Shown here: in pieces, positions 1 to 64,000 of the stretch
How the letters are laid out: each line of letters begins with the position of its first letter
How positions within the stretch are numbered: position 1 is the first letter of the stretch
Assembly: GCA_001795455.1 (NCBI GenBank)
Contig: MGPB01000021.1
Span: forward strand, 62,001 to 126,000
DNA: 64,000 nt
Origin: Curvibacter sp. GWA2_63_95
GTDB lineage: Bacteria; Pseudomonadota; Gammaproteobacteria; Burkholderiales; Burkholderiaceae_C
Direction of reading: 5' to 3'
The notes under the pieces: model-generated
Database searches by the model: none
What the model saw: the letters and a program-made list of their open reading frames with translations, nothing else
Told to the model about the DNA's origin: nothing
Made by a program: the position numbers and the translations under genes

Positions 1-296
1 CGGCCGAGGCGGACATGCGCGCACGCGCCTTGGTGGAGGCCCGTGTCGATGCTGATCGCCTGCTGCTGGCCACACAAAGCGCACTGGGCGTGGACGGCGA
101 CTTGTTGGGTGCTGATGAGCGCGGCGCTGTGGATGCCGCCCTGCACGCGCTGGACACCGCCCGTGGCAGCGACGATGCGGCGTTTATCGAAGCCCAATCC
201 AAAGCCTTGGCCCAGGCCACCGAAGCCTTTGCCGCGCTGCGCATGAACCGCGGTATCGCGCAGGCGCTGGCCGGCAAGAATATTGAAACCCTCTGA
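1..296 (+). CDS. hscA: Fe-S assembly chaperone HscA, C-terminal end only
   Basis: The reading frame is open from the window edge and ends at a TGA at 294-296, so only about 97 C-terminal residues are present. They form the helical lid of an Hsp70-type protein, ending in the HscA-like tail with the motif NRGIAQALAGKNIETL. HscA is the specialised Hsp70 that, with HscB, releases Fe-S clusters from the scaffold IscU. The call rests on this tail and on the ferredoxin gene 21 bases downstream, which is the standard isc order hscA-fdx. The N-terminal ATPase domain is outside the window. Confidence 0.9.
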   Translation, partial: AEADMRARALVEARVDADRLLLATQSALGVDGDLLGADERGAVDAALHALDTARGSDDAAFIEAQSKALAQATEAFAALRMNRGIAQALAGKNIETL

Positions 297-317
297 CCCC
301 GCGCGGGAAGAAGCACC

Positions 318-656
318 ATGCCTATCATCAAAATCCTGCCACACGCCGAGTACTGCCCTCAGGGGGCCGAGGTCTCGGCACCCGCGGGTACCTCCATTTG
401 CGAAGCCTTGCTGGAAAACGGCATCAATATCGAGCATGCCTGCGACATGAGCTGCGCCTGCACCACCTGCCATGTGGTGGTGCGCGAAGGCTTTGCCTCC
501 CTGAACGATCTGGAGGAGACCGAAGAGGACCTGCTGGACCGGGCCTGGGGCCTGCAGCCACAGTCGCGCTTGAGTTGCCAGGCTTTTTTGGCGCAAAAAG
601 ACCTGGTGGTGGAAATTCCCAAGTACTCGCTAAACCACGCCAAAGAGAATCACTGA
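318..656 (+). CDS. fdx: ISC-type [2Fe-2S] ferredoxin
   Basis: This 112-residue ferredoxin supplies electrons for Fe-S cluster assembly on the ISC machinery. The adrenodoxin-type cluster ligands are visible as C42-x5-C48-x2-C51 in the context HACDMSCACTTCH, with the fourth ligand C87 in RLSCQ. C46 is the extra, non-ligand cysteine usual in ISC ferredoxins. Length is normal for the family. It follows hscA by 21 bases and precedes dnaQ by 4 bases, so it is probably co-transcribed with both. The ATG has GGAAGAAG just upstream (from 305), a good ribosome binding site. Confidence 0.95.
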   Translation: MPIIKILPHAEYCPQGAEVSAPAGTSICEALLENGINIEHACDMSCACTTCHVVVREGFASLNDLEETEEDLLDRAWGLQPQSRLSCQAFLAQKDLVVEIPKYSLNHAKENH

Positions 657-660
657 CGTT

Positions 661-1374
661 ATGACGCGCCAAATCTTCCTGGACACGGAGACCACGGGTT
701 TCTATGCCAACCATCCTGACCATCCGGATCGCATGGTGGAAATTGGCTGTGTAGAGTTGGTGAACCGCAAGCTCACTGGCAATAACCTGCATTTCTATCT
801 GAATCCCGGGCGAGACAGCGACGAAGGGGCGCTGCGTGTGCACGGGCTGACCACCCAGTTCCTGAGCGACAAACCCAGGTTTGAAGAGATCGCGCAGCAA
901 TTGGTCGACTACGTGGCCGATGCTGAAATCATCATCCACAACGCACCCTTCGACTTGGGCTTTCTGGACATGGAGCTTGCGCGCGCTGGCCACCGGCCCT
1001 TCAAGGAGTATGCGGCGGGGGTACTGGACACCTTGGTGATGGCCAAGGAGATGTTCCCTGGCAAGCGCAACAGCCTGGATGCCCTGTGCAGTCGCCTGGA
1101 CGTGGACAATTCGGGCCGCACACTGCACGGCGCCTTGCTGGACGCCGAGCTGTTGGCCGATGTTTACATCAACATGACGCGGGGGCAGGATGCCCTGCTG
1201 ATGGAAACGGCGGTGGTGGACACCGCCGGCCCGGTGCTGGAGCGTGTGGATTTGCATGGCATCGTCTTGCCTACATTGCATGCCAATGCCCAAGAGTTGG
1301 CTGCGCATGACGAGGTTTTGACCCAACTCGACAAATCGAGTGGTGGAAAAACGCTTTGGCGGCAAATGACCTGA
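661..1374 (+). CDS. dnaQ: DNA polymerase III epsilon subunit (3'-5' exonuclease)
   Basis: This 237-residue DnaQ-family exonuclease is the proofreading subunit of the replicative polymerase. The three exonuclease motifs are visible: Exo I as FLDTETTG near residues 6-13, Exo II as HNAPFDLGFLD near 93-103, and Exo III epsilon as LHGALLDAELLADVY near 155-169, which keeps the catalytic His and Asp. A distinct C-terminal tail after residue 185 would contact the alpha subunit. It starts 4 bases after fdx. It is followed directly by tRNA-Val, whose -10 box lies 11 bases after the stop. Confidence 0.93.
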   Translation: MTRQIFLDTETTGFYANHPDHPDRMVEIGCVELVNRKLTGNNLHFYLNPGRDSDEGALRVHGLTTQFLSDKPRFEEIAQQLVDYVADAEIIIHNAPFDLGFLDMELARAGHRPFKEYAAGVLDTLVMAKEMFPGKRNSLDALCSRLDVDNSGRTLHGALLDAELLADVYINMTRGQDALLMETAVVDTAGPVLERVDLHGIVLPTLHANAQELAAHDEVLTQLDKSSGGKTLWRQMT

Positions 1375-1384
1375 AAAATTGGTA

Positions 1385-1390
1385 TATAAT
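1385..1390 (+). promoter_or_regulatory. -10 box upstream of tRNA-Val
   Basis: A perfect TATAAT hexamer lies 26 bases upstream of the tRNA-Val 5' end, just after the dnaQ stop. No well-spaced -35 hexamer is evident; the nearest TTGGCG at 1356-1361 is 23 bases away, which is too far. The tRNA may therefore have its own promoter or be co-transcribed with dnaQ. Confidence 0.45.
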
Positions 1391-1415
1391 TTGAGGCTTA
1401 CCTGATCAGTAGTCA

Positions 1416-1490
1416 GGGCGATTAGCTCAGGGGTAGAGCACTGCATTCACACTGCAGGGGTCGCAAGTTCGAAACTTGCATCGCCCACCA
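1416..1490 (+). tRNA. tRNA-Val (anticodon CAC)
   Basis: A full cloverleaf is visible. The acceptor strand GGGCGAT (1416-1422) pairs with ATCGCCC (1480-1486), followed by ACCA, so the CCA end is genomically encoded. The D arm reads TAGCTCAGGGGTAGAGCA. The anticodon stem CTGCA/TGCAG encloses the loop TTCACAC with anticodon CAC at 1448-1450. The T arm reads GCAAGTTCGAAACTTGC. CAC decodes the valine codon GTG, which is common in this GC-rich coding sequence. Confidence 0.95.
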
Positions 1491-1495
1491 AATAC

Positions 1496-1525
1496 AAAAG
1501 GCCAGCGCAATGCGCTGGCCTTTTT
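1496..1525 (+). terminator. Intrinsic terminator after tRNA-Val (bidirectional)
   Basis: GGCCAGCGCA (1500-1509) and TGCGCTGGCC (1511-1520) form a ten-pair hairpin flanked by AAAA on the left and TTTTT on the right. It ends the tRNA-Val transcript on the plus strand. The A-rich left flank gives a U-rich tail in the other direction, so it can also stop transcripts of the PilZ gene coming from the right. Confidence 0.9.
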
Positions 1526-1542
1526 CTTTGGGCGCACCAAAC

Positions 1543-2223
1543 TCAGTTGACCGAGTTTTGTGTGAGGTAGTTCAGCACCAGCTTGTCGTTTTGGCTGGAG
1601 CCTTGGAAGGCCAGGCCGGCAAAGAAGTGGTCTTGTCCGACCGGGCGGTTGTGGTGGCAAATCTTGCCACGCAGTTGTAGCTGGACCGGATGGCCGTCCA
1701 CAGTGACATCCATGACCAGGTCCACCAGTTCTCCAATCGTCCCCAGCGGATCAGGGGTGCGGACCATGGCGCCGTCGGTGCTGATGTCCACCAAGTCCAC
1801 CAAGCGCGCACTGATGTCTGGCGCTGCGCTTGCGGGCCGGGCCGTGGTGGGCCACGACACTTTGGTCCGCATGGATTGGCGCACGCGCCTGGCGTCTACC
1901 TGCGCCGGGTAGGCCAGCAGTGCGTAGGCAAACGGTTTTTCAAAGGTTTGCAGCACCTTGCTGAGGAAAGAAAACTCGTACTGCCCGGTGAAGCCGCGCA
2001 CCACACACACTTCGCCTTCTTCCATGCCGGTCTGGGTGGCATCCGCACTTTGCGGGCCCACCATCACGCCTTTGCCCTCAATGGCACCAAAAAATTGCGC
2101 TTCTTTTTTGCTGGCGCCTTCCACCAGGCGCCGGGTTTGCAGCGACATGCCGGAGCGCAGCCCCAAGGTCTTGAGCGGCATGCGAAGGATGGTGTCGGTG
2201 TCGGTGTCGGTCTGGGTGCTCAT
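1543..2223 (-). CDS. PilZ-domain protein (YcgR-like cyclic di-GMP effector)
   Basis: This 226-residue protein has two parts. Residues 15-105 resemble the N-terminal YcgR/PilZN barrel. Residues 108-225 form a PilZ domain with the cyclic di-GMP motif RRVRQSMR near 111-118 and DISTDGAMV near 147-155, matching RxxxR and D/NxSxxG. Such proteins sense cyclic di-GMP and slow flagellar motors or control adhesion. No flagellar gene is in the window. The N-terminus has a short Thr-Asp repeat from a GGTGTC tandem repeat near 2193-2212. The gene starts 15 bases after the upstream hydrolase, so the two are probably one transcript. Confidence 0.85.
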   Translation of the reverse strand: MSTQTDTDTDTILRMPLKTLGLRSGMSLQTRRLVEGASKKEAQFFGAIEGKGVMVGPQSADATQTGMEEGEVCVVRGFTGQYEFSFLSKVLQTFEKPFAYALLAYPAQVDARRVRQSMRTKVSWPTTARPASAAPDISARLVDLVDISTDGAMVRTPDPLGTIGELVDLVMDVTVDGHPVQLQLRGKICHHNRPVGQDHFFAGLAFQGSSQNDKLVLNYLTQNSVN

Positions 2224-2238
2224 GGGCGAGGGGGCTGC

Positions 2239-3267
2239 TCAGGGGGTGGGCAGGGCCTGGGCCCAGCGGATGATGGTGTCGGCCATGGGGGCCGTAGCTT
2301 TGGGGGCCTTGATGTCGCCCACAAGCACGTGCTGGCCTTTGGACTCACTGTAGTCCACCGCCTGCATCTGCTTGGTGGCGGAGCCCATGCGGGCAAAGGC
2401 GGCTTTGGTCTGCGCGGGCTCCACGGTCTGGTCTTTTTCGCTGTACAGCACCAGCAGCGGTGAGCGGAAGGCAGCGAGTTCACTCTCGCGCACGCCTTTG
2501 ACCAGCGCCATCATGGGGAAGAGGGCGCGTGTGGGGTAGATGTTGGTCCAGGCGCCATCTTCGGCTTCGCTCTCGGCGGGGCCACCCCGGGTTTCGCCCT
2601 GCAGGGCAAAGGCAATCTGCTGGCCCCACGGGCCGTTGATGATTTCTGCGCGCGGGTCTTTGGGGCCAAAGTTGGGCGATACGAACACGTGGCCTGCCAC
2701 TTGCGCGTTGTGGCCATTCGTACCCAACCAGGTGGCCAGGGTGGAGCCTGTAGAGCAGCTGATGACCAACACCTTGTCGCCCAGGGTCTGGCCGATGCGC
2801 AACGCTTCCTGGGCGTCGGCCAGCCAGTCTTGCACCGTGGCTTCGCCCATGGCCGGGCCAGGGCGTCCATGGCCAGTGAGGCGGGTGTAAAAGGTATTGG
2901 CCCCCAGTGCCTTGGCCACCAGGTCGGTCATGGGCGCGGTCTCGAGTCGGCTGGCAGAGTATCCGTGGATATAGACCACCGCCCAGGGCGTGCGCTGGCC
3001 GGAGGCGCCGGCCCAGACGATGCGCTTGTCGTTGTTGGGCTTGATGTCGGGGAAGGCTGCTTCGCTCTTGCGCACCCAGTCGTCCAACTGGGCAATCTCT
3101 TGTGGGGCTTGTGCCCGTGCGCTAGGGGTGTTGGGGCCGAAGGCGTTGCGCGGCCCTGCCAGGAACACCACCACGGCGAGCACCACCACGGCGGCCAGTG
3201 CGGCCAGAACGCGGAACCAGGTTTTGCGGAACAGCGGGCGGGCGCCAGCGGTAGGGGCGTTTGTCAC
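2239..3267 (-). CDS. Membrane-anchored alpha/beta hydrolase
   Basis: An alpha/beta-hydrolase fold protein with one N-terminal membrane segment, or uncleaved signal, near residues 15-35 (VLAALAAVVVLAVVVFLAG). The nucleophile elbow is ISCSTGS instead of the usual GxSxG. The acid is probably the Asp in YSEKDQTVEP and the base the His in GQHVLVGD, all in the expected order. VYIHGYSAS supplies the oxyanion region. I chose the GTG at 3267 because GAGGGAGAC precedes it at good spacing; a longer ATG start at 3306 has no such site. The substrate is unknown; lipase or esterase activity is likely. It is co-oriented with the PilZ gene. Confidence 0.75.
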   Translation of the reverse strand: MTNAPTAGARPLFRKTWFRVLAALAAVVVLAVVVFLAGPRNAFGPNTPSARAQAPQEIAQLDDWVRKSEAAFPDIKPNNDKRIVWAGASGQRTPWAVVYIHGYSASRLETAPMTDLVAKALGANTFYTRLTGHGRPGPAMGEATVQDWLADAQEALRIGQTLGDKVLVISCSTGSTLATWLGTNGHNAQVAGHVFVSPNFGPKDPRAEIINGPWGQQIAFALQGETRGGPAESEAEDGAWTNIYPTRALFPMMALVKGVRESELAAFRSPLLVLYSEKDQTVEPAQTKAAFARMGSATKQMQAVDYSESKGQHVLVGDIKAPKATAPMADTIIRWAQALPTP

Positions 3268-3413
3268 AAGAGTCTCCCTCGATCGATTGAGGCTGCGCCA
3301 AGTCACCGGATTTGGACCCCGGCACAGCGGTATTTCCGGGCTTGGGGCCGCGGTTTATCGATAAGATGGTACACCGCCCGATGCCTTTTTTTGCAACCTA
3401 TGGAAGCCGCGCA

Positions 3414-3860
3414 ATGAACCCGTGCAAGCCCTTTGATGGACGTGTCCTTGTGAGTGCAGGGGTGCTGGTGTTGGGACTCAGCGGATGTGCGGATCTCAGC
3501 AACCTGGTGGTCCAACTGGGCTCCAGCCGGCCCTCGGCCATCTTGCAGGTGCAGGGCCAGCGCCTGGACGGCACCGTGACCCTGAGCCCCGACCGAACGG
3601 GCACCTTGAGCGCCACCGCCGGCTACGGGGAGCCCCGCAGTTGCCTGGGGCCGCTGCGCTTTACCTCCTCCACCCAGGGCGAGGTAGACCTGCGTTGCAA
3701 CGATGGCACAGCTGCGGTTCTGAAATTCAGCCTGTTGACGGCGGTAAAGGGTTATGCCTACGGTGCCAGCCACAAGGGCCCGGTGGCGCTGACGTTTGGC
3801 ATGATGGATGACGAGGCCGGGGCCTATCTGCAAGCCCCCCCCGTGGCGGCGGCCCCGTGA
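3414..3860 (+). CDS. Small secreted lipoprotein of unknown function
   Basis: About 148 residues starting at the ATG at 3414, which has GGAAG eight bases upstream. The N-terminus is a type II signal peptide with lipobox LGLSGC, so the mature protein is a lipid-anchored periplasmic or outer-membrane protein. The mature part has two cysteines that could form a disulfide (in RSCLGP and DLRCND) and beta-strand-like sequence, but I recognise no family. The stop overlaps the next start in a GTGA arrangement, so it is translationally coupled to the FAD oxidoreductase. Confidence 0.7.
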
Positions 3861-4972
3861 GCGCCAGCGTGGAGCGCGTGGACTGCGTGGTGGTGGGTGC
3901 CGGTGTGGTGGGGCTGGCTGTGGCCCGCGCACTGGCCCAGACTGGGCGTGAGGTGCTGGTGCTGGAGGCCTGCGACGCCTTTGGCACCCAAACCAGTGCA
4001 CGCAACAGCGAGGTCATCCATGCCGGCATTTACTACGCCGCAGGTTCGCTTAAAGCGCAGCTGTGTGTGCGTGGCAAGCAGATGCTGTACGACTACTGCG
4101 CCGAGCGCGGCTTGCCGCACCAGCGCTGCGGCAAGTTCATTGTGGCGACCGATGCTGCGCAGCTTGCGCAGTTGCAGGGTATCCAGGCCAAAGCGGCAGC
4201 CAATGGGGTGCGTGATCTGGTGCTGCTGGACGCGGCCCAGGCCCGTGCCGCCGAGCCGCAGCTGCAGTGCCTGGCCGCTTTGCATTCGCCCTCTACCGGC
4301 ATTGTGGACAGCCATGCGCTCATGCTGTCCCTGTTGGGGGACCTGGAGCGTGCAGGCGGTGTTTTGGCATTAAATTCACCCCTGGTCCGCGCCAGTATTG
4401 CGCAAGAAGCTATTGATTTGATAGCAATGGATGGTACGCAGTTGCGAGCCACAACGGTGGTGAACGCTGCCGGTCTGCAGGCACCGGCCCTGGCCACGCG
4501 TTTTGCCGGGCTGGCGCCGCAGCATGTGCCACAAGCGCATTTTGCCAAGGGCAACTACTTCACGCTGGCCGGGCGCAGCCCGTTCTCACGCCTGATCTAC
4601 CCGGTGCCCGAGGCCGCAGGCCTGGGTGTGCACCTCACCATCGACCTAGGTGGCCAGGCCCGCTTTGGTCCTGATGTGCAGTGGGTGGACGACCCGCAGG
4701 ATCTGGCAGTGGACCCGGCGCGCGGCGATGCCTTTTATGCCGAAGTGCGCAAGTACTGGCCCGCACTGCCCGACGGCGCATTGTTGCCAGCCTACGCCGG
4801 CATGCGCCCCAAGATCCATGGCCCGAGCGCGCCCACCTCGGACTTTGTGATCCAGGGGGCGGCGGTGCATGGGGTGCCGGGGTTGGTGAATTTGTTCGGT
4901 ATTGAGTCGCCGGGTTTGACCAGTGCACTGGCCATTGCCGAACATGTGCTGCACCAGCTGCAAATGCCCTGA
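3857..4972 (+). CDS. FAD-dependent oxidoreductase, L-2-hydroxyglutarate dehydrogenase-like
   Basis: A 371-residue DAO-family flavoprotein. The dinucleotide-binding motif is [16 protein letters not shown] (residues 11-26), followed by the acidic end of beta 2 (VLEACDAFG) and [12 protein letters not shown], typical of L2HGDH/LhgO-like enzymes that oxidise L-2-hydroxy acids and pass electrons to the quinone pool. The C-terminal FAD motif ends in [17 protein letters not shown]. The start is GTG, overlapping the previous stop. A copy of the dispersed palindromic element lies in frame at 4366-4425, encoding [18 protein letters not shown] in a loop before the second FAD-contacting region. The exact substrate is inferred, not proven. 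Confidence 0.82.
4366..4425 (-). repeat. Dispersed palindromic element, copy inside FAD oxidoreductase gene
   Basis: The 17-nt core at 4409-4425 reads GCTATCAAATCAATAGC on the minus strand, followed by TTCTTGCGCAATACTGG. It lies antisense to the host gene, keeps its frame, and adds a peptide of the form S/A-AQ-x-AI-D-x-IA. Confidence 0.85.
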
Positions 4973-4998
4973 TGCCTATTTGGAGAAGGACGCTCTTT

Positions 4999-5862
4999 GT
5001 GAACCTCGTGAAACCCTTTGCCCTGTGTGCCGGCGTGTTGCTCTGTGGCATGGTCTTGACCGGCTGTGCTGCCGCACCTGAAGCCCTGGGCCCGCTGCGC
5101 AAAGAAACCCTGCAGGTATTGACCCAGAAGATGGAGCTGTTGACGGTGAATGCGGGCCAGCCAGGCAAGGTGTTGCAGCGCACCGCCGTGACTGGCCTGC
5201 CCGCGGGCGAGGCCGTGGTCGGCATGGACTACCGCATTGCCAAAGGCGTGCTGTTTGTGTTGAGCAGTGCAGGGCGCCTGTATACGCTGGACGTGCCCAC
5301 GGGGGCGCTCAAACCGGTGGGGAGTGGTACCGGTGTCGCGCTGCGGGGGCAGTGGTTTGGCGTGGACTTCAACCCTGTGGCGGACCGCGTGCGTGTGGTG
5401 GGTAACACGGGCCAAAACATCCGTTTGCACCCCGATACCGGCGCCTTGGCCGCCACCGACCCGGCACCTGCCTATGCTGCAGGCGATGCGCGCGCGGGCA
5501 CTACGCCCGAACTGGTGGCCGCAGGCTACACCTACAACAAGACCGATGAGAAGCTCACCACCAATTACGCCATTGACCGCAACGGTGGCTACCTGGTCAC
5601 CCAGGGTTCGCGCGAGGGCGTGCAGCCCGTGGTGTCCTTCAACACCGGGCTACTGTTCACCGTGGGGGCGCTGGGTATTGCCGACATGGTGGACGCCCAA
5701 ATGGACATTGCCGACGTGACCGGCGCGGCGTTGGTGGCGGTGACGACCAAGTCGCAATCCCCGTCGCGTCTCTACAACCTGGACCTGACCAGCGGCAAAG
5801 CCACGCTGCTGGGCCCGGTGGGCGACGGTAGCCGTGTGATCGGGATGGCGGTAGAGCCCTGA
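4999..5862 (+). CDS. DUF4394-type lipoprotein
   Basis: A predicted lipoprotein of about 287 residues with signal peptide and lipobox VLTGC. The mature part contains repeated beta-strand sequence of the DUF4394 kind: VGMDYRIAKGVLFVLSSAGRLYTLDVPTG, then FNPVADRVRVVGNTGQNIRLHPDTG. This is typical of secreted beta-propeller-like proteins of unknown role. I prefer the GTG at 4999 because GGAGAAGGA lies nine bases upstream; the ATG at 4972, overlapping the previous stop, would add nine residues. It is probably in an operon with the two preceding genes. Confidence 0.75.
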   Translation: MNLVKPFALCAGVLLCGMVLTGCAAAPEALGPLRKETLQVLTQKMELLTVNAGQPGKVLQRTAVTGLPAGEAVVGMDYRIAKGVLFVLSSAGRLYTLDVPTGALKPVGSGTGVALRGQWFGVDFNPVADRVRVVGNTGQNIRLHPDTGALAATDPAPAYAAGDARAGTTPELVAAGYTYNKTDEKLTTNYAIDRNGGYLVTQGSREGVQPVVSFNTGLLFTVGALGIADMVDAQMDIADVTGAALVAVTTKSQSPSRLYNLDLTSGKATLLGPVGDGSRVIGMAVEP

Positions 5863-5864
5863 CT

Positions 5865-5919
5865 GCTATGAAATAAGGAGCTGCTTGCGCAATATCCACG
5901 GGCGCTAGAGCCTTATTTC
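5865..5919 (+). repeat. Dispersed palindromic element between convergent genes
   Basis: The core GCTATGAAATAAGGAGC is at 5865-5881, followed by TGCTTGCGCAATATCCACGG. In this copy GAAATAAGG (5870-5878) and CCTTATTTC (5911-5919) are perfect nine-base inverted arms, so the transcript can form a long hairpin. It begins 3 bases after the DUF4394 gene and its right end overlaps the pyrD stop codon. It may act as a bidirectional terminator. Confidence 0.85.
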
Positions 5920-6992
5920 TTCATATTTTTGATGGCCTGGGCGGCGTCTTTTACCAGTCCGGGGCCTTGGTAGATCAGTCCGGTGTAGATCTGCACCACG
6001 TCGGCTCCCGCGTTGATTTTGCTGACCGCATCGGCCGCGCTCATGATGCCGCCCACGCCGATGATGGGGAAATCCTTGCCCAGCGCCGCACGCAGCTGGC
6101 GAATCACGGCATTGCTCTTCTCCAGCACCGGTGCGCCCGACAGGCCGCCGGTTTCCTCCGCATGCGGCATGCCTTTGACGGCCTCGCGAGACAGCGTGGT
6201 GTTGGTACCAATCACGCCCCAGGCGTTGTTCACCTTGCCGGCGCTGTCCGTGCCGTAGCGTTTGAGCGTGGCGGCAATCACGGCCACTTGGTCGGCTTCC
6301 AGATCGGGGGCGATTTTCAGGAAGATGGGTTTGCGTTGGCCGTGCTTCTGGGCCAGCTGCTCGCGGCGCTCGGCAATCGCGCCCAGCAGCGCGTCCAGCG
6401 CCTCGTCGCTCTGCAGGCTGCGCAGGTTCTTGGTGTTGGGGCTGGAGATGTTGACGGTGATGTAGTCCGCGTGCGGGTAGACACCGTCCAGGCAGATCAG
6501 GTAGTCGTCGGTGGCTTTTTCAATCGGCGTAGCGGCGTTTTTGCCAATATTCAGGCCCAGCAGCAACGACGGGTTTTTGCTCTGGCGCAGCGCGGAGCGC
6601 TGCACATTGGCGATGAAGGCGTCCAGCCCGCCGTTGTTGAAGCCCAAGCGGTTGATGAGTGCATGGGCCGCAGGCAGGCGGAACATGCGCGGCTTGGGGT
6701 TGCCGGGCTGGGCCAGCGGCGTGACCGTGCCGACTTCCACAAAACCAAAGCCCATGGCACCCAGGCCGTCGATGCAGCGCGCGTTCTTGTCCAGGCCGGC
6801 GGCCATGCCCACGCGGTTGGGAAACTTCAGCCCGGCCAGGGTGATGGGGTCGTCTACCCGGCTGTTGCAATAGGCCAGCTTGAGCGGGTTGCCCTGGCTG
6901 GCGGCCAGGCCCGCCATGGTGATGTCGTGGGCGACTTCGGGGTCCAGATTGAACAAAACGCTGCGGGCGAGGGCGTAGGGCACCAGAGACAT
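5913..6992 (-). CDS. pyrD: Dihydroorotate dehydrogenase (quinone), class 2
   Basis: A 359-residue enzyme of pyrimidine synthesis that oxidises dihydroorotate to orotate at the inner membrane with quinone as acceptor. The N-terminal amphipathic helices (residues 1-40) are typical of class 2. FMN and substrate motifs include [36 protein letters not shown] and [12 protein letters not shown], which contains the catalytic Ser. [13 protein letters not shown] and [14 protein letters not shown] bind the FMN phosphate. I chose the ATG at 6992 because it gives the canonical start [14 protein letters not shown]. It is divergent from rpiA with 45 bases between them. Confidence 0.95.
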
Positions 6993-7037
6993 CGGATAAT
7001 TCCTGCTTTCAGATTTCAACTCCTTCGATTGTCCCTT

Positions 7038-7724
7038 ATGAGCACACCCGCACTGACCCAAGACGAACTCAAAACCCTGGTGGGCCAGGCTGCGCTGCAG
7101 TATGTGGTGCCCGGCGAGATTGTGGGCGTGGGCACCGGCTCCACGGTCAACAAGTTCATCGACGCGCTGGCCACCATCAAGAACCAGATCAAGGGTGCCG
7201 TGTCCAGCTCCGTGGCCAGCACCGAGCGCCTGCAAGCGCTGGGCATTACTGTGTTTGACAGCAATGAGGTGGACAAGCTTTCGGTTTACATCGACGGCGC
7301 TGACGAGATCGACGGCGCGGGCAACATGGTCAAGGGCGGCGGCGCAGCCCTGACGCGCGAGAAGATCGTGGCGGCGCAGAGCGCCAAGTTTGTGTGTATT
7401 GCCGACGAGTCCAAGCTGGTGAAGACGCTGGGTGCCTTCCCGCTGCCCGTGGAAGTCATCCCCATGGCCACCCAGCGCGTCATCGCCCAGTTCGCCGCCA
7501 AGGGCGGCGTGGGCAAGGTGCGCCAGAAGGACGGCAAGCCGCTGGTGACCGACAACGGCCAGTGGATTGTCGACGTGACCGGCCTGCAGATTGCTGACCC
7601 CCTGGCCTTTGAAGCCGAAGTGAGCCAGTGGCCCGGCGTGGTGACGGTGGGCGTGTTTGCCTTCCAGCGCGCCCAGGTGTGCCTGTTGGGCACCGCCAGC
7701 GGCGTGAAGACGCTAACGTTCTAA
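7038..7724 (+). CDS. rpiA: Ribose-5-phosphate isomerase A
   Basis: A 228-residue RpiA that interconverts ribose 5-phosphate and ribulose 5-phosphate in the pentose phosphate pathway. Signature motifs are [13 protein letters not shown] (phosphate loop), YIDGADEID with the catalytic acids, [11 protein letters not shown] and ADESKLV. The start at 7038 gives the standard N-terminus [12 protein letters not shown]. Its stop overlaps the stop of ribE on the other strand by three bases (CTAA at 7721-7724), leaving no room for a terminator between them. Confidence 0.95.
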
Positions 7725-8350
7725 GCTTGGGCGGCTGGCGCCGTCATCATGCGCTCCACATAGCGCGCGATCAGGTCAATCTCCAGGTTCACCTTTTTGC
7801 CCACGGCCAGCGTGTGCAGCGCCGTGTTTTCTACCGTGTGTGGAATCAGGTTGATGCTGACCTCGCAGCCAGCCGCAACATCCGCGATGCGGTTCACGGT
7901 CAGGCTCACACCGTTGATGGTGATGGAGCCCTTGTAGGCCAGGTATTTGCCCAGCGCTGCGGGCGCCAGCACGCGCAGCTCCCAGCTCTCGCCCACTTGC
8001 GCAAAGTGGCTGACCTGCCCAATTCCATCGACATGGCCCGACACCAGGTGGCCACCCAGGCGGTCATGTGCGCGTAGCGCTTTTTCCAGGTTGATGGGGC
8101 CCAGCGCGTCCAGACCGGCCGTCTTGTCCAGTGATTCGGCAGAGATGTCGATGGTGAACTGACCTTGGGCCACATGGAAGGTGGTGACCGTCATGCAGGC
8201 GCCGTTGAGCGCAATGCTGTCGCCCAAGCCCACGTCGTCCAGGTAGCCGGCGGGCGCCTGGATGGTGAGGCGCTTGCCATGGGTTGCAGAGTCGCCCAGA
8301 GCCTGGACGTCGGAAATGCGGCCTACGCCGGTGATGATGCCTGTGAACAT
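7721..8350 (-). CDS. ribE: Riboflavin synthase, alpha chain
   Basis: A 209-residue enzyme that dismutates two molecules of 6,7-dimethyl-8-ribityllumazine to riboflavin and a pyrimidine. Two tandem lumazine-binding barrels are visible. The first begins [10 protein letters not shown], the second near residue 98 with GHVDGIGQV, and each carries an NG motif ([24 protein letters not shown]). I chose the ATG at 8350 because MFTGI is the invariant N-terminus; a GTG two codons earlier is possible. It lies 54 bases downstream of ribD on the same strand. Gene naming varies (ribC or ribE). Confidence 0.94.
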
Positions 8351-8404
8351 GGCCACATTTTCGCAGGGAAAGGGCAGGGGACCGGTCCCCTGCGCGGCAA
8401 AACC

Positions 8405-9550
8405 CTAGAAGGCGTCGCGCCCCTGCACACGCGCCACGATGCGCAGGTCGGGCCCCACCATCTCGGTGGATTGAAAATCCAGCGCCACACCTTGCGCCAA
8501 TTCGGTCAGCGGCCCGATGTTGAACATGCCCGCGCCCTGGCCCAGCAGCTTGGGGGCGAGGTAGACCACAAACTCGTCCACCAGCCCTTCACGCACCAGC
8601 GAGCCATTGAGCTTGAATCCGGCCTCCACATGCAGTTCATTGATCTCGCGCTGGCCCAGGTCTTTGAGCATGGCAGCCAAGTCCACCTTGCCTGTGGGCT
8701 GGCCTTGGGCGTCGTGGCCGGGCAGATAAATCACCTTTGCACCCACAGCCTCCAGTGCCGCTTGTTTTGCATCATTTTGGGCTGCAGAATAGATGAACAC
8801 AGCGCGACCAGCTATAAAAAAAGGAGCGTCCAGTGGTGTCTGCAAGCCGCTGTCTACCACCACCAGGTGGGGCTGGCGCGGGGTATCTACCAAGCGCACA
8901 TCCAGCCGTGGCTTGTCTGCCAACACGGTACCAATGCCCGTGAGGATGGCGCAGGACCGGGCGCGCCACGCATGGCCATCGGCGCGTGCCTGCGGCGAGG
9001 TGATCCACTGGCTGGCACCATTGTCCAGCGCCGTGGTGCCGTCCAAGGAGGCAGCCACCTTCATGCGCACCCAAGGGGTCTTGCGGATCATGCGGCTGAA
9101 AAAGCCGATGTTGAGTTCTCGCGAGGCGATGGCCAGGGGATCGGTGGGGTCAAGTAACTCCACCTCCACGCCTGCAGCGCGCAAACGCGCAAAGCCTTGG
9201 CCCGCTACCAGAGGGTTGGGGTCCAGGTTGGTGGCCACCACTTTTTTGATACCCGCTGCAATCAGCGCGTCGCAACAGGGCCCTGTGCGGCCGTGGTGGG
9301 AGCAGGGTTCCAGGGTGACGTAGGCGGTGGCACCCACGACAGAGTGCCCCTGCGCGGCTGCATCACGCAGCGCCATCACTTCTGCGTGTGGGCCACCGGC
9401 GCGTTGGGTGTGGCCTTGGCCGATAAGAAGACCACTGGGCGACGTAAGAGCACAAAATACCAAGGGATTAGGGGCGGACATCCATTGGGTTTGTCGAGTG
9501 CTCGGATCTCTCAGTCTTCCCCAAAGTACAGAAAAAAAATCAGTAGACAC
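8405..9550 (-). CDS. ribD: Bifunctional riboflavin deaminase/reductase RibD with abnormal N-terminus
   Basis: RibD catalyses the second and third steps of riboflavin synthesis, deaminating and then reducing the pyrimidine intermediate. Zinc-deaminase motifs are intact: PHAEVMAL and PCSHHGRTGPCC. The reductase half follows from about residue 160 (VRMKVAASLDG; LHVEAGFKLNGSLV). The first 23 residues from the GTG at 9550 do not look like RibD. The usual first helix is missing, and NPRVGCV is altered to NPLVFCA, although this N and C are kept. The ATG at 9481 would start just before that motif. A run of eight T lies in the 5' end. The gene begins 16 bases after the pilin operon. An element copy sits in frame at 8765-8827. 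Confidence 0.85.
   Translation of the reverse strand: MSTDFFSVLWGRLRDPSTRQTQWMSAPNPLVFCALTSPSGLLIGQGHTQRAGGPHAEVMALRDAAAQGHSVVGATAYVTLEPCSHHGRTGPCCDALIAAGIKKVVATNLDPNPLVAGQGFARLRAAGVEVELLDPTDPLAIASRELNIGFFSRMIRKTPWVRMKVAASLDGTTALDNGASQWITSPQARADGHAWRARSCAILTGIGTVLADKPRLDVRLVDTPRQPHLVVVDSGLQTPLDAPFFIAGRAVFIYSAAQNDAKQAALEAVGAKVIYLPGHDAQGQPTGKVDLAAMLKDLGQREINELHVEAGFKLNGSLVREGLVDEFVVYLAPKLLGQGAGMFNIGPLTELAQGVALDFQSTEMVGPDLRIVARVQGRDAF
8765..8827 (-). repeat. Dispersed palindromic element, copy inside ribD
   Basis: The core is at 8811-8827 and reads GCTCCTTTTTTTATAGC on the minus strand, followed by TGGTCGCGCTGTGTTCAT. Unlike the other in-gene copies it has the same orientation as its host gene. 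It encodes the stretch APFFIAGRAVFIYSAAQNDA in the reductase domain. Confidence 0.75.
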
Positions 9551-9566
9551 GCGGATTGCGGAAGCC

Positions 9567-10139
9567 TTAACTAGTGCTCGATGCAGAGCAGGTGGTATCT
9601 GTCGCAGAGGTGGGCGTGCATGTACGAAGTCGTCCAGTTCGTGACACTATGATTCTGCGCGTTTGTGAAGGTTGTCTGCTAGCCGATACATCATTTCTCA
9701 TAATGTAAAGCGTTAGATTGCCAAAACCCCCAGAACTTGTTCTGCTGTAACCTTGAGCGTCAAACAGCACATAAGGAGTCGCACCCAGTGCCGTACCATT
9801 TCCTGAAGCTTCCAGGAAGCTCGGGAAAACGTCGTCATTTCGGTAAATGACAATGTCTGTGGCGTCGTCAAATGCTTTGTTGTTGTTATTGTCTACAAAG
9901 ACGATGATACCGCTGGACCAATTTGCTCCATCGGCAGGTATAGCCATTGCGTAGCGCCCACGTTTCATAGCCTCGCCTCGTGCCGTATTGAGGCTTGAGA
10001 CAAGCGTGCCGGTTCTGGAAATGAGCTCAGAGTTCCGTTGAAAATCTGCGAACCCTGGGACTGCAATCGTCGCCAATACCGCAATGATCACCAAGGTGAG
10101 CATTAATTCGATGAGTGTTAAACCTTTCGAGCTGCCCAT
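9567..10139 (-). CDS. fimT: GspH/FimT-family type IV pseudopilin
   Basis: A minor pilin of about 190 residues. The leader is short (MGSSKG) and is cut before LTLIELMLTLVIIAVLATIAVPGF, giving the typical N-methylated hydrophobic helix with Glu5. The rest follows the GspH/FimT pattern of a beta-rich globular domain, with a C-terminal cysteine pair (CTPTSATDTTC). I chose the ATG at 10139 because AGGTGG precedes it by eight bases; a GTG at 10151 would add four residues. It follows pilE almost directly and is the last pilin gene before ribD. Minor pilins prime assembly of the pilus and sit at its tip. Confidence 0.85.
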   Translation of the reverse strand: MGSSKGLTLIELMLTLVIIAVLATIAVPGFADFQRNSELISRTGTLVSSLNTARGEAMKRGRYAMAIPADGANWSSGIIVFVDNNNNKAFDDATDIVIYRNDDVFPSFLEASGNGTALGATPYVLFDAQGYSRTSSGGFGNLTLYIMRNDVSASRQPSQTRRIIVSRTGRLRTCTPTSATDTTCSASSTS

Positions 10140-10151
10140 ATTTTTTACCAC

Positions 10152-10658
10152 CTATTTCCAGCAAACGGAAGCTTTACTACCCGTGCAATCTTTCACGCCA
10201 GTGCTAGTGAGGCGCAAAGAGCTTGCATCAGGGTCACTTCCAGCTCGTGTGGGCGTTGCAATGACACGGACGCACTCAGCGATTGACAATGTTCCTCCAC
10301 CGGAGGCATCACATGTTTCTGCTGAAAGTAGGTAGCTAGAATTGGCCAGCGTGTCGCCAGAAAAGGTTTTAAACGGGACGGAGGTTGCTGTTACACCGCC
10401 ACACGCAGTGCTGGGTGATGGTGCCGTTGCGGTAGGAATACCAGATGCACTGGACGTAAATCCCAGATAGCAATTGCGCTGGGTCATATACCGTTCTTGC
10501 TGTTGCATAAGGTCTAGCAAGGCGGCACGCCCTTCTGCTCGACGCCCTTTAAGAATCGAATTGGTATAGGCTGGGAACGCTACTGCTGCCAGTATTCCAA
10601 TAATGGCAACAACAATCATCAGTTCGATTAATGTAAAACCGTGAGTCGATTTTTTCAT
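10152..10658 (-). CDS. pilE: Type IV minor pilin PilE
   Basis: A 168-residue prepilin. The leader MKKSTHG is followed by [24 protein letters not shown], an almost ideal class III prepilin signal for PilD processing. The globular part has cysteines that could form the C-terminal disulfide loop ([12 protein letters not shown]). The start overlaps the stop of pilY1 (ATGA). The position after pilY1 matches the fimU-pilV-pilW-pilX-pilY1-pilE type of minor pilin operon, where PilE joins the tip complex. It is unlikely to be the major pilin because it lies inside this operon. Confidence 0.87.
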
Positions 10659-13600
10659 GGTGCACTTTTCAAGTCTTGGTAGTTATATATCTGTCTCCAA
10701 CTGAGTCGCCCCACCGTTATCTGGGTAGAAACCTTTGCGCCTGCAGCTAGTCCTTGGGATCCTTGTTGCAGCACTTGACTCACAATGGTCTTGGTTCGTT
10801 TTCCGGTGCTGTCACTTTGTGAGTACGAAGTGGCGCCAACAAGATTGGCGATCAGTGGCGCACCCAAGATCCCCACTGTAGAGTCATTGACTGTGCCCAC
10901 ACCTGACAGTGCATCCACGTTATAGGTTCGCCCAAATCCTCCACTTGCCGTGCAATTGCCACTCGCTGTTGAGGCTCCGGGCACAAGCGAATTGAAACTG
11001 ACAATATTGGAGCCCCCTAATGGGACGCCATCGTATATCTGTCTCTCTTTGGAAAGCGGTAAGTCAAAATACCAGCCTGAGCGGATCACGGCTGTATCAG
11101 TTGACGCACGGCCCAATGTAAATGCTGGAATCGTGGTCCCACTAGCGCTTGCTGTTCCCGCTTGGAGGCGTGCGCGACTGCTGATTGCACTACTTCCAAT
11201 CGGACTGGAGTCTGCGGAAGAGCTGCCATTGTCGTACACCATGTAAACCGATTGAACTGCCGTATTTGATTTGTCAGAAACTTCAAGGTATTTGCCCGTT
11301 CCAAATACAACATAAGTTGTATCTGCTGAGGTTCCTGCTACTAACGAGGGTGCAGCAGATATGGGTTGAACATTTCCAGAAGCATCTTTTGCTATATACA
11401 TGGGATAGGGCTGAGGCAGTGCAATGGTCCCCTTGTTGAAATAAGACAACTTATTAATGTTCCAATCACTTGCGCCGTACAAGGAAAAATCCAGCTTCCA
11501 CAAGTTGCCATGCAGATCACCCGCGTAAATTTGAGTTACTTCGCGGCTATTGCCCACGGCAATTCGAAAATTCAACATGCCGGTGGGCTTTGTCACCGCC
11601 AGTGTGCTATCGAATGGAAAACTAATCTTGTAGTAGTTAGTTCCCAGTTGCCAAGTAGCGCCTGTTGACTTGGCAAGGTCAAGCAAAAACAAGGCGGGCT
11701 TTCCTGTTGTACTGAAATTCCCTGCGCCATCGTCTGCATAGTTGTTAACCCCGCTCGCTACCACGGCGAAATACTTGTATGCGGCTGTACTTCCAGGTGC
11801 ACTGGTGCGCATTTTTAATATTTGCGGTTTTCCAACCACAAAGCCCATGTCGGGGTCATCGAGCTGTGTGAACTCCCACATTGCATTTCCAGCAGAAAAT
11901 GCAGTTGGGTCTGTGACATCGAGCGCAAATACTCCGCGCCCACCAGCCCCAGTTCCTGAAACCAAAACAGTTTTCCAGTCTGCAGCAGTACCAGAGGTAC
12001 CCACCAAGGCTTCATTGACCGTGGGAGTTCCATCCAAGTAGCTTTGGTGGTTATTGGCATAGTCAGTTCTACTCAATGCAGACAGTTTGGGGCCTAACCA
12101 GCTCGGGATGTAGGCAAAAAGCTCATTCCCAGTTTCCGCATTGAAGGCGTGCATCATTCCATCATTGGCGCCTACAAACACTGCTGCCGTTCGGGTTTTA
12201 TAAGTGTTGTAGAAGCTTGCATAAGTGCCTCCCTGAATAGAGGCGGTGGGGGCACCCGAATAGGCAACACCGGAATTGACAACGTCACCCAAAATGAAGC
12301 GGCGCCGGCGGAACAGAGTTCCCTCATCCAGAGGGTCTCCACGCAGGAAATTCAACCGTTTTTGTGCATAGCCATCGGCGGAAAGAGTGGGGCCTGGTTT
12401 ATCCAAGTCTGTGCGCAGGCTGTCTTCAATACCCGCCGTTCCTGCAGGAGTAGCCCACAAAAAAGGAGCCGCTACAGGGTTTGCCGTTGCTCCGCGGTTT
12501 CCCACATAAATATTTCGGCTTGTGGCCGGAGAAATGAGTGCCTTCAATTGGGTTGCAGCCGTCCATTTGTAGGTCGCCCCAATGGTTACGTCATTGGTCG
12601 CACTCACATTCAAAGGTGTCGCAATCAGGTCACCTACCCAGTCGGAGGTATCAAATTGGCCCTGATACACGGTATCTCCCTGGGTCAGATTCTTGGATTG
12701 AATGGCAGTGCCAGAAATACTCCGTGCTGTTGTGGACGCTCTTGCAAAAATGTCATCAAACGCAGTCAGAACGCCACGTGCATCACTTTGCAGGAAATAG
12801 GTGTTAGCTTCTCCCACCCGACTTGTCCGTGTATCTTTATCTGCCCAGACATAGTTGTTGTTTGTTCCATCTGCTTCACTAACAAACGGATTTCCTCTGG
12901 TGTTGTATTCGTTCTTCGCTGTATTCGCTGGGTCTGTTTCAAAGCCGCCATATTTTGCTGCCATAAACAATTGATTGGAGGTCCGACGAGTGTTAGCATT
13001 GTTAGACCCTCCATATTCATTCACGTCAAAGACAAAAGTTTTGACGCGCAACCCTGGCATTTGTTTGGTAGGTTCATCAGACCAAGTTGCTGGTCGAATA
13101 TCATGCGTACGTGCCCAATAGGCTGACCCCATTATTTGACTCGTAGCATTCGCGGAAGGCACACTATTGTTGGCTCCATTCGGATTGGCCGTAGATCTTG
13201 TCACGCCTTGTCCATCGACATAAGTGGATGTCACATTTTTTTCAAAATTCTTTACCACGGTTCGCCAAGCATTAATATCCGGAATGTTGCCGGCCACACT
13301 TGCAGTAGGGAGGCGGTTGCCATCATGGGTGTTAATGTCACCAATAACAACAATATTACTTTTTAAGCAAGAGTAATCTGAGGTAGTCGATCTACCAGCG
13401 TACGGGTCAGTCCAAGTTGTAGATAGTGGATAGCCGTCATACATATCTGTGGTGAGGCCGCTCCACGCAGCGGCACTCGGCTGTAAGCCTTGGAGGTAGC
13501 GTAAAGATTCGTAATGCAGCTCTCCAATTGGATCGTAGGTTTTGTAACGCCCAGCAATAGATCCAGTTCGACCAAATTGATTCAAATAGTTAGTGACGCC

Positions 13601-15268
13601 ACTTAAATAAATCCCTCTGCCATCGGCAGTTTGAACCGTACTATTCGCGTCAGGGTTTGGGTAAAAAATGCCTGTTACTGGATCCCATTCCTGCTTTGTA
13701 TTTCCGCCGCTGGGCGTGTTCTCGAAGCCACTGGCATCGAAGGTTCTGGTTCCTACATATTTCGCCGGAGCGCGTAGCACACCCCCATAGCGTCCCCCGC
13801 TGTTGTAACTGGCGGTTGGATCCATCACATAACCAAAAGCAGCTAGCCGAAGCTGATCTGCGTACTTTTGTACTGTTCCTGTTGGTTTGTAGATTGGGTT
13901 TGTGTTGTTGGATGCCTGTTGATACTTACTGCATAACCCCCAATAACGGGTATCTTTGAGTGTGTAGGTGCTTGAATCACGGTCGCACACTTGAACGCGG
14001 GCAAAGAAGTACCCGTTGTTATTCAGGTTTGTTGTTGTGGGGGGAGTCCACGCACTTGGAACGTGGTAGCACCGCTTTACAATACCAGGATAAGGGTCGC
14101 CAAACGTTCCATTGGAGCAACTAATTCCATCTGAAGACGAAGCTACATTCCATTTATTCGTACCGGCATTGTTGGCCCCATACCAAACTTCTTTCACTCC
14201 AGTAAAAGCACATGTTTGATTCTCACCTGCGCAGTCTACTGCGCCGGCAGGAAGCGCGACAGTTTGAAAAACGATAGAAGACATCGCAGTGGTTGCTGAT
14301 CCACCCAAGGTATAACTACCAAATCCGCTAGTATTATTCCCAGTCTTGCTCGTACCAAAATAAATACGATTCAGCGTATTGGCTACATAGATATCGACAC
14401 CGCCAGCATCTGTAACCATTGATTTTGGGATTGCACCAAAATAAGCTACACCAGAAGCATAAGAAGGAGAAGCAAAACTGGTGGAGACAATTGCCCGAGA
14501 CGTACCATTGGCATACAGTCGCTTTGCGGGGAAATTGGTGCTGTTACCCATGCTGATGGGATTACCGTTTGGGATTACGGCTCGTTGCAGTACCGTTAAA
14601 GAGTCTGTATCAATGACCCGGTCCCCCCCCGTCAATGCCAGTCGAAGCATGTCAATGGCCGAGCTTGAGGCCCAATTCAGAAAATTGCCACTGAAGGCAT
14701 CGTTGGTGGTAGTACTGAAGGTACCATCATCTTTGGTATAGCTTTTTGCACCGTCCCAACACATGCGCGTGGTCCATGTGGGGTTAGTGGTATTCGGCGT
14801 TGCCAGTGCAATCGCCTTACCTCTTCGCACAAAGCGTTTGTAGTCGCTGGTTTGGCCCGATGGGGCTCCAGTTCCTGCATTGTCATAGGTATAACAACTT
14901 TCGGCATCGTAATAGCCTAAGTATTCAATCGTCGGTGAGTAAGTTGGATCGTCCGAGGTGCCGTTGTTGTCTGGGTCAACATACTGGGCACCCACGGTCG
15001 GATACTCAACTGACAAAGCCAATGCCAAAACGGGCTTATCTACTGCGGATGGGGTGTAGAGTGGGTCAGACGAAAGCGCAATAGTCGGAATGCTGGGTGG
15101 TGTAGTTTGCCCAATGGCCAGAAATGTAACTGCAGCTGCGGCAGCAAGGCCTATCAAACTGAGGCCTAGCCTAGCATTGGGAATACGGCGGGCCGCGCTG
15201 ACCATGACGCCCAGTACGCCAGGCGACCGAGACCACTCGTGGAAAATGGATTGTGTCATATTGCTCAT
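10655..15268 (-). CDS. pilY1: Type IV pilus tip/assembly protein PilY1
   Basis: A 1537-residue PilY1/PilC protein, which with the minor pilins forms the pilus tip adhesin and controls extension and retraction. A hydrophobic export segment is at residues 34-52. A large variable N-terminal region follows. The conserved C-terminal beta-propeller begins near residue 990, with [37 protein letters not shown] near 1020-1040 and [14 protein letters not shown] near 1250. The acidic calcium loop (DxNxDGxxD) that usually precedes YAGDLxGNLW is absent; the sequence there reads [12 protein letters not shown] content is clearly lower than in flanking housekeeping genes. Twenty bases separate it from pilX. 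Confidence 0.9.
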
Positions 15269-15287
15269 TTAGCACCTCATTGGGCTC

Positions 15288-15890
15288 TCAATTTCTATAG
15301 ACGATTTGCATCACTGCTTGAATGTCTGTTCTAGGCCCAAAGCCCATGGCTGTTACCCTATATATGTACGACGGGTCGGAACGGTCCCCAATCGTGTCTG
15401 GAATGACTTCGATGATGTAACGTGGGGCCTGCGCTGGTTGAATGCCAATGCCCCCTGAGGAAAAATTTTTACCCGTGAATGTTCCAAGCGCCACACTAGG
15501 TGCACTGCCACTCGTATTGGTAAAATCGATAGTCATCCAGGCAGGTTTGCCAGAGCCGGGAAGCGCACATAGACCGATGGATGTACCGGAAGTCCCGCAG
15601 CCATCCAGAAATGCTGAGGTTGTCTTACTATCAAAAAGACCGACTCTGGTGGAGGTTGCATCGTGTATGTCGGATTCTGCATCGACCAATGCAGCCTCTC
15701 CTGATTGCCATGCGAGTTGCATATCGCGATCATTGCGCGCACCTCGTTCACTCATCATGGCTACCTGAGCACCGCCCACACCTATAAGGCTGACCAGTAC
15801 AAGGATAAGTAATACGGTCATGAGAGATGCGCCATATTCCATGCGATGGCCGTGATCTCGATTCATTTCCAGAAATATTTGTTTACTCAT
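15288..15890 (-). CDS. pilX: Type IV pilus minor pilin PilX
   Basis: A 200-residue PilX-like protein. The hydrophobic helix near residues 22-45 (SLMTVLLILVLVSLIGVGGAQVAMM) follows a glycine in MEYGAS, the likely PilD site, and lacks the usual Glu5, as PilX proteins often do. WQSGEAALVDAE is the conserved helix after the pilin segment. It starts immediately after the pilW stop, and its own ATG follows a GAAAT-rich stretch. A second ATG nine codons in is an alternative start. It acts with PilV, PilW and PilY1 as the pilus tip complex. Confidence 0.82.
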   Translation of the reverse strand: MSKQIFLEMNRDHGHRMEYGASLMTVLLILVLVSLIGVGGAQVAMMSERGARNDRDMQLAWQSGEAALVDAESDIHDATSTRVGLFDSKTTSAFLDGCGTSGTSIGLCALPGSGKPAWMTIDFTNTSGSAPSVALGTFTGKNFSSGGIGIQPAQAPRYIIEVIPDTIGDRSDPSYIYRVTAMGFGPRTDIQAVMQIVYRN

Positions 15891-16892
15891 TTACAAACCC
15901 TGATCATTTCGCAGGTGTACGGTAAATGTCACCACCTGGCGAAGACGCCCATCTGCTGGGGCGCTGAAAATGGTTCCTATATCATCCGTACTGGACAATG
16001 CACTGCCAGCAGCACCTGTGTTTGAGTCTTTTCCTAGGCCAAACGGATACAGAGTTTGTATAACACGCTCCTGTGCTGAGTTCAGGCCTCCACGCACAAT
16101 CATCCCGATCCGAATGCTGCGAACACGCCGCCAATTGTTATAGGTGTTAGTCGATCCGCCGCTACCAACAAGCATTTGGTCTGCCCGCAGGTAACGCTCC
16201 GGGACGGAGTCTGTCGTTCCATTGAAGGCCGTGTTGACTGCAGAAAAACCATCAACCCCATACAGGACTTGAAACTCTTCAACACCCTGGATCAGGGGCT
16301 GTGTATCAATTGTTCCTGCTGTCGTGACAGTGGTGCACATCAAAGAAGGCTCTCCATCGTTACCTACGGCGACATGAAAAATACTTGCAAATCGCTCGTC
16401 ACGAGCACTCGGCACTACGCTAGCAGCGGCCCCATTGCAGTTGATCATCGAGCCATCCGCCACGCCAGAGCCGGGAAAGGTTTCCAGTGCTTGGTATCGC
16501 AGAACCAATATATCGCTTCCATAGCCACTGACCCCGGCGGTTCGTGCGGAGGCGGAGTTCAATGGGTCCGACGCACTGATCAGAGAGTTGTTAAACCCAT
16601 ATATGTTGGGATATATATTGGCAGCCACCTCGGCAACGGTTGCAGTTTGTGTCGCATAACGCAGTTCTTTAAAACCCGCTTGAACTGCAATGCGTTGAAT
16701 AACGTCTGATGCAAAGCGGCCATTGTCTCTTAACTGAGAGGCTGCATCTAGGGCACTAAAACCCCTGCGAGCGACTACCAAGGACGTGAGTGCCACAATG
16801 ACAATGACCAGGCTAATGGCCATGGCAACCAGCAGTTCAATTAAGGTCAGGCCGTGCTGACGATGCACTGTGGGGGAGGCAGACGGTTTCAA
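15891..16892 (-). CDS. pilW: Type IV pilus minor pilin PilW
   Basis: A 333-residue PilW. The prepilin signal is QHG followed by LTLIELLVAMAISLVIVIVALTSL, with Glu5. The remainder matches the long PilW globular domain: SQLRDNGRFASDVIQRIAVQAGF after the helix, then GYGSDILVLRYQ and a terminal FTVHLRN. It overlaps pilV by four bases (ATGA) and ends one base before pilX starts, so translation of the set is coupled. Its role is scaffold of the minor pilin complex at the pilus tip. Confidence 0.88.
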   Translation of the reverse strand: MKPSASPTVHRQHGLTLIELLVAMAISLVIVIVALTSLVVARRGFSALDAASQLRDNGRFASDVIQRIAVQAGFKELRYATQTATVAEVAANIYPNIYGFNNSLISASDPLNSASARTAGVSGYGSDILVLRYQALETFPGSGVADGSMINCNGAAASVVPSARDERFASIFHVAVGNDGEPSLMCTTVTTAGTIDTQPLIQGVEEFQVLYGVDGFSAVNTAFNGTTDSVPERYLRADQMLVGSGGSTNTYNNWRRVRSIRIGMIVRGGLNSAQERVIQTLYPFGLGKDSNTGAAGSALSSTDDIGTIFSAPADGRLRQVVTFTVHLRNDQGL

Positions 16893-17524
16893 GTTGCACT
16901 CCCCGCTGTTACCGGGACTACAACGCCGGGCACACTGGCGCGATCAAGTCCGGCGGACCCTGCTTGTCCTCGATTGGTAGAGCCACGGGTCCACCCAATC
17001 TTGATGACCATCACTGATCCAGTATTTGTGCAGCCCCATTGTGGCAAGCCACTTGCGTCAAAAGGAGTTGAGTCAAAGCAAACGGCAACTCTGGCGCTAG
17101 GAAGCTCGCTATCAACACGCGCTAGCCATTCCGTCATCTCTGCGTTGGCGACATCGACTGTGGTTGCACATGCAGACGCTGCCGCTACATTCAGGCAGTA
17201 AGCTGGCGTGGCTAACGTAAGTGGGCTGGTAAAGCTTCCAACATAAGGATTGCTGGTTGCCTTAATGCCTTCGGACTTATTTCCCCGGACCATGTCAGCG
17301 AGTTCTCTTGCAAGAGTAACTGCAGAAGACTGGAGCCTAGCTTCGCGATTGGATTGAAGCGATGCTGCCTGCATGCCTACCATTCCAAGGAGACCAATCG
17401 TCAATACAAAAATCGACACAAGTACTTCGACCAGTGAAAATCCATGTTGGAATGCGTTATGGGTGGTCAACAACGGGCTGAATTTAGGCCTAGATGGGAT
17501 GAGTAGCGGCACAGAATAAGGCAT
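16889..17524 (-). CDS. pilV: Type IV pilus minor pilin PilV
   Basis: About 211 residues. The prepilin signal QHG is followed by FSLVEVLVSIFVLTIGLLGMVGMQA, with Glu5, then SLQSNREARLQSSAVTLARELADMVRGN, which is characteristic of PilV. The leader is unusually long, about 28 residues from the ATG at 17524, while most prepilin leaders here are 6-14; a start nearer the cleavage site (for example a TTG) is possible. It is the first gene of the pilus operon. It lies 87 bases downstream of nrdR on the same strand. Confidence 0.85.
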   Translation of the reverse strand: MPYSVPLLIPSRPKFSPLLTTHNAFQHGFSLVEVLVSIFVLTIGLLGMVGMQAASLQSNREARLQSSAVTLARELADMVRGNKSEGIKATSNPYVGSFTSPLTLATPAYCLNVAAASACATTVDVANAEMTEWLARVDSELPSARVAVCFDSTPFDASGLPQWGCTNTGSVMVIKIGWTRGSTNRGQAGSAGLDRASVPGVVVPVTAGSAT

Positions 17525-17611
17525 GTCCAAATATTACAGAGGGCGGCCGGCAATAGCCAGTTATTGGTCTGCCGTGCGTCGGTCTGAGAACGCCATTGAG
17601 CGATTAGAGAG

Positions 17612-18061
17612 CTACCGACTCACCTCATCCACCAGCGTCTTGAATTCATCAATGTCCTCAAAACTCCGGTACACGCTGGCAAATCGAACATAGGCCACTT
17701 TGTCCAGCTTCTTGAGTTCGCGCATTACCAGCTCGCCGATGCGGGTGGACTGGACTTCGCGCAGGCCTAGGTTGAGGAGTTTTTCTTCGATGCGCTCGAT
17801 GGCGCTGTCGATTTGCTCGGTGCTTACCGGCCGTTTGCGCAGGGCCAGGTTCATGGAGGCGAGCAGCTTGGCGCGTTCGTACTCGATGCGACGGCCGTCT
17901 TTCTTGACGATGGCAGGGAAATTGACGTCCGGGCGCTCGTAGGTGGTGAAGCGTTTTTCGCACGATCCGCACTGGCGGCGGCGGCGGATAAAGTCCCCGT
18001 CTTCCGAAATCCGGGTCTCCACGACTTGGGTTTCAGAGTGGCTGCAGAAGGGACATTTCAT
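17612..18061 (-). CDS. nrdR: Transcriptional repressor NrdR
   Basis: A 149-residue regulator of ribonucleotide reductase genes that senses ATP/dATP. The N-terminal zinc ribbon is visible (C3, C6, C31, C34 in CPFC and CGSC) with basic residues RRRR for DNA contact. An ATP-cone fills about residues 49-139 ([19 protein letters not shown]). Length and sequence are standard. It lies downstream of glyA on the same strand, with a copy of the palindromic element between them. The pairing glyA-nrdR is common in proteobacteria. Confidence 0.96.
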
Positions 18062-18084
18062 GGTGTGTACGGGCTAATTTTTAA

Positions 18085-18150
18085 GCCAAATTGAACTCTA
18101 GCCCGCATGGAATAAGCGCGAGCAGCTATCAAAATAGTAGCTGTTCGCGC
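18085..18150 (-). repeat. Dispersed palindromic element between glyA and nrdR
   Basis: The core is at 18125-18141 and reads GCTACTATTTTGATAGC on the minus strand, followed by TGCTCGCGCTTATTCCATG and GGGCTAGAG. In this copy an extended hairpin also forms: GCGCGAGCAGCTA (18116-18128) and TAGCTGTTCGCGC (18138-18150) pair at 12 of 13 positions. Confidence 0.85.
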
Positions 18151-18162
18151 TTTCCATTGTGC

Positions 18163-19407
18163 TTAGCGGTACACAGGGAAACGTGATGTCAGCGCATGCA
18201 CCTTGGCGCGCACGGCCGCGATGTTGGCCTCGTCGCGTGGGTTGTCCAGCACGTCGGCAATCAGGTTGGCCGTGGCGCGGGCTTCCTCGTCCTTGAAGCC
18301 ACGGGTGGTCATGGCGGGGGTGCCGATGCGCACGCCGCTGGTGACCATAGGCTTCTCGGGGTCGTTGGGGATCGCGTTTTTGTTGATGGTCATGTGGGCG
18401 GCGCCCAGCACAGCCTCGGCTTCCTTGCCGGTAATGCCCTTGGAGCGCAGGTCCACCAGCATCACGTGGCTGTCGGTGCCGCCGCTGACGATGCGCAGGC
18501 CGCGGGCGGTCAGTGTTTCGGCCACGATCTTGGCATTGCGCGCCACTTGCTGCTGGTAAGTCTTGAACTCTGGCGCCATGGCTTCTTTGAACGCAACTGC
18601 TTTGGCGGCAATCACGTGCATCAGCGGGCCGCCTTGCAGGCCAGGGAAGATGGCGCTGTTGATGGCTTTCTCGTGCTCGGCCTTCATCAGGATGATGCCA
18701 CCGCGGGGGCCGCGCAGGCTCTTGTGGGTGGTGGAGGTCACCACGTCGGCGTGGGGCACGGGGTTGGGGTACACACCCGCGGCGATCAAACCTGCGTAGT
18801 GGGCCATGTCCACCATGAAGATGGCCCCGATTTCCTTGGCAATCTTGGCAAAACGTTCAAAGTCGATGGTCAGGGAGTAAGCGGATGCACCGGCAATGAT
18901 CAGTTTGGGCTTGGTCTCGCGCGCCTTGCGCTCCATGGCTTCGTAGTCGATGGCTTCGTTGGCGTCCAGGCCGTAGCTCACCACGTTGAACCATTTGCCG
19001 CTCATGTTCAGGGGCATGCCGTGGGTCAGGTGGCCGCCTTCGGCCAAGCTCATGCCCATGATGGTGTCGCCGGGCTTCAGGAAAGCCAGAAAGACGGCTT
19101 CGTTGGCGGAAGCACCGCAGTGCGGTTGCACGTTGGCAGCCTCAGCACCGAAGATTTGCTTGATACGGTCAATGGCCAATTGTTCGGCCACGTCTACGTG
19201 CTCGCAGCCACCGTAGTAGCGGCGGCCGGGATAGCCTTCGGCGTATTTGTTGGTCAGTTGGCTGCCCTGGGCGGCCATGACGGCGGGGGAGGCGTAATTT
19301 TCGCTGGCAATCAGCTCAATGTGGTGTTCCTGGCGTGCGTTCTCGGCCAGGATGGCAGCCCACAATTCGGGGTCGGCTTGTTCAACAAGGATGTTGCGGT
19401 CGTACAT
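18163..19407 (-). CDS. glyA: Serine hydroxymethyltransferase
   Basis: A 414-residue PLP enzyme that converts serine and tetrahydrofolate to glycine and methylene-tetrahydrofolate, the main source of one-carbon units. Motifs include [26 protein letters not shown] and the PLP lysine in [16 protein letters not shown] chose the ATG at 19407 because it gives the standard start [14 protein letters not shown]. The 5' leader holds a ZTP riboswitch, so expression should rise when ZTP/ZMP accumulates under folate or one-carbon shortage. nrdR follows downstream. Confidence 0.96.
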
Positions 19408-19411
19408 GGCA

Positions 19412-19452
19412 GTCCTAAAAGACAAAGGGCCTGTGGGTCTGAAAGACACAGG
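19412..19452 (-). terminator. Expression-platform hairpin of the ZTP riboswitch
   Basis: Downstream of the aptamer on the minus strand, CCTGTG (plus positions 19447-19452) can pair with CACAGG (19430-19435), followed by a U-rich run ending in GTCTTTT just before the glyA start region. This is a plausible ligand-controlled terminator. The same CCTGTG could instead pair with an identical CACAGG at 19536-19541, upstream of the aptamer. Confidence 0.6.
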
Positions 19453-19454
19453 GC

Positions 19455-19535
19455 TGCCCAGGCGAACGGCTGATCGCAAGCCCAAAGAGGCTTGCGGCAC
19501 GCTTCCCAGTGGTGTCCCACGTCAGCGCCAAAGGG
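19455..19535 (-). ncRNA. ZTP (pfl motif) riboswitch upstream of glyA
   Basis: Read on the minus strand, the leader has the conserved parts of the ZTP aptamer in order. GGCGC pairs with GTGCC (P1). GTG-GGACAC-CAC forms P2, followed by CTGGGAAGCG, which matches the conserved GGGGAGCG-type strand. A linker hairpin follows, GCAAGCC with GGCTTGC. The 3' signature is CAGCCGTTCGCCTGGGCA, containing the near-invariant CGCCTGGGCA. Known ZTP riboswitches sense the purine intermediate ZMP/ZTP and often sit upstream of glyA or folD. Ends are approximate. Confidence 0.88.
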
Positions 19536-19594
19536 CCTGTGGGGCCCGGCGCCTATCGCCAGTTGCGTGCAAGCAGGAGTTTAACCGAGCGCGC

Positions 19595-20419
19595 TCAGGA
19601 GTTGGCCACGTGGGCGACGTTTTCTGTGCCTACGGGCTGCGCAACTTCTGGGGTGGGTAACTTCACGGGCACGGCAGTGACTGGGGGCGCCATCAGCGGC
19701 AGGGGTTTGCCGGCCGCAATGGATTGCAGCCGCGCATGTTCGGCCATCACCTTGGCGGTGTAGCCGCCATCGTCTTCCAGGTTGGCTGCCCCCACGTAGT
19801 ACTTCAGGCCACCCTCGACGGAACCGGCGCGCGCGATGCATTCCTGCAGCACCTTCACGCCGACGCGCAAATTGGAAACGGGGTCAAATGCAGCATGCTT
19901 GCCGCCAAAGCCCTCGTATTTGTCGCTATGGACCTTGGTCATCACCTGCATCAGGCCCTGGGCACCTACATGGCTTTGGGCAAAAGGGTTGAAGCCGGAC
20001 TCGATGGCCATGATCGCCAGAATGAGGGTAGGGTCCAGCTTGGTCCGCTGGCCGATCTCGTAAGCCTCTGCCACCAGCGCGCTCAGAGGCTCTGGTGCCA
20101 CGCTGTACTTTTTGCTGAGCCAGAAAGCCACCGCCGCTTGCTGCCTGGGCAGAGCCTGCGGGTTGGCGGCCGTGGCACGCTCCACCGCATCGGGTTCTGT
20201 GGCGATGCCTGTAGCGACCACGTGGCGGTTTTGGAGCCAGCCCATGAGCTGGATTTCACCAGCCTGGCGGATTTCGGGACGTGCCGTCAGGGTGATGATG
20301 GCAAACATGACGGCCAAGCCGAGGAGGGCAACGCCGTTGTGGGTGATTTCGAAGAAACCTTGGGCAATGTCTGTCGCAACGATGCGCAGGCCCTTGGTGA
20401 ATTGTTGAGTCGCTGTCAT
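19595..20419 (-). CDS. Membrane-anchored lytic transglycosylase (SLT domain)
   Basis: A 274-residue protein with an N-terminal membrane segment near 30-48 (VALLGLAVMFAIITL) and an SLT lysozyme-like domain from about residue 115. The catalytic Glu is in AIESGFNP, followed by VGAQGLMQVM and, later, LKYYVGAAN, which resembles the AYNAG motif. It cleaves peptidoglycan glycan strands from the periplasmic face. The C-terminus is a Pro/Ala/Val-rich tail. It is transcribed toward glyA and ends just upstream of the riboswitch leader. Its own upstream region (20420 on) holds an AT-rich palindrome. Confidence 0.85.
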   Translation of the reverse strand: MTATQQFTKGLRIVATDIAQGFFEITHNGVALLGLAVMFAIITLTARPEIRQAGEIQLMGWLQNRHVVATGIATEPDAVERATAANPQALPRQQAAVAFWLSKKYSVAPEPLSALVAEAYEIGQRTKLDPTLILAIMAIESGFNPFAQSHVGAQGLMQVMTKVHSDKYEGFGGKHAAFDPVSNLRVGVKVLQECIARAGSVEGGLKYYVGAANLEDDGGYTAKVMAEHARLQSIAAGKPLPLMAPPVTAVPVKLPTPEVAQPVGTENVAHVANS

Positions 20420-20766
20420 AGCTCTTCCTTCTTAGGCGGGGGCAAGACCGTGTCGCTGGCATGCAGCGGGGCGGATCAGGCACCTCGTTTGGGTTGGTAC
20501 GCTATCAATATCCTGCGGCGTCGTCTCGACATGTGCAGCGATTTGAATATGCCGGGTTCGGCAGCGGGGCGGGTAATCCCTAGTCAAAACTTGGGATGGG
20601 CGGATTCTAGGTGGCTTTTATATACATAGTCAACCATATCAAATTAGATTGATATATTTGGTTGTTTGTTTTTCACCTGTTTTGCCAAGAAGTTGGCAGT
20701 TTTGTGCATTTAGGGACATGGCCTTAACTCGCCAATCGACGGACGGTTTGCCATTGAAACTTTGAT
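20420..20766. other. Gene-free region between the transglycosylase and the 6S RNA
   Basis: I see no credible coding sequence here. The left part is the leader of the minus-strand transglycosylase, with AAGGAAGAG just before its start. The right part is AT-richer than its surroundings and holds an imperfect palindrome at 20631-20664. No sigma-54 or other promoter of exact consensus was found. Confidence 0.6.
20631..20664. promoter_or_regulatory. AT-rich imperfect palindrome, possible operator
   Basis: CAACCATATCAA (20631-20642) is mirrored by TTGATA (20649-20654) and TGGTTG (20659-20664) around a central ATTAGA, with a four-base bulge. It stands in an AT-rich island between the transglycosylase and the 6S RNA. 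The size fits an operator for a dimeric regulator, but no regulator is known. Confidence 0.4.
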
Positions 20767-20795
20767 TTGAAACTGCCGTTCCCCATGCCTAGACT
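20767..20795 (+). promoter_or_regulatory. Sigma-70 type promoter of the 6S RNA
   Basis: TTGAAA (20767-20772) and TAGACT (20790-20795) are separated by exactly 17 bases. Transcription would start near 20801-20803, at the beginning of the predicted closing stem of the 6S RNA. Confidence 0.6.
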
Positions 20796-20799
20796 TCGC

Positions 20800-20993
20800 G
20801 GGCCTGAACATTCAGGCGTTGTTCCGGCAGTAGCCAGTCCGTGCCCAGGCACCGTGATAAAGCGGCCCCGGTAACCCCAAGGAGGCAATCTATTGCTTCA
20901 TGTTCGTGGTGGGACTGCAAGCTCCCCTGCGACAACCCCTGATGGCATGGACCTTCGGTCAGCCATCGAGCCCGGCAGCGGTCTGTTCAGACT
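20800..20993 (+). ncRNA. ssrS: Probable 6S RNA
   Basis: A non-coding unit of about 194 nt bounded by a promoter and a terminator. The ends pair: GCCTGAACA (20802-20810) with TGTTCAGAC (20984-20992). Features shared with E. coli 6S RNA as I remember it are TGTTC followed by GCCAGTCC on the 5' side, CTGCGAC in the 3' central-bulge region, then a hairpin (GATGGC...GCCATC, 20941-20967) and GCCCGGCAGC before the closing stem. 6S RNA mimics an open promoter and holds RNA polymerase-sigma70 in stationary phase. A covariance search is needed to confirm it. Confidence 0.75.
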
Positions 20994-21011
20994 TCTGTCG
21001 GGCTTTCTTTT
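20969..21011 (+). terminator. Intrinsic terminator at the 3' end of the 6S RNA
   Basis: AGCCCGGCAG (20969-20978) pairs perfectly, allowing G-U, with CTGTCGGGCT (20995-21004). An inner GTCT/AGAC hairpin and a T-rich tail (21004-21011) complete it. It overlaps the 3' strand of the 6S closing stem, so the mature RNA is probably trimmed or refolds. Confidence 0.85.
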
Positions 21012-21014
21012 GTC

Positions 21015-21322
21015 ATCTCCTGGGGCCTTGTAGGTGGCATGCCTCTCTATATATATGTATGCATCCCTGCGTCTGGGCGCTCGCACGCGGAAGGACCACC
21101 ACCGCCCGACGACGTGGGGGTACTAAATTGCTATCAATAATGGAGCTACTTGCGCAGTATCCATGGGCATTTGGGGGTGTTATGCATGTAAATTTGCATG
21201 GCAAGGGTGATGTCTGCCGGGCCCACTGTGTGGACTTGCTGCAAAAAACGGAGGGAGCATGGCATTTCGAGGCGAAAATACCCGGCTGTATTTTTGTTTA
21301 CCAACCCTGATTGCTACCCACT
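21015..21322. other. Gene-free region upstream of the DUF349 gene
   Basis: This stretch holds one palindromic element copy (21130-21171) and an alternating TATATATATGTATGCAT tract near 21048-21063. GGAGGGAG-C-ATG at 21250-21261 opens a 66-codon frame that overlaps the DUF349 start in another frame. I see no clear sigma-70 promoter and no other gene. Confidence 0.55.
21130..21171 (+). repeat. Dispersed palindromic element, intergenic copy
   Basis: Core GCTATCAATAATGGAGC at 21130-21146, followed by TACTTGCGCAGTATCCATGG. This copy is close to the consensus of both core and right flank. Confidence 0.85.
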
Positions 21323-24037
21323 GTGACCTCGTCCAACTCCGCCAAACACCTCGACATTGCCCAACTGGACAGCCTGACCGGCGGTGCATTCTCCGCTGCA
21401 ACCGCTGGCGACCGGGCTTCCCGCATCCGGGAGTGGCTGCAGGGCAACCCCAGCGCTGATCTGCTGGCCGAGGTGTTTCGGGAACTCAGCGTCAAAGACA
21501 AGGGCGCTGCCAAGCTGGTGCGTGAGCGCCTGGACGAAGCCAAGCGGGCCAAAGGGCAAGAGCTGTTGGCCGCCGAGTGGGCTGCCCGTGCACAGGCGCT
21601 CATCGACACCGCCAAACTGAACATTGCCGACGCCCTGGCCTGGCAGCGCGATGCGGCCAAGGCCGGCGCACCGCTGAGCAAAGAACCACTGAGCACCCTC
21701 AAGACCCAGCTAGCAGAGCGGGTGCGGGGCATTGAAGACCTGCAGCACCAGGTGCAGGTGCAGCGCGAAGCGGCCGTGCTGTTGGCGCAGCGCATTGAAG
21801 TGCTGTCCACCAAGTCCTGGGGCGATGCCCAAGCTGCGCTGGACGCCCTGCGGACCGACGTGGAGCATTGGCAAACCCAGGCCACCGCACTGGTGGCGCA
21901 TGCCAGCTGGGTCAGTGTGGACCTGAAGTTTCCGCCGCTGCTGGACGCGTCACGTGGCCAGTTGTTGGTGGTGTGGGATGCGTTCCAGGCGGCCTTGAAC
22001 CTGGCGGTGGTCGCCGCGGCCGATGCCAGCGCACCGTTGCCACCTGTGCCCGTGTGGGCAGACGAGTTGCGTACCGCGCGTGGCGTACCTGTCGAGGCGC
22101 CGGCCAAGCAGGCCAAACCCAAGATTGACCCCGAAGTGCGCGCCCAGGCGGCGACGGCCGTGCGTGCAGCCCTGACCACACTGGAGCAGGAAGTGGCAGA
22201 AGGCCACGGCAAGGCCAGCACCGGTGCCGCCAATGCATTGCGCAATGCGCTCAAGGAGTTTGGCAAAGTTATTGACGGCAAGCTCGAAAACCAGGCCCAC
22301 GCGGCTCTGGCGGCGGCGGGTGAGCTCGAAGGCTGGCAACGCTGGCGTGCCGACCAGATCCGCGAGGAGCTGGTGACCAAGGCGGAGGGCTTGCTCAAAC
22401 GGCCCGAAGGTCAGGCCATTGGCGGCCGCAAGATGCAGGAAACCCTGCGGACCTTGCGCGACCAGTGGAAACAAACCGACCAAGGCGGTGTGCCCAACCA
22501 CGCGCTGTGGAAACGTTTTGACGAAGCCTGCAACGAGGCTTACAAAGTGGTTGAAGGCTGGCTGGAGAAGGTCAAGGCCGAATCTGCCGAGCACAAAGCC
22601 CAGCGCCTGGCGCTGATTGCCGAGGTCGACGCCTGGGCGCTAGCCAACCGCACCGCGCTGGACGATGACTGGAAAGGCTTCAACCGCATCCTGCACCAGT
22701 TCGGCGACCGCTGGCGCGAAGGTGGTCACGTGGGCGAAAAAGTGTTTGCCGAACTGCAACCGCTGTGGAAAGCCGCCATTGCCAACGCCGCTGCCCCGCT
22801 GGAAGCGCTGCAGGCCCAAAGCCTGGCTGCCCGCCACGCCATGATTGAAGAAGCCAAGGTGTTGGGCGCCGCCCCCGTGCTGCGCATCGATGCCGTCAAG
22901 GCGCTACAACAGCGCTGGCAAGTGCAGGCCCACGCGGTGCCGATTGATCGTCGGCAAGAGCAAAAGCTGTGGGATGCCTTCCGCAAACCGATTGACGATG
23001 CCTTCAACCGCAAGACTGTAGAGCGTGAAAAAGCCGAAACCGCTCTGGGCGCGCGTGACCGCGTGGTGCTGGATGCGGCCAAGGCCCTTGAAGCTGCCAA
23101 TGCCTCGGGCGATGCCCAGGCTATTCGTGCTGCCATGGCCGCGCTGGAAGCTGCTTTGCAAGGCCAGGCCCAAGCGCAAGCTGAGGTGACGGCTGCGGGC
23201 GTACAAGAGCAAGCCGCCCAGTCTGCCGCCGCAGAGGCATCAAATATGCCTCTAGCCCCCGAGGAGTCTGCGCAAGCAGCTCCTGATTTGATAGCAAATT
23301 CCGACGAGGCGGCCGCCGTGGCTGACGAAGCCAGTGCGCCGCAAGCCCCGGTGGTGCCCGCCAAGGCTGCGCCTAAACCCGTGGTGGCCGTGCGTGGTGA
23401 CGACCGCCCCGGCATGAAGAAAGAAGCGCCCGCCGCTCCCGGTGGCCGTGGTGGCAAATTTGGCGACCGCAAGGATGCTGGTGCGGGGCGCGGTGGCCGG
23501 GATGGTGCTGCCGCTCCCTGGGGTGACCGGGGTCCGCGCCGTGATGACCGCGGTGATCGCAGCTACGCGCCCGCTGCGCCGCGTTTGGGCGATACCGCCT
23601 TCCGCGCCCAGCGTGACGCGCTGGAGCACGCCCAACTGGCGCTCAAAAAGCTGGCTGCCCAGGCCCATGGCGAGGCGCTGACCCAGCTGCTGACAGCGTG
23701 GGAAAAACGCGACGCCAGCCTGCTGCCTCCTGCACAAGAGCTGGGTAGCCGTGCTGCGGCCCAAAACCGCCCTGTGTGGGTGAAGGCCGTGGAGGGTGCG
23801 GCCAAGCCGGCCGCGGTGCAGTCTCTGCTGCGCCTGGAGATGGCGGCAGAAGTGCCCACGCCGGCTGAGCATCTGGATGCCCGTCGTGGCCTGCAGTTGC
23901 AGTTGCTTACACGTCGCAACGATCCGGCCCCGGCCCAGACTTGGGGCCAGGATGCCGCAGCAGTGTTATCCGGTGAGTTCAACGCGGCGGATGCACGCCG
24001 TTTGCAAACCGTGCTCAAGGTCTTGCTCAAGCGATAA
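21323..24037 (+). CDS. DUF349 family protein
   Basis: A protein of about 904 residues made of repeated helical DUF349 units, each with a W and a basic/acidic helix pair, such as LRDQWKQTDQGG, FNRILHQFGDRWREGG and LQQRWQVQAHAVP. Residues about 690-760 form a low-complexity Ala/Gly/Arg-rich linker (GGRGGKFGDRKDAGAGRGG) before a C-terminal helical domain. The function is not known; the family is cytosolic. Start choice is unsure: GTG at 21323 or TTG at 21311, neither with a ribosome site, while a strong site serves an ATG at 21259 in another frame. An element copy lies in frame at 23238-23295, inside a variable linker. Confidence 0.82.
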   Translation: MTSSNSAKHLDIAQLDSLTGGAFSAATAGDRASRIREWLQGNPSADLLAEVFRELSVKDKGAAKLVRERLDEAKRAKGQELLAAEWAARAQALIDTAKLNIADALAWQRDAAKAGAPLSKEPLSTLKTQLAERVRGIEDLQHQVQVQREAAVLLAQRIEVLSTKSWGDAQAALDALRTDVEHWQTQATALVAHASWVSVDLKFPPLLDASRGQLLVVWDAFQAALNLAVVAAADASAPLPPVPVWADELRTARGVPVEAPAKQAKPKIDPEVRAQAATAVRAALTTLEQEVAEGHGKASTGAANALRNALKEFGKVIDGKLENQAHAALAAAGELEGWQRWRADQIREELVTKAEGLLKRPEGQAIGGRKMQETLRTLRDQWKQTDQGGVPNHALWKRFDEACNEAYKVVEGWLEKVKAESAEHKAQRLALIAEVDAWALANRTALDDDWKGFNRILHQFGDRWREGGHVGEKVFAELQPLWKAAIANAAAPLEALQAQSLAARHAMIEEAKVLGAAPVLRIDAVKALQQRWQVQAHAVPIDRRQEQKLWDAFRKPIDDAFNRKTVEREKAETALGARDRVVLDAAKALEAANASGDAQAIRAAMAALEAALQGQAQAQAEVTAAGVQEQAAQSAAAEASNMPLAPEESAQAAPDLIANSDEAAAVADEASAPQAPVVPAKAAPKPVVAVRGDDRPGMKKEAPAAPGGRGGKFGDRKDAGAGRGGRDGAAAPWGDRGPRRDDRGDRSYAPAAPRLGDTAFRAQRDALEHAQLALKKLAAQAHGEALTQLLTAWEKRDASLLPPAQELGSRAAAQNRPVWVKAVEGAAKPAAVQSLLRLEMAAEVPTPAEHLDARRGLQLQLLTRRNDPAPAQTWGQDAAAVLSGEFNAADARRLQTVLKVLLKR
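23238..23295 (-). repeat. Dispersed palindromic element, copy inside DUF349 gene
   Basis: Core at 23279-23295, GCTATCAAATCAGGAGC on the minus strand, followed by TGCTTGCGCAGACTCCTCGG and GGGCTAGAGG. It is antisense to the gene and adds PLAPEESAQAAPDLIAN in the alanine-rich linker. Confidence 0.85.
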
Positions 24038-24125
24038 ACCCAGCGCGCCACGCAGGCGCGTTGTCTGCTGATGTGGAACAATGGTTGAGCCCTTGCGAGA
24101 GGGCGCTTTGACCAAGGGGACAACT

Positions 24126-25748
24126 GTGGACTCAGTGGACGATCTGCTGCGCAGGCTGGAGCAACTCAACGCGATTGGTTCGGCGCTGTCCAAAGAGCGC
24201 GACATCACGCGCTTGCTGGAGAGTATTTTGGTGGCGGCCAAAACCATCACCCATGCGGACGGCGGCACGCTGTACCGCGTGACGGATGACCAGCAGGCCT
24301 TGCGGTTTGAGATTTTGCGTACCGACTCACTGCACATCGCCATGGGTGGAACTTCGGGCAAGCCCATCCACTTTCCGAACCTGCCGCTGCACGATGACCA
24401 AGGGCGGCGCAACGATTCGCTGGTGGCCGCGTATGCGGCCTTGCACAATCAAACCGTCAACATTGCCGACGCCTACACCGAGGCCAATTTCGACTTCTCG
24501 GGCACTCGTCAGTTTGACGAACGCACCGGCTACCGCTCGCAATCTTTCCTGGCCGTGCCCATGAAGGACCATGAGGGTGACGTCATTGGTGTGTTGCAGT
24601 TGATCAATGCCCAGCACCCCGGCACCGGGCTGGTACAGCCTTTTTCCACTGCGGACCAGAGTTTGGCGGAGTCCTTGGCCTCGCAAGCCGCCATCGCGAT
24701 CACCAACCGCAATCTGATGACGCAGTTGGAAGCGCTGTTTGAGTCCTTCATCAGCCTCATCAACTTGGCTATTGATGAGAAGTCGCATTACACCGGGGGG
24801 CATTGCCAGCGCGTACCGGCGCTGACCATGATGCTGGCCGAAGCGGTGAATGCCACCCAAAGCGGCCCCCTCGCGGGTTTTCGCATGGACGACCGGGATC
24901 GATACGAACTCAAAATTGCCGGCCTGTTGCACGATTGCGGCAAAGTCACCACGCCGGTGCACGTGGTGGACAAGGCCACCAAGCTGCAAACCCTGTTCGA
25001 CCGGATGCAGCTCATTGACACCCGCTTTGAAGTGCTTAAGCGTGACCGTGAAATTGCCGCACTCCGTGCGCAACTGGCGCGGCGTGAAGTGCGTGACACG
25101 CAGGCTGAGGCTGACATCATGGCAAGTGCCCGCAGCGCCATCGAGGCCCTGGATGAAGACCGTGAATTCCTGCGTAAGGCTAACCAGGGTGGCGAGTTCA
25201 TGAGCGATTCCGATATCGAACGCGTACGCCGGGTGGGCACTGGCACGCTGTGGCGCAATACCGATGGGGTGGAGTCCGAGTTCCTGACGGCTGACGAGAT
25301 TGAAAACCTGACCATACGTGCGGGCACCCTGACCGCCGGTGAGCGCGACACCATCAATTACCACATCGTGGCCACCATCAAGATGCTGGAGCAGCTGCCC
25401 TGGCCCAAGCACTTGAAGAACGTGCCCGAATACGCCGGTGGCCACCACGAGCGCATGGATGGCAAGGGCTACCCCAAGGGGCTGACACGCGAGCAGATGT
25501 CGGTGCAGGCCCGCGTCATGGGCATCGCCGATATTTTTGAGGCACTGACCGCGCGTGATCGCCCTTACAAACAGGGCATGAAGCTTTCACAGGCCATGGG
25601 CATCATGCACAAGTTCCGCACCGGTGGCCATATCGACCCCGACCTGTTCGATATCTTTGTGCAGGAGCGGGTGTACTTGCGTTACGCCCAGCAGTTTTTG
25701 GACCCCTGGCAGATCGACGATGTCAATCCGCAAGCCTGGGTGAACTGA
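24126..25748 (+). CDS. GAF/HD-GYP cyclic di-GMP phosphodiesterase with an internal insertion
   Basis: About 540 residues. A GAF domain fills residues 10-185 (LESILVAAKTITHADGGTLYR; FLAVPMKDHEGDVIGVLQLIN). An HD-GYP domain follows, with LLHDCGK near residue 268 and HHERMDGKGYP near 440. HD-GYP enzymes hydrolyse cyclic di-GMP. Between the HD and GYP motifs lies an extra segment of about 105 residues, mostly charged helix (FEVLKRDREIAALRAQLARR), whereas the canonical domain has about 60 residues in all there. I prefer the GTG at 24126, which has AAGGGGA five bases upstream; an ATG at 24081 is the longer choice. It overlaps lpxH tail to tail by 26 bases. Confidence 0.87.
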   Translation: MDSVDDLLRRLEQLNAIGSALSKERDITRLLESILVAAKTITHADGGTLYRVTDDQQALRFEILRTDSLHIAMGGTSGKPIHFPNLPLHDDQGRRNDSLVAAYAALHNQTVNIADAYTEANFDFSGTRQFDERTGYRSQSFLAVPMKDHEGDVIGVLQLINAQHPGTGLVQPFSTADQSLAESLASQAAIAITNRNLMTQLEALFESFISLINLAIDEKSHYTGGHCQRVPALTMMLAEAVNATQSGPLAGFRMDDRDRYELKIAGLLHDCGKVTTPVHVVDKATKLQTLFDRMQLIDTRFEVLKRDREIAALRAQLARREVRDTQAEADIMASARSAIEALDEDREFLRKANQGGEFMSDSDIERVRRVGTGTLWRNTDGVESEFLTADEIENLTIRAGTLTAGERDTINYHIVATIKMLEQLPWPKHLKNVPEYAGGHHERMDGKGYPKGLTREQMSVQARVMGIADIFEALTARDRPYKQGMKLSQAMGIMHKFRTGGHIDPDLFDIFVQERVYLRYAQQFLDPWQIDDVNPQAWVN

Positions 25749-26526
25749 TTTCCGGGCTATCGGGGGGCAGGCGGCTGACCTGCACTTCAGTTTCTGCAGA
25801 CGAGTTCCATGACAGACGCAGTACCTCTGCGCGCGGTGGCCTTGCGCCCACATCCCAATCGCTGAGCACCGTGCGGTCGTGCGTGGCATCAAGCCGGTGA
25901 AAACCGGGCTTGTGCGTGTGGCCATGCAGCAGGTGCTGCGCATTCTCCGCGGCCAACCACCGCAGCGCAGCCGGTGTGTCCACATCGGCGTACTCGGCTC
26001 CACCCTGTTTCTTGGCGTCGCTTACGCTGCGTATGCCGCGTGCGATTTCTTGCCGTTGTGCCCATGGTTGGTTGAGAAAATGGCGTTGCCACTCGGGGCT
26101 GCGCACCTGGGCACGAAAGACCTGGTAGTCGGTGTCATCCAGACAGAGCGCGTCGCCGTGGCTGAGCAACCAGCGGGCAGAGCCGATCTGCAGCACCGTG
26201 GGGTCTGGGAGCAGGGTGGCACCGCAGGTTTGCATCAGGGTTTCACCCATCAGAAAGTCGCGGTTGCCGTGCATCAGGTAAACCGGCAGGCGTTGTGCGG
26301 TCTGGTGTAGCACGCGGCTGCACTGGGCTTCGAAACTGGTGGTCTGCGTGAGCACATCGTCGCCCACCCACACCTCAAACAGATCGCCCAAAATAAAAAC
26401 CGCATCCGCCGTGGTCTGGTCCAGGTACTGGCGCCAGGCCTCGAAGGTTTGCGGTTCACTGGCCTGCAGGTGCAGGTCAGAAATGACGTCGATGCGTTGC
26501 CAGTGGGATGGCGCGTACAGTTCCAT
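25723..26526 (-). CDS. lpxH: UDP-2,3-diacylglucosamine diphosphatase
   Basis: A 267-residue metallophosphoesterase of lipid A synthesis that cleaves UDP-2,3-diacylglucosamine to lipid X and UMP at the inner membrane. Metal-binding motifs are in order: ISDLHL (residues 15-20), ILGDLFEVWVGDD, MHGNRDF, LSHGDALC and HGHTHKP. These match LpxH rather than LpxI. The C-terminal tail after residue 240 extends past the core and overlaps the 3' end of the HD-GYP gene on the other strand. It is the last gene of a minus-strand run with the two cyclophilins. Confidence 0.93.
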   Translation of the reverse strand: MELYAPSHWQRIDVISDLHLQASEPQTFEAWRQYLDQTTADAVFILGDLFEVWVGDDVLTQTTSFEAQCSRVLHQTAQRLPVYLMHGNRDFLMGETLMQTCGATLLPDPTVLQIGSARWLLSHGDALCLDDTDYQVFRAQVRSPEWQRHFLNQPWAQRQEIARGIRSVSDAKKQGGAEYADVDTPAALRWLAAENAQHLLHGHTHKPGFHRLDATHDRTVLSDWDVGARPPRAEVLRLSWNSSAETEVQVSRLPPDSPEISSPRLAD

Positions 26527-26543
26527 CCCTCAGCACCCGTGAT

Positions 26544-27050
26544 TTACAGCGCGACGGCTTTTTCAATGACCACGTCTTCCTTGGGCACGTCGTCATGGAA
26601 GCCCTTGCGGCCAGTCTTCACAGCCTTGATCTTGTCGACCACGTCGGTGCCAGACACCACTTTGCCAAACACGGCGTAGCCCCAGCCTTGGGTGGAGGGG
26701 GCGGTGTGGTTCAGGAAACCGTTATCGGCCACGTTGATGAAGAACTGGGCGGTAGCGGAGTGCGGATCGCCGGTACGTGCCATGGCAACGGTGTACACAG
26801 CGTTCTTGAGGCCGTTGTTGGCCTCGTTTTCAATGGGAGCATCGGTCGACTTTTGGCCCATGCCGGGTTCCATGCCGCCGCCTTGCACCATGAAGCCGGG
26901 GATGACACGGTGGAAGATGGTGCCGTTGTAGTGGCCCTTGTTCACGTAGGCCAGGAAGTTGGCCGTGGACTTGGGGGCTTTGTCTGCATCCAGTTCCAGC
27001 GTGATGACGCCGTAGCCGGTGATGTGGAGTTCGACTTGGGGATTGCTCAT
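26544..27050 (-). CDS. ppiB: Peptidyl-prolyl cis-trans isomerase B (cytosolic cyclophilin)
   Basis: A 168-residue cyclophilin that catalyses proline isomerisation during folding. There is no signal peptide, so it acts in the cytosol. Active-site motifs are [14 protein letters not shown] (with the catalytic Arg), [18 protein letters not shown], and the Trp position in [11 protein letters not shown]. It starts three bases after the exported cyclophilin gene, so the two are a tandem pair, probably from an old duplication. Confidence 0.94.
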
Positions 27051-27053
27051 GGT

Positions 27054-27734
27054 TTATTTCGCCACTGTGGCGGAGTTGATGGTGATGGGGGTTTGCGGAA
27101 CGTCGCTGCGGAAAGGACCACCAGCGCCGGTGGGGGTGGACTTGATCTTGGTGATCACATCCATGCCGCTGATGACCTTGCCGAACACGGTGTAGCCAAA
27201 CAGCTGCGGTGAATTCAAGAGTGCCGCACGCGGCGTGTCCTTGTAGACCTGGCCTTGGTATTCAAAGCGCGGCACTGGGTCACCCGGTGGGATCAGCACC
27301 GGGTCTAGGAAGGCATTGTCCTGCACATTGATGAAGAACTGGGCGGTGGCCGACTGCGGATCGTTGGTGCGTGCCATGGCAAGGGTACCCACCGTGTTGC
27401 GTGGACCACCACGGCTCAGGGCTTCCCGACCTTCATGCGCCACAGGGGGGCGCGTTAGCTTTTCGGCGTATTTGCCATCAAAGCCGCCACCCTGCACCAT
27501 GAAATTGGGAATGACACGGTGAAAAATCGTGCCGTTGTAGTGCTTGTCTTTGACGTACTGGAGGAAGTTTTCCACCGTCTTCGGGGCTTTGTCCGGGTAC
27601 AGCTCCACGGTGAAGTCGCCCGCACTGGTCTGGAATTTCACCAGGGGATTTTGTGCCGCGGCCATACAGCTCAGCAATGCCAGCGCACATGCCAACCAGA
27701 GCTTGCGCAGTGGCTTCACCGTCAAGGTACGCAT
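27054..27734 (-). CDS. ppiA: Peptidyl-prolyl cis-trans isomerase A (exported cyclophilin)
   Basis: A 226-residue cyclophilin with a signal peptide (residues 1-27, ending SCMAAAQ), so it is periplasmic. The active-site sequence [14 protein letters not shown] and [18 protein letters not shown] are intact. Compared with ppiB it has an insertion of about 20 residues ([21 protein letters not shown]). I chose the ATG at 27734 because it overlaps the stop of the L,D-transpeptidase gene (TAATG); longer starts lie inside that gene. The context suggests folding of envelope proteins. Confidence 0.92.
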
Positions 27735-29014
27735 TACAGAATTCCTTCGTAGAAAATTTTCCATTGGTTCTCTTGGCGTATCCAGTACTGCCGTTTGGTA
27801 AGCCCTGTGCGCACGCCGTCTGCCACTTCACCAAAGGTGGCCACCATGGTGTCCGCGCTGTCGGTCCAGCGCAGGTACGACACGTCTTTCAGTTGAATTG
27901 TGCGGCCCTGGCTTTTTTGCATTTCCGAGCGCAGGGTAGGGGTCCACTGCGCCAAGTTTTTGCCGTTGCTGTTGAAGTCCGTCGTGTAGAAAGACAGTAC
28001 CTGGGCAACATCCCCGGTCGTTTTGGCATTGCGCCATGCCAAGAGTGCGTCTTCAAAGGGCTTGGCCTCGGTGCGCGAGGTACTGGGACTGACCCAGCGC
28101 AACTGCGGCGCAATCAGCACCGGGGTGGCGCGCACCTCCACGGTTCGGATGATGTGTTCCAGGTCGGGGTTGGCCAGTACCACGCAGCCGTCTGTCGCCT
28201 GGGGTGGGCGCGAGAACTGGTTGGGCGGTGTGCCATGCAGCCAAATGCCACTGCCCGTTTTGCCGCGCTTGGCGTCCAGCACATTGGGGTAATTGATGGG
28301 CAGAGCACCGGAGCCATAAAAGTCCTTCAGGCTTTTGGGGTCCAGGTTGCTGGTGATGTAGTACACGCCTAATGGGGTGCGCTGGTCGCCCTCCACATCT
28401 TTGGCAGTGCCTGCTTTGCCGACTGAAATGTAGTAGTCCGCCACCAAACTCAGTCCTGCGGCGGTGTTGGCAAACAGGTACAGGCGCGAACGTGATGCGT
28501 CCACAGCAATGGCGTGTCGCGTTCGCTGGGAGAGTTGTAAAAATTGTGCAGGCACCATACCCGCTGGGGGGCGCTCGCGCAGGGCGCGCACACGCCGCAG
28601 CGACTCTTCGCGCAGTTCATTGAGGATGGCGGGTGCCGCCTTGGCCATGGTGTCAGGGACATCGCCCAGCTTGGCCACAGGGCGTGTGCGGGCTGCCAGC
28701 AAGTCGCCATACACCAGCTGGGCGAGCTGAAAGTGCGGTAACTCTTGCGCCAGCTTTTCAGCCTTGCCCAAGGCTTCCCGGCTCTGGCCTTTGCCGATCA
28801 GGCTGTAGATGTCAATCAAGCGTGCTTCGGCCACCCCTTGTGCATCGAGGGCACTGGGGGCTGTGCTGGTGCGCTGGAGGTGGGTCTTGTCCAGCCGTTT
28901 GTTGGCAAAGGCTGGCGGCGCGGCGATTGCCAACAGCACCAAGAGGCGCAGCGACAAGCTGAGGCAGCGTTGCAGAAAACGGGCAGGGCGCACGGGCTCG
29001 CGGAGGCGGGTCAT
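27734..29014 (-). CDS. L,D-transpeptidase with C-terminal NTF2-like (Cds6-type) domain
   Basis: About 426 residues. A signal or anchor segment is at residues 15-37 ([20 protein letters not shown]). A helical region follows, then a YkuD L,D-transpeptidase domain from about residue 160 ([16 protein letters not shown]). The active site [11 protein letters not shown] and [12 protein letters not shown] contains the conserved HG and the catalytic Cys. The last 110 residues form an NTF2/SnoaL-like domain ([29 protein letters not shown]). The enzyme cross-links peptidoglycan or attaches proteins to it. I chose the ATG at 29014; a TTG at 29035 is possible. The next gene upstream, 28 bases away, shares the C-terminal domain type. 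Confidence 0.86.
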
Positions 29015-29042
29015 TGGCAGCAATAGAGACCGCAAGCGTCGA

Positions 29043-30158
29043 TTAGTTCACCGACTCACGAACAATGAGCCAGCGATCTCCGGACTTGACCAAATCCAGG
29101 GTCTTGCGGCTGGACACAGCCAAGGCATCGGCCTTGTAGTCCTGGCGGAACTTGGCAATGGCCTTATCGCCATTCACGCTCACAGTGAGGTTGTCAAGTT
29201 TGAGTGTGATTTTGGATTTTCCGCCAATGCGTTGGCGGCGCTCGGTTTCCCAGGCGCTGCGGCTGGCATTGCCGGGTGGGTCAAATTCTTTGCCATAGGC
29301 GGCCAGGTAGCCCTTCACGTCTTTGGCTGCCCAGGCGCGGGCCCATGCGCGCACGGCCGCTTCGGCGTCCTTGCTTGCATTGGCGGATGGGCTGGGTACC
29401 GCTGGCGCTGGTGCACTGGGGGGCGGTGTAGAGCTTGCCGCTGGTGCGGCCGCGACTGCCACGGTTGCGACAGGTGTTGCCGCGGGCCCTGCTGCTGCGG
29501 GCAGGCTAGGGGGGGGCTTCACGGCAGCGGGGGGCGCCAGTGTGGGGGGCGCTTTGGTGGGCGGAGTCGCGGCAGCCAACACTTGGGGCGGAGCTGTGAC
29601 AGCGGGTGTGCTGGCCGGGCGCTGGCCCTTGGCTAATGCCGGGTTGAACAGTTCGCGGATCAAGGCCAGCTTGGGCGCCACTGCGGTGTTGGATGCGTCC
29701 AGTTGCAAAGCCTTGCCATACGCCTGGCTGGCCAGCTTGGCATACACATCGCCCAGGTTTTCGTGGGCGGTGGTGTAGCTGGGGTTGGTGCGGATGGCCA
29801 TCTCCAGCGCGGTGCGCGCTTTGTCAAACTGGCTTTGGCCCGCATACAGCACGGCCAGATTGTTGTAGGGCTCTGGGAGCTCGGGGTAGTCTTCTGTCAG
29901 GCGGGTGAAGGTCGCAATGGCCTCTGAGGTCTTGCCGGAGTCCCGTTGGACCACGCCCTTGATAAAGCGCATTTGTGGGTCACGCGGCTTGCCCGCAAGG
30001 TACTGGTCTGCTTTGGCCAGGGCCTCATTGAATTTGCCATTGCGTGCCAGTTGGGAAACGTCGGAGTAGTCATCCGCGTGGGCGGTCGAGAAGACGAGGG
30101 TGGCCGCAAGTGCCACCAAACGCAGTGACATGCTTACAAATGAGGGGGCGTGCTTCAT
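29043..30158 (-). CDS. Secreted TPR protein with NTF2-like C-terminal domain
   Basis: A 371-residue protein with a signal peptide (cut after FSTAHA, near residue 28). About four TPR units cover residues 30-165 (FNEALAKADQYLAGKPRDPQ; AIATFTRLTEDYPELPEPYNNLAVLYAGQ). A proline/alanine-rich linker of about 85 residues follows, then an NTF2/SnoaL-like domain (VRAWARAWAAKDVKGYLAAYG) that resembles the end of the L,D-transpeptidase. AAAGGC precedes the ATG. The two genes are adjacent on one strand, so a shared role in cell-wall maintenance is likely. This is an inference from context. Confidence 0.82.
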   Translation of the reverse strand: MKHAPSFVSMSLRLVALAATLVFSTAHADDYSDVSQLARNGKFNEALAKADQYLAGKPRDPQMRFIKGVVQRDSGKTSEAIATFTRLTEDYPELPEPYNNLAVLYAGQSQFDKARTALEMAIRTNPSYTTAHENLGDVYAKLASQAYGKALQLDASNTAVAPKLALIRELFNPALAKGQRPASTPAVTAPPQVLAAATPPTKAPPTLAPPAAVKPPPSLPAAAGPAATPVATVAVAAAPAASSTPPPSAPAPAVPSPSANASKDAEAAVRAWARAWAAKDVKGYLAAYGKEFDPPGNASRSAWETERRQRIGGKSKITLKLDNLTVSVNGDKAIAKFRQDYKADALAVSSRKTLDLVKSGDRWLIVRESVN

Positions 30159-30343
30159 AGTGCCTTTGGAATCTAGCGCGTCGGAGGACCCCTCTTCAGG
30201 GGGCTTATACTGCGTTGCATTGTAGCTGAGGGGGTCGCCTGCGAACCCTTGGCAAACCCCTGATTGGACACCAAGCGAGCCCTGTCACCGAGTCTTCGGT
30301 TGCCATGGGCTCGCTGCATTTGTGAGTTGGTTTCGAGATACCC

Positions 30344-31720
30344 ATGAGTTTGCGCATTTACAACACGCTGTCGCGTTCGTTGCAACCCTTTTCACCGGCA
30401 GAGCCCGGGCATGTGCGCATGTATGTGTGCGGCATGACCATTTATGACCTGTGTCATATCGGCCACGCCCGCATGATGATGGCATTTGATGTGGTGCAGC
30501 GCTGGCTCAAGGCCAGCGGCCTGCGCGTTACCTATGTGCGCAACATCACGGATATCGACGACAAGATCATCAAGCGCGCACTGGAGCGTGGCATCACCAT
30601 CCGCCAGCTGACCGATGAAATGATTGATGCGATGCACGCTGATATTGGTGCCCTGGGCATCGAACCTCCGTCGTTGGAACCCCGCGCCACGGAATACGTG
30701 CCGCAAATGCTGTCCCTGATTGGCCAGCTGGAAGGCAAGGGCTTGGCCTACCGCTCCAGCAATGGCGATGTGAATTACTCGGTGCGCAAGTTTGCCGGTT
30801 ACGGCAAGCTGTCGGGCAAGTCGCTGGACGAGTTGCGTGCTGGCGAGCGCGTGGCGGTGCTGGATGGCAAGGAAGACCCGCTGGACTTTGTGCTGTGGAA
30901 GTCCGCCAAACCTGAGGAGCCCGAGGACGCCAAATGGGCGAGCGAGTTCGGTGCCGGCCGCCCGGGCTGGCACATCGAATGCTCCGCCATGAGCTGCTCC
31001 ACGCTGGGCGAGACCTTTGACATCCACGGCGGTGGCGCTGACCTGCAGTTTCCCCACCATGAGAACGAAATCGCCCAGAGTGAAGGCGCGACGGGCAAAC
31101 CGTTGGCGCACTTCTGGGTGCACAACGGCTTTGTGCGTGTGGACAACGAGAAGATGTCCAAGAGCCTGGGCAACTTTTTCACCATCCGCGATGTACTCCA
31201 GCAGTACGACGCCGAAACCGTGCGTTTCTTCATCGTACGCGCCCACTACCGCAGTGCACTGAATTACAGCGATGCGCACCTGGACGATGCCCGCCAGTCT
31301 CTCAAGCGCCTGTATACGGCGCTGGACCAGGTGACGCCCGCCGAGGTGATCATCGATTGGGCCAACCCCTACGCGGCACGCTTCAAGGCGGCCATGGACG
31401 AAGACTTTGGCACACCGGAGGCGGTGGCTGTGCTGTTTGACCTGGCTTCCGAGGTCAACCGCAGCAAATCGCCAGCCCTGGCGGGCCTGCTCAAGGCGTT
31501 GGCGGCCTGCCTGGGTCTGTTGCAAGGCGATCCCAAGGCGTTTTTGCAGGCCGGTGCCGGTCTGGACGACGCTGCCATCCAGGCCCTGATCGCCCAGCGC
31601 GCTGCGGCCAAGGCTGGTAAGGACTTTGCGTTGGCCGACAGCATCCGCAAGGACTTGCTAGCGCAGGGCATTGTGCTCAAGGATTCGCCTACTGGCACCA
31701 CCTGGGAAGCCGTGCAGTAA
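30344..31720 (+). CDS. cysS: Cysteinyl-tRNA synthetase
   Basis: A 458-residue class I synthetase that charges tRNA-Cys. The HIGH motif is in [12 protein letters not shown] (near residues 37-48) and KMSKS in [11 protein letters not shown] (near 268-278). Zinc ligands are the Cys in YVCGMT, the Cys in IECSAMS and the His/Glu of HHENEIAQ. Length is normal for the family. The gene overlaps the DNA glycosylase by one base (TAATG). The 185-base leader shows no T-box or other riboswitch; CCCCT/AGGGG near 30188-30201 forms only a small hairpin. Confidence 0.96.
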
Positions 31721-32382
31721 TGGCCACCTCCGTGAAAAAGGCCGAAGAACAGGCCCCGGTTCTCGCGACCCCCTATTTTTGGGAGGAGGCCTGCAAGCAC
31801 TTGGTCAAAAAAGACCGGGTGATGAAGCGCCTGATCCCCCAGTTTGGCGATGCCTGCCTGCAAACCCGGGGCGACGCTTTTGTGACACTTGCGCGCAGCA
31901 TTGTGGGCCAGCAGATCTCGGTGAAGTCCGCCCAAACCGTGTGGGACCGCTTTGCCCTGTTGCCGCGCAAGATGACACCCACCAACGTGCTCAAGCTCAA
32001 GGTGGACGACATGCGCGCCGCAGGCCTGAGCGTACGCAAGGTTGAGTATTTGGTGGACCTGGCGCTGCACTTTGACAACGGCGCCCTGCACGTGAAGGAC
32101 TGGGATGGCATGGGCGATGAGGAAATCATTGCCGAGCTGGTGGCCATCCGCGGTATTGGTCGCTGGACGGCCGAGATGTTCCTGATCTTCCACCTGATGC
32201 GGCCCAATGTGCTGCCGCTGGACGATGACGGCCTGATCCAGGGCATCAGCCAGAACTATTTTTCAGGCGATGTGGTGAGCCGCAGCGACGCGCGCGAGGT
32301 CGCCGCCGCCTGGGCGCCGTACTGCAGTGTGGCAACTTGGTATATTTGGCGCTCTCTCGACCCCCTACCGGTCGCGTACTAG
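31720..32382 (+). CDS. DNA-3-methyladenine glycosylase, AlkA-like HhH-GPD
   Basis: A 220-residue base-excision glycosylase. It has the helix-hairpin-helix GPD signature: [17 protein letters not shown] (near residues 143-159), then LPLDDDGL with the catalytic Asp. [24 protein letters not shown] is the conserved N-terminal HhH-GPD helix. It lacks both the N-terminal domain of E. coli AlkA and the Cys cluster of EndoIII, so it is closest to the short AlkA/MAG class that removes alkylated purines. Its start overlaps the cysS stop. Confidence 0.87.
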
Positions 32383-32396
32383 AAGGAGAAACAGCG

Positions 32397-33374
32397 TTGG
32401 CTAAAAAGACATTTCTCGACTTTGAGCAGCCCATTGCCGAGCTCGAAGGCAAGATTGAAGAGTTGCGCTATGTGCAAAACGAGTCGGCGGTGGATATTTC
32501 TGCCGAAATCGACCAGCTGAGCAAAAAAAGCCAGCAGCTCACCAAAGACATTTACAGTGATTTGACCCCTTGGCAAATCACCAAGATCGCGCGCCATGCC
32601 GAGCGTCCTTACACGCTGGACTATGTCAACGACATCTTCACGCACTTTGTGGAGCTGCACGGTGACCGCCACTTTGCCGATGACCTGAGCATTGTGGGCG
32701 GCCTGGCCCGCTTCAACGGCACGCCCTGCATGGTGATCGGCCAGCAAAAAGGCCGTGATACCAAGGAACGTGGTTTGCGCAACTTTGGCATGAGCAAGCC
32801 CGAGGGTTACCGCAAGGCCCTGCGTCTCATGAAGCTGGCCGAGAAGTTCAAGCTGCCAGTGTTCACTTTTGTGGACACCCCCGGCGCGTATCCCGGCATT
32901 GACGCCGAAGAGCGCGGTCAGTCCGAAGCCATTGGCCGCAACATCTTCGAGATGGCGCAGCTCGAAGTGCCCATCATCACCACCATCATTGGTGAAGGCG
33001 GCTCTGGTGGCGCGCTGGCGATTTCGGTGGCCGACCAGGTCATCATGCTCCAGTACTCCATTTACTCGGTCATCAGCCCTGAAGGTTGTGCATCGATTTT
33101 GTGGAAAACCTCGGACAAGGCGCAAGACGCCGCCGACGCGCTGGGCATCACCGCCCACCGTCTCAAGGCCCTGGGCCTGGTGGACAAGATCGTCAACGAA
33201 CCCGTGGGTGGCGCGCACCGCGACCCCAAACAGGCTGCAGCTTTCTTGAAACGTGCCTTGGCCGATGCCTACCGCCAGATCAGCGACCTCAAGGTCAAAG
33301 AGCTGCTGGATCGCCGTTACGAGCGCCTGCAAAGCTACGGTCGCTTCACCGATACCAAGGCCACCGGCAAATAA
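32397..33374 (+). CDS. accA: Acetyl-CoA carboxylase carboxyltransferase, alpha subunit
   Basis: A 325-residue subunit that, with AccD, transfers the carboxyl group from biotin to acetyl-CoA in the first step of fatty acid synthesis. N-terminal helix [19 protein letters not shown] and the crotonase-fold motifs [15 protein letters not shown]-like ([14 protein letters not shown]), [10 protein letters not shown] and [14 protein letters not shown] are clear. The start is TTG at 32397: GAAGGAGA lies upstream and the protein then begins with [11 protein letters not shown], as in relatives. A longer ATG frame from 32337 would overlap the glycosylase gene. Confidence 0.94.
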
Positions 33375-33404
33375 GCCGGTTGCACCGGCGACCTGCCGCA
33401 CGCC

Positions 33405-34391
33405 ATGACCCAGTCACTGGATGCGGCCCTGCGGGCTTTTCAGCCCGCTTTGCCTTTGGGGGTGGCGTTCAGCGGTGGGGCGGACTCCACTGCCTTGCTG
33501 ATTGCCTGTGCCGAGCGCTGGCCGGGGCAGGTGGTCGCCCTGCATGTGAACCACGGTCTCCAGGCGGCTGCGGTCGACTTTGAAACCTTCTGCATCGACC
33601 TGTGCGCCACGCTAGGCGTGCCCCTGCGGGTGTTGAAAGTGGAGGCTGGGCACGCACCCGGCCAAAGCCCCGAAGAGGCCGCCCGAGTTGCACGTTACAA
33701 GGCTTTTAGTGCTCTAGCCCGCATGGATTCTGCGCAAGTAGCTATTAAATCAATAGCGATTGCACAACACGCTGATGACCAAGTGGAGACCCTGCTACTG
33801 GCACTGAGCCGTGGCGCAGGCTTGCGCGGCCTGAGCGCCATGCCTGCGCAGTGGCAACGTGATGGCTTGGACTTTTATCGGCCCCTGTTGGGTGTGTCTG
33901 CGTCGGACATTCGGGTATGGCTGGCCGAACGTGGAAGCGCCTTTGTAGAAGACCCTAGCAATACCGACCAGCGCTTTACCCGCAACCGCATACGTGCCCA
34001 ACTGCTGCCGGTCCTGGATGCCGTGTTTCCCCAGTTTCGTGACACATTGGCCCGCAGTGTCGCCCATGCTGCCCAAGCACAAGGGTTGCTGGACGAAATG
34101 GCTGCCGCCGATTTGCAGGTGGTATGTCGTTCGGACGATGGGCTGCCCACCATCCAGGGCCTGCAAACCTTGGCCGCAGCGCGTCAGGCGAATGTCTTGC
34201 GCCATTGGTTCGCCAAAGCTCACCGGGTGATTCCGAGTGCGGCCCAACTCGCCGAACTGCAGCACCAGATTGCGGCCTGCACCACGCGGGGGCACCGTAT
34301 CCACCTCAAGCTGGCACAGGGATTTGTGGAGCGCAAGGGGGCGGTGCTGGTTTGGGCCCGGTCCGTAGATCAGGTTCCGCGAGCAGTTTGA
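33405..34391 (+). CDS. tilS: tRNA(Ile)-lysidine synthetase
   Basis: A 328-residue enzyme that attaches lysine to C34 of the minor tRNA-Ile so that it reads AUA. The PP-loop is AFSGGADSTALL (residues 21-32); VNHGLQ and the ADDQVETLLLALSRGAGLRGL region complete the N-type ATP pyrophosphatase fold. It is short, lacking the C-terminal domain of E. coli TilS, as is common in betaproteobacteria. An element copy sits in frame at 33703-33757 and encodes ALARMDSAQVAIKSIAIA just before QHADDQVET. The protein still keeps all catalytic motifs. The stop overlaps the -35 box of tRNA-Ser. Confidence 0.93.
   Translation: MTQSLDAALRAFQPALPLGVAFSGGADSTALLIACAERWPGQVVALHVNHGLQAAAVDFETFCIDLCATLGVPLRVLKVEAGHAPGQSPEEAARVARYKAFSALARMDSAQVAIKSIAIAQHADDQVETLLLALSRGAGLRGLSAMPAQWQRDGLDFYRPLLGVSASDIRVWLAERGSAFVEDPSNTDQRFTRNRIRAQLLPVLDAVFPQFRDTLARSVAHAAQAQGLLDEMAAADLQVVCRSDDGLPTIQGLQTLAAARQANVLRHWFAKAHRVIPSAAQLAELQHQIAACTTRGHRIHLKLAQGFVERKGAVLVWARSVDQVPRAV
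33703..33757 (-). repeat. Dispersed palindromic element, copy inside tilS
   Basis: Core at 33741-33757, GCTATTGATTTAATAGC on the minus strand, with six perfect arm pairs and a five-base loop. It is followed by TACTTGCGCAGAATCCATG and GGGCTAGAGC. Antisense to the gene and in frame. Confidence 0.88.
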
Positions 34392-34420
34392 CAAAAACAG
34401 GCCAGAGTCTGTGCGATAAT
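34388..34420 (+). promoter_or_regulatory. Promoter of tRNA-Ser
   Basis: A perfect TTGACA (34388-34393) and a GATAAT (34415-34420) preceded by TGC, an extended -10 form, lie upstream of tRNA-Ser. The spacing is 21 bases, longer than the usual 17, so the extended -10 may do most of the work. Confidence 0.55.
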
Positions 34421-34435
34421 CCTGCTTGACCTTTA

Positions 34436-34528
34436 GGAGACGTGACCGAGTGGCCGAAGGTGCTCCCCTGCTAAGGGAGTATGGGGTGTAGAGCCTCATC
34501 GAGGGTTCGAATCCCTCCGTCTCCGCCA
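34436..34528 (+). tRNA. tRNA-Ser (anticodon GCT)
   Basis: Class II tRNA with a long variable arm. Acceptor GGAGACG (34436-34442) pairs with CGTCTCC (34518-34524), then G and CCA. The anticodon stem CTCCC/GGGAG encloses CTGCTAA with anticodon GCT at 34470-34472, which reads AGC and AGT serine codons. The T arm GAGGGTTCGAATCCCTC is complete. Confidence 0.96.
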
Positions 34529-34534
34529 AAGTTT

Positions 34535-34566
34535 AAAAAACCCGATCTATGGTCGGGTTTTTTTTC
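34535..34566 (+). terminator. Intrinsic terminator after tRNA-Ser
   Basis: AAAAAACCCGA (34535-34545) and TCGGGTTTTTTTT (from 34553) form a strong hairpin with a long T-run, seven bases after the tRNA CCA. Confidence 0.93.
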
Positions 34567-34696
34567 GCCTGTCTGTGATGCAGTTCACAAACGCACCTCT
34601 GGCGTGACCCGATGTCGCGGCTATCATGCCCACTGCCGATACAAGCTTGCGGGCTCCGCCACGGCAATTTCTATTTCATTTCAATAGGGAAAATAC

Positions 34697-35506
34697 ATGA
34701 ACACAGAAGTCATCTGGACATTTCTCACCACACAAGGTGCAGATTTTGGTTTGAAGCTGCTGGGCGCCTTGGGCGCCTGGATCGTGGGGCGTTGGCTGAT
34801 TTCGCTGGCTTTGCGTTTGCTGGGGGCTGCATTGCAACGCGGTGGCAAGGTAGACCAGACGCTGGCCAACTACCTCAACTCGATTTTGTCGGTGATTCTG
34901 AACGTGGTTCTGATCCTGGCAATTCTGGACATTTTTGGCGTCCAGACCACCTCGTTCGCCGCCTTGTTGGCCGGTGCTGGCTTGGCCATTGGTACGGCTT
35001 GGGGCGGTTTGCTGACCCACTTTGCCGCCGGGGTATTCATGCAGGTGCTGCGTCCCTACAAGGTAGGCGACTTTGTGACTGCTGGTGGCGTGACCGGTAC
35101 CGTCAAGGAACTGGGTCTGTTTGGTACTACCCTGATCACTCCCGACAACGTGGTCACCATTGTGGGCAACAACACCGTGTTTTCGGGTTCCATTCAGAAC
35201 TTCAGCACCTTGGCCTACCGCCGCGTGGACTGTGTGGCCAAGGTCGCCAACGGAGTTGATGTGCTGGATGCCATTTCGCGGCTGCGCGCTACGGTGGCAG
35301 GGATTCCCAATGTGGCCGCTACGCCTGCACCCGACATTGAGATTTTGCAGTTTACGCCCGAGGGGCCATTGCTATGTGTGCGACCCTATACCCACACCGA
35401 CCATTACTGGCAGGTCTACTTTGACACGCACAAGGCGGTGGTGAGCACCTTTGGCGCTGCGGGGTATCCGGTGCCAGAAACCCCGGTGGCACACCGCACG
35501 CTGTAA
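34697..35506 (+). CDS. mscS: Small-conductance mechanosensitive channel (MscS family)
   Basis: A 269-residue MscS-type channel that opens under membrane tension to release solutes after osmotic downshock. Three membrane segments are visible: residues 15-40, 60-80 (ILSVILNVVLILAILDIFG), and the pore helix near 88-120 (FAALLAGAGLAIGTAWGGLLTHFAAGVFMQVLRPY), rich in small residues. The beta domain follows (YKVGDFVTAGGVTGTVKELGLFGTTL, then TPDNVVTIVGNN). Length and plan match E. coli MscS. It is a single-gene unit closed by a terminator at 35530. Confidence 0.92.
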   Translation: MNTEVIWTFLTTQGADFGLKLLGALGAWIVGRWLISLALRLLGAALQRGGKVDQTLANYLNSILSVILNVVLILAILDIFGVQTTSFAALLAGAGLAIGTAWGGLLTHFAAGVFMQVLRPYKVGDFVTAGGVTGTVKELGLFGTTLITPDNVVTIVGNNTVFSGSIQNFSTLAYRRVDCVAKVANGVDVLDAISRLRATVAGIPNVAATPAPDIEILQFTPEGPLLCVRPYTHTDHYWQVYFDTHKAVVSTFGAAGYPVPETPVAHRTL

Positions 35507-35529
35507 ATCACAGCCCTACCAACCAACAC

Positions 35530-35556
35530 AAAGGCCGCCCGGTGGGGCGGCCTTTT
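35530..35556 (+). terminator. Intrinsic terminator after mscS
   Basis: AAAGGCCGCCC (35530-35540) and GGGCGGCCTTTT (35545-35556) enclose the loop GGTG. The A-rich left flank makes it usable in both directions, so it also serves the minus-strand glutaredoxin-like gene ending at 35576. Confidence 0.93.
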
Positions 35557-35575
35557 GCATGGTGTCATGCCTGGT

Positions 35576-36214
35576 TCAGAAGGTGATGCCTGCTGGGTTG
35601 GAAGGACTTGGCGCTGACGGTGCTGGTTCGGCAGGCACTTCTATGGGTTTGGCCGCTGCTTTGGGCTGTGTCGTCGGTTTTTGGACTGCAACCAAGGGCG
35701 TGGGGGTGGCAAAGCGGTAACCCTTGGGGAGCGTTGAGGTGGCGGGGTACCCTGCTGCATTGAGGTACTGCGTCCACTCCAGGTCGGAGAAGCCTTTTAG
35801 CTTTTGTCCACCAATGGTGGCGTAGGGCAGGGAGTTGTCGCCCGCCAGGCGCTGCAGGGCCTCCAGATCCTCGGTCGTGCTTACGGTTCGCTCGGCGAAC
35901 GGAACACCGCGGCTTTTCAGGAGTGATCGGCCCGTATCGCAAGGAGCGCAGGACGCTGCGGTGTACAAGGTTACTGGGTACTTGGACGCCACCTGGCGCA
36001 ATTCGTAGGGCAGGTCAGTACCGGTGGTTGCTGCGCCCGACGTTGCCCCTGTCGCGGCCACATTGCCCTTGTCGGCCGAAGCCGGCGGCTTGTCGGAAAA
36101 CGTGACCTTGCCATCGGGCCCCACGATCTTGTAGACCGGTTGTGCCATGCTGGCCTGGCCCATCAAGGCCAAGGCCAGAGTGCCAAGGAGGGTGATTCGG
36201 GTCTGCATTGTCAT
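35576..36214 (-). CDS. Exported glutaredoxin-like protein with DUF4124 region
   Basis: About 212 residues. A signal peptide (MTMQTRITLLGTLALALMGQASMA) is followed by a DUF4124-like segment (VYKIVGPDGKVTFSDKPP, residues 27-44) and a glutaredoxin/thioredoxin fold with the redox pair in YTAASCAPCDTGRSLLKSRGV (near residue 90). SLPYATIGGQKLKGF contains the cis-proline. The C-terminus is a proline/alanine-rich tail. It probably acts in periplasmic thiol exchange. I chose the ATG at 36214; the ATG at 36208 is equally possible. It is 34 bases downstream of prlC's end on the other side and transcribed alone. Confidence 0.8.
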   Translation of the reverse strand: MTMQTRITLLGTLALALMGQASMAQPVYKIVGPDGKVTFSDKPPASADKGNVAATGATSGAATTGTDLPYELRQVASKYPVTLYTAASCAPCDTGRSLLKSRGVPFAERTVSTTEDLEALQRLAGDNSLPYATIGGQKLKGFSDLEWTQYLNAAGYPATSTLPKGYRFATPTPLVAVQKPTTQPKAAAKPIEVPAEPAPSAPSPSNPAGITF

Positions 36215-36248
36215 AGGTCCATCCTGCAAGGTGCGTATCAACAAATCT

Positions 36249-38294
36249 TCAATGGTTGGCCATGCCCTGGTGTCGGAGCAGCGCATCCAGTGAGGGTTCC
36301 CGGCCGCGAAAAGCCTTGAACGACTCCATCGCAGGGCGGCTGCCACCAGCTTCCAGAATGGCCATCCGGTATTGTCGGCCGGTTTCGGGGTTGGGCACAC
36401 CCTGGGCGTCAGCGGACTCTTCGAATGCAGCGTAGGCGTCTGCACTCAACACCTCGGCCCATTTGTAGCTGTAGTAGCCCGCGGCATAGCCGCCTGCAAA
36501 GATGTGGCTGAAGGTGTTGGCCGTTCGGCTCCACGCCGGAGGCTGCAGGACGGCTACCTCCTGGCGGACGCGCTCCAGCAGGGGCATGAAGTCGGCAGCC
36601 GGGTCGTGTTCGGTGTGCAACAGCATGTCGAACAGGGAGAACTCAATTTGACGCAGGGTCTGCATGCCGCTCTGGAAGTTTTTGGCGGCCAGCATTTTGT
36701 CAAACAGCGCGCGGGGCAGCGCTTCACCGGTCTCCACATGCGCGGTCATGTGTTGCAGCACACTCCATTCCCAGCAGAAGTTCTCCATGAACTGGCTGGG
36801 CAGCTCCACCGCGTCCCATTCCACGCCGCTGATGCCTGAGACATCGCGCTCGTTCACCTGCGTCAGCATGTGGTGCAGGCCGTGGCCAAATTCGTGGAAC
36901 AGTGTGGTGACGTCATCGTGGGTCAGCAGGGCTGGTTTGCCATCCACACTCTCGGCAAAGTTGCAGACCAAGTGGGCCACCGGGGTCTGCAACTGGCCAT
37001 TGTCTGGGCGTAGCCAGCGTGTGCGCACATCGTCCATCCAGGCGCCGCCGCGCTTGCCGCTGCGGGCCGTGGGGTCCAGGTAGAACTGGCCGACCAGTTG
37101 CAGGCCTTGTACGCCGCGGCGCTCAATGCGGTAGAACTTCACACCCGGGTTCCACACAGGTGCGCTGTCTTCGCGGATTTCCACATCAAACAGGGTTTCC
37201 ACAATCTTGAACAAGCCTGCCAGCACCTTGGGGGCCGTGAAGTATTGTTTGACTTCTTGCTCGCTGAAGGCGTAACGCGCCTCCTTGAGCTTCTCGGAGA
37301 TATAGGGCCAGTCCCAGGCCTGGGGATCGGTCAGGCCCAGATCTGTCTTCGCGAAGGCGCGCAGATCGACGATGTCCTGTTCGGCAAATGGACGGGCCTT
37401 GCGGGCCAAGTCACGCAGAAACGCCACCACGGTGGCAGGAGAGTCGGCCATCTTGGGCACCACCGACAGAGTGCCAAAGTTGGCATAGCCCAGCAGTCGC
37501 GCCTCTTCCTGGCGCAAGGCCAGAATGTCAGAAATGATGCTGCTGTTATCGAACTTCTGAAATTCGGTTTCTGCCTCGGTGGAGGCGCGGGTGACATAGG
37601 CCCGGTACAGCACGGCGCGCAAGGCGCTGCTCTTGGCAAACTGCATGACGGGCAGGTAGCAAGGCATCTTCAGCGTGAGCTTGTAGCCTTCTTTGCCTTC
37701 GGTCTGGGCCGCGGCGCGGGCGGCTTGCACCACGTCCGGGGGCACGCCATCCAGCTCGGCCTCGGAGGCGTAGTAGGCAAAGGCGTCGGTCGCGTCCAGC
37801 GTGTTCTCGCTGAATTTTTGGCCAAGTTCGGCCTGTTTTTCCTGGATAACGGCAAAACGCTCGCGTTCGGCGCCCTGTAGCTCCGCACCGCCCAGCACAA
37901 AGTTGCGCACGGCATTTTTGTGGGCCTGCAACTGCTCGGTGTTCAGTGTGTCGGTGTTGATGGCCTTGTACTTGGCATACAGGCGCTCATCGGCGCCCAG
38001 GCGGGTCCAGAACTCGGTGACCTTGGGCAGGGTTGCGTTGTAGGCGGCGCGCAGTTCCGGCGTGTCGGCCACGCTGTTCAAGTGGCTCACCGCACCCCAG
38101 GCGAGTCCCAGGCGTTCGGTGGCCACGTCCAGTTCCCGGGCGATGGCGTGCCATTCGGCTGGGAAATCGGTGGTGGTGACTGTCTCCAGCGCCTGCTCGG
38201 CCTGTGCCAGCAGCGCGTCCATGGCGGGTTCCACATGCTCGGGCCGGATTTGGTCAAACAGGGGCAGGCCGGTGGTGTTCAGCAAAGGATTCAT
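36249..38294 (-). CDS. prlC: Oligopeptidase A (M3 metallopeptidase)
   Basis: A 681-residue M3 family zinc peptidase that degrades cytosolic peptides, including cleaved signal peptides. The zinc motif LFHEFGHGLHHML is near residue 465. SGVEWDAVELPSQFMENFCWE and AAGYYSYKWAEVLSADAY are M3 signatures. I chose the ATG at 38294, which gives MNPLLNTTGLPLFDQIRPEHV, the standard OpdA start; the frame is open further upstream only as a shadow of folD. It lies 53 bases after folD on the same strand. Confidence 0.94.
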   Translation of the reverse strand: MNPLLNTTGLPLFDQIRPEHVEPAMDALLAQAEQALETVTTTDFPAEWHAIARELDVATERLGLAWGAVSHLNSVADTPELRAAYNATLPKVTEFWTRLGADERLYAKYKAINTDTLNTEQLQAHKNAVRNFVLGGAELQGAERERFAVIQEKQAELGQKFSENTLDATDAFAYYASEAELDGVPPDVVQAARAAAQTEGKEGYKLTLKMPCYLPVMQFAKSSALRAVLYRAYVTRASTEAETEFQKFDNSSIISDILALRQEEARLLGYANFGTLSVVPKMADSPATVVAFLRDLARKARPFAEQDIVDLRAFAKTDLGLTDPQAWDWPYISEKLKEARYAFSEQEVKQYFTAPKVLAGLFKIVETLFDVEIREDSAPVWNPGVKFYRIERRGVQGLQLVGQFYLDPTARSGKRGGAWMDDVRTRWLRPDNGQLQTPVAHLVCNFAESVDGKPALLTHDDVTTLFHEFGHGLHHMLTQVNERDVSGISGVEWDAVELPSQFMENFCWEWSVLQHMTAHVETGEALPRALFDKMLAAKNFQSGMQTLRQIEFSLFDMLLHTEHDPAADFMPLLERVRQEVAVLQPPAWSRTANTFSHIFAGGYAAGYYSYKWAEVLSADAYAAFEESADAQGVPNPETGRQYRMAILEAGGSRPAMESFKAFRGREPSLDALLRHQGMANH

Positions 38295-38347
38295 GGTGGT
38301 GCGGGTCAGGGCAGTGAAACTGGAAAACAGATAGGGGCAAGCAAGGC

Positions 38348-39223
38348 TTATGCAAGCCCGCGCTGGGCGGCGTCGCGTTCGGCGGCTTCCAGCGTATTGA
38401 CCAGCAGCATGGTGATGGTCATGGGACCCACGCCACCGGGCACCGGGGTGATGTGGCCTGCCACCTGACTCACGCCGGCAAAGTCCACGTCGCCGCATAG
38501 CTTGCCCGCATCGTCGCGGTTCATGCCCACGTCGATCACCACCGCACCGGGCTTGACCATGTCGGCCGTCAGCACATTGCGCTTGCCGACAGCTGCCACG
38601 ATCACGTCGGCCTGTAGCGTCATGGCTTTCAAATCAGGCGTAGCGCTGTGGCAGATGGTCACCGTGGCGTTTTGCTGCAGCAGCATCATGGCCATGGGCT
38701 TGCCGACGATGTTGGAGCGGCCAATGACGACAGCGTGTTTGCCGCGCAAGTTGTAGCCGATCGACTCCAGCATCTTCATGCAGCCGTAGGGCGTGCAGGG
38801 CCAGAAGCCGGGCTGGCCCACCATCAGGGCACCTGCGCTGGCGACGTGGAAGCCGTCCACGTCCTTGGCTGGGGAGATGGCTTCAATCACCTTGTGCGCA
38901 TCGATGTGGGCGGGCAAAGGCAACTGCACCAGGATGCCGTGGATGCCGGGATCGTTGTTCAGTGCGTCCACGCGGGCCAGCAGTTCGGCTTCGGTCATCG
39001 TCGCCTCGTACTTTTCCAGCACCGAGTGCAGGCCCGCGTCGGTGCAAGCCTTGACCTTGTTGCGCACATAGACCTGGCTGGCCTGGTTGTCGCCTACCAG
39101 GACCACGGCCAGGCCGGGGGTGAGTCCACGGTCCTTGAGGGCCGTGGTGCGGCGGGCGACGTCACCACGCAATTGGGCGGCCAGGGCGTTGCCATCAATA
39201 ATCTGGGCGGAGGATGCAGTCAT
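38348..39223 (-). CDS. folD: Methylene-THF dehydrogenase/methenyl-THF cyclohydrolase
   Basis: A 291-residue bifunctional enzyme of one-carbon metabolism that interconverts methylene-, methenyl- and formyl-tetrahydrofolate with NADP. The catalytic [13 protein letters not shown] (Tyr and Lys, near 53-57) and the NADP site [18 protein letters not shown] (near 167-184) are clear, as is [13 protein letters not shown] at the C-terminus. A terminator lies between it and the upstream response regulator, so it is transcribed separately. Unlike glyA in this window, its leader shows no ZTP riboswitch. Confidence 0.96.
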
Positions 39224-39239
39224 GCTTGTCTCTTGAAGT

Positions 39240-39270
39240 AAAAACGCCCGCAGCGAAGGCAGAGCGGGCG
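39240..39270 (-). terminator. Terminator of the two-component operon
   Basis: On the minus strand CGCCCGC (39264-39270) pairs with GCGGGCG (39245-39251) and is followed by TTTTT (39240-39244). It ends the kinase-regulator transcript before folD. Confidence 0.88.
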
Positions 39271-39276
39271 CAAGGT

Positions 39277-39293
39277 GCTATAAAAAATGGAGC
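39277..39293 (-). repeat. Dispersed palindromic element, core with truncated flank
   Basis: Core GCTCCATTTTTTATAGC on the minus strand, one base past the response regulator stop codon. The right flank ACCTTGCGCCCG keeps the TTGCGC motif and then runs into the terminator hairpin. Confidence 0.7.
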
Positions 39294-39294
39294 G

Positions 39295-39921
39295 TCAGGT
39301 TTTGGGTGCGTTCTGGCCCAAGGCAATTTTGAGCAGATCGGCGACGGTGTTGGCGCTGAGTTTTTCCATGATGTTGGCGCGGTGCGCCTCCACCGTCTTG
39401 ATGCTGATGCCCAGGTCGTCGGCGATCTGCTTGTTCAGGCGGCCGGCCACGATGCGTTCCAGCACCTGGCTTTCGCGCAGCGTGAGTTTGGAGAGCAGGG
39501 CGTCGCGGCTGACGGCGAGCTGGTAGTCGGCAAAGGTGTCCTTGGCGTGTTCCAGCATGCGTTCCACCAGGCTGACCAGTTGGTCCTCCTTGAACGGCTT
39601 CTGGATGAAGTCCATGGCGCCCTTTTTCATGCTGTCCACTGCCATCGGCACATCGCCGTGGCCGGTGATAAAGACGATGGGCAGGGGAGATTTGGCTTCG
39701 ATCAGGCGGCTTTGCAGCTCCAGGCCGGTCATGCCCCCCATGCGGATGTCCACAATCAGGCAGGCGACTTCGCGTGCGTCATAGCGGCTCAAAAAGGATT
39801 CAGCGGAATCAAAGCACCGCACCCGGTAACCCTTGCCCTCCAGCAGCCACTGCAGGGAGTCCCGCACTGCTTCGTCGTCATCGACTACGTAAACCGTTCC
39901 TTTTTTGGGGATCAAGCTCAT
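39295..39921 (-). CDS. FixJ-type response regulator
   Basis: A 208-residue regulator. The receiver domain has the acidic pair in VVDDDEAV, phospho-acceptor Asp in LIVDIRMGGMTG (near residue 57), Thr in FITGHGD and Lys in IQKPF. A LuxR/FixJ helix-turn-helix fills residues 140-200 (LTLRESQVLERIVAGRLNKQIADDLGISIKTVEAHRANI). It is phosphorylated by the kinase encoded four bases upstream. The gene pair is divergent from the pyruvate dehydrogenase operon, so that operon is a plausible target. An element core lies right at its stop codon. Confidence 0.9.
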   Translation of the reverse strand: MSLIPKKGTVYVVDDDEAVRDSLQWLLEGKGYRVRCFDSAESFLSRYDAREVACLIVDIRMGGMTGLELQSRLIEAKSPLPIVFITGHGDVPMAVDSMKKGAMDFIQKPFKEDQLVSLVERMLEHAKDTFADYQLAVSRDALLSKLTLRESQVLERIVAGRLNKQIADDLGISIKTVEAHRANIMEKLSANTVADLLKIALGQNAPKT

Positions 39922-39925
39922 TCAG

Positions 39926-42472
39926 TTATCCGAGGTTGGGTTGTGGGGCGGGCGGCGCTGCATAGCTCAGCGCGCCACCTTCGGTCAGGGGCACCCAGAA
40001 GGAGAAGCGGCACCCAGACACTTCCGTCCCATTGTAGATGTTCTCCGCGGTCATCCGGCCCAGGTGCGACTCGACGATGGAGCGGCACAAAGAGAGGCCA
40101 ATGCCCATGCCATCGGCCTTGGTGGAGTAGAAGGCTTCGTAGAGTCGCGCCATGACTTCGGGCGCCAGCCCCTTGCCGGTGTCCTGCACCGAAAACTCGA
40201 TCACCGGCTTGTTGTCAATGTGGCGCGGCAGCACCCGCAGCTCCACGATGCGGTCCGCCGTCTGGCGCAGTGCGGAGTCGATGGATTCAGCCGCATTGCG
40301 CAGCAGGTTGACCAGCACCTGTTCAATCAGGATCGGATCCACCATGACCGGGGGCAGGCGCGCAGCCACGTAGTGATTCAAGCGCACATTGAAGCGGCGC
40401 AACTCAATTTCCGCCAGCTCCACCGCTTCGGCCACCATGGTGGAGACTTCTGACGGGGTGCGGTTAGGCTCGCTGCGCTTCACGAAAGAGCGAATGCGCT
40501 GGATGATCTGTCCCGCGCGCTGGGCCTGTTTGGCGGTTTTCTCCAGTGCGCCCAGCAGGTCTTCTTCCGAAATCTGCTTGTCCTTGATGCGGGACACCAT
40601 GCCATTGCAGTAATTGTTGATAGCGGTCAGTGGCTGGTTGAGTTCGTGCGCCACGCTGGAGGCCATCTCGCCCATGGTGATGAGGCGGCTGGACGTCTGG
40701 GCGCGCTCGGCCTGGATGGCCGCCTGCTCTTCGGCCAGGCGTCGGGTGGTGATGTCGGTGGCAATCACCATCTGCGCCAGGCGGCCGTCTACCCAGCTCA
40801 GGTAGCGCGTGCGCACCTCCAGCCATTTGCCCAAGGTGGTAATGAAGATCTCGGCGCTTTCTGAATCGCTGTCAGGCAGGGCGGTGGTGGGCAGGCCTGC
40901 AAACGAGTCCACGCTATCCGAGGCCTCGTCATTGGTCGGGTTCACGGGGACGCCGGCTTCTGCCACCAATTGCAGGTGACCGCCCGCCTGCACGCCAAAC
41001 CATTGGCGGTACAGCTTGTTGGCAAACAGCAGCTCGTCGCTGCCCAGGGGGGCCACCGAAATGGACGCATCCAAAGCCTCCAGCACGGTGGTGAAGCGCT
41101 GGTGGGAGGCCGACAGCTGTTCGCGCACGCGGTTGGGTTCGGTGATGTCGGTCATGGAGGTGACCCAGCCGGTTTGCGTGCCCATGGCATCAATCAGCGG
41201 AGACACATACAGACGTGCATCGAACAAGGTGTTGTCGCGCCGCTTGACGCGCACCTGGATGCCGCCCGGCGTGGTGTTGCCATGCATCTCTTCTTCCAGC
41301 CGGGAGGCCAGGTTGTCGCGGTCGCTGTCGGGCCAGTAGGGGAAGGGGGCCGTACGGCCCACAAGGTCGGACTCGCTCCACCCCGTCATCTGGCAAAAGG
41401 CGGCATTTACATAGGTGATGCGGCCCTGCAAGTCCATGGCGCGCATGCCGGTCAGCATGGAGTTTTCCATGGCGCGGCGAAAGTTGGTTTCCGACATCAG
41501 CGCCTGCTGCGCCTGCACGCGGCGGCGTGTGTGGCGCCAGTTGGCAATTAGCATCCAGGCCGTCATCACGCTCAGGGCGCTGACCAGCCAGAACAGCCCA
41601 CTGCCAATGACCCCCAAGGACGCCCGGTAGGCCTGCGCCCGGATTACCAGTCCTGAGCCCACAGGGGAGACCGGCATGGCGTATTCGTTGGCGGGGTTGC
41701 TCCAGGGCATTACACGGCCTACCAACTTGCGGTCCGGGATGCTGGTGCCCGCTAGCAGTCTGCCGTTGGCGTCTTGCAGCGAAACCGCGTAGCGCGCGGA
41801 GACCTCTGACGGCACACCGTAGCGGTACAAACCATCGACTGAATATTCAGTCAGCAGCACGCCCGAGAAACGCCCCCGCTCGCTCAGGGGCACAAACATC
41901 TGCAACATGGGCGCCTCGTCCTTGGCGCGTGGGGGCTGGATGTACAGAGGCTGGTTCACTTCGCGGGTCAGGGTGTAGCCTGCCTCACGAGCGCCGTAGG
42001 ACAAAACATCGGTGCTGGATTGCAGGCTGCCCGCAAAGTTGCCACCCATGCCCAAACTGGAGCGGGTGCGCTGTTTGTCATCCACCCAGGCCATGCCCTG
42101 TACCTCAGGGTACTGGTCCAGCATGGCGGCGGCCCGTTGCCGGAAGTCGTCCAGGTCGAGTTCACGGTTCGAAATCTCGCGGGCAATGCGCATGATCTGT
42201 TCTTGCCGCTCCAGCAGGCGCAGGCGCAGGCGCTGCTGGGTGTATTCCACATCGCGCTGCACGGCTTCCTGCTCGCGGTCCATTTCTTCTACGCGCAAAT
42301 AACCCAATGCCGACACGATGGCGGCAAAAAACAAGAGCACGGCGGCCAGGGGGGCCAACATGGCCACCCGGTCCTGGCGGTGTGGCGTGAGCCGGTGCCA
42401 CCAGCGGCGCGCACCGTCCACCGATGGCAGCGCAATGGGTTTTGGCAAGGAAATCACTTTGTTAAAAGGCAT
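39926..42472 (-). CDS. PAS-domain sensor histidine kinase
   Basis: An 848-residue membrane kinase. Membrane segments are near residues 38-60 and 285-310 and flank a periplasmic sensor of about 225 residues. Two PAS domains follow (NFRRAMENSMLTGMRAMDLQGRITYVNAAF; QRFTTVLEALDASISVAPL). The HisKA box MASSVAHELNQPL puts the phospho-His near residue 607. The HATPase domain has VLVNLLRNAAESID (N box), DTGKGLAP (G1) and GMGIGLSL (G2). The plan resembles FixL/DctB-type kinases. The signal is unknown. The position next to aceE points to central carbon or redox sensing, by inference. Confidence 0.88.
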   Translation of the reverse strand: MPFNKVISLPKPIALPSVDGARRWWHRLTPHRQDRVAMLAPLAAVLLFFAAIVSALGYLRVEEMDREQEAVQRDVEYTQQRLRLRLLERQEQIMRIAREISNRELDLDDFRQRAAAMLDQYPEVQGMAWVDDKQRTRSSLGMGGNFAGSLQSSTDVLSYGAREAGYTLTREVNQPLYIQPPRAKDEAPMLQMFVPLSERGRFSGVLLTEYSVDGLYRYGVPSEVSARYAVSLQDANGRLLAGTSIPDRKLVGRVMPWSNPANEYAMPVSPVGSGLVIRAQAYRASLGVIGSGLFWLVSALSVMTAWMLIANWRHTRRRVQAQQALMSETNFRRAMENSMLTGMRAMDLQGRITYVNAAFCQMTGWSESDLVGRTAPFPYWPDSDRDNLASRLEEEMHGNTTPGGIQVRVKRRDNTLFDARLYVSPLIDAMGTQTGWVTSMTDITEPNRVREQLSASHQRFTTVLEALDASISVAPLGSDELLFANKLYRQWFGVQAGGHLQLVAEAGVPVNPTNDEASDSVDSFAGLPTTALPDSDSESAEIFITTLGKWLEVRTRYLSWVDGRLAQMVIATDITTRRLAEEQAAIQAERAQTSSRLITMGEMASSVAHELNQPLTAINNYCNGMVSRIKDKQISEEDLLGALEKTAKQAQRAGQIIQRIRSFVKRSEPNRTPSEVSTMVAEAVELAEIELRRFNVRLNHYVAARLPPVMVDPILIEQVLVNLLRNAAESIDSALRQTADRIVELRVLPRHIDNKPVIEFSVQDTGKGLAPEVMARLYEAFYSTKADGMGIGLSLCRSIVESHLGRMTAENIYNGTEVSGCRFSFWVPLTEGGALSYAAPPAPQPNLG

Positions 42473-42537
42473 GGGGGGAGTGTAGGGGAGGGGCGCTGGC
42501 GCTGAGGTCGCAAGTGCTGCAAAGCAGCATCAATATT

Positions 42538-42640
42538 TCATAATAAGAAACGCACAAGCATAATTTGAAATTTGAAAATAATTATGAGAAACTAGGGCCA
42601 CCGCACTAAATTACGCCAAAGTACCAAGAAGGAGACATCG
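42538..42640 (+). promoter_or_regulatory. AT-rich control region and ribosome site of the aceE operon
   Basis: The 168-base gap between the divergent kinase and aceE holds an AT-rich block. CATAATT (42559-42565) and AATTATG (42580-42586) are perfect inverted arms 14 bases apart. ATAAGAAAC (42543-42551) and ATGAGAAAC (42584-42592) form a near-direct repeat. AAGGAGA (42629-42635) is a strong ribosome site for aceE. The repeats could bind the FixJ-like regulator. Confidence 0.5.
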
Positions 42641-45349
42641 ATGGCTGCAGTTCCCCAAAACCCTTTGGGCACGTCCGACGTGGACGGTCAGGAGACCCGT
42701 GAGTGGATGGATGCTCTAAGCGCCGTCATTGAAAGCGAGGGCCCGGAGCGCGCCCACTTCCTGTTGGAGCAATTGCTGGAGCACGCCCGCCAGAAGAGCA
42801 TCGACATGCCTTTCTCGGCCACCACGGGTTATGTGAACACCATCGAGCCGCAAGACGAAGAGCGCGCGCCCGGTAATTTGGAAATTGAAGAGCGCCTGCG
42901 CGCCTACATGCGCTGGAACGCCATGGCCATGGTCGTGAAGGCCAACCGCCACAACCCCGCAGACGGTGGGGATTTGGGTGGCCACATTGGCTCTTTTGCC
43001 TCGCTGGCCAGCTTGTTTGGCGCGGGTTTTAACCATTTTTGGCACGCCGAGAGCGAAAACCACGGGGGTGATTGCCTGTACATCCAGGGCCACGTGTCCC
43101 CCGGTGTGTATGCCCGCGCCTACCTGGAAGGCCGCTTGACCGAAGAGCAATTGCTCAACTTCCGTCAGGAAGTGGACGGCAAGGGCCTCTCCAGCTACCC
43201 GCACCCCAAGCTGATGCCCGAGTTCTGGCAGTTCCCCACCGTGTCCATGGGCCTGGGCCCATTGATGGCGATCTACCAGGCGCGCTTTCTCAAATACCTG
43301 CACGCCCGTGGCATTGCCAACACCGAAAACCGCAAGGTGTGGGTGTTCTGCGGCGACGGTGAAATGGACGAAGTCGAGTCCCTGGGCGCGATCGGTTTGG
43401 CTGCCCGCGAAGGTTTGGACAACCTGGTCTTTGTGATCAACTGCAACTTGCAGCGTCTGGATGGCCCGGTGCGCGGCAACGGCAAGATCATCCAGGAGCT
43501 GGAAGGCGAATTCCGCGGTGCCGGCTGGAACGTCATCAAACTCTTGTGGGGCTCTGGTTGGGACCCCCTGTTGGCGCGCGACAAAGACGGCGCTCTCAAG
43601 AAGATCATGATGGACACGCTGGACGGCGACTACCAGGCCATGAAGGCCAACGACGGTGCCTACGTCCGCAAGCACTTCTTCGGCAAAGACCCGCGCACCC
43701 TGGAGATGGTCTCCAAGATGAGCGACGAAGAGATTTTTGACCTGCGCCGCGGTGGCCACGACTCCAAGAAGGTGTATGCCGCATTCCACAAGGCCGTGAA
43801 CCACAAGGGCCAGCCCACTGTGCTGCTGATCAAGACCGTCAAGGGCTTTGGCATGGGCAAGGCAGGCGAGGGCAAAAACAACGTCCACCAGACCAAGAAG
43901 CTGACCGACGAAGACATCAAGGCCTTCCGTGACCGCTTCAACATCCCGGTGCCCGACAGCCAGTTGGCCGACATCCCGTTTTACAAGCCCGCGGACGATA
44001 CCCCCGAAATGAAGTACCTGCACGAGCGCCGCAAGGCCTTGGGCGGCTACCTGCCACACCGCCGCACCAAGGCGGACGAGAGTTTCACCGTGCCGTCGCT
44101 GGAGGTGTTCAAGTCAGTGATGGAGCCCACTGCCGAAGGCCGTGAAATCTCCACCACCCAGGCCTATGTGCGTTTCCTGACCCAGTTGTTGCGCGACCAG
44201 GCCCTGGGCCCCCGTGTGGTTCCGATTCTGGTGGACGAAGCCCGTACCTTTGGTATGGAAGGCTTGTTCCGCCAAGTGGGTATCTACAACCCCGCAGGCC
44301 AGCAGTACACCCCGGTCGACAAGGACCAGGTCATGTACTACAAGGAAGATGCCAAGGGCCAGATCCTGCAGGAAGGCATCAACGAAGCCGGCGGCATGAG
44401 CAGCTGGATTGCCGCCGCCACCAGCTACTCCACCAGCAACCGCATCATGGTGCCGTTCTACGTGTACTACTCGATGTTCGGCTTCCAGCGCATCGGCGAC
44501 CTGGCCTGGGCGGCCGGCGACATGCAAGCCCGCGGCTTCCTGTTGGGCGGCACCTCGGGCCGCACCACTTTGAACGGTGAAGGCCTGCAGCACGAAGACG
44601 GCCATAGCCACATCATGGCCGGCACCATCCCGAACTGCATTTCTTACGACCCGACCTTCGCCCACGAAGTCGGCGTGATCCTGCACCACGGTTTGAAGCG
44701 CATGGTCGAGAAGCAAGACAACGTCTTCTACTACCTGACCCTGCTGAACGAAAACTACCCCATGCCCGGCCTGCAGCCCGGCACGGAAGAGCAGATCATC
44801 AAGGGCATGTACCAGTGCAAGGCGGGCCCCGCGCTCACCAAGAAGGCACCCCGCGTGCAACTCTTGGGCTCCGGCACCATCCTGCGCGAAAGCATTGCGG
44901 CGCAAGAACTGCTGGAAAAAGACTGGGGCATCGGCGCTGATGTGTGGAGCTGCCCAAGCTTCAACGAACTGACCCGCGACGGCCAGGACGCTGACCGCTG
45001 GAACCTGCTGCACCCGCTGGAAACACCACGCGTGCCTTTCGTGGCCGAGCAACTCAACAAGTCCACCGGTCCCGTGGTTGCGTCCACCGACTACATGAAG
45101 GCATATGCCGAGCAGATCCGTCCGTTCGTGCCCAAGGGCCGTACGTACAAGGTGTTGGGAACGGACGGCTTTGGCCGCTCCGACTTCCGCAGCAAGCTGC
45201 GTGAGCACTTCGAGGTGAACCGCCACTACATCGTGGTTGCCGCCCTGAAGGCCCTGAGCGAAGACGGTACCGTGCCAGTGGCCAAGGTGGCGGAAGCCAT
45301 TGCCAAGTACGGCATCAACACCGACAAGGTCAACCCCCTGTACGCCTAA
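42641..45349 (+). CDS. aceE: Pyruvate dehydrogenase E1 component (homodimeric)
   Basis: A 902-residue thiamine diphosphate enzyme that decarboxylates pyruvate and acetylates the lipoyl groups of E2. It is the single-chain AceE type. The ThDP motif VFCGDGEMDEVES...FVINCNLQ starts near residue 238. GGDLGGHIGSFASLASLFGAGFNHFWH near 105-130 and the C-terminal GTDGFGRSDFRSKLREHFEVN are characteristic. It is the first gene of aceE-aceF-lpd, 19 bases before aceF, and is preceded by an AT-rich control region and AAGGAGA. Confidence 0.97.
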   Translation: MAAVPQNPLGTSDVDGQETREWMDALSAVIESEGPERAHFLLEQLLEHARQKSIDMPFSATTGYVNTIEPQDEERAPGNLEIEERLRAYMRWNAMAMVVKANRHNPADGGDLGGHIGSFASLASLFGAGFNHFWHAESENHGGDCLYIQGHVSPGVYARAYLEGRLTEEQLLNFRQEVDGKGLSSYPHPKLMPEFWQFPTVSMGLGPLMAIYQARFLKYLHARGIANTENRKVWVFCGDGEMDEVESLGAIGLAAREGLDNLVFVINCNLQRLDGPVRGNGKIIQELEGEFRGAGWNVIKLLWGSGWDPLLARDKDGALKKIMMDTLDGDYQAMKANDGAYVRKHFFGKDPRTLEMVSKMSDEEIFDLRRGGHDSKKVYAAFHKAVNHKGQPTVLLIKTVKGFGMGKAGEGKNNVHQTKKLTDEDIKAFRDRFNIPVPDSQLADIPFYKPADDTPEMKYLHERRKALGGYLPHRRTKADESFTVPSLEVFKSVMEPTAEGREISTTQAYVRFLTQLLRDQALGPRVVPILVDEARTFGMEGLFRQVGIYNPAGQQYTPVDKDQVMYYKEDAKGQILQEGINEAGGMSSWIAAATSYSTSNRIMVPFYVYYSMFGFQRIGDLAWAAGDMQARGFLLGGTSGRTTLNGEGLQHEDGHSHIMAGTIPNCISYDPTFAHEVGVILHHGLKRMVEKQDNVFYYLTLLNENYPMPGLQPGTEEQIIKGMYQCKAGPALTKKAPRVQLLGSGTILRESIAAQELLEKDWGIGADVWSCPSFNELTRDGQDADRWNLLHPLETPRVPFVAEQLNKSTGPVVASTDYMKAYAEQIRPFVPKGRTYKVLGTDGFGRSDFRSKLREHFEVNRHYIVVAALKALSEDGTVPVAKVAEAIAKYGINTDKVNPLYA

Positions 45350-45368
45350 GAACTCCGGAGACAACAAC

Positions 45369-47036
45369 ATGGCATTGGTAGAAGTAAAAGTCCCGGATAT
45401 CGGTGACTTCGACGAAGTCGCGGTGATCGAGCTGCTGGTCAAGGTGGGCGATACCGTGAAGGTGGAGCAGAGCCTGATTACCGTGGAGTCTGACAAGGCC
45501 TCCATGGAGATTCCCTCCAGCACCGCCGGTGTGGTCAAGGAAATCAAGGTCGCCCTGGGCGACAAGGTCAAGCAAGGCTCCGTGGTCGTGATGGTGGAAG
45601 CTGCGGGTGCTGCTGCAGCGCCTGCTGCAGAGCCAAAAGCGGCTCCAGCGCCCGCCACAGCTGCGCCAGCAGCTCCTGTTTCTGTAGCGCCTGCATCCGT
45701 TGCCGCCCCTGCTGCTGCCGGTCCGGTGGACGTGTTTGTGCCTGACATCGGCGACTTCAAGGACGTGGCCGTCATCGAACTGCTGGTCAAGGTGGGCGAC
45801 ACCGTGAAGGTGGAGCAGAGCCTGATCACCGTGGAGTCTGACAAGGCCTCCATGGAGATTCCTTCCAGCACCGCCGGTGTGGTCAAGGAAATCAAGGTCA
45901 AGCTGGGTGACACCGTGAACATTGGTGATCTGGTGGTCGTGCTGGAAGGTGTGGCGGGTGCCGCACCAGCGCCTGCAGCCGTTGCTGCCGTCGCCGCACC
46001 TGCTGCTGCGCCCGTTGCAGCAGCGGCCCCGGCAGCCGCCGCCGCAGCAGCACCCGCCGCTTTGGCTGTGCCTGCGCATGCGCCCGGTGGCACCACGCTT
46101 GGCTTGCCCCATGCATCACCTTCCGTGCGCAAGTTCGCCCGCGAACTGGGCGTACCTTTGAACGAAGTCAAGGGTTCCGGCCTCAAGGGCCGTATCACCG
46201 AGGCGGACGTGCAAGGCTTCACCCGTTCCGTGATGAGCGGTGCGGTGCAAACGCTGGCCATTGCGGCGCAAGCCAAGGCATCCGGCAGCAATGACGGCGC
46301 CGGTCTGGGCCTGATCCCCTGGCCCAAGGTGGACTTTGCCAAGTTCGGTCCGATCGAGCGCAAGGAAATGTCCCGCATCAAGAAGATCAGCGGTGCCAAC
46401 CTGCTGCGCAATGCGGTCATGATTCCCGCCGTCACCAACCATGACGACGCCGACATCACCGACCTCGAAGCCTTCCGCGTCTCTACCAACAAAGAGAACG
46501 AGAAGAGTGGCATCAAGGTCACCATGCTGGCCTTCCTGATCAAGGCCTGCGTGGCTGCGCTCAAGAAGTTCCCCGAGTTCAACAGCTCGCTGGACGGCGA
46601 TGCGCTGATCTACAAGCAGTACTACCACATCGGTTTTGCGGCCGACACGCCCAACGGCTTGGTGGTGCCCGTGATCAAGGACGCCGACAAGAAGGGCATC
46701 TTCCAGATCAGCCAGGAAATGGGTGAGCTGGCCAAGAAGGCCCGCGACGGCAAGCTCGGCCCTGCCGACATGAGCGGCGCGACCTTCACCATCTCTTCAT
46801 TGGGTGGTATCGGTGGCCGTTACTTCACGCCCATCATCAACGCCCCTGAAGTCGCCATCCTCGGCGTCTGCAAGAGCCAGATGGAACCCGTGTGGGACGG
46901 CAAAGCCTTCCAGCCACGCCTGATGCTGCCCTTGTCGCTGACCTGGGACCACCGCGTGATCGACGGCGCCGCCGCGGCGCGCTTCAACGTGTACCTGGGC
47001 CAGATCCTGGGTGACTTCCGCCGCGTGCTGCTCTGA
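45369..47036 (+). CDS. aceF: Pyruvate dehydrogenase E2 (dihydrolipoamide acetyltransferase)
   Basis: A 555-residue core subunit. Two lipoyl domains start at residues 1 and about 118, each with ESDKASMEIPSS and the lipoyl lysine at K43 and about K159. An alanine/proline linker follows, then a peripheral-subunit-binding domain (SPSVRKFARELGVPLNEVKGSG) and the catalytic domain with DHRVIDGAAAARF, including the catalytic His, near the end. I chose the ATG at 45369, which has CCGGAG upstream. The two lipoyl segments are almost identical in DNA over more than 100 bases, and the linker resembles that of lpd, pointing to duplication or gene conversion. Confidence 0.96.
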   Translation: MALVEVKVPDIGDFDEVAVIELLVKVGDTVKVEQSLITVESDKASMEIPSSTAGVVKEIKVALGDKVKQGSVVVMVEAAGAAAAPAAEPKAAPAPATAAPAAPVSVAPASVAAPAAAGPVDVFVPDIGDFKDVAVIELLVKVGDTVKVEQSLITVESDKASMEIPSSTAGVVKEIKVKLGDTVNIGDLVVVLEGVAGAAPAPAAVAAVAAPAAAPVAAAAPAAAAAAAPAALAVPAHAPGGTTLGLPHASPSVRKFARELGVPLNEVKGSGLKGRITEADVQGFTRSVMSGAVQTLAIAAQAKASGSNDGAGLGLIPWPKVDFAKFGPIERKEMSRIKKISGANLLRNAVMIPAVTNHDDADITDLEAFRVSTNKENEKSGIKVTMLAFLIKACVAALKKFPEFNSSLDGDALIYKQYYHIGFAADTPNGLVVPVIKDADKKGIFQISQEMGELAKKARDGKLGPADMSGATFTISSLGGIGGRYFTPIINAPEVAILGVCKSQMEPVWDGKAFQPRLMLPLSLTWDHRVIDGAAAARFNVYLGQILGDFRRVLL

Positions 47037-47047
47037 GGAACTGATAT

Positions 47048-48889
47048 ATGGCAATCGTAGAAATCAAGGTTCCGGATATCGGCGACCTGGACGAAGTCGC
47101 GGTCATCGAACTGCTGGTCAAGGTGGGTGACACCATCAAGCCCGAGCAAAGCCTGATCACCGTGGAGTCTGACAAAGCCTCCATGGAAATCCCCGCCAGC
47201 GAAGGCGGCGTGGTGACAGAGCTCAAGGTCAAACTGGGCGACAAGGTCAAGCAGGGCACCGTGGTGGTATTGCTGGATGCTGCTGGTGCTGCTGCAGCTC
47301 CCGTTTCAGAACCCAAATCGGCTCCAGCCACCGCAGTTGCTGCGCCAGCAGCTCCTGTTTCTGTAGCAGCTGCACCGGTCCCAACGGCATCCAGCTTTGG
47401 CGGCAGCGCCGATCTGGAGTGCGACGTGCTCGTCATCGGTGGCGGCCCCGGGGGCTACAGCGCAGCCTTCCGCGCAGCGGACCTGGGCCTCAAGGTCATC
47501 GTGGTGGAACGCTATGCCACCCTGGGCGGTGTGTGCCTGAACGTGGGTTGCATCCCCTCCAAAGCTTTGCTGCACGTCGCCGCGGTGATGGACGAGGTGA
47601 GCCACATGGCCGACTTGGGCGTGGACTTTGGTGCGCCCACGTTGAACATCGACAAGCTGCGCGGCCACAAGGAAAAAGTCATCGGCAAGCTCACCGGCGG
47701 TCTGGCCGCCATGGCCAAGATGCGCAAGGTGACCACTGTGCGCGGCTACGGTGCCTTTGTGGGCGCCAACCATGTCGAGGTGGAAGAAACCACCGGCACC
47801 GGCCAGGAGAAGACGGGTACCAAAAAAGTCATCGCCTTCAAGAAGGCCATCATCGCCGCGGGCAGCCAGGCCGTGCGCCTGCCCTTCATGCCCAACGATC
47901 CACGCGTCGTGGACTCCACCGGCGCCCTGGCGCTCAAAGAAGTGCCCAAGCGCATGCTGATCCTGGGTGGCGGCATCATCGGCCTGGAAATGGGCACCGT
48001 TTACAGCACCCTGGGCGCCCGCCTGGACGTGGTGGAAATGATGGATGGCCTGATGCAAGGCGCTGACCGCGACTTGGTCAAGATCTGGCAGAAGATGAAC
48101 GCCAAGCGCTTCGACAACATCATGCTCAAGACCAAGACCGTGTCCGCACGCGCCTTGCCTGAAGGCATTGAAGTGACGTTTGCACCCGCGGAAGAGGGCG
48201 GCACTGCCCCCGCGCCGCAGGTGTACGACTTGGTGCTGCAAGCCGTGGGCCGCACGCCCAACGGCAAGAAGATCAGCGCCGACAAGGCCGGTGTGGCCGT
48301 CACCGACCGTGGCTTCATCAACGTCGACATCCAGATGCGCACCAACGTGCCGCACATCTTCGCCATCGGCGACATCGTGGGCCAGCCCATGCTGGCGCAC
48401 AAGGCGGTGCACGAAGCGCACGTGGCGGCTGAAGTGATTGCCGGTGAACTGCAAGGCAACAAGGAACTGGCTGCTGCTGCGTTCAACGCACGCGTCATCC
48501 CATCCGTGGCCTATACCGACCCCGAAGTGGCATGGGTCGGCCTCACCGAAGACCAGGCCAAGGCCCAAGGCATCAAGGTCAAGAAGGGCTTGTTCCCTTG
48601 GACCGCCTCCGGCCGCGCGATTGCCAATGGCCGCGACGAAGGGGTTACCAAACTCCTGTTTGATGACAGTCCTGAGGCGCACGGCCACGGTAAGATCCTG
48701 GGCGGCGGCATGGTCGGCACCCACGCCGGCGACATGATCGGCGAGATTGCCTTGGCGATTGAAATGGGCGCAGACGCTGTGGACATCGGCAAGACCATCC
48801 ACCCGCACCCCACGCTGGGCGAAAGCATTGGCATGGCAGCGGAGATTGCGCATGGCAGCTGCACGGATGTGCCGCCGCAGAAGAAGTAA
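47048..48889 (+). CDS. lpdA: Dihydrolipoamide dehydrogenase E3 with N-terminal lipoyl domain
   Basis: A 613-residue flavoprotein, about 120 residues longer than a plain E3. Residues 1-80 are a lipoyl domain (ESDKASMEIPAS, lipoyl lysine K43), joined by an Ala/Pro linker to the E3 part. The FAD motif is VLVIGGGPGGYSAA. The redox disulfide is C163-C168 in GGVCLNVGCIPSK. The NAD motif is MLILGGGIIGLEMG. The base is the His in KTIHPHPTLGE. It re-oxidises the lipoyl groups of AceF. This lipoyl-E3 fusion is typical of betaproteobacteria. A strong terminator follows. The last codons (DVPPQKK) have a diverged copy at 51487-51511. Confidence 0.96.
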   Translation: MAIVEIKVPDIGDLDEVAVIELLVKVGDTIKPEQSLITVESDKASMEIPASEGGVVTELKVKLGDKVKQGTVVVLLDAAGAAAAPVSEPKSAPATAVAAPAAPVSVAAAPVPTASSFGGSADLECDVLVIGGGPGGYSAAFRAADLGLKVIVVERYATLGGVCLNVGCIPSKALLHVAAVMDEVSHMADLGVDFGAPTLNIDKLRGHKEKVIGKLTGGLAAMAKMRKVTTVRGYGAFVGANHVEVEETTGTGQEKTGTKKVIAFKKAIIAAGSQAVRLPFMPNDPRVVDSTGALALKEVPKRMLILGGGIIGLEMGTVYSTLGARLDVVEMMDGLMQGADRDLVKIWQKMNAKRFDNIMLKTKTVSARALPEGIEVTFAPAEEGGTAPAPQVYDLVLQAVGRTPNGKKISADKAGVAVTDRGFINVDIQMRTNVPHIFAIGDIVGQPMLAHKAVHEAHVAAEVIAGELQGNKELAAAAFNARVIPSVAYTDPEVAWVGLTEDQAKAQGIKVKKGLFPWTASGRAIANGRDEGVTKLLFDDSPEAHGHGKILGGGMVGTHAGDMIGEIALAIEMGADAVDIGKTIHPHPTLGESIGMAAEIAHGSCTDVPPQKK

Positions 48890-48907
48890 GCGGCCTCAGC
48901 GGTCTCA

Positions 48908-48949
48908 AATAAGAAAGCCCGAACGGGAAACCGTTCGGGCTTTCTTATT
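48908..48949 (+). terminator. Strong intrinsic terminator of the aceE-aceF-lpd operon
   Basis: A perfect 19-base inverted repeat around a GAAA tetraloop (arms 48908-48926 and 48931-48949) with a T-rich 3' arm. It begins 18 bases after the lpd stop. Confidence 0.95.
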
Positions 48950-49106
48950 GTGCGCATCCGTGACGCCCAGCCGTTTTCCCGACACGACCCACTGGCGCAG
49001 CGTGACGGTCTACGCTAGGGCAGGGTTTGAGCTTGAGCGTGCGCATTTATTGATGGGACGAATGTAGATTTCGTATGATGCGCCACGACTTCCCCAAAAA
49101 TATCCC

Positions 49107-51488
49107 ATGAATATCGACACAACGTCGTTGGTTCGGGACATGGGAATGAACGCAGGGCTGCTGTCTTTCTTGGCAGCGCTCTACGGCATCGCCCATGGCC
49201 GCGCACGCCACCCTGACCGGGCCGTCACACAGAGGCGGGAAGCGCTGTTGCCTTGGGTGACGGGATTGATGTTCGGCGTCACGGGCATCCTCACCATGCT
49301 CGCTCCACTGCGCCTCAGCGAGGGCGTGATCGTAGACGCCCGGCTGGTGGTGGCAGGTCTTGCCGGTGCCTACCTGCCCCCCCTTGGTGCTTTGCTGTGC
49401 GCGGCGGTGTTGGGTATCTACCGGCTGGGCCTGGGGGGCATCGGTAGCGGCCCCGCCATGATCGGCATTGTGCTGTGCACCGGGATTGGTTGGCTATGGC
49501 AGAAGTACCGACCGCTTTTTTCTGCCCACCGCAACAGAGCTTTGGCGGATGGGCTCTGGCTGGCTGGGCTGGGCCTCAGCTTGGCCGCAGGTGGCATGCT
49601 GGCCATTCAAACCCTGCCTTCAGAGATCGCTCGCATGGTGACCGAACGCACCTGGTTGCCGGTATTCCTGATCTACCCCATCGGTGCCGGCCTGCTGGGC
49701 TACCTGCTGGACAACGTGCATGAGCTGCACCAACGGGCAGAAGCGCTGGCACAGACCGCCGAAAAATTGAAAACCCTGCTCGCCGAGGCGCGGCAAGCGG
49801 CCAGCGTGTTCATCAACAGCAAGGACGCCATCGCCATCCTGCAGCCGGATGGAACCGTACTGGATGTCAACCCGACGTACTGCTCGCTTCTAGGCTATTC
49901 GCGGGACGAACTGGTTGGAAAATCGTCAGCCATCTTGCGCGTTGACGAAGGGGGAGAGGGCACGTTCCTGCGCCGGGTGGCCCAAGCCATTGAACGCGAT
50001 GGCCGTTGGCACGGCGAGCTGGTTCGGCGCCGCAAAAACGGTGAGGCGTTTGTGTCGGAAGTCACGGTAGAAGGCATCCTGGACCCCGACGGAACGGTGT
50101 GCAGCTGGGTCTCTGTCGGCAAAGATGTGACCGAACAACGGCGTCTGGAGCTGGCCCTCCAGCAATTTGGCAACTACGACGCATTGACAGGTCTGCCAAG
50201 CCGGCGACTTTTCGCCAAGGAACTGAACGCCGCCTTGCATGAAAGCGGAGAGCTCAACAATACCTTGGCCTTGTGTGTCCTGGACATCGACCAGTTCAAG
50301 GGGCTCAACGACCTGTGGGGCCTTCCCATTGCGGACAGGTTTCTCCGGGTTTTTGCGCAACGTCTCAAAAAGGAGTCCGGAGCCGACGACCTCATCGGTC
50401 GCATTGGCGGAGATGAATTTGTCGTCGTGCTCCAACATTGCCAAAGCGCCGAGAAGGCCATGCAACGGCTGGAGAACCTGCGTCAAGCACTTGCGCAGAC
50501 AGCGACACTGGACGGCAGGGAAGTGCGCCTGACATGCAGTGCCGGGGTCACCTTCTCCCCCGACGACCCTGCCGATGCTGACGGCCTGCTCAGACACGCG
50601 GATCTTGCGCTGTATGCCGCTAAGGAACAGGGCAAAGATCGCATTGTTGTGTTCGACATTCAGCAAGGCCAACGTCAACAGGCGCGACGGCAATCTGCCA
50701 GATTGGTGGAGGACGCGCTGCAGCGAGGCGAAATGGAGCTGTTTTTCCAGCCCAAGGTCAGGATCACAGATGGGCAAGTGGTCGGTGCCGAGTCATTGAT
50801 TCGGTGGCGCCACCCAGAACGTGGACTGCTGGCGCCAGGTGCTTTTTTGGAGGACATCGCGGGTACCCCCGTGACGAATCAACTGGACTACTGGGTACTG
50901 GACGCGGCCTTCAAGGCGGGGCAAACCCTGGTATCCCAGGGCCTGCCACTGTCCTTGAGCATCAACCTGACCGTATCCACGCTGATCGACAGCCACTTTC
51001 AACTCAAAGTTGCCCAGCTGCTGGACCAATACCCCTCACTGCCTTCGCAGTTTCTGGAGGTTGAGCTGCTGGAAACCGAAACCTTCAATGACCTGTCAGC
51101 GGTGGCCTATGTCATTCAGGGGCTGGATGCTCTGGGCATTCAATGCGCGATCGACGATTTTGGTACCGGCTACTCCTCCCTGACCTATTTGCAACGTTTA
51201 CCCGCACAAATTGTGAAGATCGACCAGTCCTTCGTGCGGGACATGCTGGACAACGAACGGGACCGCACTCTGGTGCGCGGTATCGTCAGCCTCGCCCGTG
51301 CATTCCAGCGGCAGGTGGTCGCGGAAGGCGTGGAGACACTGGCGCATGCAGCAGCGCTGCGCGACATGGGATGCGACACCCTTCAAGGCTATGGAATCGC
51401 CAGACCGATGCCATTGCAGGATTTGATCCGATGGGTCAAGAACTGGCAGCCGCCCCCTGAGCTGCGTCGCCTAGGCACCGATGGGTGA
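49107..51488 (+). CDS. Membrane PAS-GGDEF-EAL protein
   Basis: A 793-residue protein. The first 210 residues have about five to six membrane helices like the 5TM-5TMR-LYT sensor (LPPLGALLCAAVLGIYRLGLGGIG). A PAS domain covers about 225-350, GGDEF about 360-525 and EAL about 540-780. The GGDEF motif is intact (RIGGDEFVV), but no RxxD inhibitory site precedes it: the residues there are GADD. The EAL signature is ESL (VVGAESLIRWRHP), keeping the catalytic Glu, and DDFGTGYSS, KIDQSFVRD and VAEGVET are present. It could make or break cyclic di-GMP. The gene stands between the lpd terminator and a lpd-tail scar. Confidence 0.87.
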   Translation: MNIDTTSLVRDMGMNAGLLSFLAALYGIAHGRARHPDRAVTQRREALLPWVTGLMFGVTGILTMLAPLRLSEGVIVDARLVVAGLAGAYLPPLGALLCAAVLGIYRLGLGGIGSGPAMIGIVLCTGIGWLWQKYRPLFSAHRNRALADGLWLAGLGLSLAAGGMLAIQTLPSEIARMVTERTWLPVFLIYPIGAGLLGYLLDNVHELHQRAEALAQTAEKLKTLLAEARQAASVFINSKDAIAILQPDGTVLDVNPTYCSLLGYSRDELVGKSSAILRVDEGGEGTFLRRVAQAIERDGRWHGELVRRRKNGEAFVSEVTVEGILDPDGTVCSWVSVGKDVTEQRRLELALQQFGNYDALTGLPSRRLFAKELNAALHESGELNNTLALCVLDIDQFKGLNDLWGLPIADRFLRVFAQRLKKESGADDLIGRIGGDEFVVVLQHCQSAEKAMQRLENLRQALAQTATLDGREVRLTCSAGVTFSPDDPADADGLLRHADLALYAAKEQGKDRIVVFDIQQGQRQQARRQSARLVEDALQRGEMELFFQPKVRITDGQVVGAESLIRWRHPERGLLAPGAFLEDIAGTPVTNQLDYWVLDAAFKAGQTLVSQGLPLSLSINLTVSTLIDSHFQLKVAQLLDQYPSLPSQFLEVELLETETFNDLSAVAYVIQGLDALGIQCAIDDFGTGYSSLTYLQRLPAQIVKIDQSFVRDMLDNERDRTLVRGIVSLARAFQRQVVAEGVETLAHAAALRDMGCDTLQGYGIARPMPLQDLIRWVKNWQPPPELRRLGTDG

Positions 51489-51511
51489 TATGCCGCAGCA
51501 GCAGAAGTAAG
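51487..51511 (+). repeat. Diverged copy of the lpd 3' end
   Basis: Twenty-two of 25 bases match the last codons of lpd (48866-48890). Read in frame it gives D-M-P-Q-Q-Q-K-stop, against D-V-P-P-Q-K-K-stop in lpd. It overlaps the stop codon of the GGDEF-EAL gene and encodes nothing on its own. Confidence 0.7.
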
Positions 51512-51531
51512 TCCGAATGGCTGCTGAAATT

Positions 51532-51586
51532 GCTATAAATTCAGTAGCTATCCACGCATATTTTGTAAGGGCTGTAGCGCTTTTTT
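51532..51586 (+). repeat. Dispersed palindromic element, intergenic copy
   Basis: Core GCTATAAATTCAGTAGC at 51532-51548, followed by TATCCACGCATATTTTG and GGGCTGTAGCGC. The TTGCGCA part of the flank is deleted or rearranged. It lies 21 bases after the lpd-tail scar. Confidence 0.8.
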
Positions 51587-51616
51587 ACTTACATTCGCCA
51601 GGGCGCATAATGGCCA

Positions 51617-52675
51617 ATGACCGACGCCACCCCTCCCCACAAGCGCCGTGTGCGTTACGCAGGCACCCATCCCCGCCAATTTGAAGAGAAATACAAAGAG
51701 CTGGACCCTACGCGCCATGCGGCCGAGGTGGACAAGGTCATGCAGCGCGGGCAAACGCCAGCGGGCATGCACCGCTCCATTTGTGTGGATGAAATCCTCG
51801 CCATCCTGAAACCTGTGCCGGGCGAAACCGGCCTGGATTTGACCCTGGGCTTTGGCGGCCACACGCTGGCCATGTTGCCGCTGGTACAGCCCGGCGGGCG
51901 CGTGTTTGGCATGGATGTCGATCCGATTGAATTGCCCCGCACCACGGCACGGCTGCGCGGCTTGGGTTTTGGCGAAGAAACGCTCATCGTCCACCGTGCC
52001 AATTTCAGCGAACTGGCCACCTTGCTGCCGCGGGCGGGCGGGGGGTTTGACTTTGTGCTGGCGGACCTGGGCGTGTCGTCCATGCAGATTGACAACCCGG
52101 CACGGGGTTTCAGCTTTCGGGCCGATGGTCCGCTGGATTTGCGCCTGGACCCGAGCAGTGGCCAGTCGGCCAGCGAGCTGCTGCTGTGCGTGACCCGACA
52201 CCGGCTGCGCGACCTGCTGACCGACAACTCCGACGAACCGTTTGCCATTCCCCTGGCCGCGGCCCTGCAAGGCCAGTACCTGGAAACCACGGTGCAACTG
52301 GCCGACCTGGTGCGCGCCACCATGGAGCTGGCCTACAAGCGCAGCATGCCGGCCGAAGAGCGTCTGGTGGAGACCAAAAAGGTGCTGCAACGCACATTCC
52401 AGGCGCTGCGGATTGAGGTGAATGACGAGTTTGGCGTGCTGGACACCATGCTGCTCAACCTGCCCGCCTGCCTCAAGCCCGGCGGGCGCGTGGCGATTCT
52501 GAGCTTTCACTCTGGCGAAGACCGGCGCGTGAAAAAGTGTTTCCAAACCGGTGAGCGCAACGGCACGTTCAGCAGCGTGGCGGCCGACCCGATTCGCGCC
52601 TCGTATGACGAGCAGCGCAGCAACCCGCGCTCCTCGTCTGCCAAGTTGCGCTGGGCGGTGCGGGCGCTGCACTGA
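51617..52675 (+). CDS. RsmH-like methyltransferase paralogue outside the dcw cluster
   Basis: A 352-residue member of the RsmH/MraW family, whose main member methylates N4 of C1402 in 16S rRNA. SAM-site sequence is LDLTLGFGGHTLAMLP, and VLADLGVSSMQIDNPARGFSFRADGPLDLRLDP and NPRSSSAKLRWAVRA are family hallmarks. It differs from housekeeping RsmH: a 55-residue N-terminal extension, HRSICVDEILAIL in place of HxPVLLxEVL, and SFHSGEDRRVKK in place of SFHSLEDRxVK. No mraZ or ftsL is nearby, so this is probably a second copy with another target. It might simply be redundant. Confidence 0.85.
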   Translation: MTDATPPHKRRVRYAGTHPRQFEEKYKELDPTRHAAEVDKVMQRGQTPAGMHRSICVDEILAILKPVPGETGLDLTLGFGGHTLAMLPLVQPGGRVFGMDVDPIELPRTTARLRGLGFGEETLIVHRANFSELATLLPRAGGGFDFVLADLGVSSMQIDNPARGFSFRADGPLDLRLDPSSGQSASELLLCVTRHRLRDLLTDNSDEPFAIPLAAALQGQYLETTVQLADLVRATMELAYKRSMPAEERLVETKKVLQRTFQALRIEVNDEFGVLDTMLLNLPACLKPGGRVAILSFHSGEDRRVKKCFQTGERNGTFSSVAADPIRASYDEQRSNPRSSSAKLRWAVRALH

Positions 52676-52700
52676 GCCCTTGTCGCCAGGAAAAAGCATC

Positions 52701-52756
52701 CCCTCCAAAGTGAGGGAAAATAGCGGGTTTTCTGCTGCCGTCAACGCCAGCAGAAA
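52701..52756 (+). promoter_or_regulatory. Hairpins in the aspartate kinase leader
   Basis: CCCTC/GAGGG (52701-52705 and 52712-52716) and TTTCTGCTG/CAGCAGAAA (52729-52737 and 52748-52756) form stable stems. A competing GAAAA/TTTTC pairing (52716-52720 with 52728-52732) overlaps both. Regulation of the downstream gene is possible but untested; it is not a lysine riboswitch. Confidence 0.35.
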
Positions 52757-52800
52757 CGCTCGCCCCGCTCTACAACCTTTTTGCCCTTCCCAGCTTGTCC

Positions 52801-54222
52801 ATGCAAGACGTCAATTCCTCCAAGATCTCTGTCGAAAAGATCGGCGGCACCTCCATGACCGCCTTTGGTGATGTGCTGCGCCACATCGTGCTGCACGACC
52901 CCAAACGTATCTACGGTCGCATTTACGTGGTATCGGCCTATTCGGGTGTGACCAACCAGTTGCTGGAGCACAAGAAAACCGGCGAGCGCGGCATTTACGC
53001 CTTGTTTGCCGAGGGCAAGGGTTACCAGGACGCGCTGACCGAATTGGCAGCCAGCCTCAAAAAGCTCAATGCCGGGTATGCCGATATCGGCTTGCCGCTG
53101 GCTGTGGCCGATGCCTTCATTGACCAGCGCATTGCCCAGGCCCGCGAATACCTGGGCGCCATGCAGCATGTGCTGGCCAGCGGCTACCTGAGCCGCAAGG
53201 ATGTGTTGTTGGCCGCACGTGAGGTGCTGGCCTCGATTGGCGAGTCGCACAGCGCATTCAACTCGGTGGAAATCATCAAGGCCAATGGCGTGAATGCCGT
53301 GCTGATGGACTTGGCCGGCTTTGACGACAACGAGGCCTGGACGATTGACGAGCGTATTGCCAACAGTTTCAAGGACCTGGACCTGGTGAACAGCGTGATC
53401 GTGGCCACCGGCTACACCAAGGGCACCGAAGGCATCATGCGCGAGTTCGACCGTGGCTACTCCGAGGTCACCTTCAGCAAGATCGCCGTGGAAGTGCGCC
53501 CGGCCGAAGCCGTGATCCACAAGGAATTCCACCTCTCGTCCGCCGACCCCAACCTCGTGGGCCTGGAAAACGCTATTGTGGTCGGTGCCACCAACTACGA
53601 CGTGGCCGACCAGTTGGCCGACGTGGGCATGGAAGCGATCCACCCCAAGGCCGCCAAGCCCATGGAGCTGGCCGGCATCCCCATTCGCCTGAAAAACACC
53701 TTCGAGCCGGACCACCCTGGCACGCTGATCACCAAAGATTTTGTGGGCGAGCGCGCGCGCGTGGAGATCGTGACCGGCACCGACAAAGTGACCTTGATCG
53801 AGATCCACGACCCCAGCATGGTGGGAACGGTGGGCTTTGATGCCAGCCTGATGCAGGTGTTCTGCAAACACGACATCAGCTACATCCTCAAAGCCACCAA
53901 TGCCAACTCCATCGCCCATCTGGTGTGGGACAACCAGGTCACGGCTGAACTCGTGGCCGAACTCGAAACCTTGTACCAGGTGGTGACGGTCAAGCCCAGC
54001 GCCATCGTCTGCACCATCGGCTCCAACATCGGCATCCCCGGTGTGTTGGCCAAGGCCGCGCAGGCGCTGGCCGACGCGGGGGTCAACGTCAACTGCGTGT
54101 CGCAGACCTTGCGCCAGGTGAACATGCAGTTTGTGATCGAGCGTGCCGACTACAAAACCGCCATCAAGGCGCTCAACATGGCGTTGTGCGTCAACTCCGG
54201 CACGCCGGTGCCACGCGGCTGA
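52801..54222 (+). CDS. Aspartate kinase, ectoine-type (Ask_Ect-like)
   Basis: A 473-residue aspartokinase that phosphorylates aspartate. The N-terminal kinase motif is VEKIGGTSMTAFGDV, the variant of KxGGTS seen in Ask_Ect enzymes, instead of the KFGGTSV or KYGGTSM of housekeeping LysC. FDRGYSEVTFSKIA carries the kinase loop. The C-terminal part has ACT domains (VTLIEIHDPSMVGTVGFDASLMQVF; TIGSNIGIPGVLAKAAQALADAGVNV) for feedback control. No ectABC genes are near, so it may simply be an additional kinase of the aspartate family pathway. I chose the ATG at 52801 over a TTG two codons earlier. Confidence 0.87.
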   Translation: MQDVNSSKISVEKIGGTSMTAFGDVLRHIVLHDPKRIYGRIYVVSAYSGVTNQLLEHKKTGERGIYALFAEGKGYQDALTELAASLKKLNAGYADIGLPLAVADAFIDQRIAQAREYLGAMQHVLASGYLSRKDVLLAAREVLASIGESHSAFNSVEIIKANGVNAVLMDLAGFDDNEAWTIDERIANSFKDLDLVNSVIVATGYTKGTEGIMREFDRGYSEVTFSKIAVEVRPAEAVIHKEFHLSSADPNLVGLENAIVVGATNYDVADQLADVGMEAIHPKAAKPMELAGIPIRLKNTFEPDHPGTLITKDFVGERARVEIVTGTDKVTLIEIHDPSMVGTVGFDASLMQVFCKHDISYILKATNANSIAHLVWDNQVTAELVAELETLYQVVTVKPSAIVCTIGSNIGIPGVLAKAAQALADAGVNVNCVSQTLRQVNMQFVIERADYKTAIKALNMALCVNSGTPVPRG

Positions 54223-54287
54223 TCGCGGAGGATGCAGGCAGGCCCTGGGCACGGGCCATGCGCCTGCGCTTGGGGGTACTGCAAGAT

Positions 54288-54347
54288 GCTCCTGAAATAG
54301 GAGCTGCTCGCGCAGTATCCATAAGGGTTAGGTGCCTATTTGGCTTG
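54288..54347 (+). repeat. Dispersed palindromic element after aspartate kinase
   Basis: Core GCTCCTGAAATAGGAGC at 54288-54304 has six perfect arm pairs. The flank is TGCTCGCGCAGTATCCAT. As in the copy at 5865, AAATAGG (54295-54301) recurs inverted as CCTATTT about 34 bases later, followed by a T-run, so it may help end the kinase transcript. Confidence 0.85.
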
Positions 54348-54403
54348 TATTTTTCCCCAAGGGTTTGCATCTGGCACGGCTGGGAAGCACAAAGGAGAGG
54401 GAT

Positions 54404-55018
54404 GTGACAACACCACAATTTCTGGTCGCCATGCTGCTGTCGGCGGCGAGCACTGCGGGAGCATTGGAGCTTCAGCAGCAAAAATTCAGCGATGACGAGG
54501 TGTTCTCGGCGGTGGTCGAGACGTTCAAGAAGCCGCTGATGCACCGCTTCAACCCCGCGGCCACCGGCGAGCGCAAGCCCTTGCTGGTGCTGGGGCCAGC
54601 ACTCAAGTTCGGCGCCAAAATCAAATCCCGCTCGTTTGTCCACCTCACGCAGCAAGAGCTGGTGGCGCAGCAAGAGGCGGTGTTTGTGGTGGTCAACAAG
54701 GCCTTCCCGGACCCGGAGCGCAGCGCCCTGTATGTGGAGTACGACATACCAAGCAATGCGTCCTTTGGCATGTTGAAGCTGTCACCCCGCAACGGCGTGC
54801 TGGTGGCTGAAATCGTCGACAGCTTCCGCTCCTCCTCGGGTGCCAGAGCCACCTACGGCCAGTTGTACCAAGACGTGGCCTGCCGGGACAACACCGAGAT
54901 GGCCTACCGTTGGAACTTCTACGAAGGCCACGGCGAAGGCGCCAGCGGGCGTTGCCGGGATGTCACGTTCACGGAGTTTACGGACTGGCGGATGCCCGCT
55001 GCGCAAGCGGCGCCTTAG
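54404..55018 (+). CDS. Secreted protein of unknown function
   Basis: About 204 residues starting at the GTG at 54404, which has AAGGAGAGG upstream. A signal peptide is present (FLVAMLLSAASTAGALE). The mature protein has two cysteines near the C-terminus (VACRD and GRCRD) that could form a disulfide, and mixed charged/hydrophobic sequence without a family I know. It stands alone between the aspartate kinase and the convergent YceI gene. Function cannot be assigned from sequence. Confidence 0.7.
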   Translation: MTTPQFLVAMLLSAASTAGALELQQQKFSDDEVFSAVVETFKKPLMHRFNPAATGERKPLLVLGPALKFGAKIKSRSFVHLTQQELVAQQEAVFVVVNKAFPDPERSALYVEYDIPSNASFGMLKLSPRNGVLVAEIVDSFRSSSGARATYGQLYQDVACRDNTEMAYRWNFYEGHGEGASGRCRDVTFTEFTDWRMPAAQAAP

Positions 55019-55057
55019 CCCGTCAGAAGCTTTGTGTGCGAGGGCCAGCCAGCTTTT

Positions 55058-55771
55058 TTATTCAGAATTTGTCACCAGCACAAATTTGATGTGCACCGTG
55101 TCCACCACCAGCAGCGCCCCCATCGCAATGCTCAGCGGCGTCATGCCGAAATCGCTTTGCCTGATGGCGAAGCTGCCCGTGACCTGCAGCCCCTGGCCGA
55201 TGGTTTGCAGGGTGACGGGGAGGGTGACCTGGCGGGTCTGGTCCTTGATGCGCAGTGCGGCGGTGACCACCGGCGCTTTGGTATCCCCTTGCACGTGCAC
55301 GGATGTGATGCGAATCTCCGGGTAACGCGCGCCGTCCAGCAAGGTGTCGCGCAGCATATTGGCCTTGGTGCCCTGCTTGGCGTCTTCGCTGATGTTGAGT
55401 GGGAAGTCCGCGCCCTCGGCGGCCCGTGCCGCATTGTCGTCCACCACCAGGTCGTTCACTGGCACGGTGATGTCAAAGCCCGAGTCTTCCAGCGCAGCCC
55501 CTTGCCATACGCGGCCCTGCAGGTTGCGTGAACTCACCACATGGTTGTGGCCCAGCCGGGCCATGGGGCCGCCGCGGTAGACCAGGATGTGCAGCGTGGA
55601 GGCCGCAGGGTCCACGCGGTAGCGTGTGGTCGCGGCAGGCACCGGGGTGGCTTGCGTTGCAAGGCCGGGCGCAGCCGGCACGACGGGTGTGAGCCCGGTG
55701 GGCGTAGCGGTACACCCCGCCAGCATGGTGATGCACGCCAGCAGCGGCGCGTGTGTCCACCGGTGCCCCAT
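55058..55771 (-). CDS. YceI-family lipoprotein
   Basis: About 237 residues. Signal peptide with lipobox MLAGC, then a Pro/Ala/Thr-rich spacer and a YceI lipocalin-like barrel from residue 45 (RYRVDPAASTLHILVYRGGPMARLGHNHVV; PLSIAMGALLVVDTVHIKFVLV). YceI proteins bind isoprenoid-like lipids in the periplasm. It is the last gene of the sugar-acid operon: a GTG at 55783 overlaps the dehydrogenase stop, and I prefer the ATG at 55771. Why a YceI protein is coupled to this operon is not clear. Confidence 0.85.
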   Translation of the reverse strand: MGHRWTHAPLLACITMLAGCTATPTGLTPVVPAAPGLATQATPVPAATTRYRVDPAASTLHILVYRGGPMARLGHNHVVSSRNLQGRVWQGAALEDSGFDITVPVNDLVVDDNAARAAEGADFPLNISEDAKQGTKANMLRDTLLDGARYPEIRITSVHVQGDTKAPVVTAALRIKDQTRQVTLPVTLQTIGQGLQVTGSFAIRQSDFGMTPLSIAMGALLVVDTVHIKFVLVTNSE

Positions 55772-55776
55772 GTGGC

Positions 55777-56784
55777 TCAGCACTCCACAATCGCCTTGAT
55801 CACGCCGGCCTTGGGGTCCAGCAGGTCCTGGAACTTGGTGGGCACCTCGGCCAGCGTCAGGCGGTGGGTGTTCAGGGCCTGTGGAATCAGCCCAGCGCGC
55901 ATGGCGTTCAGCACGGTCTCAAAATCTTCGGCGGTGGCATTGCGGCTGCCGATCAGGGTCATTTCGCGTTTGTGGAATTCGGGGTCCGAGAACGTGATGT
56001 TCGCACCCACCACCGAAATCAGCACATAGCTGCCGCCATGTGCCACAAATTTGAAACCGCGCTCCATGGCCTTGGGGTTGCCGGTGGCGTCAAACACCAC
56101 GTCAAAAAACTCGCTGTTCGTCAGTGCGGCCAGTTGGGCTTCGTCGGTATCACCCAGCGCGATGCCTGCATGCACCCCCAGCGACTGGGTGCAAAAGTTC
56201 AGCCGGTCCTGGCGCCCGTCCAGTGCGGTGACGGTGGCGCCACGCAGTTGCGCAAAAATCATGGCCGCCATGCCGATGGGGCCCGCGCCCACCACCAGCA
56301 CCCGTTGGCCCTGGCCCACGCCCGAGCGGCGCACCGCATGGGCGCCGATGGACAAAAACTCCACCATCGCCGCCTGGTCCAGCGACACGCCCTCGGCCTT
56401 GTGCACAAACTGCTGGGGCACACACAGGTACTCGGTAAACGCGCCGTCGGTGTGCACGCCCAGCACCTGGATGCGGGTGCAGCAGTTGGTCTTTCCGGCG
56501 CGGCAGGCAATGCAACTGCCGCACGAGAGGTAGGGCATCACGTACACGGTGTCGCCGGATTGCAAGGCGCTGCCCGCAGGCGCGGTTTCCACAATGCCTG
56601 ACAGCTCGTGCCCCATCACGCGGGGGTAGCTCAGGTAGGGCTGGTTGCCGGTGAAGATGTGCAGGTCGGTGCCACACACACCCACGCGTTTCACGCGCAG
56701 CAGCACGTCATCGGCCGCGCGCGTGGGCAGGGGGCGGTCGTGGGCACGCAGGGTGCCGGGGGTTTCGCAAACAACGGTCAGCAT
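55777..56784 (-). CDS. Zinc-dependent dehydrogenase, LgoD-like (L-galactonate 5-dehydrogenase type)
   Basis: A 335-residue medium-chain dehydrogenase. The catalytic zinc site is GVCGTDLHIF and GHELSG; the structural zinc has four Cys in CGSCIACRAGKTNCC. The NAD motif is VLVVGAGPIGMAA. It shares GNQPYLSYPRVMGHE and FSDPEFHKREMTLIGSRNAT with E. coli LgoD (YjjN) as I know it, which oxidises L-galactonate to tagaturonate. Within an operon for hexuronates this fits feeding another sugar acid into the altronate branch. L-gulonate or another aldonate is also possible. Confidence 0.82.
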   Translation of the reverse strand: MLTVVCETPGTLRAHDRPLPTRAADDVLLRVKRVGVCGTDLHIFTGNQPYLSYPRVMGHELSGIVETAPAGSALQSGDTVYVMPYLSCGSCIACRAGKTNCCTRIQVLGVHTDGAFTEYLCVPQQFVHKAEGVSLDQAAMVEFLSIGAHAVRRSGVGQGQRVLVVGAGPIGMAAMIFAQLRGATVTALDGRQDRLNFCTQSLGVHAGIALGDTDEAQLAALTNSEFFDVVFDATGNPKAMERGFKFVAHGGSYVLISVVGANITFSDPEFHKREMTLIGSRNATAEDFETVLNAMRAGLIPQALNTHRLTLAEVPTKFQDLLDPKAGVIKAIVEC

Positions 56785-56800
56785 GACGGGTTCCTCAGGT

Positions 56801-57760
56801 TCATTCCAAATTCTGTGCGTTCAATGCAGCGCGGGTCGGCAGGCCTTCCATGTCGCCCACTACCTGCAGCGCGCGCGAGGCAATCCAGTTGGCGCGGCGC
56901 AGGGCCTGCGGCCAGCCCAGCCCTTCCAGTTGCGCACTGATGATGCCCACGGCAAACGCGTCGCCGGCGCCCACGGTGTCCACCACCACGGGCACGGGCA
57001 CGCCGGGTACCTGGCCTTCTTCACCAGTGGCGGTGCGAAAGTAGGCACCCCCGGCACCTTGCTTAATGACCACGGCTTTGGCGCCCCGGTCCAGGTACCA
57101 GGCGGCAATGTCGGCCGGGGTGGTTTGCCCGGTCAGGAGCTTGCCCTCGTCGATTCCCGGCAGCACCCAGTCCGCGTTGCGGGCCAGGTCGTTCAGGGTG
57201 TCGCGCATGGTGGCGGTATCGGGCCACAGGCTGGGACGCAGGTTGGGGTCAAACGACACGCTTCGGCCCGCGGCGCGCAGGGTCTTCATGGCGTGGGCCA
57301 CCAACTCGCGGGCGGCGGGGGAGAGGGCGGGTGTGATGCCGGTGGCATGCATATGCCGGGCGCGCAGCGCGTAGTCGGTTTTCAGGTGTGCCTTGCTGAG
57401 CTGGCTGGCGGCTGAGCCGCGGCGGTAGTACTCGATGGCGGGGTCGCTGCCATCCACACTGCGCGACTTGAGCATGAAGCCGGTAGAGCGCTGCGGGTCA
57501 ATCTCCACCTGCGAGGTGTCCACCCCTTCGGCTTCGATCGTCTTGCGCACATGGCTGCCAAACGAATCCGCCCCGAGGCGGCTCACCCAGCCGACTTTGA
57601 AGCCCAGCCGGGCCAGGCCGATGGCCACATTGGTGTCGGCTCCGGCAATGCGTTTGCTGAAACTCTGTACGTCTGCCAGTGGGCCGGGCTCCTGCGCCAC
57701 CAGCAGCGCCATGGTTTCGCCCATGGACAGGACGTCGAGTGTGCCGGGGGTGTTGCTCAT
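56801..57760 (-). CDS. kdgK: 2-dehydro-3-deoxygluconokinase
   Basis: A 319-residue PfkB-family kinase that phosphorylates 2-keto-3-deoxygluconate to KDPG, the last shared step of glucuronate and galacturonate catabolism. PfkB motifs are GADTNVAIGLARLG near residue 39 and DTVGAGDAFAVGIIS near 260-274, with the catalytic Asp. YYRRGSAASQL is typical of KdgK. It overlaps uxuB by four bases (ATGA), and its product would enter the Entner-Doudoroff aldolase reaction. The aldolase gene is not in the window. Confidence 0.92.
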   Translation of the reverse strand: MSNTPGTLDVLSMGETMALLVAQEPGPLADVQSFSKRIAGADTNVAIGLARLGFKVGWVSRLGADSFGSHVRKTIEAEGVDTSQVEIDPQRSTGFMLKSRSVDGSDPAIEYYRRGSAASQLSKAHLKTDYALRARHMHATGITPALSPAARELVAHAMKTLRAAGRSVSFDPNLRPSLWPDTATMRDTLNDLARNADWVLPGIDEGKLLTGQTTPADIAAWYLDRGAKAVVIKQGAGGAYFRTATGEEGQVPGVPVPVVVDTVGAGDAFAVGIISAQLEGLGWPQALRRANWIASRALQVVGDMEGLPTRAALNAQNLE

Positions 57761-59274
57761 GCCACCAGCTCCCCGCGGTTGACCGCTTCCAGTGTGGCCG
57801 CGACCCCGTGCGCCTGCAGCGATTGCAACAGCGGCACCAGCGCGGCCGTGAGCGCGGCGTTACCTGCCAGGTCGCCAAACACCGGCGCATAGGCCAGCAT
57901 GGCTTGCACCGTGTGCGGGCTCACGCCTTGGCCCAGCGACTGCTGGTACAGCGCGGTGAGCGCCGCCGCATGCGGGTCGTCAATGCGGTAGCTCTGCCCC
58001 AGTTCATCCACGCCGCGCAGGTAATGCATCCACGCGGCCAGACCCAGCGCCATGCGTGTCACGGGCAGCTGCCGGGCCAGCCGGTCGCGCAGCGTGCCCA
58101 GCAAGCGCTGTGGCAGTTTTTGGGAGCCGTCCATGGCGATTTGTTGCGTGCGGTGGGCCAGGGCCGGGTTGGCGTAGCGGGCCAGCAGGTTGTTGCGGTA
58201 CACCGCCAAATCCAGGCCGGGCAGGGCCGGCAAGGTAGGTTCAATCTCGTCGCGCATCAACGCTTCGATGTGTGTGCGCAGTGCCGACTGGGCAATCGCC
58301 TTGTCGACCGTTTGCCAGCCGGCCATGGCGCCCAGGTAGGCCAGGCTGGAGTGGGTGCCGTTGACCATGCGCAGCTTGAGCCGCTCAAAGGGCTCCGCGT
58401 CGGGCACAAAGCGTGCGCCGCCCAGTGTCCAGTCCGGACGGTCGGCTGCAAACTCGTCTTCAATCGCCCAGTCAAAAAACGGCTCCCCCAGCACGGGCCA
58501 GGCATCATTGCAGCCCAGCGCTGCACTCACAGCGGCGCGGTCGCCATCGGTGGTTTTGGGCACGATGCGGTCCACCATCGAGCATGGAAAACGGCACTGG
58601 CCCTCTATCCATGTGCGCAGCGTGTTATCCATTTCTTCAGCAAAGCGCAGCACCGCAGCGCGCAGCACACGTCCGTTGGCCGGCAGGTTGTCCAGCGACA
58701 TCAGCGTCAACGGCCCGTGGCCGCGCGCATGGCGCAGCTGCAAGCCGTAGACCAGCATGCCGATGGCAGAGCGGGGCGCTTTCGGGTGGGCCAGGTCGTG
58801 CACGATGTCCGGGTGGTCCAGGCGCAGCGCCCCGGTGGCGGGGTCGTGGCAATAGCCTTTTTCCGTCACGGTCAGACTCACGATGCGGGTGTCCGCGGCG
58901 GCTATCACATCCAGTACGGTTTGTGGGTTCTCCGGTGCCACCAGCAGGCTTTGCACCGCGCCAATGATTTGCAGGCGTTGGCGTGGCTGCCCTTGGGCGT
59001 CCGCATCGCGGATGGCCAGGGTGTAAAGCCCGTCCTGTGGCGCGAGTGCATCGCGCGTGTCGGGTTGGCGCAGCGATACGCCGGCAATGCCCCAGCGCAA
59101 GTCGCCCGCGGCGATGGCCGCCTCGGTGGCCGCAGCCATGTGGGCACGCATGAAGGCGCCTATGCCCAAATGCACGATGCCGGTTTTCAGTGCCCGGCGC
59201 TCATAGGCCGGGCGGGCCACGGCGGCGGGCAGGGCCGCTAGCGTGGTGTTATTCAATCGGTTCATATCCACCAT
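57757..59274 (-). CDS. uxuB: Fructuronate reductase / mannonate oxidoreductase
   Basis: A 505-residue member of the mannitol dehydrogenase family that interconverts D-fructuronate and D-mannonate with NAD. Family motifs are GIVHLGIGAFMRAHMA (nucleotide binding), CSMVDRIVPKTT, LKLRMVNGTHSSLAYLG (with the catalytic Lys) and AMDGSQKLPQRLL, which also occurs in E. coli UxuB. It is preceded by manD, with the two genes overlapping in TGATG, so mannonate made here passes straight to ManD. The ATG at 59265 is an alternative start. Confidence 0.9.
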   Translation of the reverse strand: MVDMNRLNNTTLAALPAAVARPAYERRALKTGIVHLGIGAFMRAHMAAATEAAIAAGDLRWGIAGVSLRQPDTRDALAPQDGLYTLAIRDADAQGQPRQRLQIIGAVQSLLVAPENPQTVLDVIAAADTRIVSLTVTEKGYCHDPATGALRLDHPDIVHDLAHPKAPRSAIGMLVYGLQLRHARGHGPLTLMSLDNLPANGRVLRAAVLRFAEEMDNTLRTWIEGQCRFPCSMVDRIVPKTTDGDRAAVSAALGCNDAWPVLGEPFFDWAIEDEFAADRPDWTLGGARFVPDAEPFERLKLRMVNGTHSSLAYLGAMAGWQTVDKAIAQSALRTHIEALMRDEIEPTLPALPGLDLAVYRNNLLARYANPALAHRTQQIAMDGSQKLPQRLLGTLRDRLARQLPVTRMALGLAAWMHYLRGVDELGQSYRIDDPHAAALTALYQQSLGQGVSPHTVQAMLAYAPVFGDLAGNAALTAALVPLLQSLQAHGVAATLEAVNRGELVA

Positions 59275-60485
59275 CACCAGTTGGTCAGCGTGCCATCGTG
59301 TTGCAGGCGGTTGACCGGCAGGTAGGCGCGTTTGTACGGGTACTTGGCGGCCAGCGTTTCGTCGATGGTCACACCATGGCCCGGGGCTTCGCCGGGGTGC
59401 ATATAACCATCCTTGAACGAATACGCGTGGGGGAACACGGCATCCGTCTCATCGGTGTGGCGCATGTATTCCTGAATGCCGAAGTTGGGCACCCACAGGT
59501 CGAAGTTCAGCGCAGCGCCCATACACACCGGCGACAGGTCAGTGGCACCGTGTGAGCCGGTGCGCACCTGGTAGAGCGCAGCCAGGTCTGCAATGCGGCG
59601 CAGATGGGTGATGCCGCCGGCGTGGACCACGGTGGTGCGGATGTAGTCGATCAGCTGGTTCTCGATCAGGTCCTTGCAGTCCCAGATGGTGTTGAAGATC
59701 TCGCCCACCGCCAGCGGGGTGGTGGTGTGTTGGCGGATCAGGCGGAAGGCCTCCTGGTTTTCGGCCGGGGTGGCGTCCTCCATCCAGAACAGGCGGTAGG
59801 GCTCCAGGTCTTTGCCCAGGCGGCCCGCTTCGATGGGCGTGAGGCGGTGGTGCACATCGTGCAGCAGGTGAATGTCCGGGCCCACGGCGGCGCGCACCTT
59901 GTCAAACAACTCGGGCGTGTGGCGCAGGTACTTCTCGGTAGACCAGTCGTGCTCGCTGGGCAGGTCGGCATCGGCCGGCTCGTAGAACATGGTGCCGCGG
60001 CCCACGCCGTACACCTTCTCCAAACCGGGCACGCCACTCTGCGCGCGAATGGCCTTGTAGCCCATCTCCTTGTAACGCAGCACCTCTTCCACGGTTTGGG
60101 TCATGTCTTTTCCGTTGGCGTGGCCGTAGACCATGATGCCGGTGCGGCTCTTGCCGCCCAGCAATTGGTAGAGCGGCATGTTGGCGGCCTTGGCCTTGAT
60201 GTCCCACAGCGCCGTGTCCACCCCGGCAATCGCGCTCATGGTGACCGGGCCACGGCGCCAGTAAGCGCCCTTGTAGAGGTACTGCCAGATGTCTTCGATC
60301 TGCTGCGGGTCGCGGCCGATCAGGCAGGGGATGACGTGCTCGGTCAGGTAGCTGGCCACGGCCAGCTCGCGGCCATTCAGCGTGGCGTCACCAATGCCGG
60401 TCAGGCCTTCGTCGGTTTCAATTTTCAGGGTCACAAAGTTGCGGCTGGGCGCGCAGACGATGACTTTGGCGGAAGTGATTTTCAT
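59274..60485 (-). CDS. manD: D-mannonate dehydratase, enolase superfamily
   Basis: A 403-residue ManD that dehydrates D-mannonate to 2-keto-3-deoxygluconate. This is the enolase-superfamily enzyme, not the unrelated UxuA. Motifs are [24 protein letters not shown] at the N-terminus, [26 protein letters not shown] and [11 protein letters not shown] with metal-binding acids, and the C-terminus [14 protein letters not shown], close to the usual PVxRLxDGTLxNW. It lies 20 bases after uxaA and overlaps uxuB. Some homologues have low activity on mannonate, so activity strength is uncertain. Confidence 0.92.
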
Positions 60486-60505
60486 GGTGGTGTGGGGGAG
60501 AGGGG

Positions 60506-62029
60506 TTACATCACGGCGCCTAGCGCCCAGGGTACAAATTCGTTTTGGCCATAGCCATGTAGCTCGCTCTTGGTCTTGCGACCCGAGGCGGCGGCCAGCA
60601 TCTCCTGGAAGATGCGCTCGCCCAGTTGCTCCACGCTCTCGCTGCCGTCGATGACCGTGCCGCAGTTGATGTCCATGTCTTCTTCCTGTTTGGCCCACAG
60701 CGCGTTGTTGGTGGCCAGCTTGAGCGAAGGCGAGGGCGCACAGCCATAGGCAGAGCCACGGCCGGTGGTAAAGCAAATGAGGTTCGCACCACCCGCCACC
60801 TGTCCGGTCGCCGACACCGGGTCGTAGCCCGGCGTGTCCATGTAGACAAAACCTTTGGCGGTGATGGGCTGGGCGTACTCGTACACATCCACCATGGGCG
60901 TGGTGCCACCCTTGGCGATGGCGCCCAGGGATTTTTCGAGGATGGTGGTCAGGCCACCGGCCTTGTTGCCGGCCGAGGGGTTGTTGTCCATCTCGGCGTG
61001 GTGGCGGGTGCAGTAGTCGGTCCACCACTGCAGGCGAGCCTCCAGCTTGTCGGCCACGGCTTGCGACACCGCGCGTTGCAGCAGCAGGTGTTCGCCGCCG
61101 TAAATCTCGGGCGTTTCTGACAACACAGCGGTACCGCCATGGCGCACCACCAGGTCCACGGCCGCGCCCAGGCCGGGGTTGGCGCTGATGCCGGAGTAGC
61201 CGTCCGAGCCGCCGCATTGCAGCCCCACGATCAGGTGGCTGGCGGGCACAGGTTCGCGCTGGACGGCATTGGCCTCGGGCAGCAATTGCTTCACTACCTC
61301 AATGCCGCGCGCCACGCTTTTGGCGGTGCCACCGGTGTCCTGGATGCTGAAGGTCACCAGCTTGGCGCCTTCGCGCAGGCCTTCTTGTGCCAGCAGTCCC
61401 TGGATCTGGTTGGTCTCGCAGCCCAGGCCCACCACGATGACGGCCGCAAAGTTGGCGTGGCGTGCATAGCCAGCCAGCGTGCGGCGCAGCACCTGCAGGC
61501 CTTCCCCCTCGCTGTCGGTGGCGCAGCCGGCGCCATGGGTCAGCGCCACGATGCCATCCACCTGAGGAAAGGCGGCCAGTGCTTCGGGGTGGATGTCGCG
61601 GCGGAAGTGGTCGGCAATGGCGCGTGCCACCGTGGCCGAGCAGTTCACACTGGTCAGCACGCCGATGTAGTTGCGCGTGGCCACCCGGCCGTCGGGGCGT
61701 TTGATGCCATCAAACGTGGCCGGCGTGTCCACATAGGCCACGGGCCGTACATCGCCGCCCACGGTGTGGCCGCGGTCAAAGCGGCTGAAGGCCAGGTTGT
61801 GGGTGTGCACATGCTGGCCCGCTGCGATGGGCTGTGTTGCGGTGCCAATGATCTGGTTGTAGCGCCGTACCGGTTCGCCCACCGCGATGGCGCGCACCGC
61901 CACCTTGTGGCCCGGCGGGATGAGGCCGGAGACCGTGATGCCTTCGGACTCGATGCGGGTGCCGCCCAGCAGTTGTTGCCGGGCGATCACCACGTCGTCG
62001 GCCGGGTGGATGCGAATGATGGGGTTCAT
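60506..62029 (-). CDS. uxaA: Altronate dehydratase (UxaA family)
   Basis: A 507-residue UxaA/GarD family enzyme that removes water from D-altronate to give 2-keto-3-deoxygluconate, the same product as ManD. An N-terminal SAF-like domain (residues 1-95) is followed by the iron-dependent dehydratase domain with [40 protein letters not shown] and [23 protein letters not shown] chose the ATG at 62029, which overlaps the stop of the TRAP permease gene (ATGA). It could also act on galactarate, but the neighbours favour altronate. Confidence 0.9.
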
Positions 62030-63432
62030 TTGATCAGCCCCATCTGATGTGGCAGCCACAGCGTCAGTGCGGGGATGTAGGTGATGGCCACCAGTGCCAG
62101 CATCAGCGGAATCAGCCAGGGCAGGATGGCCATGGTGGTGCGCTCCACCGAGAGTTTGGAGATGCGTGCCAGCACAAACAGCACCATGCCCAGTGGCGGA
62201 TGCAGCAGACCAATCATCAGGTTCAGCGTCATGATGAGGCCGAACTGGATGGGGTCAATGCCCAGCTTGAGCACGATGGGCAAGAGGATGGGCACGAGGA
62301 TGGTGATGGCCGCAATGGTGTCGATGAAGCAGCCCACAAACAAAATCAGCAGGTTGGCCAGCAGCAGGAACACCCACTTGTTGCTGGTGATGGACAAAAT
62401 CCAGTCGGCCAGGGCCTGCGCGGCCTGTGTGGTGGTGAGCAGCCAGGCAAAGATGGACGCGGCCGTGACGATGAACAGCACCGAGGCGGTGGTTTCAATC
62501 GTCTCGAACGTGGCCTGGGCCAGCGTGCGCAAGGTCATGGAGCGGTAACGCACCAGGCCCAGAAACAGCGCCCAGATGACGGCAGCCACGGCCGCTTCGG
62601 TGGGCGTGAACCAGCCCATGGTCATGCCACCGATCAGGATCACCGGGGCCATGAGGGCCAGCACGGCCGAGAAGTTGTAGCGCCAGTCCAGCACCAGCAG
62701 GGCCACAAAGGCAGCCCCCGCGGCCAGGTTGACCGAGGCACCGGCCTTGACCGCCAGCCACACCGCCATGGGGAAGGCCAGCACCACCAGAATCTCCAGC
62801 GTGGCGCCGCCCAGGCGGCCCCAGTGGAAAGCCACGTCGCCGCCCCAGCCATTGCGGTGGGCAAAAAAGGCCACGGTCGCCATCATCAGCGCTGTCATGA
62901 ACAGGCCGGGCAGGATGCCCGCCACAAACAGCGCACCAATGGAGACGTTGGCCATCATGCCGTAGATCACAAAGGGCAGCGAAGGCGGAATGATGGGGCC
63001 CAGCGTGGCCGAAGCGGCCGTCACACCCACGGCAAATTCGGTGCTGTAGCCATGCTCTTTCATGGCCTTGATCTCGATCGAGCCCAGACCCGCGGCATCG
63101 GCAATGGCCGTGCCGGACATGCCTGAGAAGATGACCGAGCCGATGATGTTGACCTGGCCCAGGCCGCCCTTCATCCAGCCCACCAGGGCCACGGCAAAGT
63201 TGTAAATGCGGCTGGTGATGCCGGCGATGTTCATCAGGTTGCCGGCCAGAATGAAGAAGGGCACGGCCAAGAGCGGGAAGGACTCGATGCCCGCAATCAT
63301 GCGCTGGGCCAGCACGATGTCGGGCACGCTGCCCGACACCAGGATGTAGACCAGCGAGCCACCGGCCATGGCCACCGCCACCGGCAGGCCACAGAGCATC
63401 AGCCCCAAGAAGGAAACAATCAGGATCAACAT
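62026..63432 (-). CDS. dctM: TRAP transporter large permease (DctM family)
   Basis: A 468-residue inner-membrane protein with about 12 to 13 helices. The conserved DctM sequences are AVPFFILAGNLMN, IIGSVIFSGMSGTAIADAAGLG, GVTAASATLGPIIPPSLPFVIYG and MTLNLMIGLLHPPLGMVLF. With the small permease and a periplasmic binding protein, not in the window, it drives sodium-coupled uptake of a carboxylate. The downstream genes suggest a hexuronate or aldonate substrate. It starts 14 bases after dctQ. Confidence 0.94.
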   Translation of the reverse strand: MLILIVSFLGLMLCGLPVAVAMAGGSLVYILVSGSVPDIVLAQRMIAGIESFPLLAVPFFILAGNLMNIAGITSRIYNFAVALVGWMKGGLGQVNIIGSVIFSGMSGTAIADAAGLGSIEIKAMKEHGYSTEFAVGVTAASATLGPIIPPSLPFVIYGMMANVSIGALFVAGILPGLFMTALMMATVAFFAHRNGWGGDVAFHWGRLGGATLEILVVLAFPMAVWLAVKAGASVNLAAGAAFVALLVLDWRYNFSAVLALMAPVILIGGMTMGWFTPTEAAVAAVIWALFLGLVRYRSMTLRTLAQATFETIETTASVLFIVTAASIFAWLLTTTQAAQALADWILSITSNKWVFLLLANLLILFVGCFIDTIAAITILVPILLPIVLKLGIDPIQFGLIMTLNLMIGLLHPPLGMVLFVLARISKLSVERTTMAILPWLIPLMLALVAITYIPALTLWLPHQMGLIK

Positions 63433-63446
63433 GGAGGGGGTTCCGT

Positions 63447-64000
63447 TCAGTCGGTGGAGCCGTCAAAGAAGCCAGGGTTTTGTAGCGCCGAGAAGCCGCG
63501 CCGCCAGTTCTCTACCGCCACCTGCACGGCACGCAGGGCCATCAGGGCAAAGCCGGCAAACGCCAACCAGTACACATGGCTCTTGTTCCAGTTGATGGTG
63601 GTCATGGGTTCGTTGTCCACCGCCAGCGCGTAGCGTGCCACCAGCCAGGCGCCATAGCTGTAGAAGGTGATGGCGGCCAGATCAACGGCCGTGGACAGCA
63701 CCCGACCGGCGGACACCGGCAGGTAGCGGTACACCAGGTTGACCTGGACGTGCCGCACCCGCCGCACGCACATGGACGCCCCAATGAACACCACCGGCAT
63801 CAGGCAGTACACGGCCAGTTCCTCGGTCCAGGCGTACGAGTCGTTCAGCACATAGCGGCTGAAAAACTGCAGGAACACCAAGCCGGCCATGGCCCAGAAG
63901 AAGCCCAGGCACACCCAGTCTTCCACGCCATAGACGGAGAGGTCCACCGTGTGCTGGTCGGCCTCTGCGAAGCTGGCGACCAGCGCTTCCGCGCTGGTCT
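63447..64000 (-). CDS. dctQ: TRAP transporter small permease (DctQ family), 5' end outside window
   Basis: At least 183 residues; the frame stays open to the window edge. Four membrane helices are visible, near WVCLGFFWAMAGLVFLQFFSRYV, EELAVYCLMPVVFIGASMCV, VLSTAVDLAAITFYSYGAWLVARYAL and WLAFAGFALMALRAVQVAVENW. The motif SYAWTEELAVY matches DctQ. A GTG at 63947 could be a start, but the sequence upstream (ALVASFAEADQHT) looks like normal coding, so the gene probably begins beyond 64000. It is the partner of dctM. Confidence 0.9.
   Translation of the reverse strand, partial: TSAEALVASFAEADQHTVDLSVYGVEDWVCLGFFWAMAGLVFLQFFSRYVLNDSYAWTEELAVYCLMPVVFIGASMCVRRVRHVQVNLVYRYLPVSAGRVLSTAVDLAAITFYSYGAWLVARYALAVDNEPMTTINWNKSHVYWLAFAGFALMALRAVQVAVENWRRGFSALQNPGFFDGSTD

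What the first reader, a model, noticed from the sequence alone, without database searches (positions are those of the whole stretch)
4366..54347. A dispersed palindromic element with an exact 17-nt core, ten copies in 64 kb
Ten sites share a core of the form GCT-N11-AGC, always 17 nt, such as GCTATTGATTTAATAGC. Cores are at 4409, 5865, 8811, 18125, 21130, 23279, 33741, 39277, 51532 and 54288. Most are followed by a flank like TGCTTGCGCAGTATCCATG and then GGGCTAGAG. The arms vary but co-vary (AT...AT, CC...GG), so pairing is selected or copied as a unit. Copies occur in both orientations, about one per 6 kb, with no transposase nearby. This looks like a small non-autonomous mobile or REP-like family. 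I know of no named family with this sequence.
Basis: seen in the sequence. Interest (0 to 1): 0.85.

Follow-up and report, generated by a model that had tools for sequence, protein, structure and literature searches.

The report
Dispersed 72-nt repeat of Comamonadaceae genomes
The genome is sprinkled with hundreds of old, related 72-letter DNA repeats that sit between and even inside genes and stay recognisable over long evolutionary times, but we do not yet know what copies or reads them.

Summary
The repeat is real and larger than reported. It is a gapless unit of about 72 nt: an AT-rich 17-nt core GCT-N11-AGC, then an arm like TGCTTGCGCAnnATCCACGGGGGCTAGAGGCC. A strict pattern occurs 367 times in the 3.88-Mb genome against 2 control hits; a profile gives about one copy per 6 kb in the 224 kb examined. 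Eight of the ten reported sites are clear, two are weak, two were missed. The claimed co-variation of the core arms fails. The family occurs across Comamonadaceae, with hundreds of matches in some species and control level in others, in genus "dialects". Of 17 sites that could be anchored in a congener, 15 have an element there, and consensus columns are better conserved than the rest. About a third of copies lie in genes, in preferred frames; in several enzymes they hardly change protein length. The one Y1 (RAYT-like) gene looks like a class described as lacking REPs and is rarely flanked by the element. I read it as an old REP-like repeat family, now resident and maintained in sequence, not a demonstrated active mobile element.

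The parts
4359..4428 (-). element copy inside a FAD-dependent oxidoreductase gene (3857-4972), in frame
   Evidence: profile 44.4 bits; gene named
5862..5923 (+). element copy directly after a stop codon; also present at the orthologous place in G217
   Evidence: 57.2 bits
8764..8828 (-). weak or degenerate copy (reported core 8811)
   Evidence: 10.1 bits, E 0.08
18074..18142 (-). element copy between nrdR and the gene at 18163-19407; no element found at this place in G125 and G217
   Evidence: 51.5 bits; spacer +82/+85 nt
18125..18151 (+). second, inverted arm sharing the core of the copy at 18074-18142 (double-armed form)
   Evidence: 18.0 bits; hairpin z -4.84
21125..21196 (+). intergenic element copy upstream of the DUF349 gene
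   Evidence: 39.7 bits; element in the homologous interval of G217 and G125
23236..23300 (-). element copy inside the DUF349 gene (21323-24037), in frame
   Evidence: 64.6 bits; DUF349
33694..33763 (-). element copy inside tilS (33405-34391), in frame; same site in other genera
   Evidence: 54.5 bits
39268..39293 (-). reported core 39277: core plus a short CTTGCGC remnant only, unconfirmed
   Evidence: seen; no profile hit at E<=1
   Evidence: 33.3 bits
   Evidence: 38.3 bits
51526..51599 (+). intergenic element copy
   Evidence: 37.5 bits
54283..54355 (+). intergenic element copy; an element also follows the orthologous gene in G217
   Evidence: 52.9 bits

Best explanation
An old, family-wide, non-autonomous REP-like repeat. 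The symmetric ancestral form was probably two inverted GC-rich arms around an AT-rich spacer; most copies now keep one full arm plus the spacer. Copies were spread long ago by an unidentified copying activity, possibly a single-strand processing enzyme of the REP/RAYT sort. In this genus they now largely sit still, are inherited vertically, and keep their consensus. I infer that something sequence-specific still acts on them: either a host factor that reads the element (purifying selection with genus dialects) or exchange between copies. Shown: copy number, unit length, sites shared with a congener, better conservation of consensus columns, dialects, in-frame intragenic copies. Inferred: ancestral double-armed form, past copying activity, the maintaining agent.
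For: High copy and fixed spacing: the 38 training copies align without a gap (in one search I used 37, because L028 is a shorter locus and my coordinates for it were wrong). Total information is about 60 bits (36 copies). The short core rarely occurs outside full elements (GCTGCTNGCGCA: 19 of 20 inside), which fits descent by copying. Sites: of 36 copies in 224 kb, 17 could be anchored on both flanks in G217; 15 have an element in the homologous interval (two of them at only 13-14 bits, one in the opposite orientation), two have none. Flank-to-flank spacing is identical at 8 of the 17, one of which (dusA) has no element in G217. In 18 distinct own/G217 pairs, consensus columns are 0.89 identical against 0.63 for low-information columns (Wilcoxon 1e-4). 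Double-armed copies exist and one folds far better than shuffles. At own 50648 the congener carries an arm on the other side of a core at nearly the same place (read by eye), as expected if single-armed copies come from double-armed ones. Likely insertions: nrdR-glyA +82/+85 nt; tilS of G113, 36 codons where outgroups have 18, with a 19.2-bit element inside.
Against: The arm palindrome, a hallmark of REPs, is largely lost in this genome's dialect. No enzyme is tied to the element: Y1 homologs are found in 283 of 299 genomes, including many at control level for the repeat; none at E<=0.001 in G270, which has 76 strict matches; and 1 of 30 Y1 loci has a clear flanking copy. In several enzymes the intragenic copy adds few or no residues, which simple insertion does not predict. 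In the 8 anchored, equal-spacing sites chosen without using the congener's profile score, the conservation contrast is weaker (0.82 vs 0.72, p=0.098), with dusA as the one reversal.
Confidence: 0.55

Rival explanations
1. A genuine REP/REPIN family moved by the resident Y1 (RAYT) transposase.
For: One Y1_Tnp gene in the genome, with a degenerate element copy just after its stop codon; REP-like layout near gene ends and double-armed forms; hairpin arms in other genera, GCGCTTG..CAAGCGC.
Against: The motifs NHFH, WE, YIDLNP and the length of 232 aa fit subclass 2.1 best (my assignment by motif, no tree), which PMC6006769 describes as lacking REPs. 1 of 30 Y1 loci is clearly flanked, though these 30 were picked by similarity to the own protein and some come from repeat-poor genomes. 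Gene present without repeats, and repeats without gene. Heads are GGAG 17, ATAG 13, GTAG 6, GAAG 2 of 38, not consistently GT[AG]G.
Confidence: 0.15
2. A long sequence signal read by a co-evolving host protein (uptake-signal-like or chromosome-organising), which accumulates in place and shows dialects like the DNA uptake sequences of Neisseriaceae.
For: Dialect at the tilS copy matches the genome dialect in 14 of 15 genomes where both could be called A or T (Fisher p=0.002, no phylogenetic correction; thresholds mine). Nearly length-neutral intragenic copies. Maintained consensus columns. Codon-level signal not explained by the protein.
Against: About 60 bits is far more than needed to mark 500-600 sites, and the short core is rare outside elements. 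Only one copy per 6 kb. Competence genes and binding were not examined.
Confidence: 0.2
3. Neutral fossils: an old burst of insertions now simply decaying.
For: The 36 copies compared are highly diverged (median 57% identity) and 15 of 17 anchored sites have an element in a congener.
Against: Unequal conservation of columns within the same orthologous copies and genus-specific shifts at shared sites are not expected from neutral decay.
Confidence: 0.1

Closest known systems
REP / REPIN / BIME elements (Nunvar 2010 PMC2817692; Di Nocera 2013 PMC3733652; Bertels and Rainey 2011 PMC3116915, seen in listing only)
   Same: Short, hundreds of copies, both strands, often near gene 3' ends, some inside genes, sometimes paired in inverted orientation.
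   Different: No consistent GT[AG]G head, arm stem largely lost in this dialect, no cognate flanked RAYT found, about a third intragenic (13 of 36), old diverged copies.
Rickettsia palindromic elements (RPE; known here from passages on them in PMC3733652 and from recall)
   Same: In-frame copies inside conserved protein genes.
   Different: Several copies here leave protein length almost unchanged; unit about 72 nt; Comamonadaceae.
BRE, Beta-proteobacterial repeat element (Hot 2011, PMC3110155, section 14 read)
   Same: Short repeat reported in Bordetella and Comamonadaceae, some copies inside genes.
   Different: BRE averages 69% GC in Bordetella, often in tandem, 4 copies in Rhodoferax ferrireducens; this unit averages 48% GC, is dispersed, hundreds of copies. 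The BRE letters could not be compared (figure and supplement not held).
DNA uptake sequences of Neisseriaceae (dialects; PMC3630211, start of abstract in the listing only)
   Same: Genus dialects, copies in genes, both orientations.
   Different: DUS are about 10-12 nt and much denser (recalled); here a 72-nt unit at one per 6 kb.

Membership tests
REP (GTAG superfamily) | GT[AG]G head at the foot of the palindrome | tested here: not met
   own heads GGAG 17, ATAG 13, GTAG 6, GAAG 2 of 38
REP (GTAG superfamily) | imperfect palindrome / stem-loop in the unit | tested here: inconclusive
   7-bp stem in the G015 and G120 consensus, only GCGC/GCGC left in G217, broken in own and G125; no covariation between copies in any of the five genomes
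REP (GTAG superfamily) | more than 100 dispersed copies per genome | tested here: met
   367 strict matches, control 2
REP/RAYT system | rayt gene flanked by the cognate repeat | tested here: not met
   1 of 30 Y1 loci has a clear copy, on one side only and degenerate; 2 more have about 13 bits
REP/RAYT system | repeat abundance follows presence of the gene | tested here: not met
   homologs in 283 of 299 genomes whatever the repeat count; 76 repeats in G270 without a hit
REPIN | two inverted units forming a hairpin | tested here: inconclusive
   true of a minority: 7 double-armed sites in own at <=3 mismatches; the one folded forms a strong hairpin
RPE-like intragenic element | in-frame presence inside conserved genes | tested here: met
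   15 of 39 hits in predicted genes; 10 of 11 antisense ones in one phase, 4 of 4 sense ones in one phase; 0.15 expected from synonymous shuffles
RPE-like intragenic element | extra residues inserted relative to homologs | tested here: inconclusive
   about -3 to +5 aa in TilS, MurI, the FAD oxidoreductase, methylmalonyl-CoA mutase, DusA; about +15 aa over the whole enoyl-CoA hydratase match; +18 aa in G113 TilS
MITE | terminal inverted repeats with target-site duplication | not tested
   no search for TIRs or target-site duplications was run; the candidate empty site (18074-18142) was only aligned, where the ends are not resolved
DNA uptake sequence | short core over-represented independent of a longer unit | tested here: not met
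   GCTGCTNGCGCA: 19 of 20 in 224 kb lie in full elements
DNA uptake sequence | bias in DNA uptake | not testable with these tools
   needs a transformation assay
BRE | sequence identity to the published BRE | not testable with these tools
   BRE letters not held; GC, copy number and tandem arrangement differ

The most novel reading that the evidence does not exclude
A genome-wide 72-nt sequence signal that overwrites native sequence, coding sequence included, without adding length, and whose hundreds of fixed copies shift together into genus dialects because a co-evolving host protein reads them.
Probability: 0.17. Interest if true: 0.88.

Novelty: new variant of a known kind. Interest (0 to 1): 0.6.

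Why it matters
Repeats of this kind are usually seen as selfish insertions that come and go. Here copies stay at the same places in a congener, keep their consensus, follow the dialect of their genome, and lie inside core enzymes such as TilS and MurI with little effect on length. That makes it possible to test directly whether short bacterial repeats are maintained by selection or by exchange between copies. It also warns that protein segments in Comamonadaceae enzymes may be shaped by DNA-level constraint: the tilS copy uses ATA, which is 2.7% of Ile codons in the predicted genes of the 224 kb.

Tried and rejected
Core-arm covariation: rejected. Stem covariation in the right arm: no excess within any of five genomes (a first attempt used wrong columns and is void). 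Rfam at gathering threshold: no family at the element sites. RNA consensus folding of 38 copies: almost nothing. RAYT as partner: weak. First idea that tilS copies are plain insertions: not simple, net +12 nt against outgroups although the element covers about 57 nt. dusA copy (25.9 bits): lies on a normal DusA peptide, possibly chance, though no synonymous shuffle reached 25 bits. In my notes I called the gene at 21323-24037 'rne'; it is a DUF349 protein. Literature on RAYT in Comamonadaceae: word matches irrelevant. Model counts are capped at 150 scored candidates per genome and were not used as totals. Unread: tilS of G014, G032 and G009.
Full report
What is there. All ten 17-nt cores exist at the given places. 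Oriented by their flank, the copies form one gapless unit of about 72 nt: aTTTGCTATnnATTTAGKAGC, then TGCTTGCGCAnnnTCCACGnGGGCTAGAGGCCnATTTG. A strict pattern (core plus TRCTTGCGC, at most one mismatch) has 182 forward and 185 reverse matches in the 3.88-Mb genome, control 2 and 0. A profile finds 39 hits at E<=0.01 in 224 kb around and including the window, one of them the second arm of a copy already counted, and none in the reversed sequence at E<=1. 36 score 20 bits or more, which scales to about 490-620 in the genome.

Structure. The core arms do not complement each other more than shuffled ones; the invariant GCT and AGC say nothing. In the right arm, the G015 and G120 consensus has a 7-bp stem GCGCTTG..CAAGCGC, G217 keeps GCGC/GCGC, and own and G125 have lost most of it; no genome shows excess covariation between copies. 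A minority of copies carries the arm on both sides of the core: 7 sites in the own genome at up to 3 mismatches (control 0), 3 in G217; in GC-richer genomes some of the matches are plainly chance. The copy at 18074-18151 is of this kind and folds as a long hairpin, z -4.84. At own position 50648 (outside the window) G217 has a core at nearly the same place with the arm on the other side (by eye). I infer that the symmetric form is ancestral.

Distribution. In 299 genomes of the GTDB family, strict matches range from control level to over 400 (G015 434, G035 438, own 343), and vary within genera: G217 283, G125 72, G287 12 in the own genus. Many genomes are at the level of their reversed control, so the tally '294 of 299 have a match' is not a count of carriers.

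Age and maintenance. Among the 36 copies in 224 kb the closest pair is 81% identical and the median 57% over 68 nt, so these show no recent burst; the rest of the genome was not compared. Of the 36, 17 could be anchored on both flanks in the G217 stretches fetched: 15 have an element in the homologous interval (two at only 13-14 bits, one in the opposite orientation), two do not. Spacing between flanks is identical at 8 of the 17, including dusA, where G217 has no element. In 18 distinct own/G217 pairs, columns of at least 1 bit are 0.89 identical and columns below 0.4 bit 0.63; all 18 pairs show this direction, nine genic and nine not. Pairs were found with the profile in both genomes, which favours conserved copies; in the 8 equal-spacing sites chosen by flanks alone the contrast is 0.82 to 0.72 (p=0.098), seven of eight in the same direction and dusA reversed (0.38 to 0.83).

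Dialects. Most own and G217 copies read GCGCA, most G125 copies GCTGTCTGCGCA, and G015 and G120 copies GCGCTTG. Counts of AGCTGCTNGCGCA against AGCTGCTNGCGCT separate genomes: own 301:15, G217 248:20, G136 41:335, G015 64:493, others mixed, for example G121 70:69. The tilS copy sits at the same codons in several genera. Where genome dialect and tilS letter could both be called A or T, they agree in 14 of 15 (A 5 of 6, T 9 of 9); three more called genomes have C or G there, nine had no clear dialect, four lack the 22-codon form. The thresholds were mine, G125 was scored although its main dialect is not counted by these patterns, and relatedness was not corrected.

Inside genes. Of 39 hits, 15 overlap predicted genes by 30 nt or more. 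Ten of 11 antisense copies use one phase (peptide like LAPxxxAQAAPxxIA) and 4 of 4 sense copies another. Synonymous-codon shuffles give 0.15 hits at 14 bits or more, against 15 observed, of which some were in the training set; so the match is at the DNA level. Gene calls are from my own simple predictor. Genes include a FAD oxidoreductase, a DUF349 protein, tilS, E2 and E3 of pyruvate dehydrogenase, murI, an enoyl-CoA hydratase-like gene, malonyl-CoA decarboxylase, dusA and methylmalonyl-CoA mutase (the oxidoreductase and hydratase names are below NCBIfam cut-offs). Against solved homologs the FAD oxidoreductase is 3 residues shorter at the element than its best match, and MurI about 3 longer. 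TilS has 22 codons between two anchors in 27 of 31 readable genomes, including some without a recognisable element (such as G132 and G044), against 18 in outgroup sequences, most of them read by eye. Yet G113 TilS has 36, with a 19.2-bit element inside, and the nrdR-glyA spacer is 82-85 nt longer in this genome than in G125 and G217. So there are likely insertions, but several genic copies are nearly length-neutral; insertion followed by trimming and in-place replacement both remain open.

Mobiliser. One Y1_Tnp gene exists in the genome, with a degenerate copy after its stop. Homologs occur in 283 of 299 genomes. Of the 30 loci retrieved, chosen by similarity and partly from repeat-poor genomes, 1 has a clear copy and 2 have about 13 bits. 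G270 has 76 strict matches and no hit at E<=0.001. Its motifs fit subclass 2.1 of PMC6006769 best (my reading of its Table 1; sections 17 and 20 read), described as without REP-like sequences nearby. The gene names nrdR, glyA and gltB are my reading of sequence and context, not a database result.

Verdict. An old, REP-like, non-autonomous repeat family that is resident and sequence-maintained in this genus. The agent that copied it and the one that maintains it are unknown. Paper searches found no description. Seen of the papers: PMC2817692, part 1 of 5 of the text and a term search; PMC3733652, abstract, section 15 and a term search; PMC6006769, sections 17 and 20 and passages; PMC3110155, section 14, abstract and passages; PMC8049555, passages only.

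Noticed in passing
window 19449-19576 (-): ZMP/ZTP riboswitch (Rfam RF01750, 50.7 bits) upstream of the 414-aa gene at 18163-19407 (-), probably glyA.
   Followed up: no
window 45369-47347: A 300-nt segment with three copies (73-81% identity): repeated lipoyl domains in E2, and one at the N terminus of dihydrolipoyl dehydrogenase.
   Followed up: partly
L165 2074-2140, L148 2079-2142, L149 2089-2116: A second element-like site further downstream in tilS in three other genomes, in the other orientation.
   Followed up: no
L031 / L061: A single-copy Y1 (RAYT-like) gene next to what looks like gltB; homologs in 283 of 299 family genomes, which suggests a retained function unrelated to this repeat.
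   Followed up: partly
window 26708-27620: Neighbouring paralogous repeats of 143 and 97 nt, 73-77% identical, probably a gene duplication.
   Followed up: no
window 1416-1487 and 34436-34525 (+): Two tRNA genes; the second lies just downstream of tilS.
   Followed up: no
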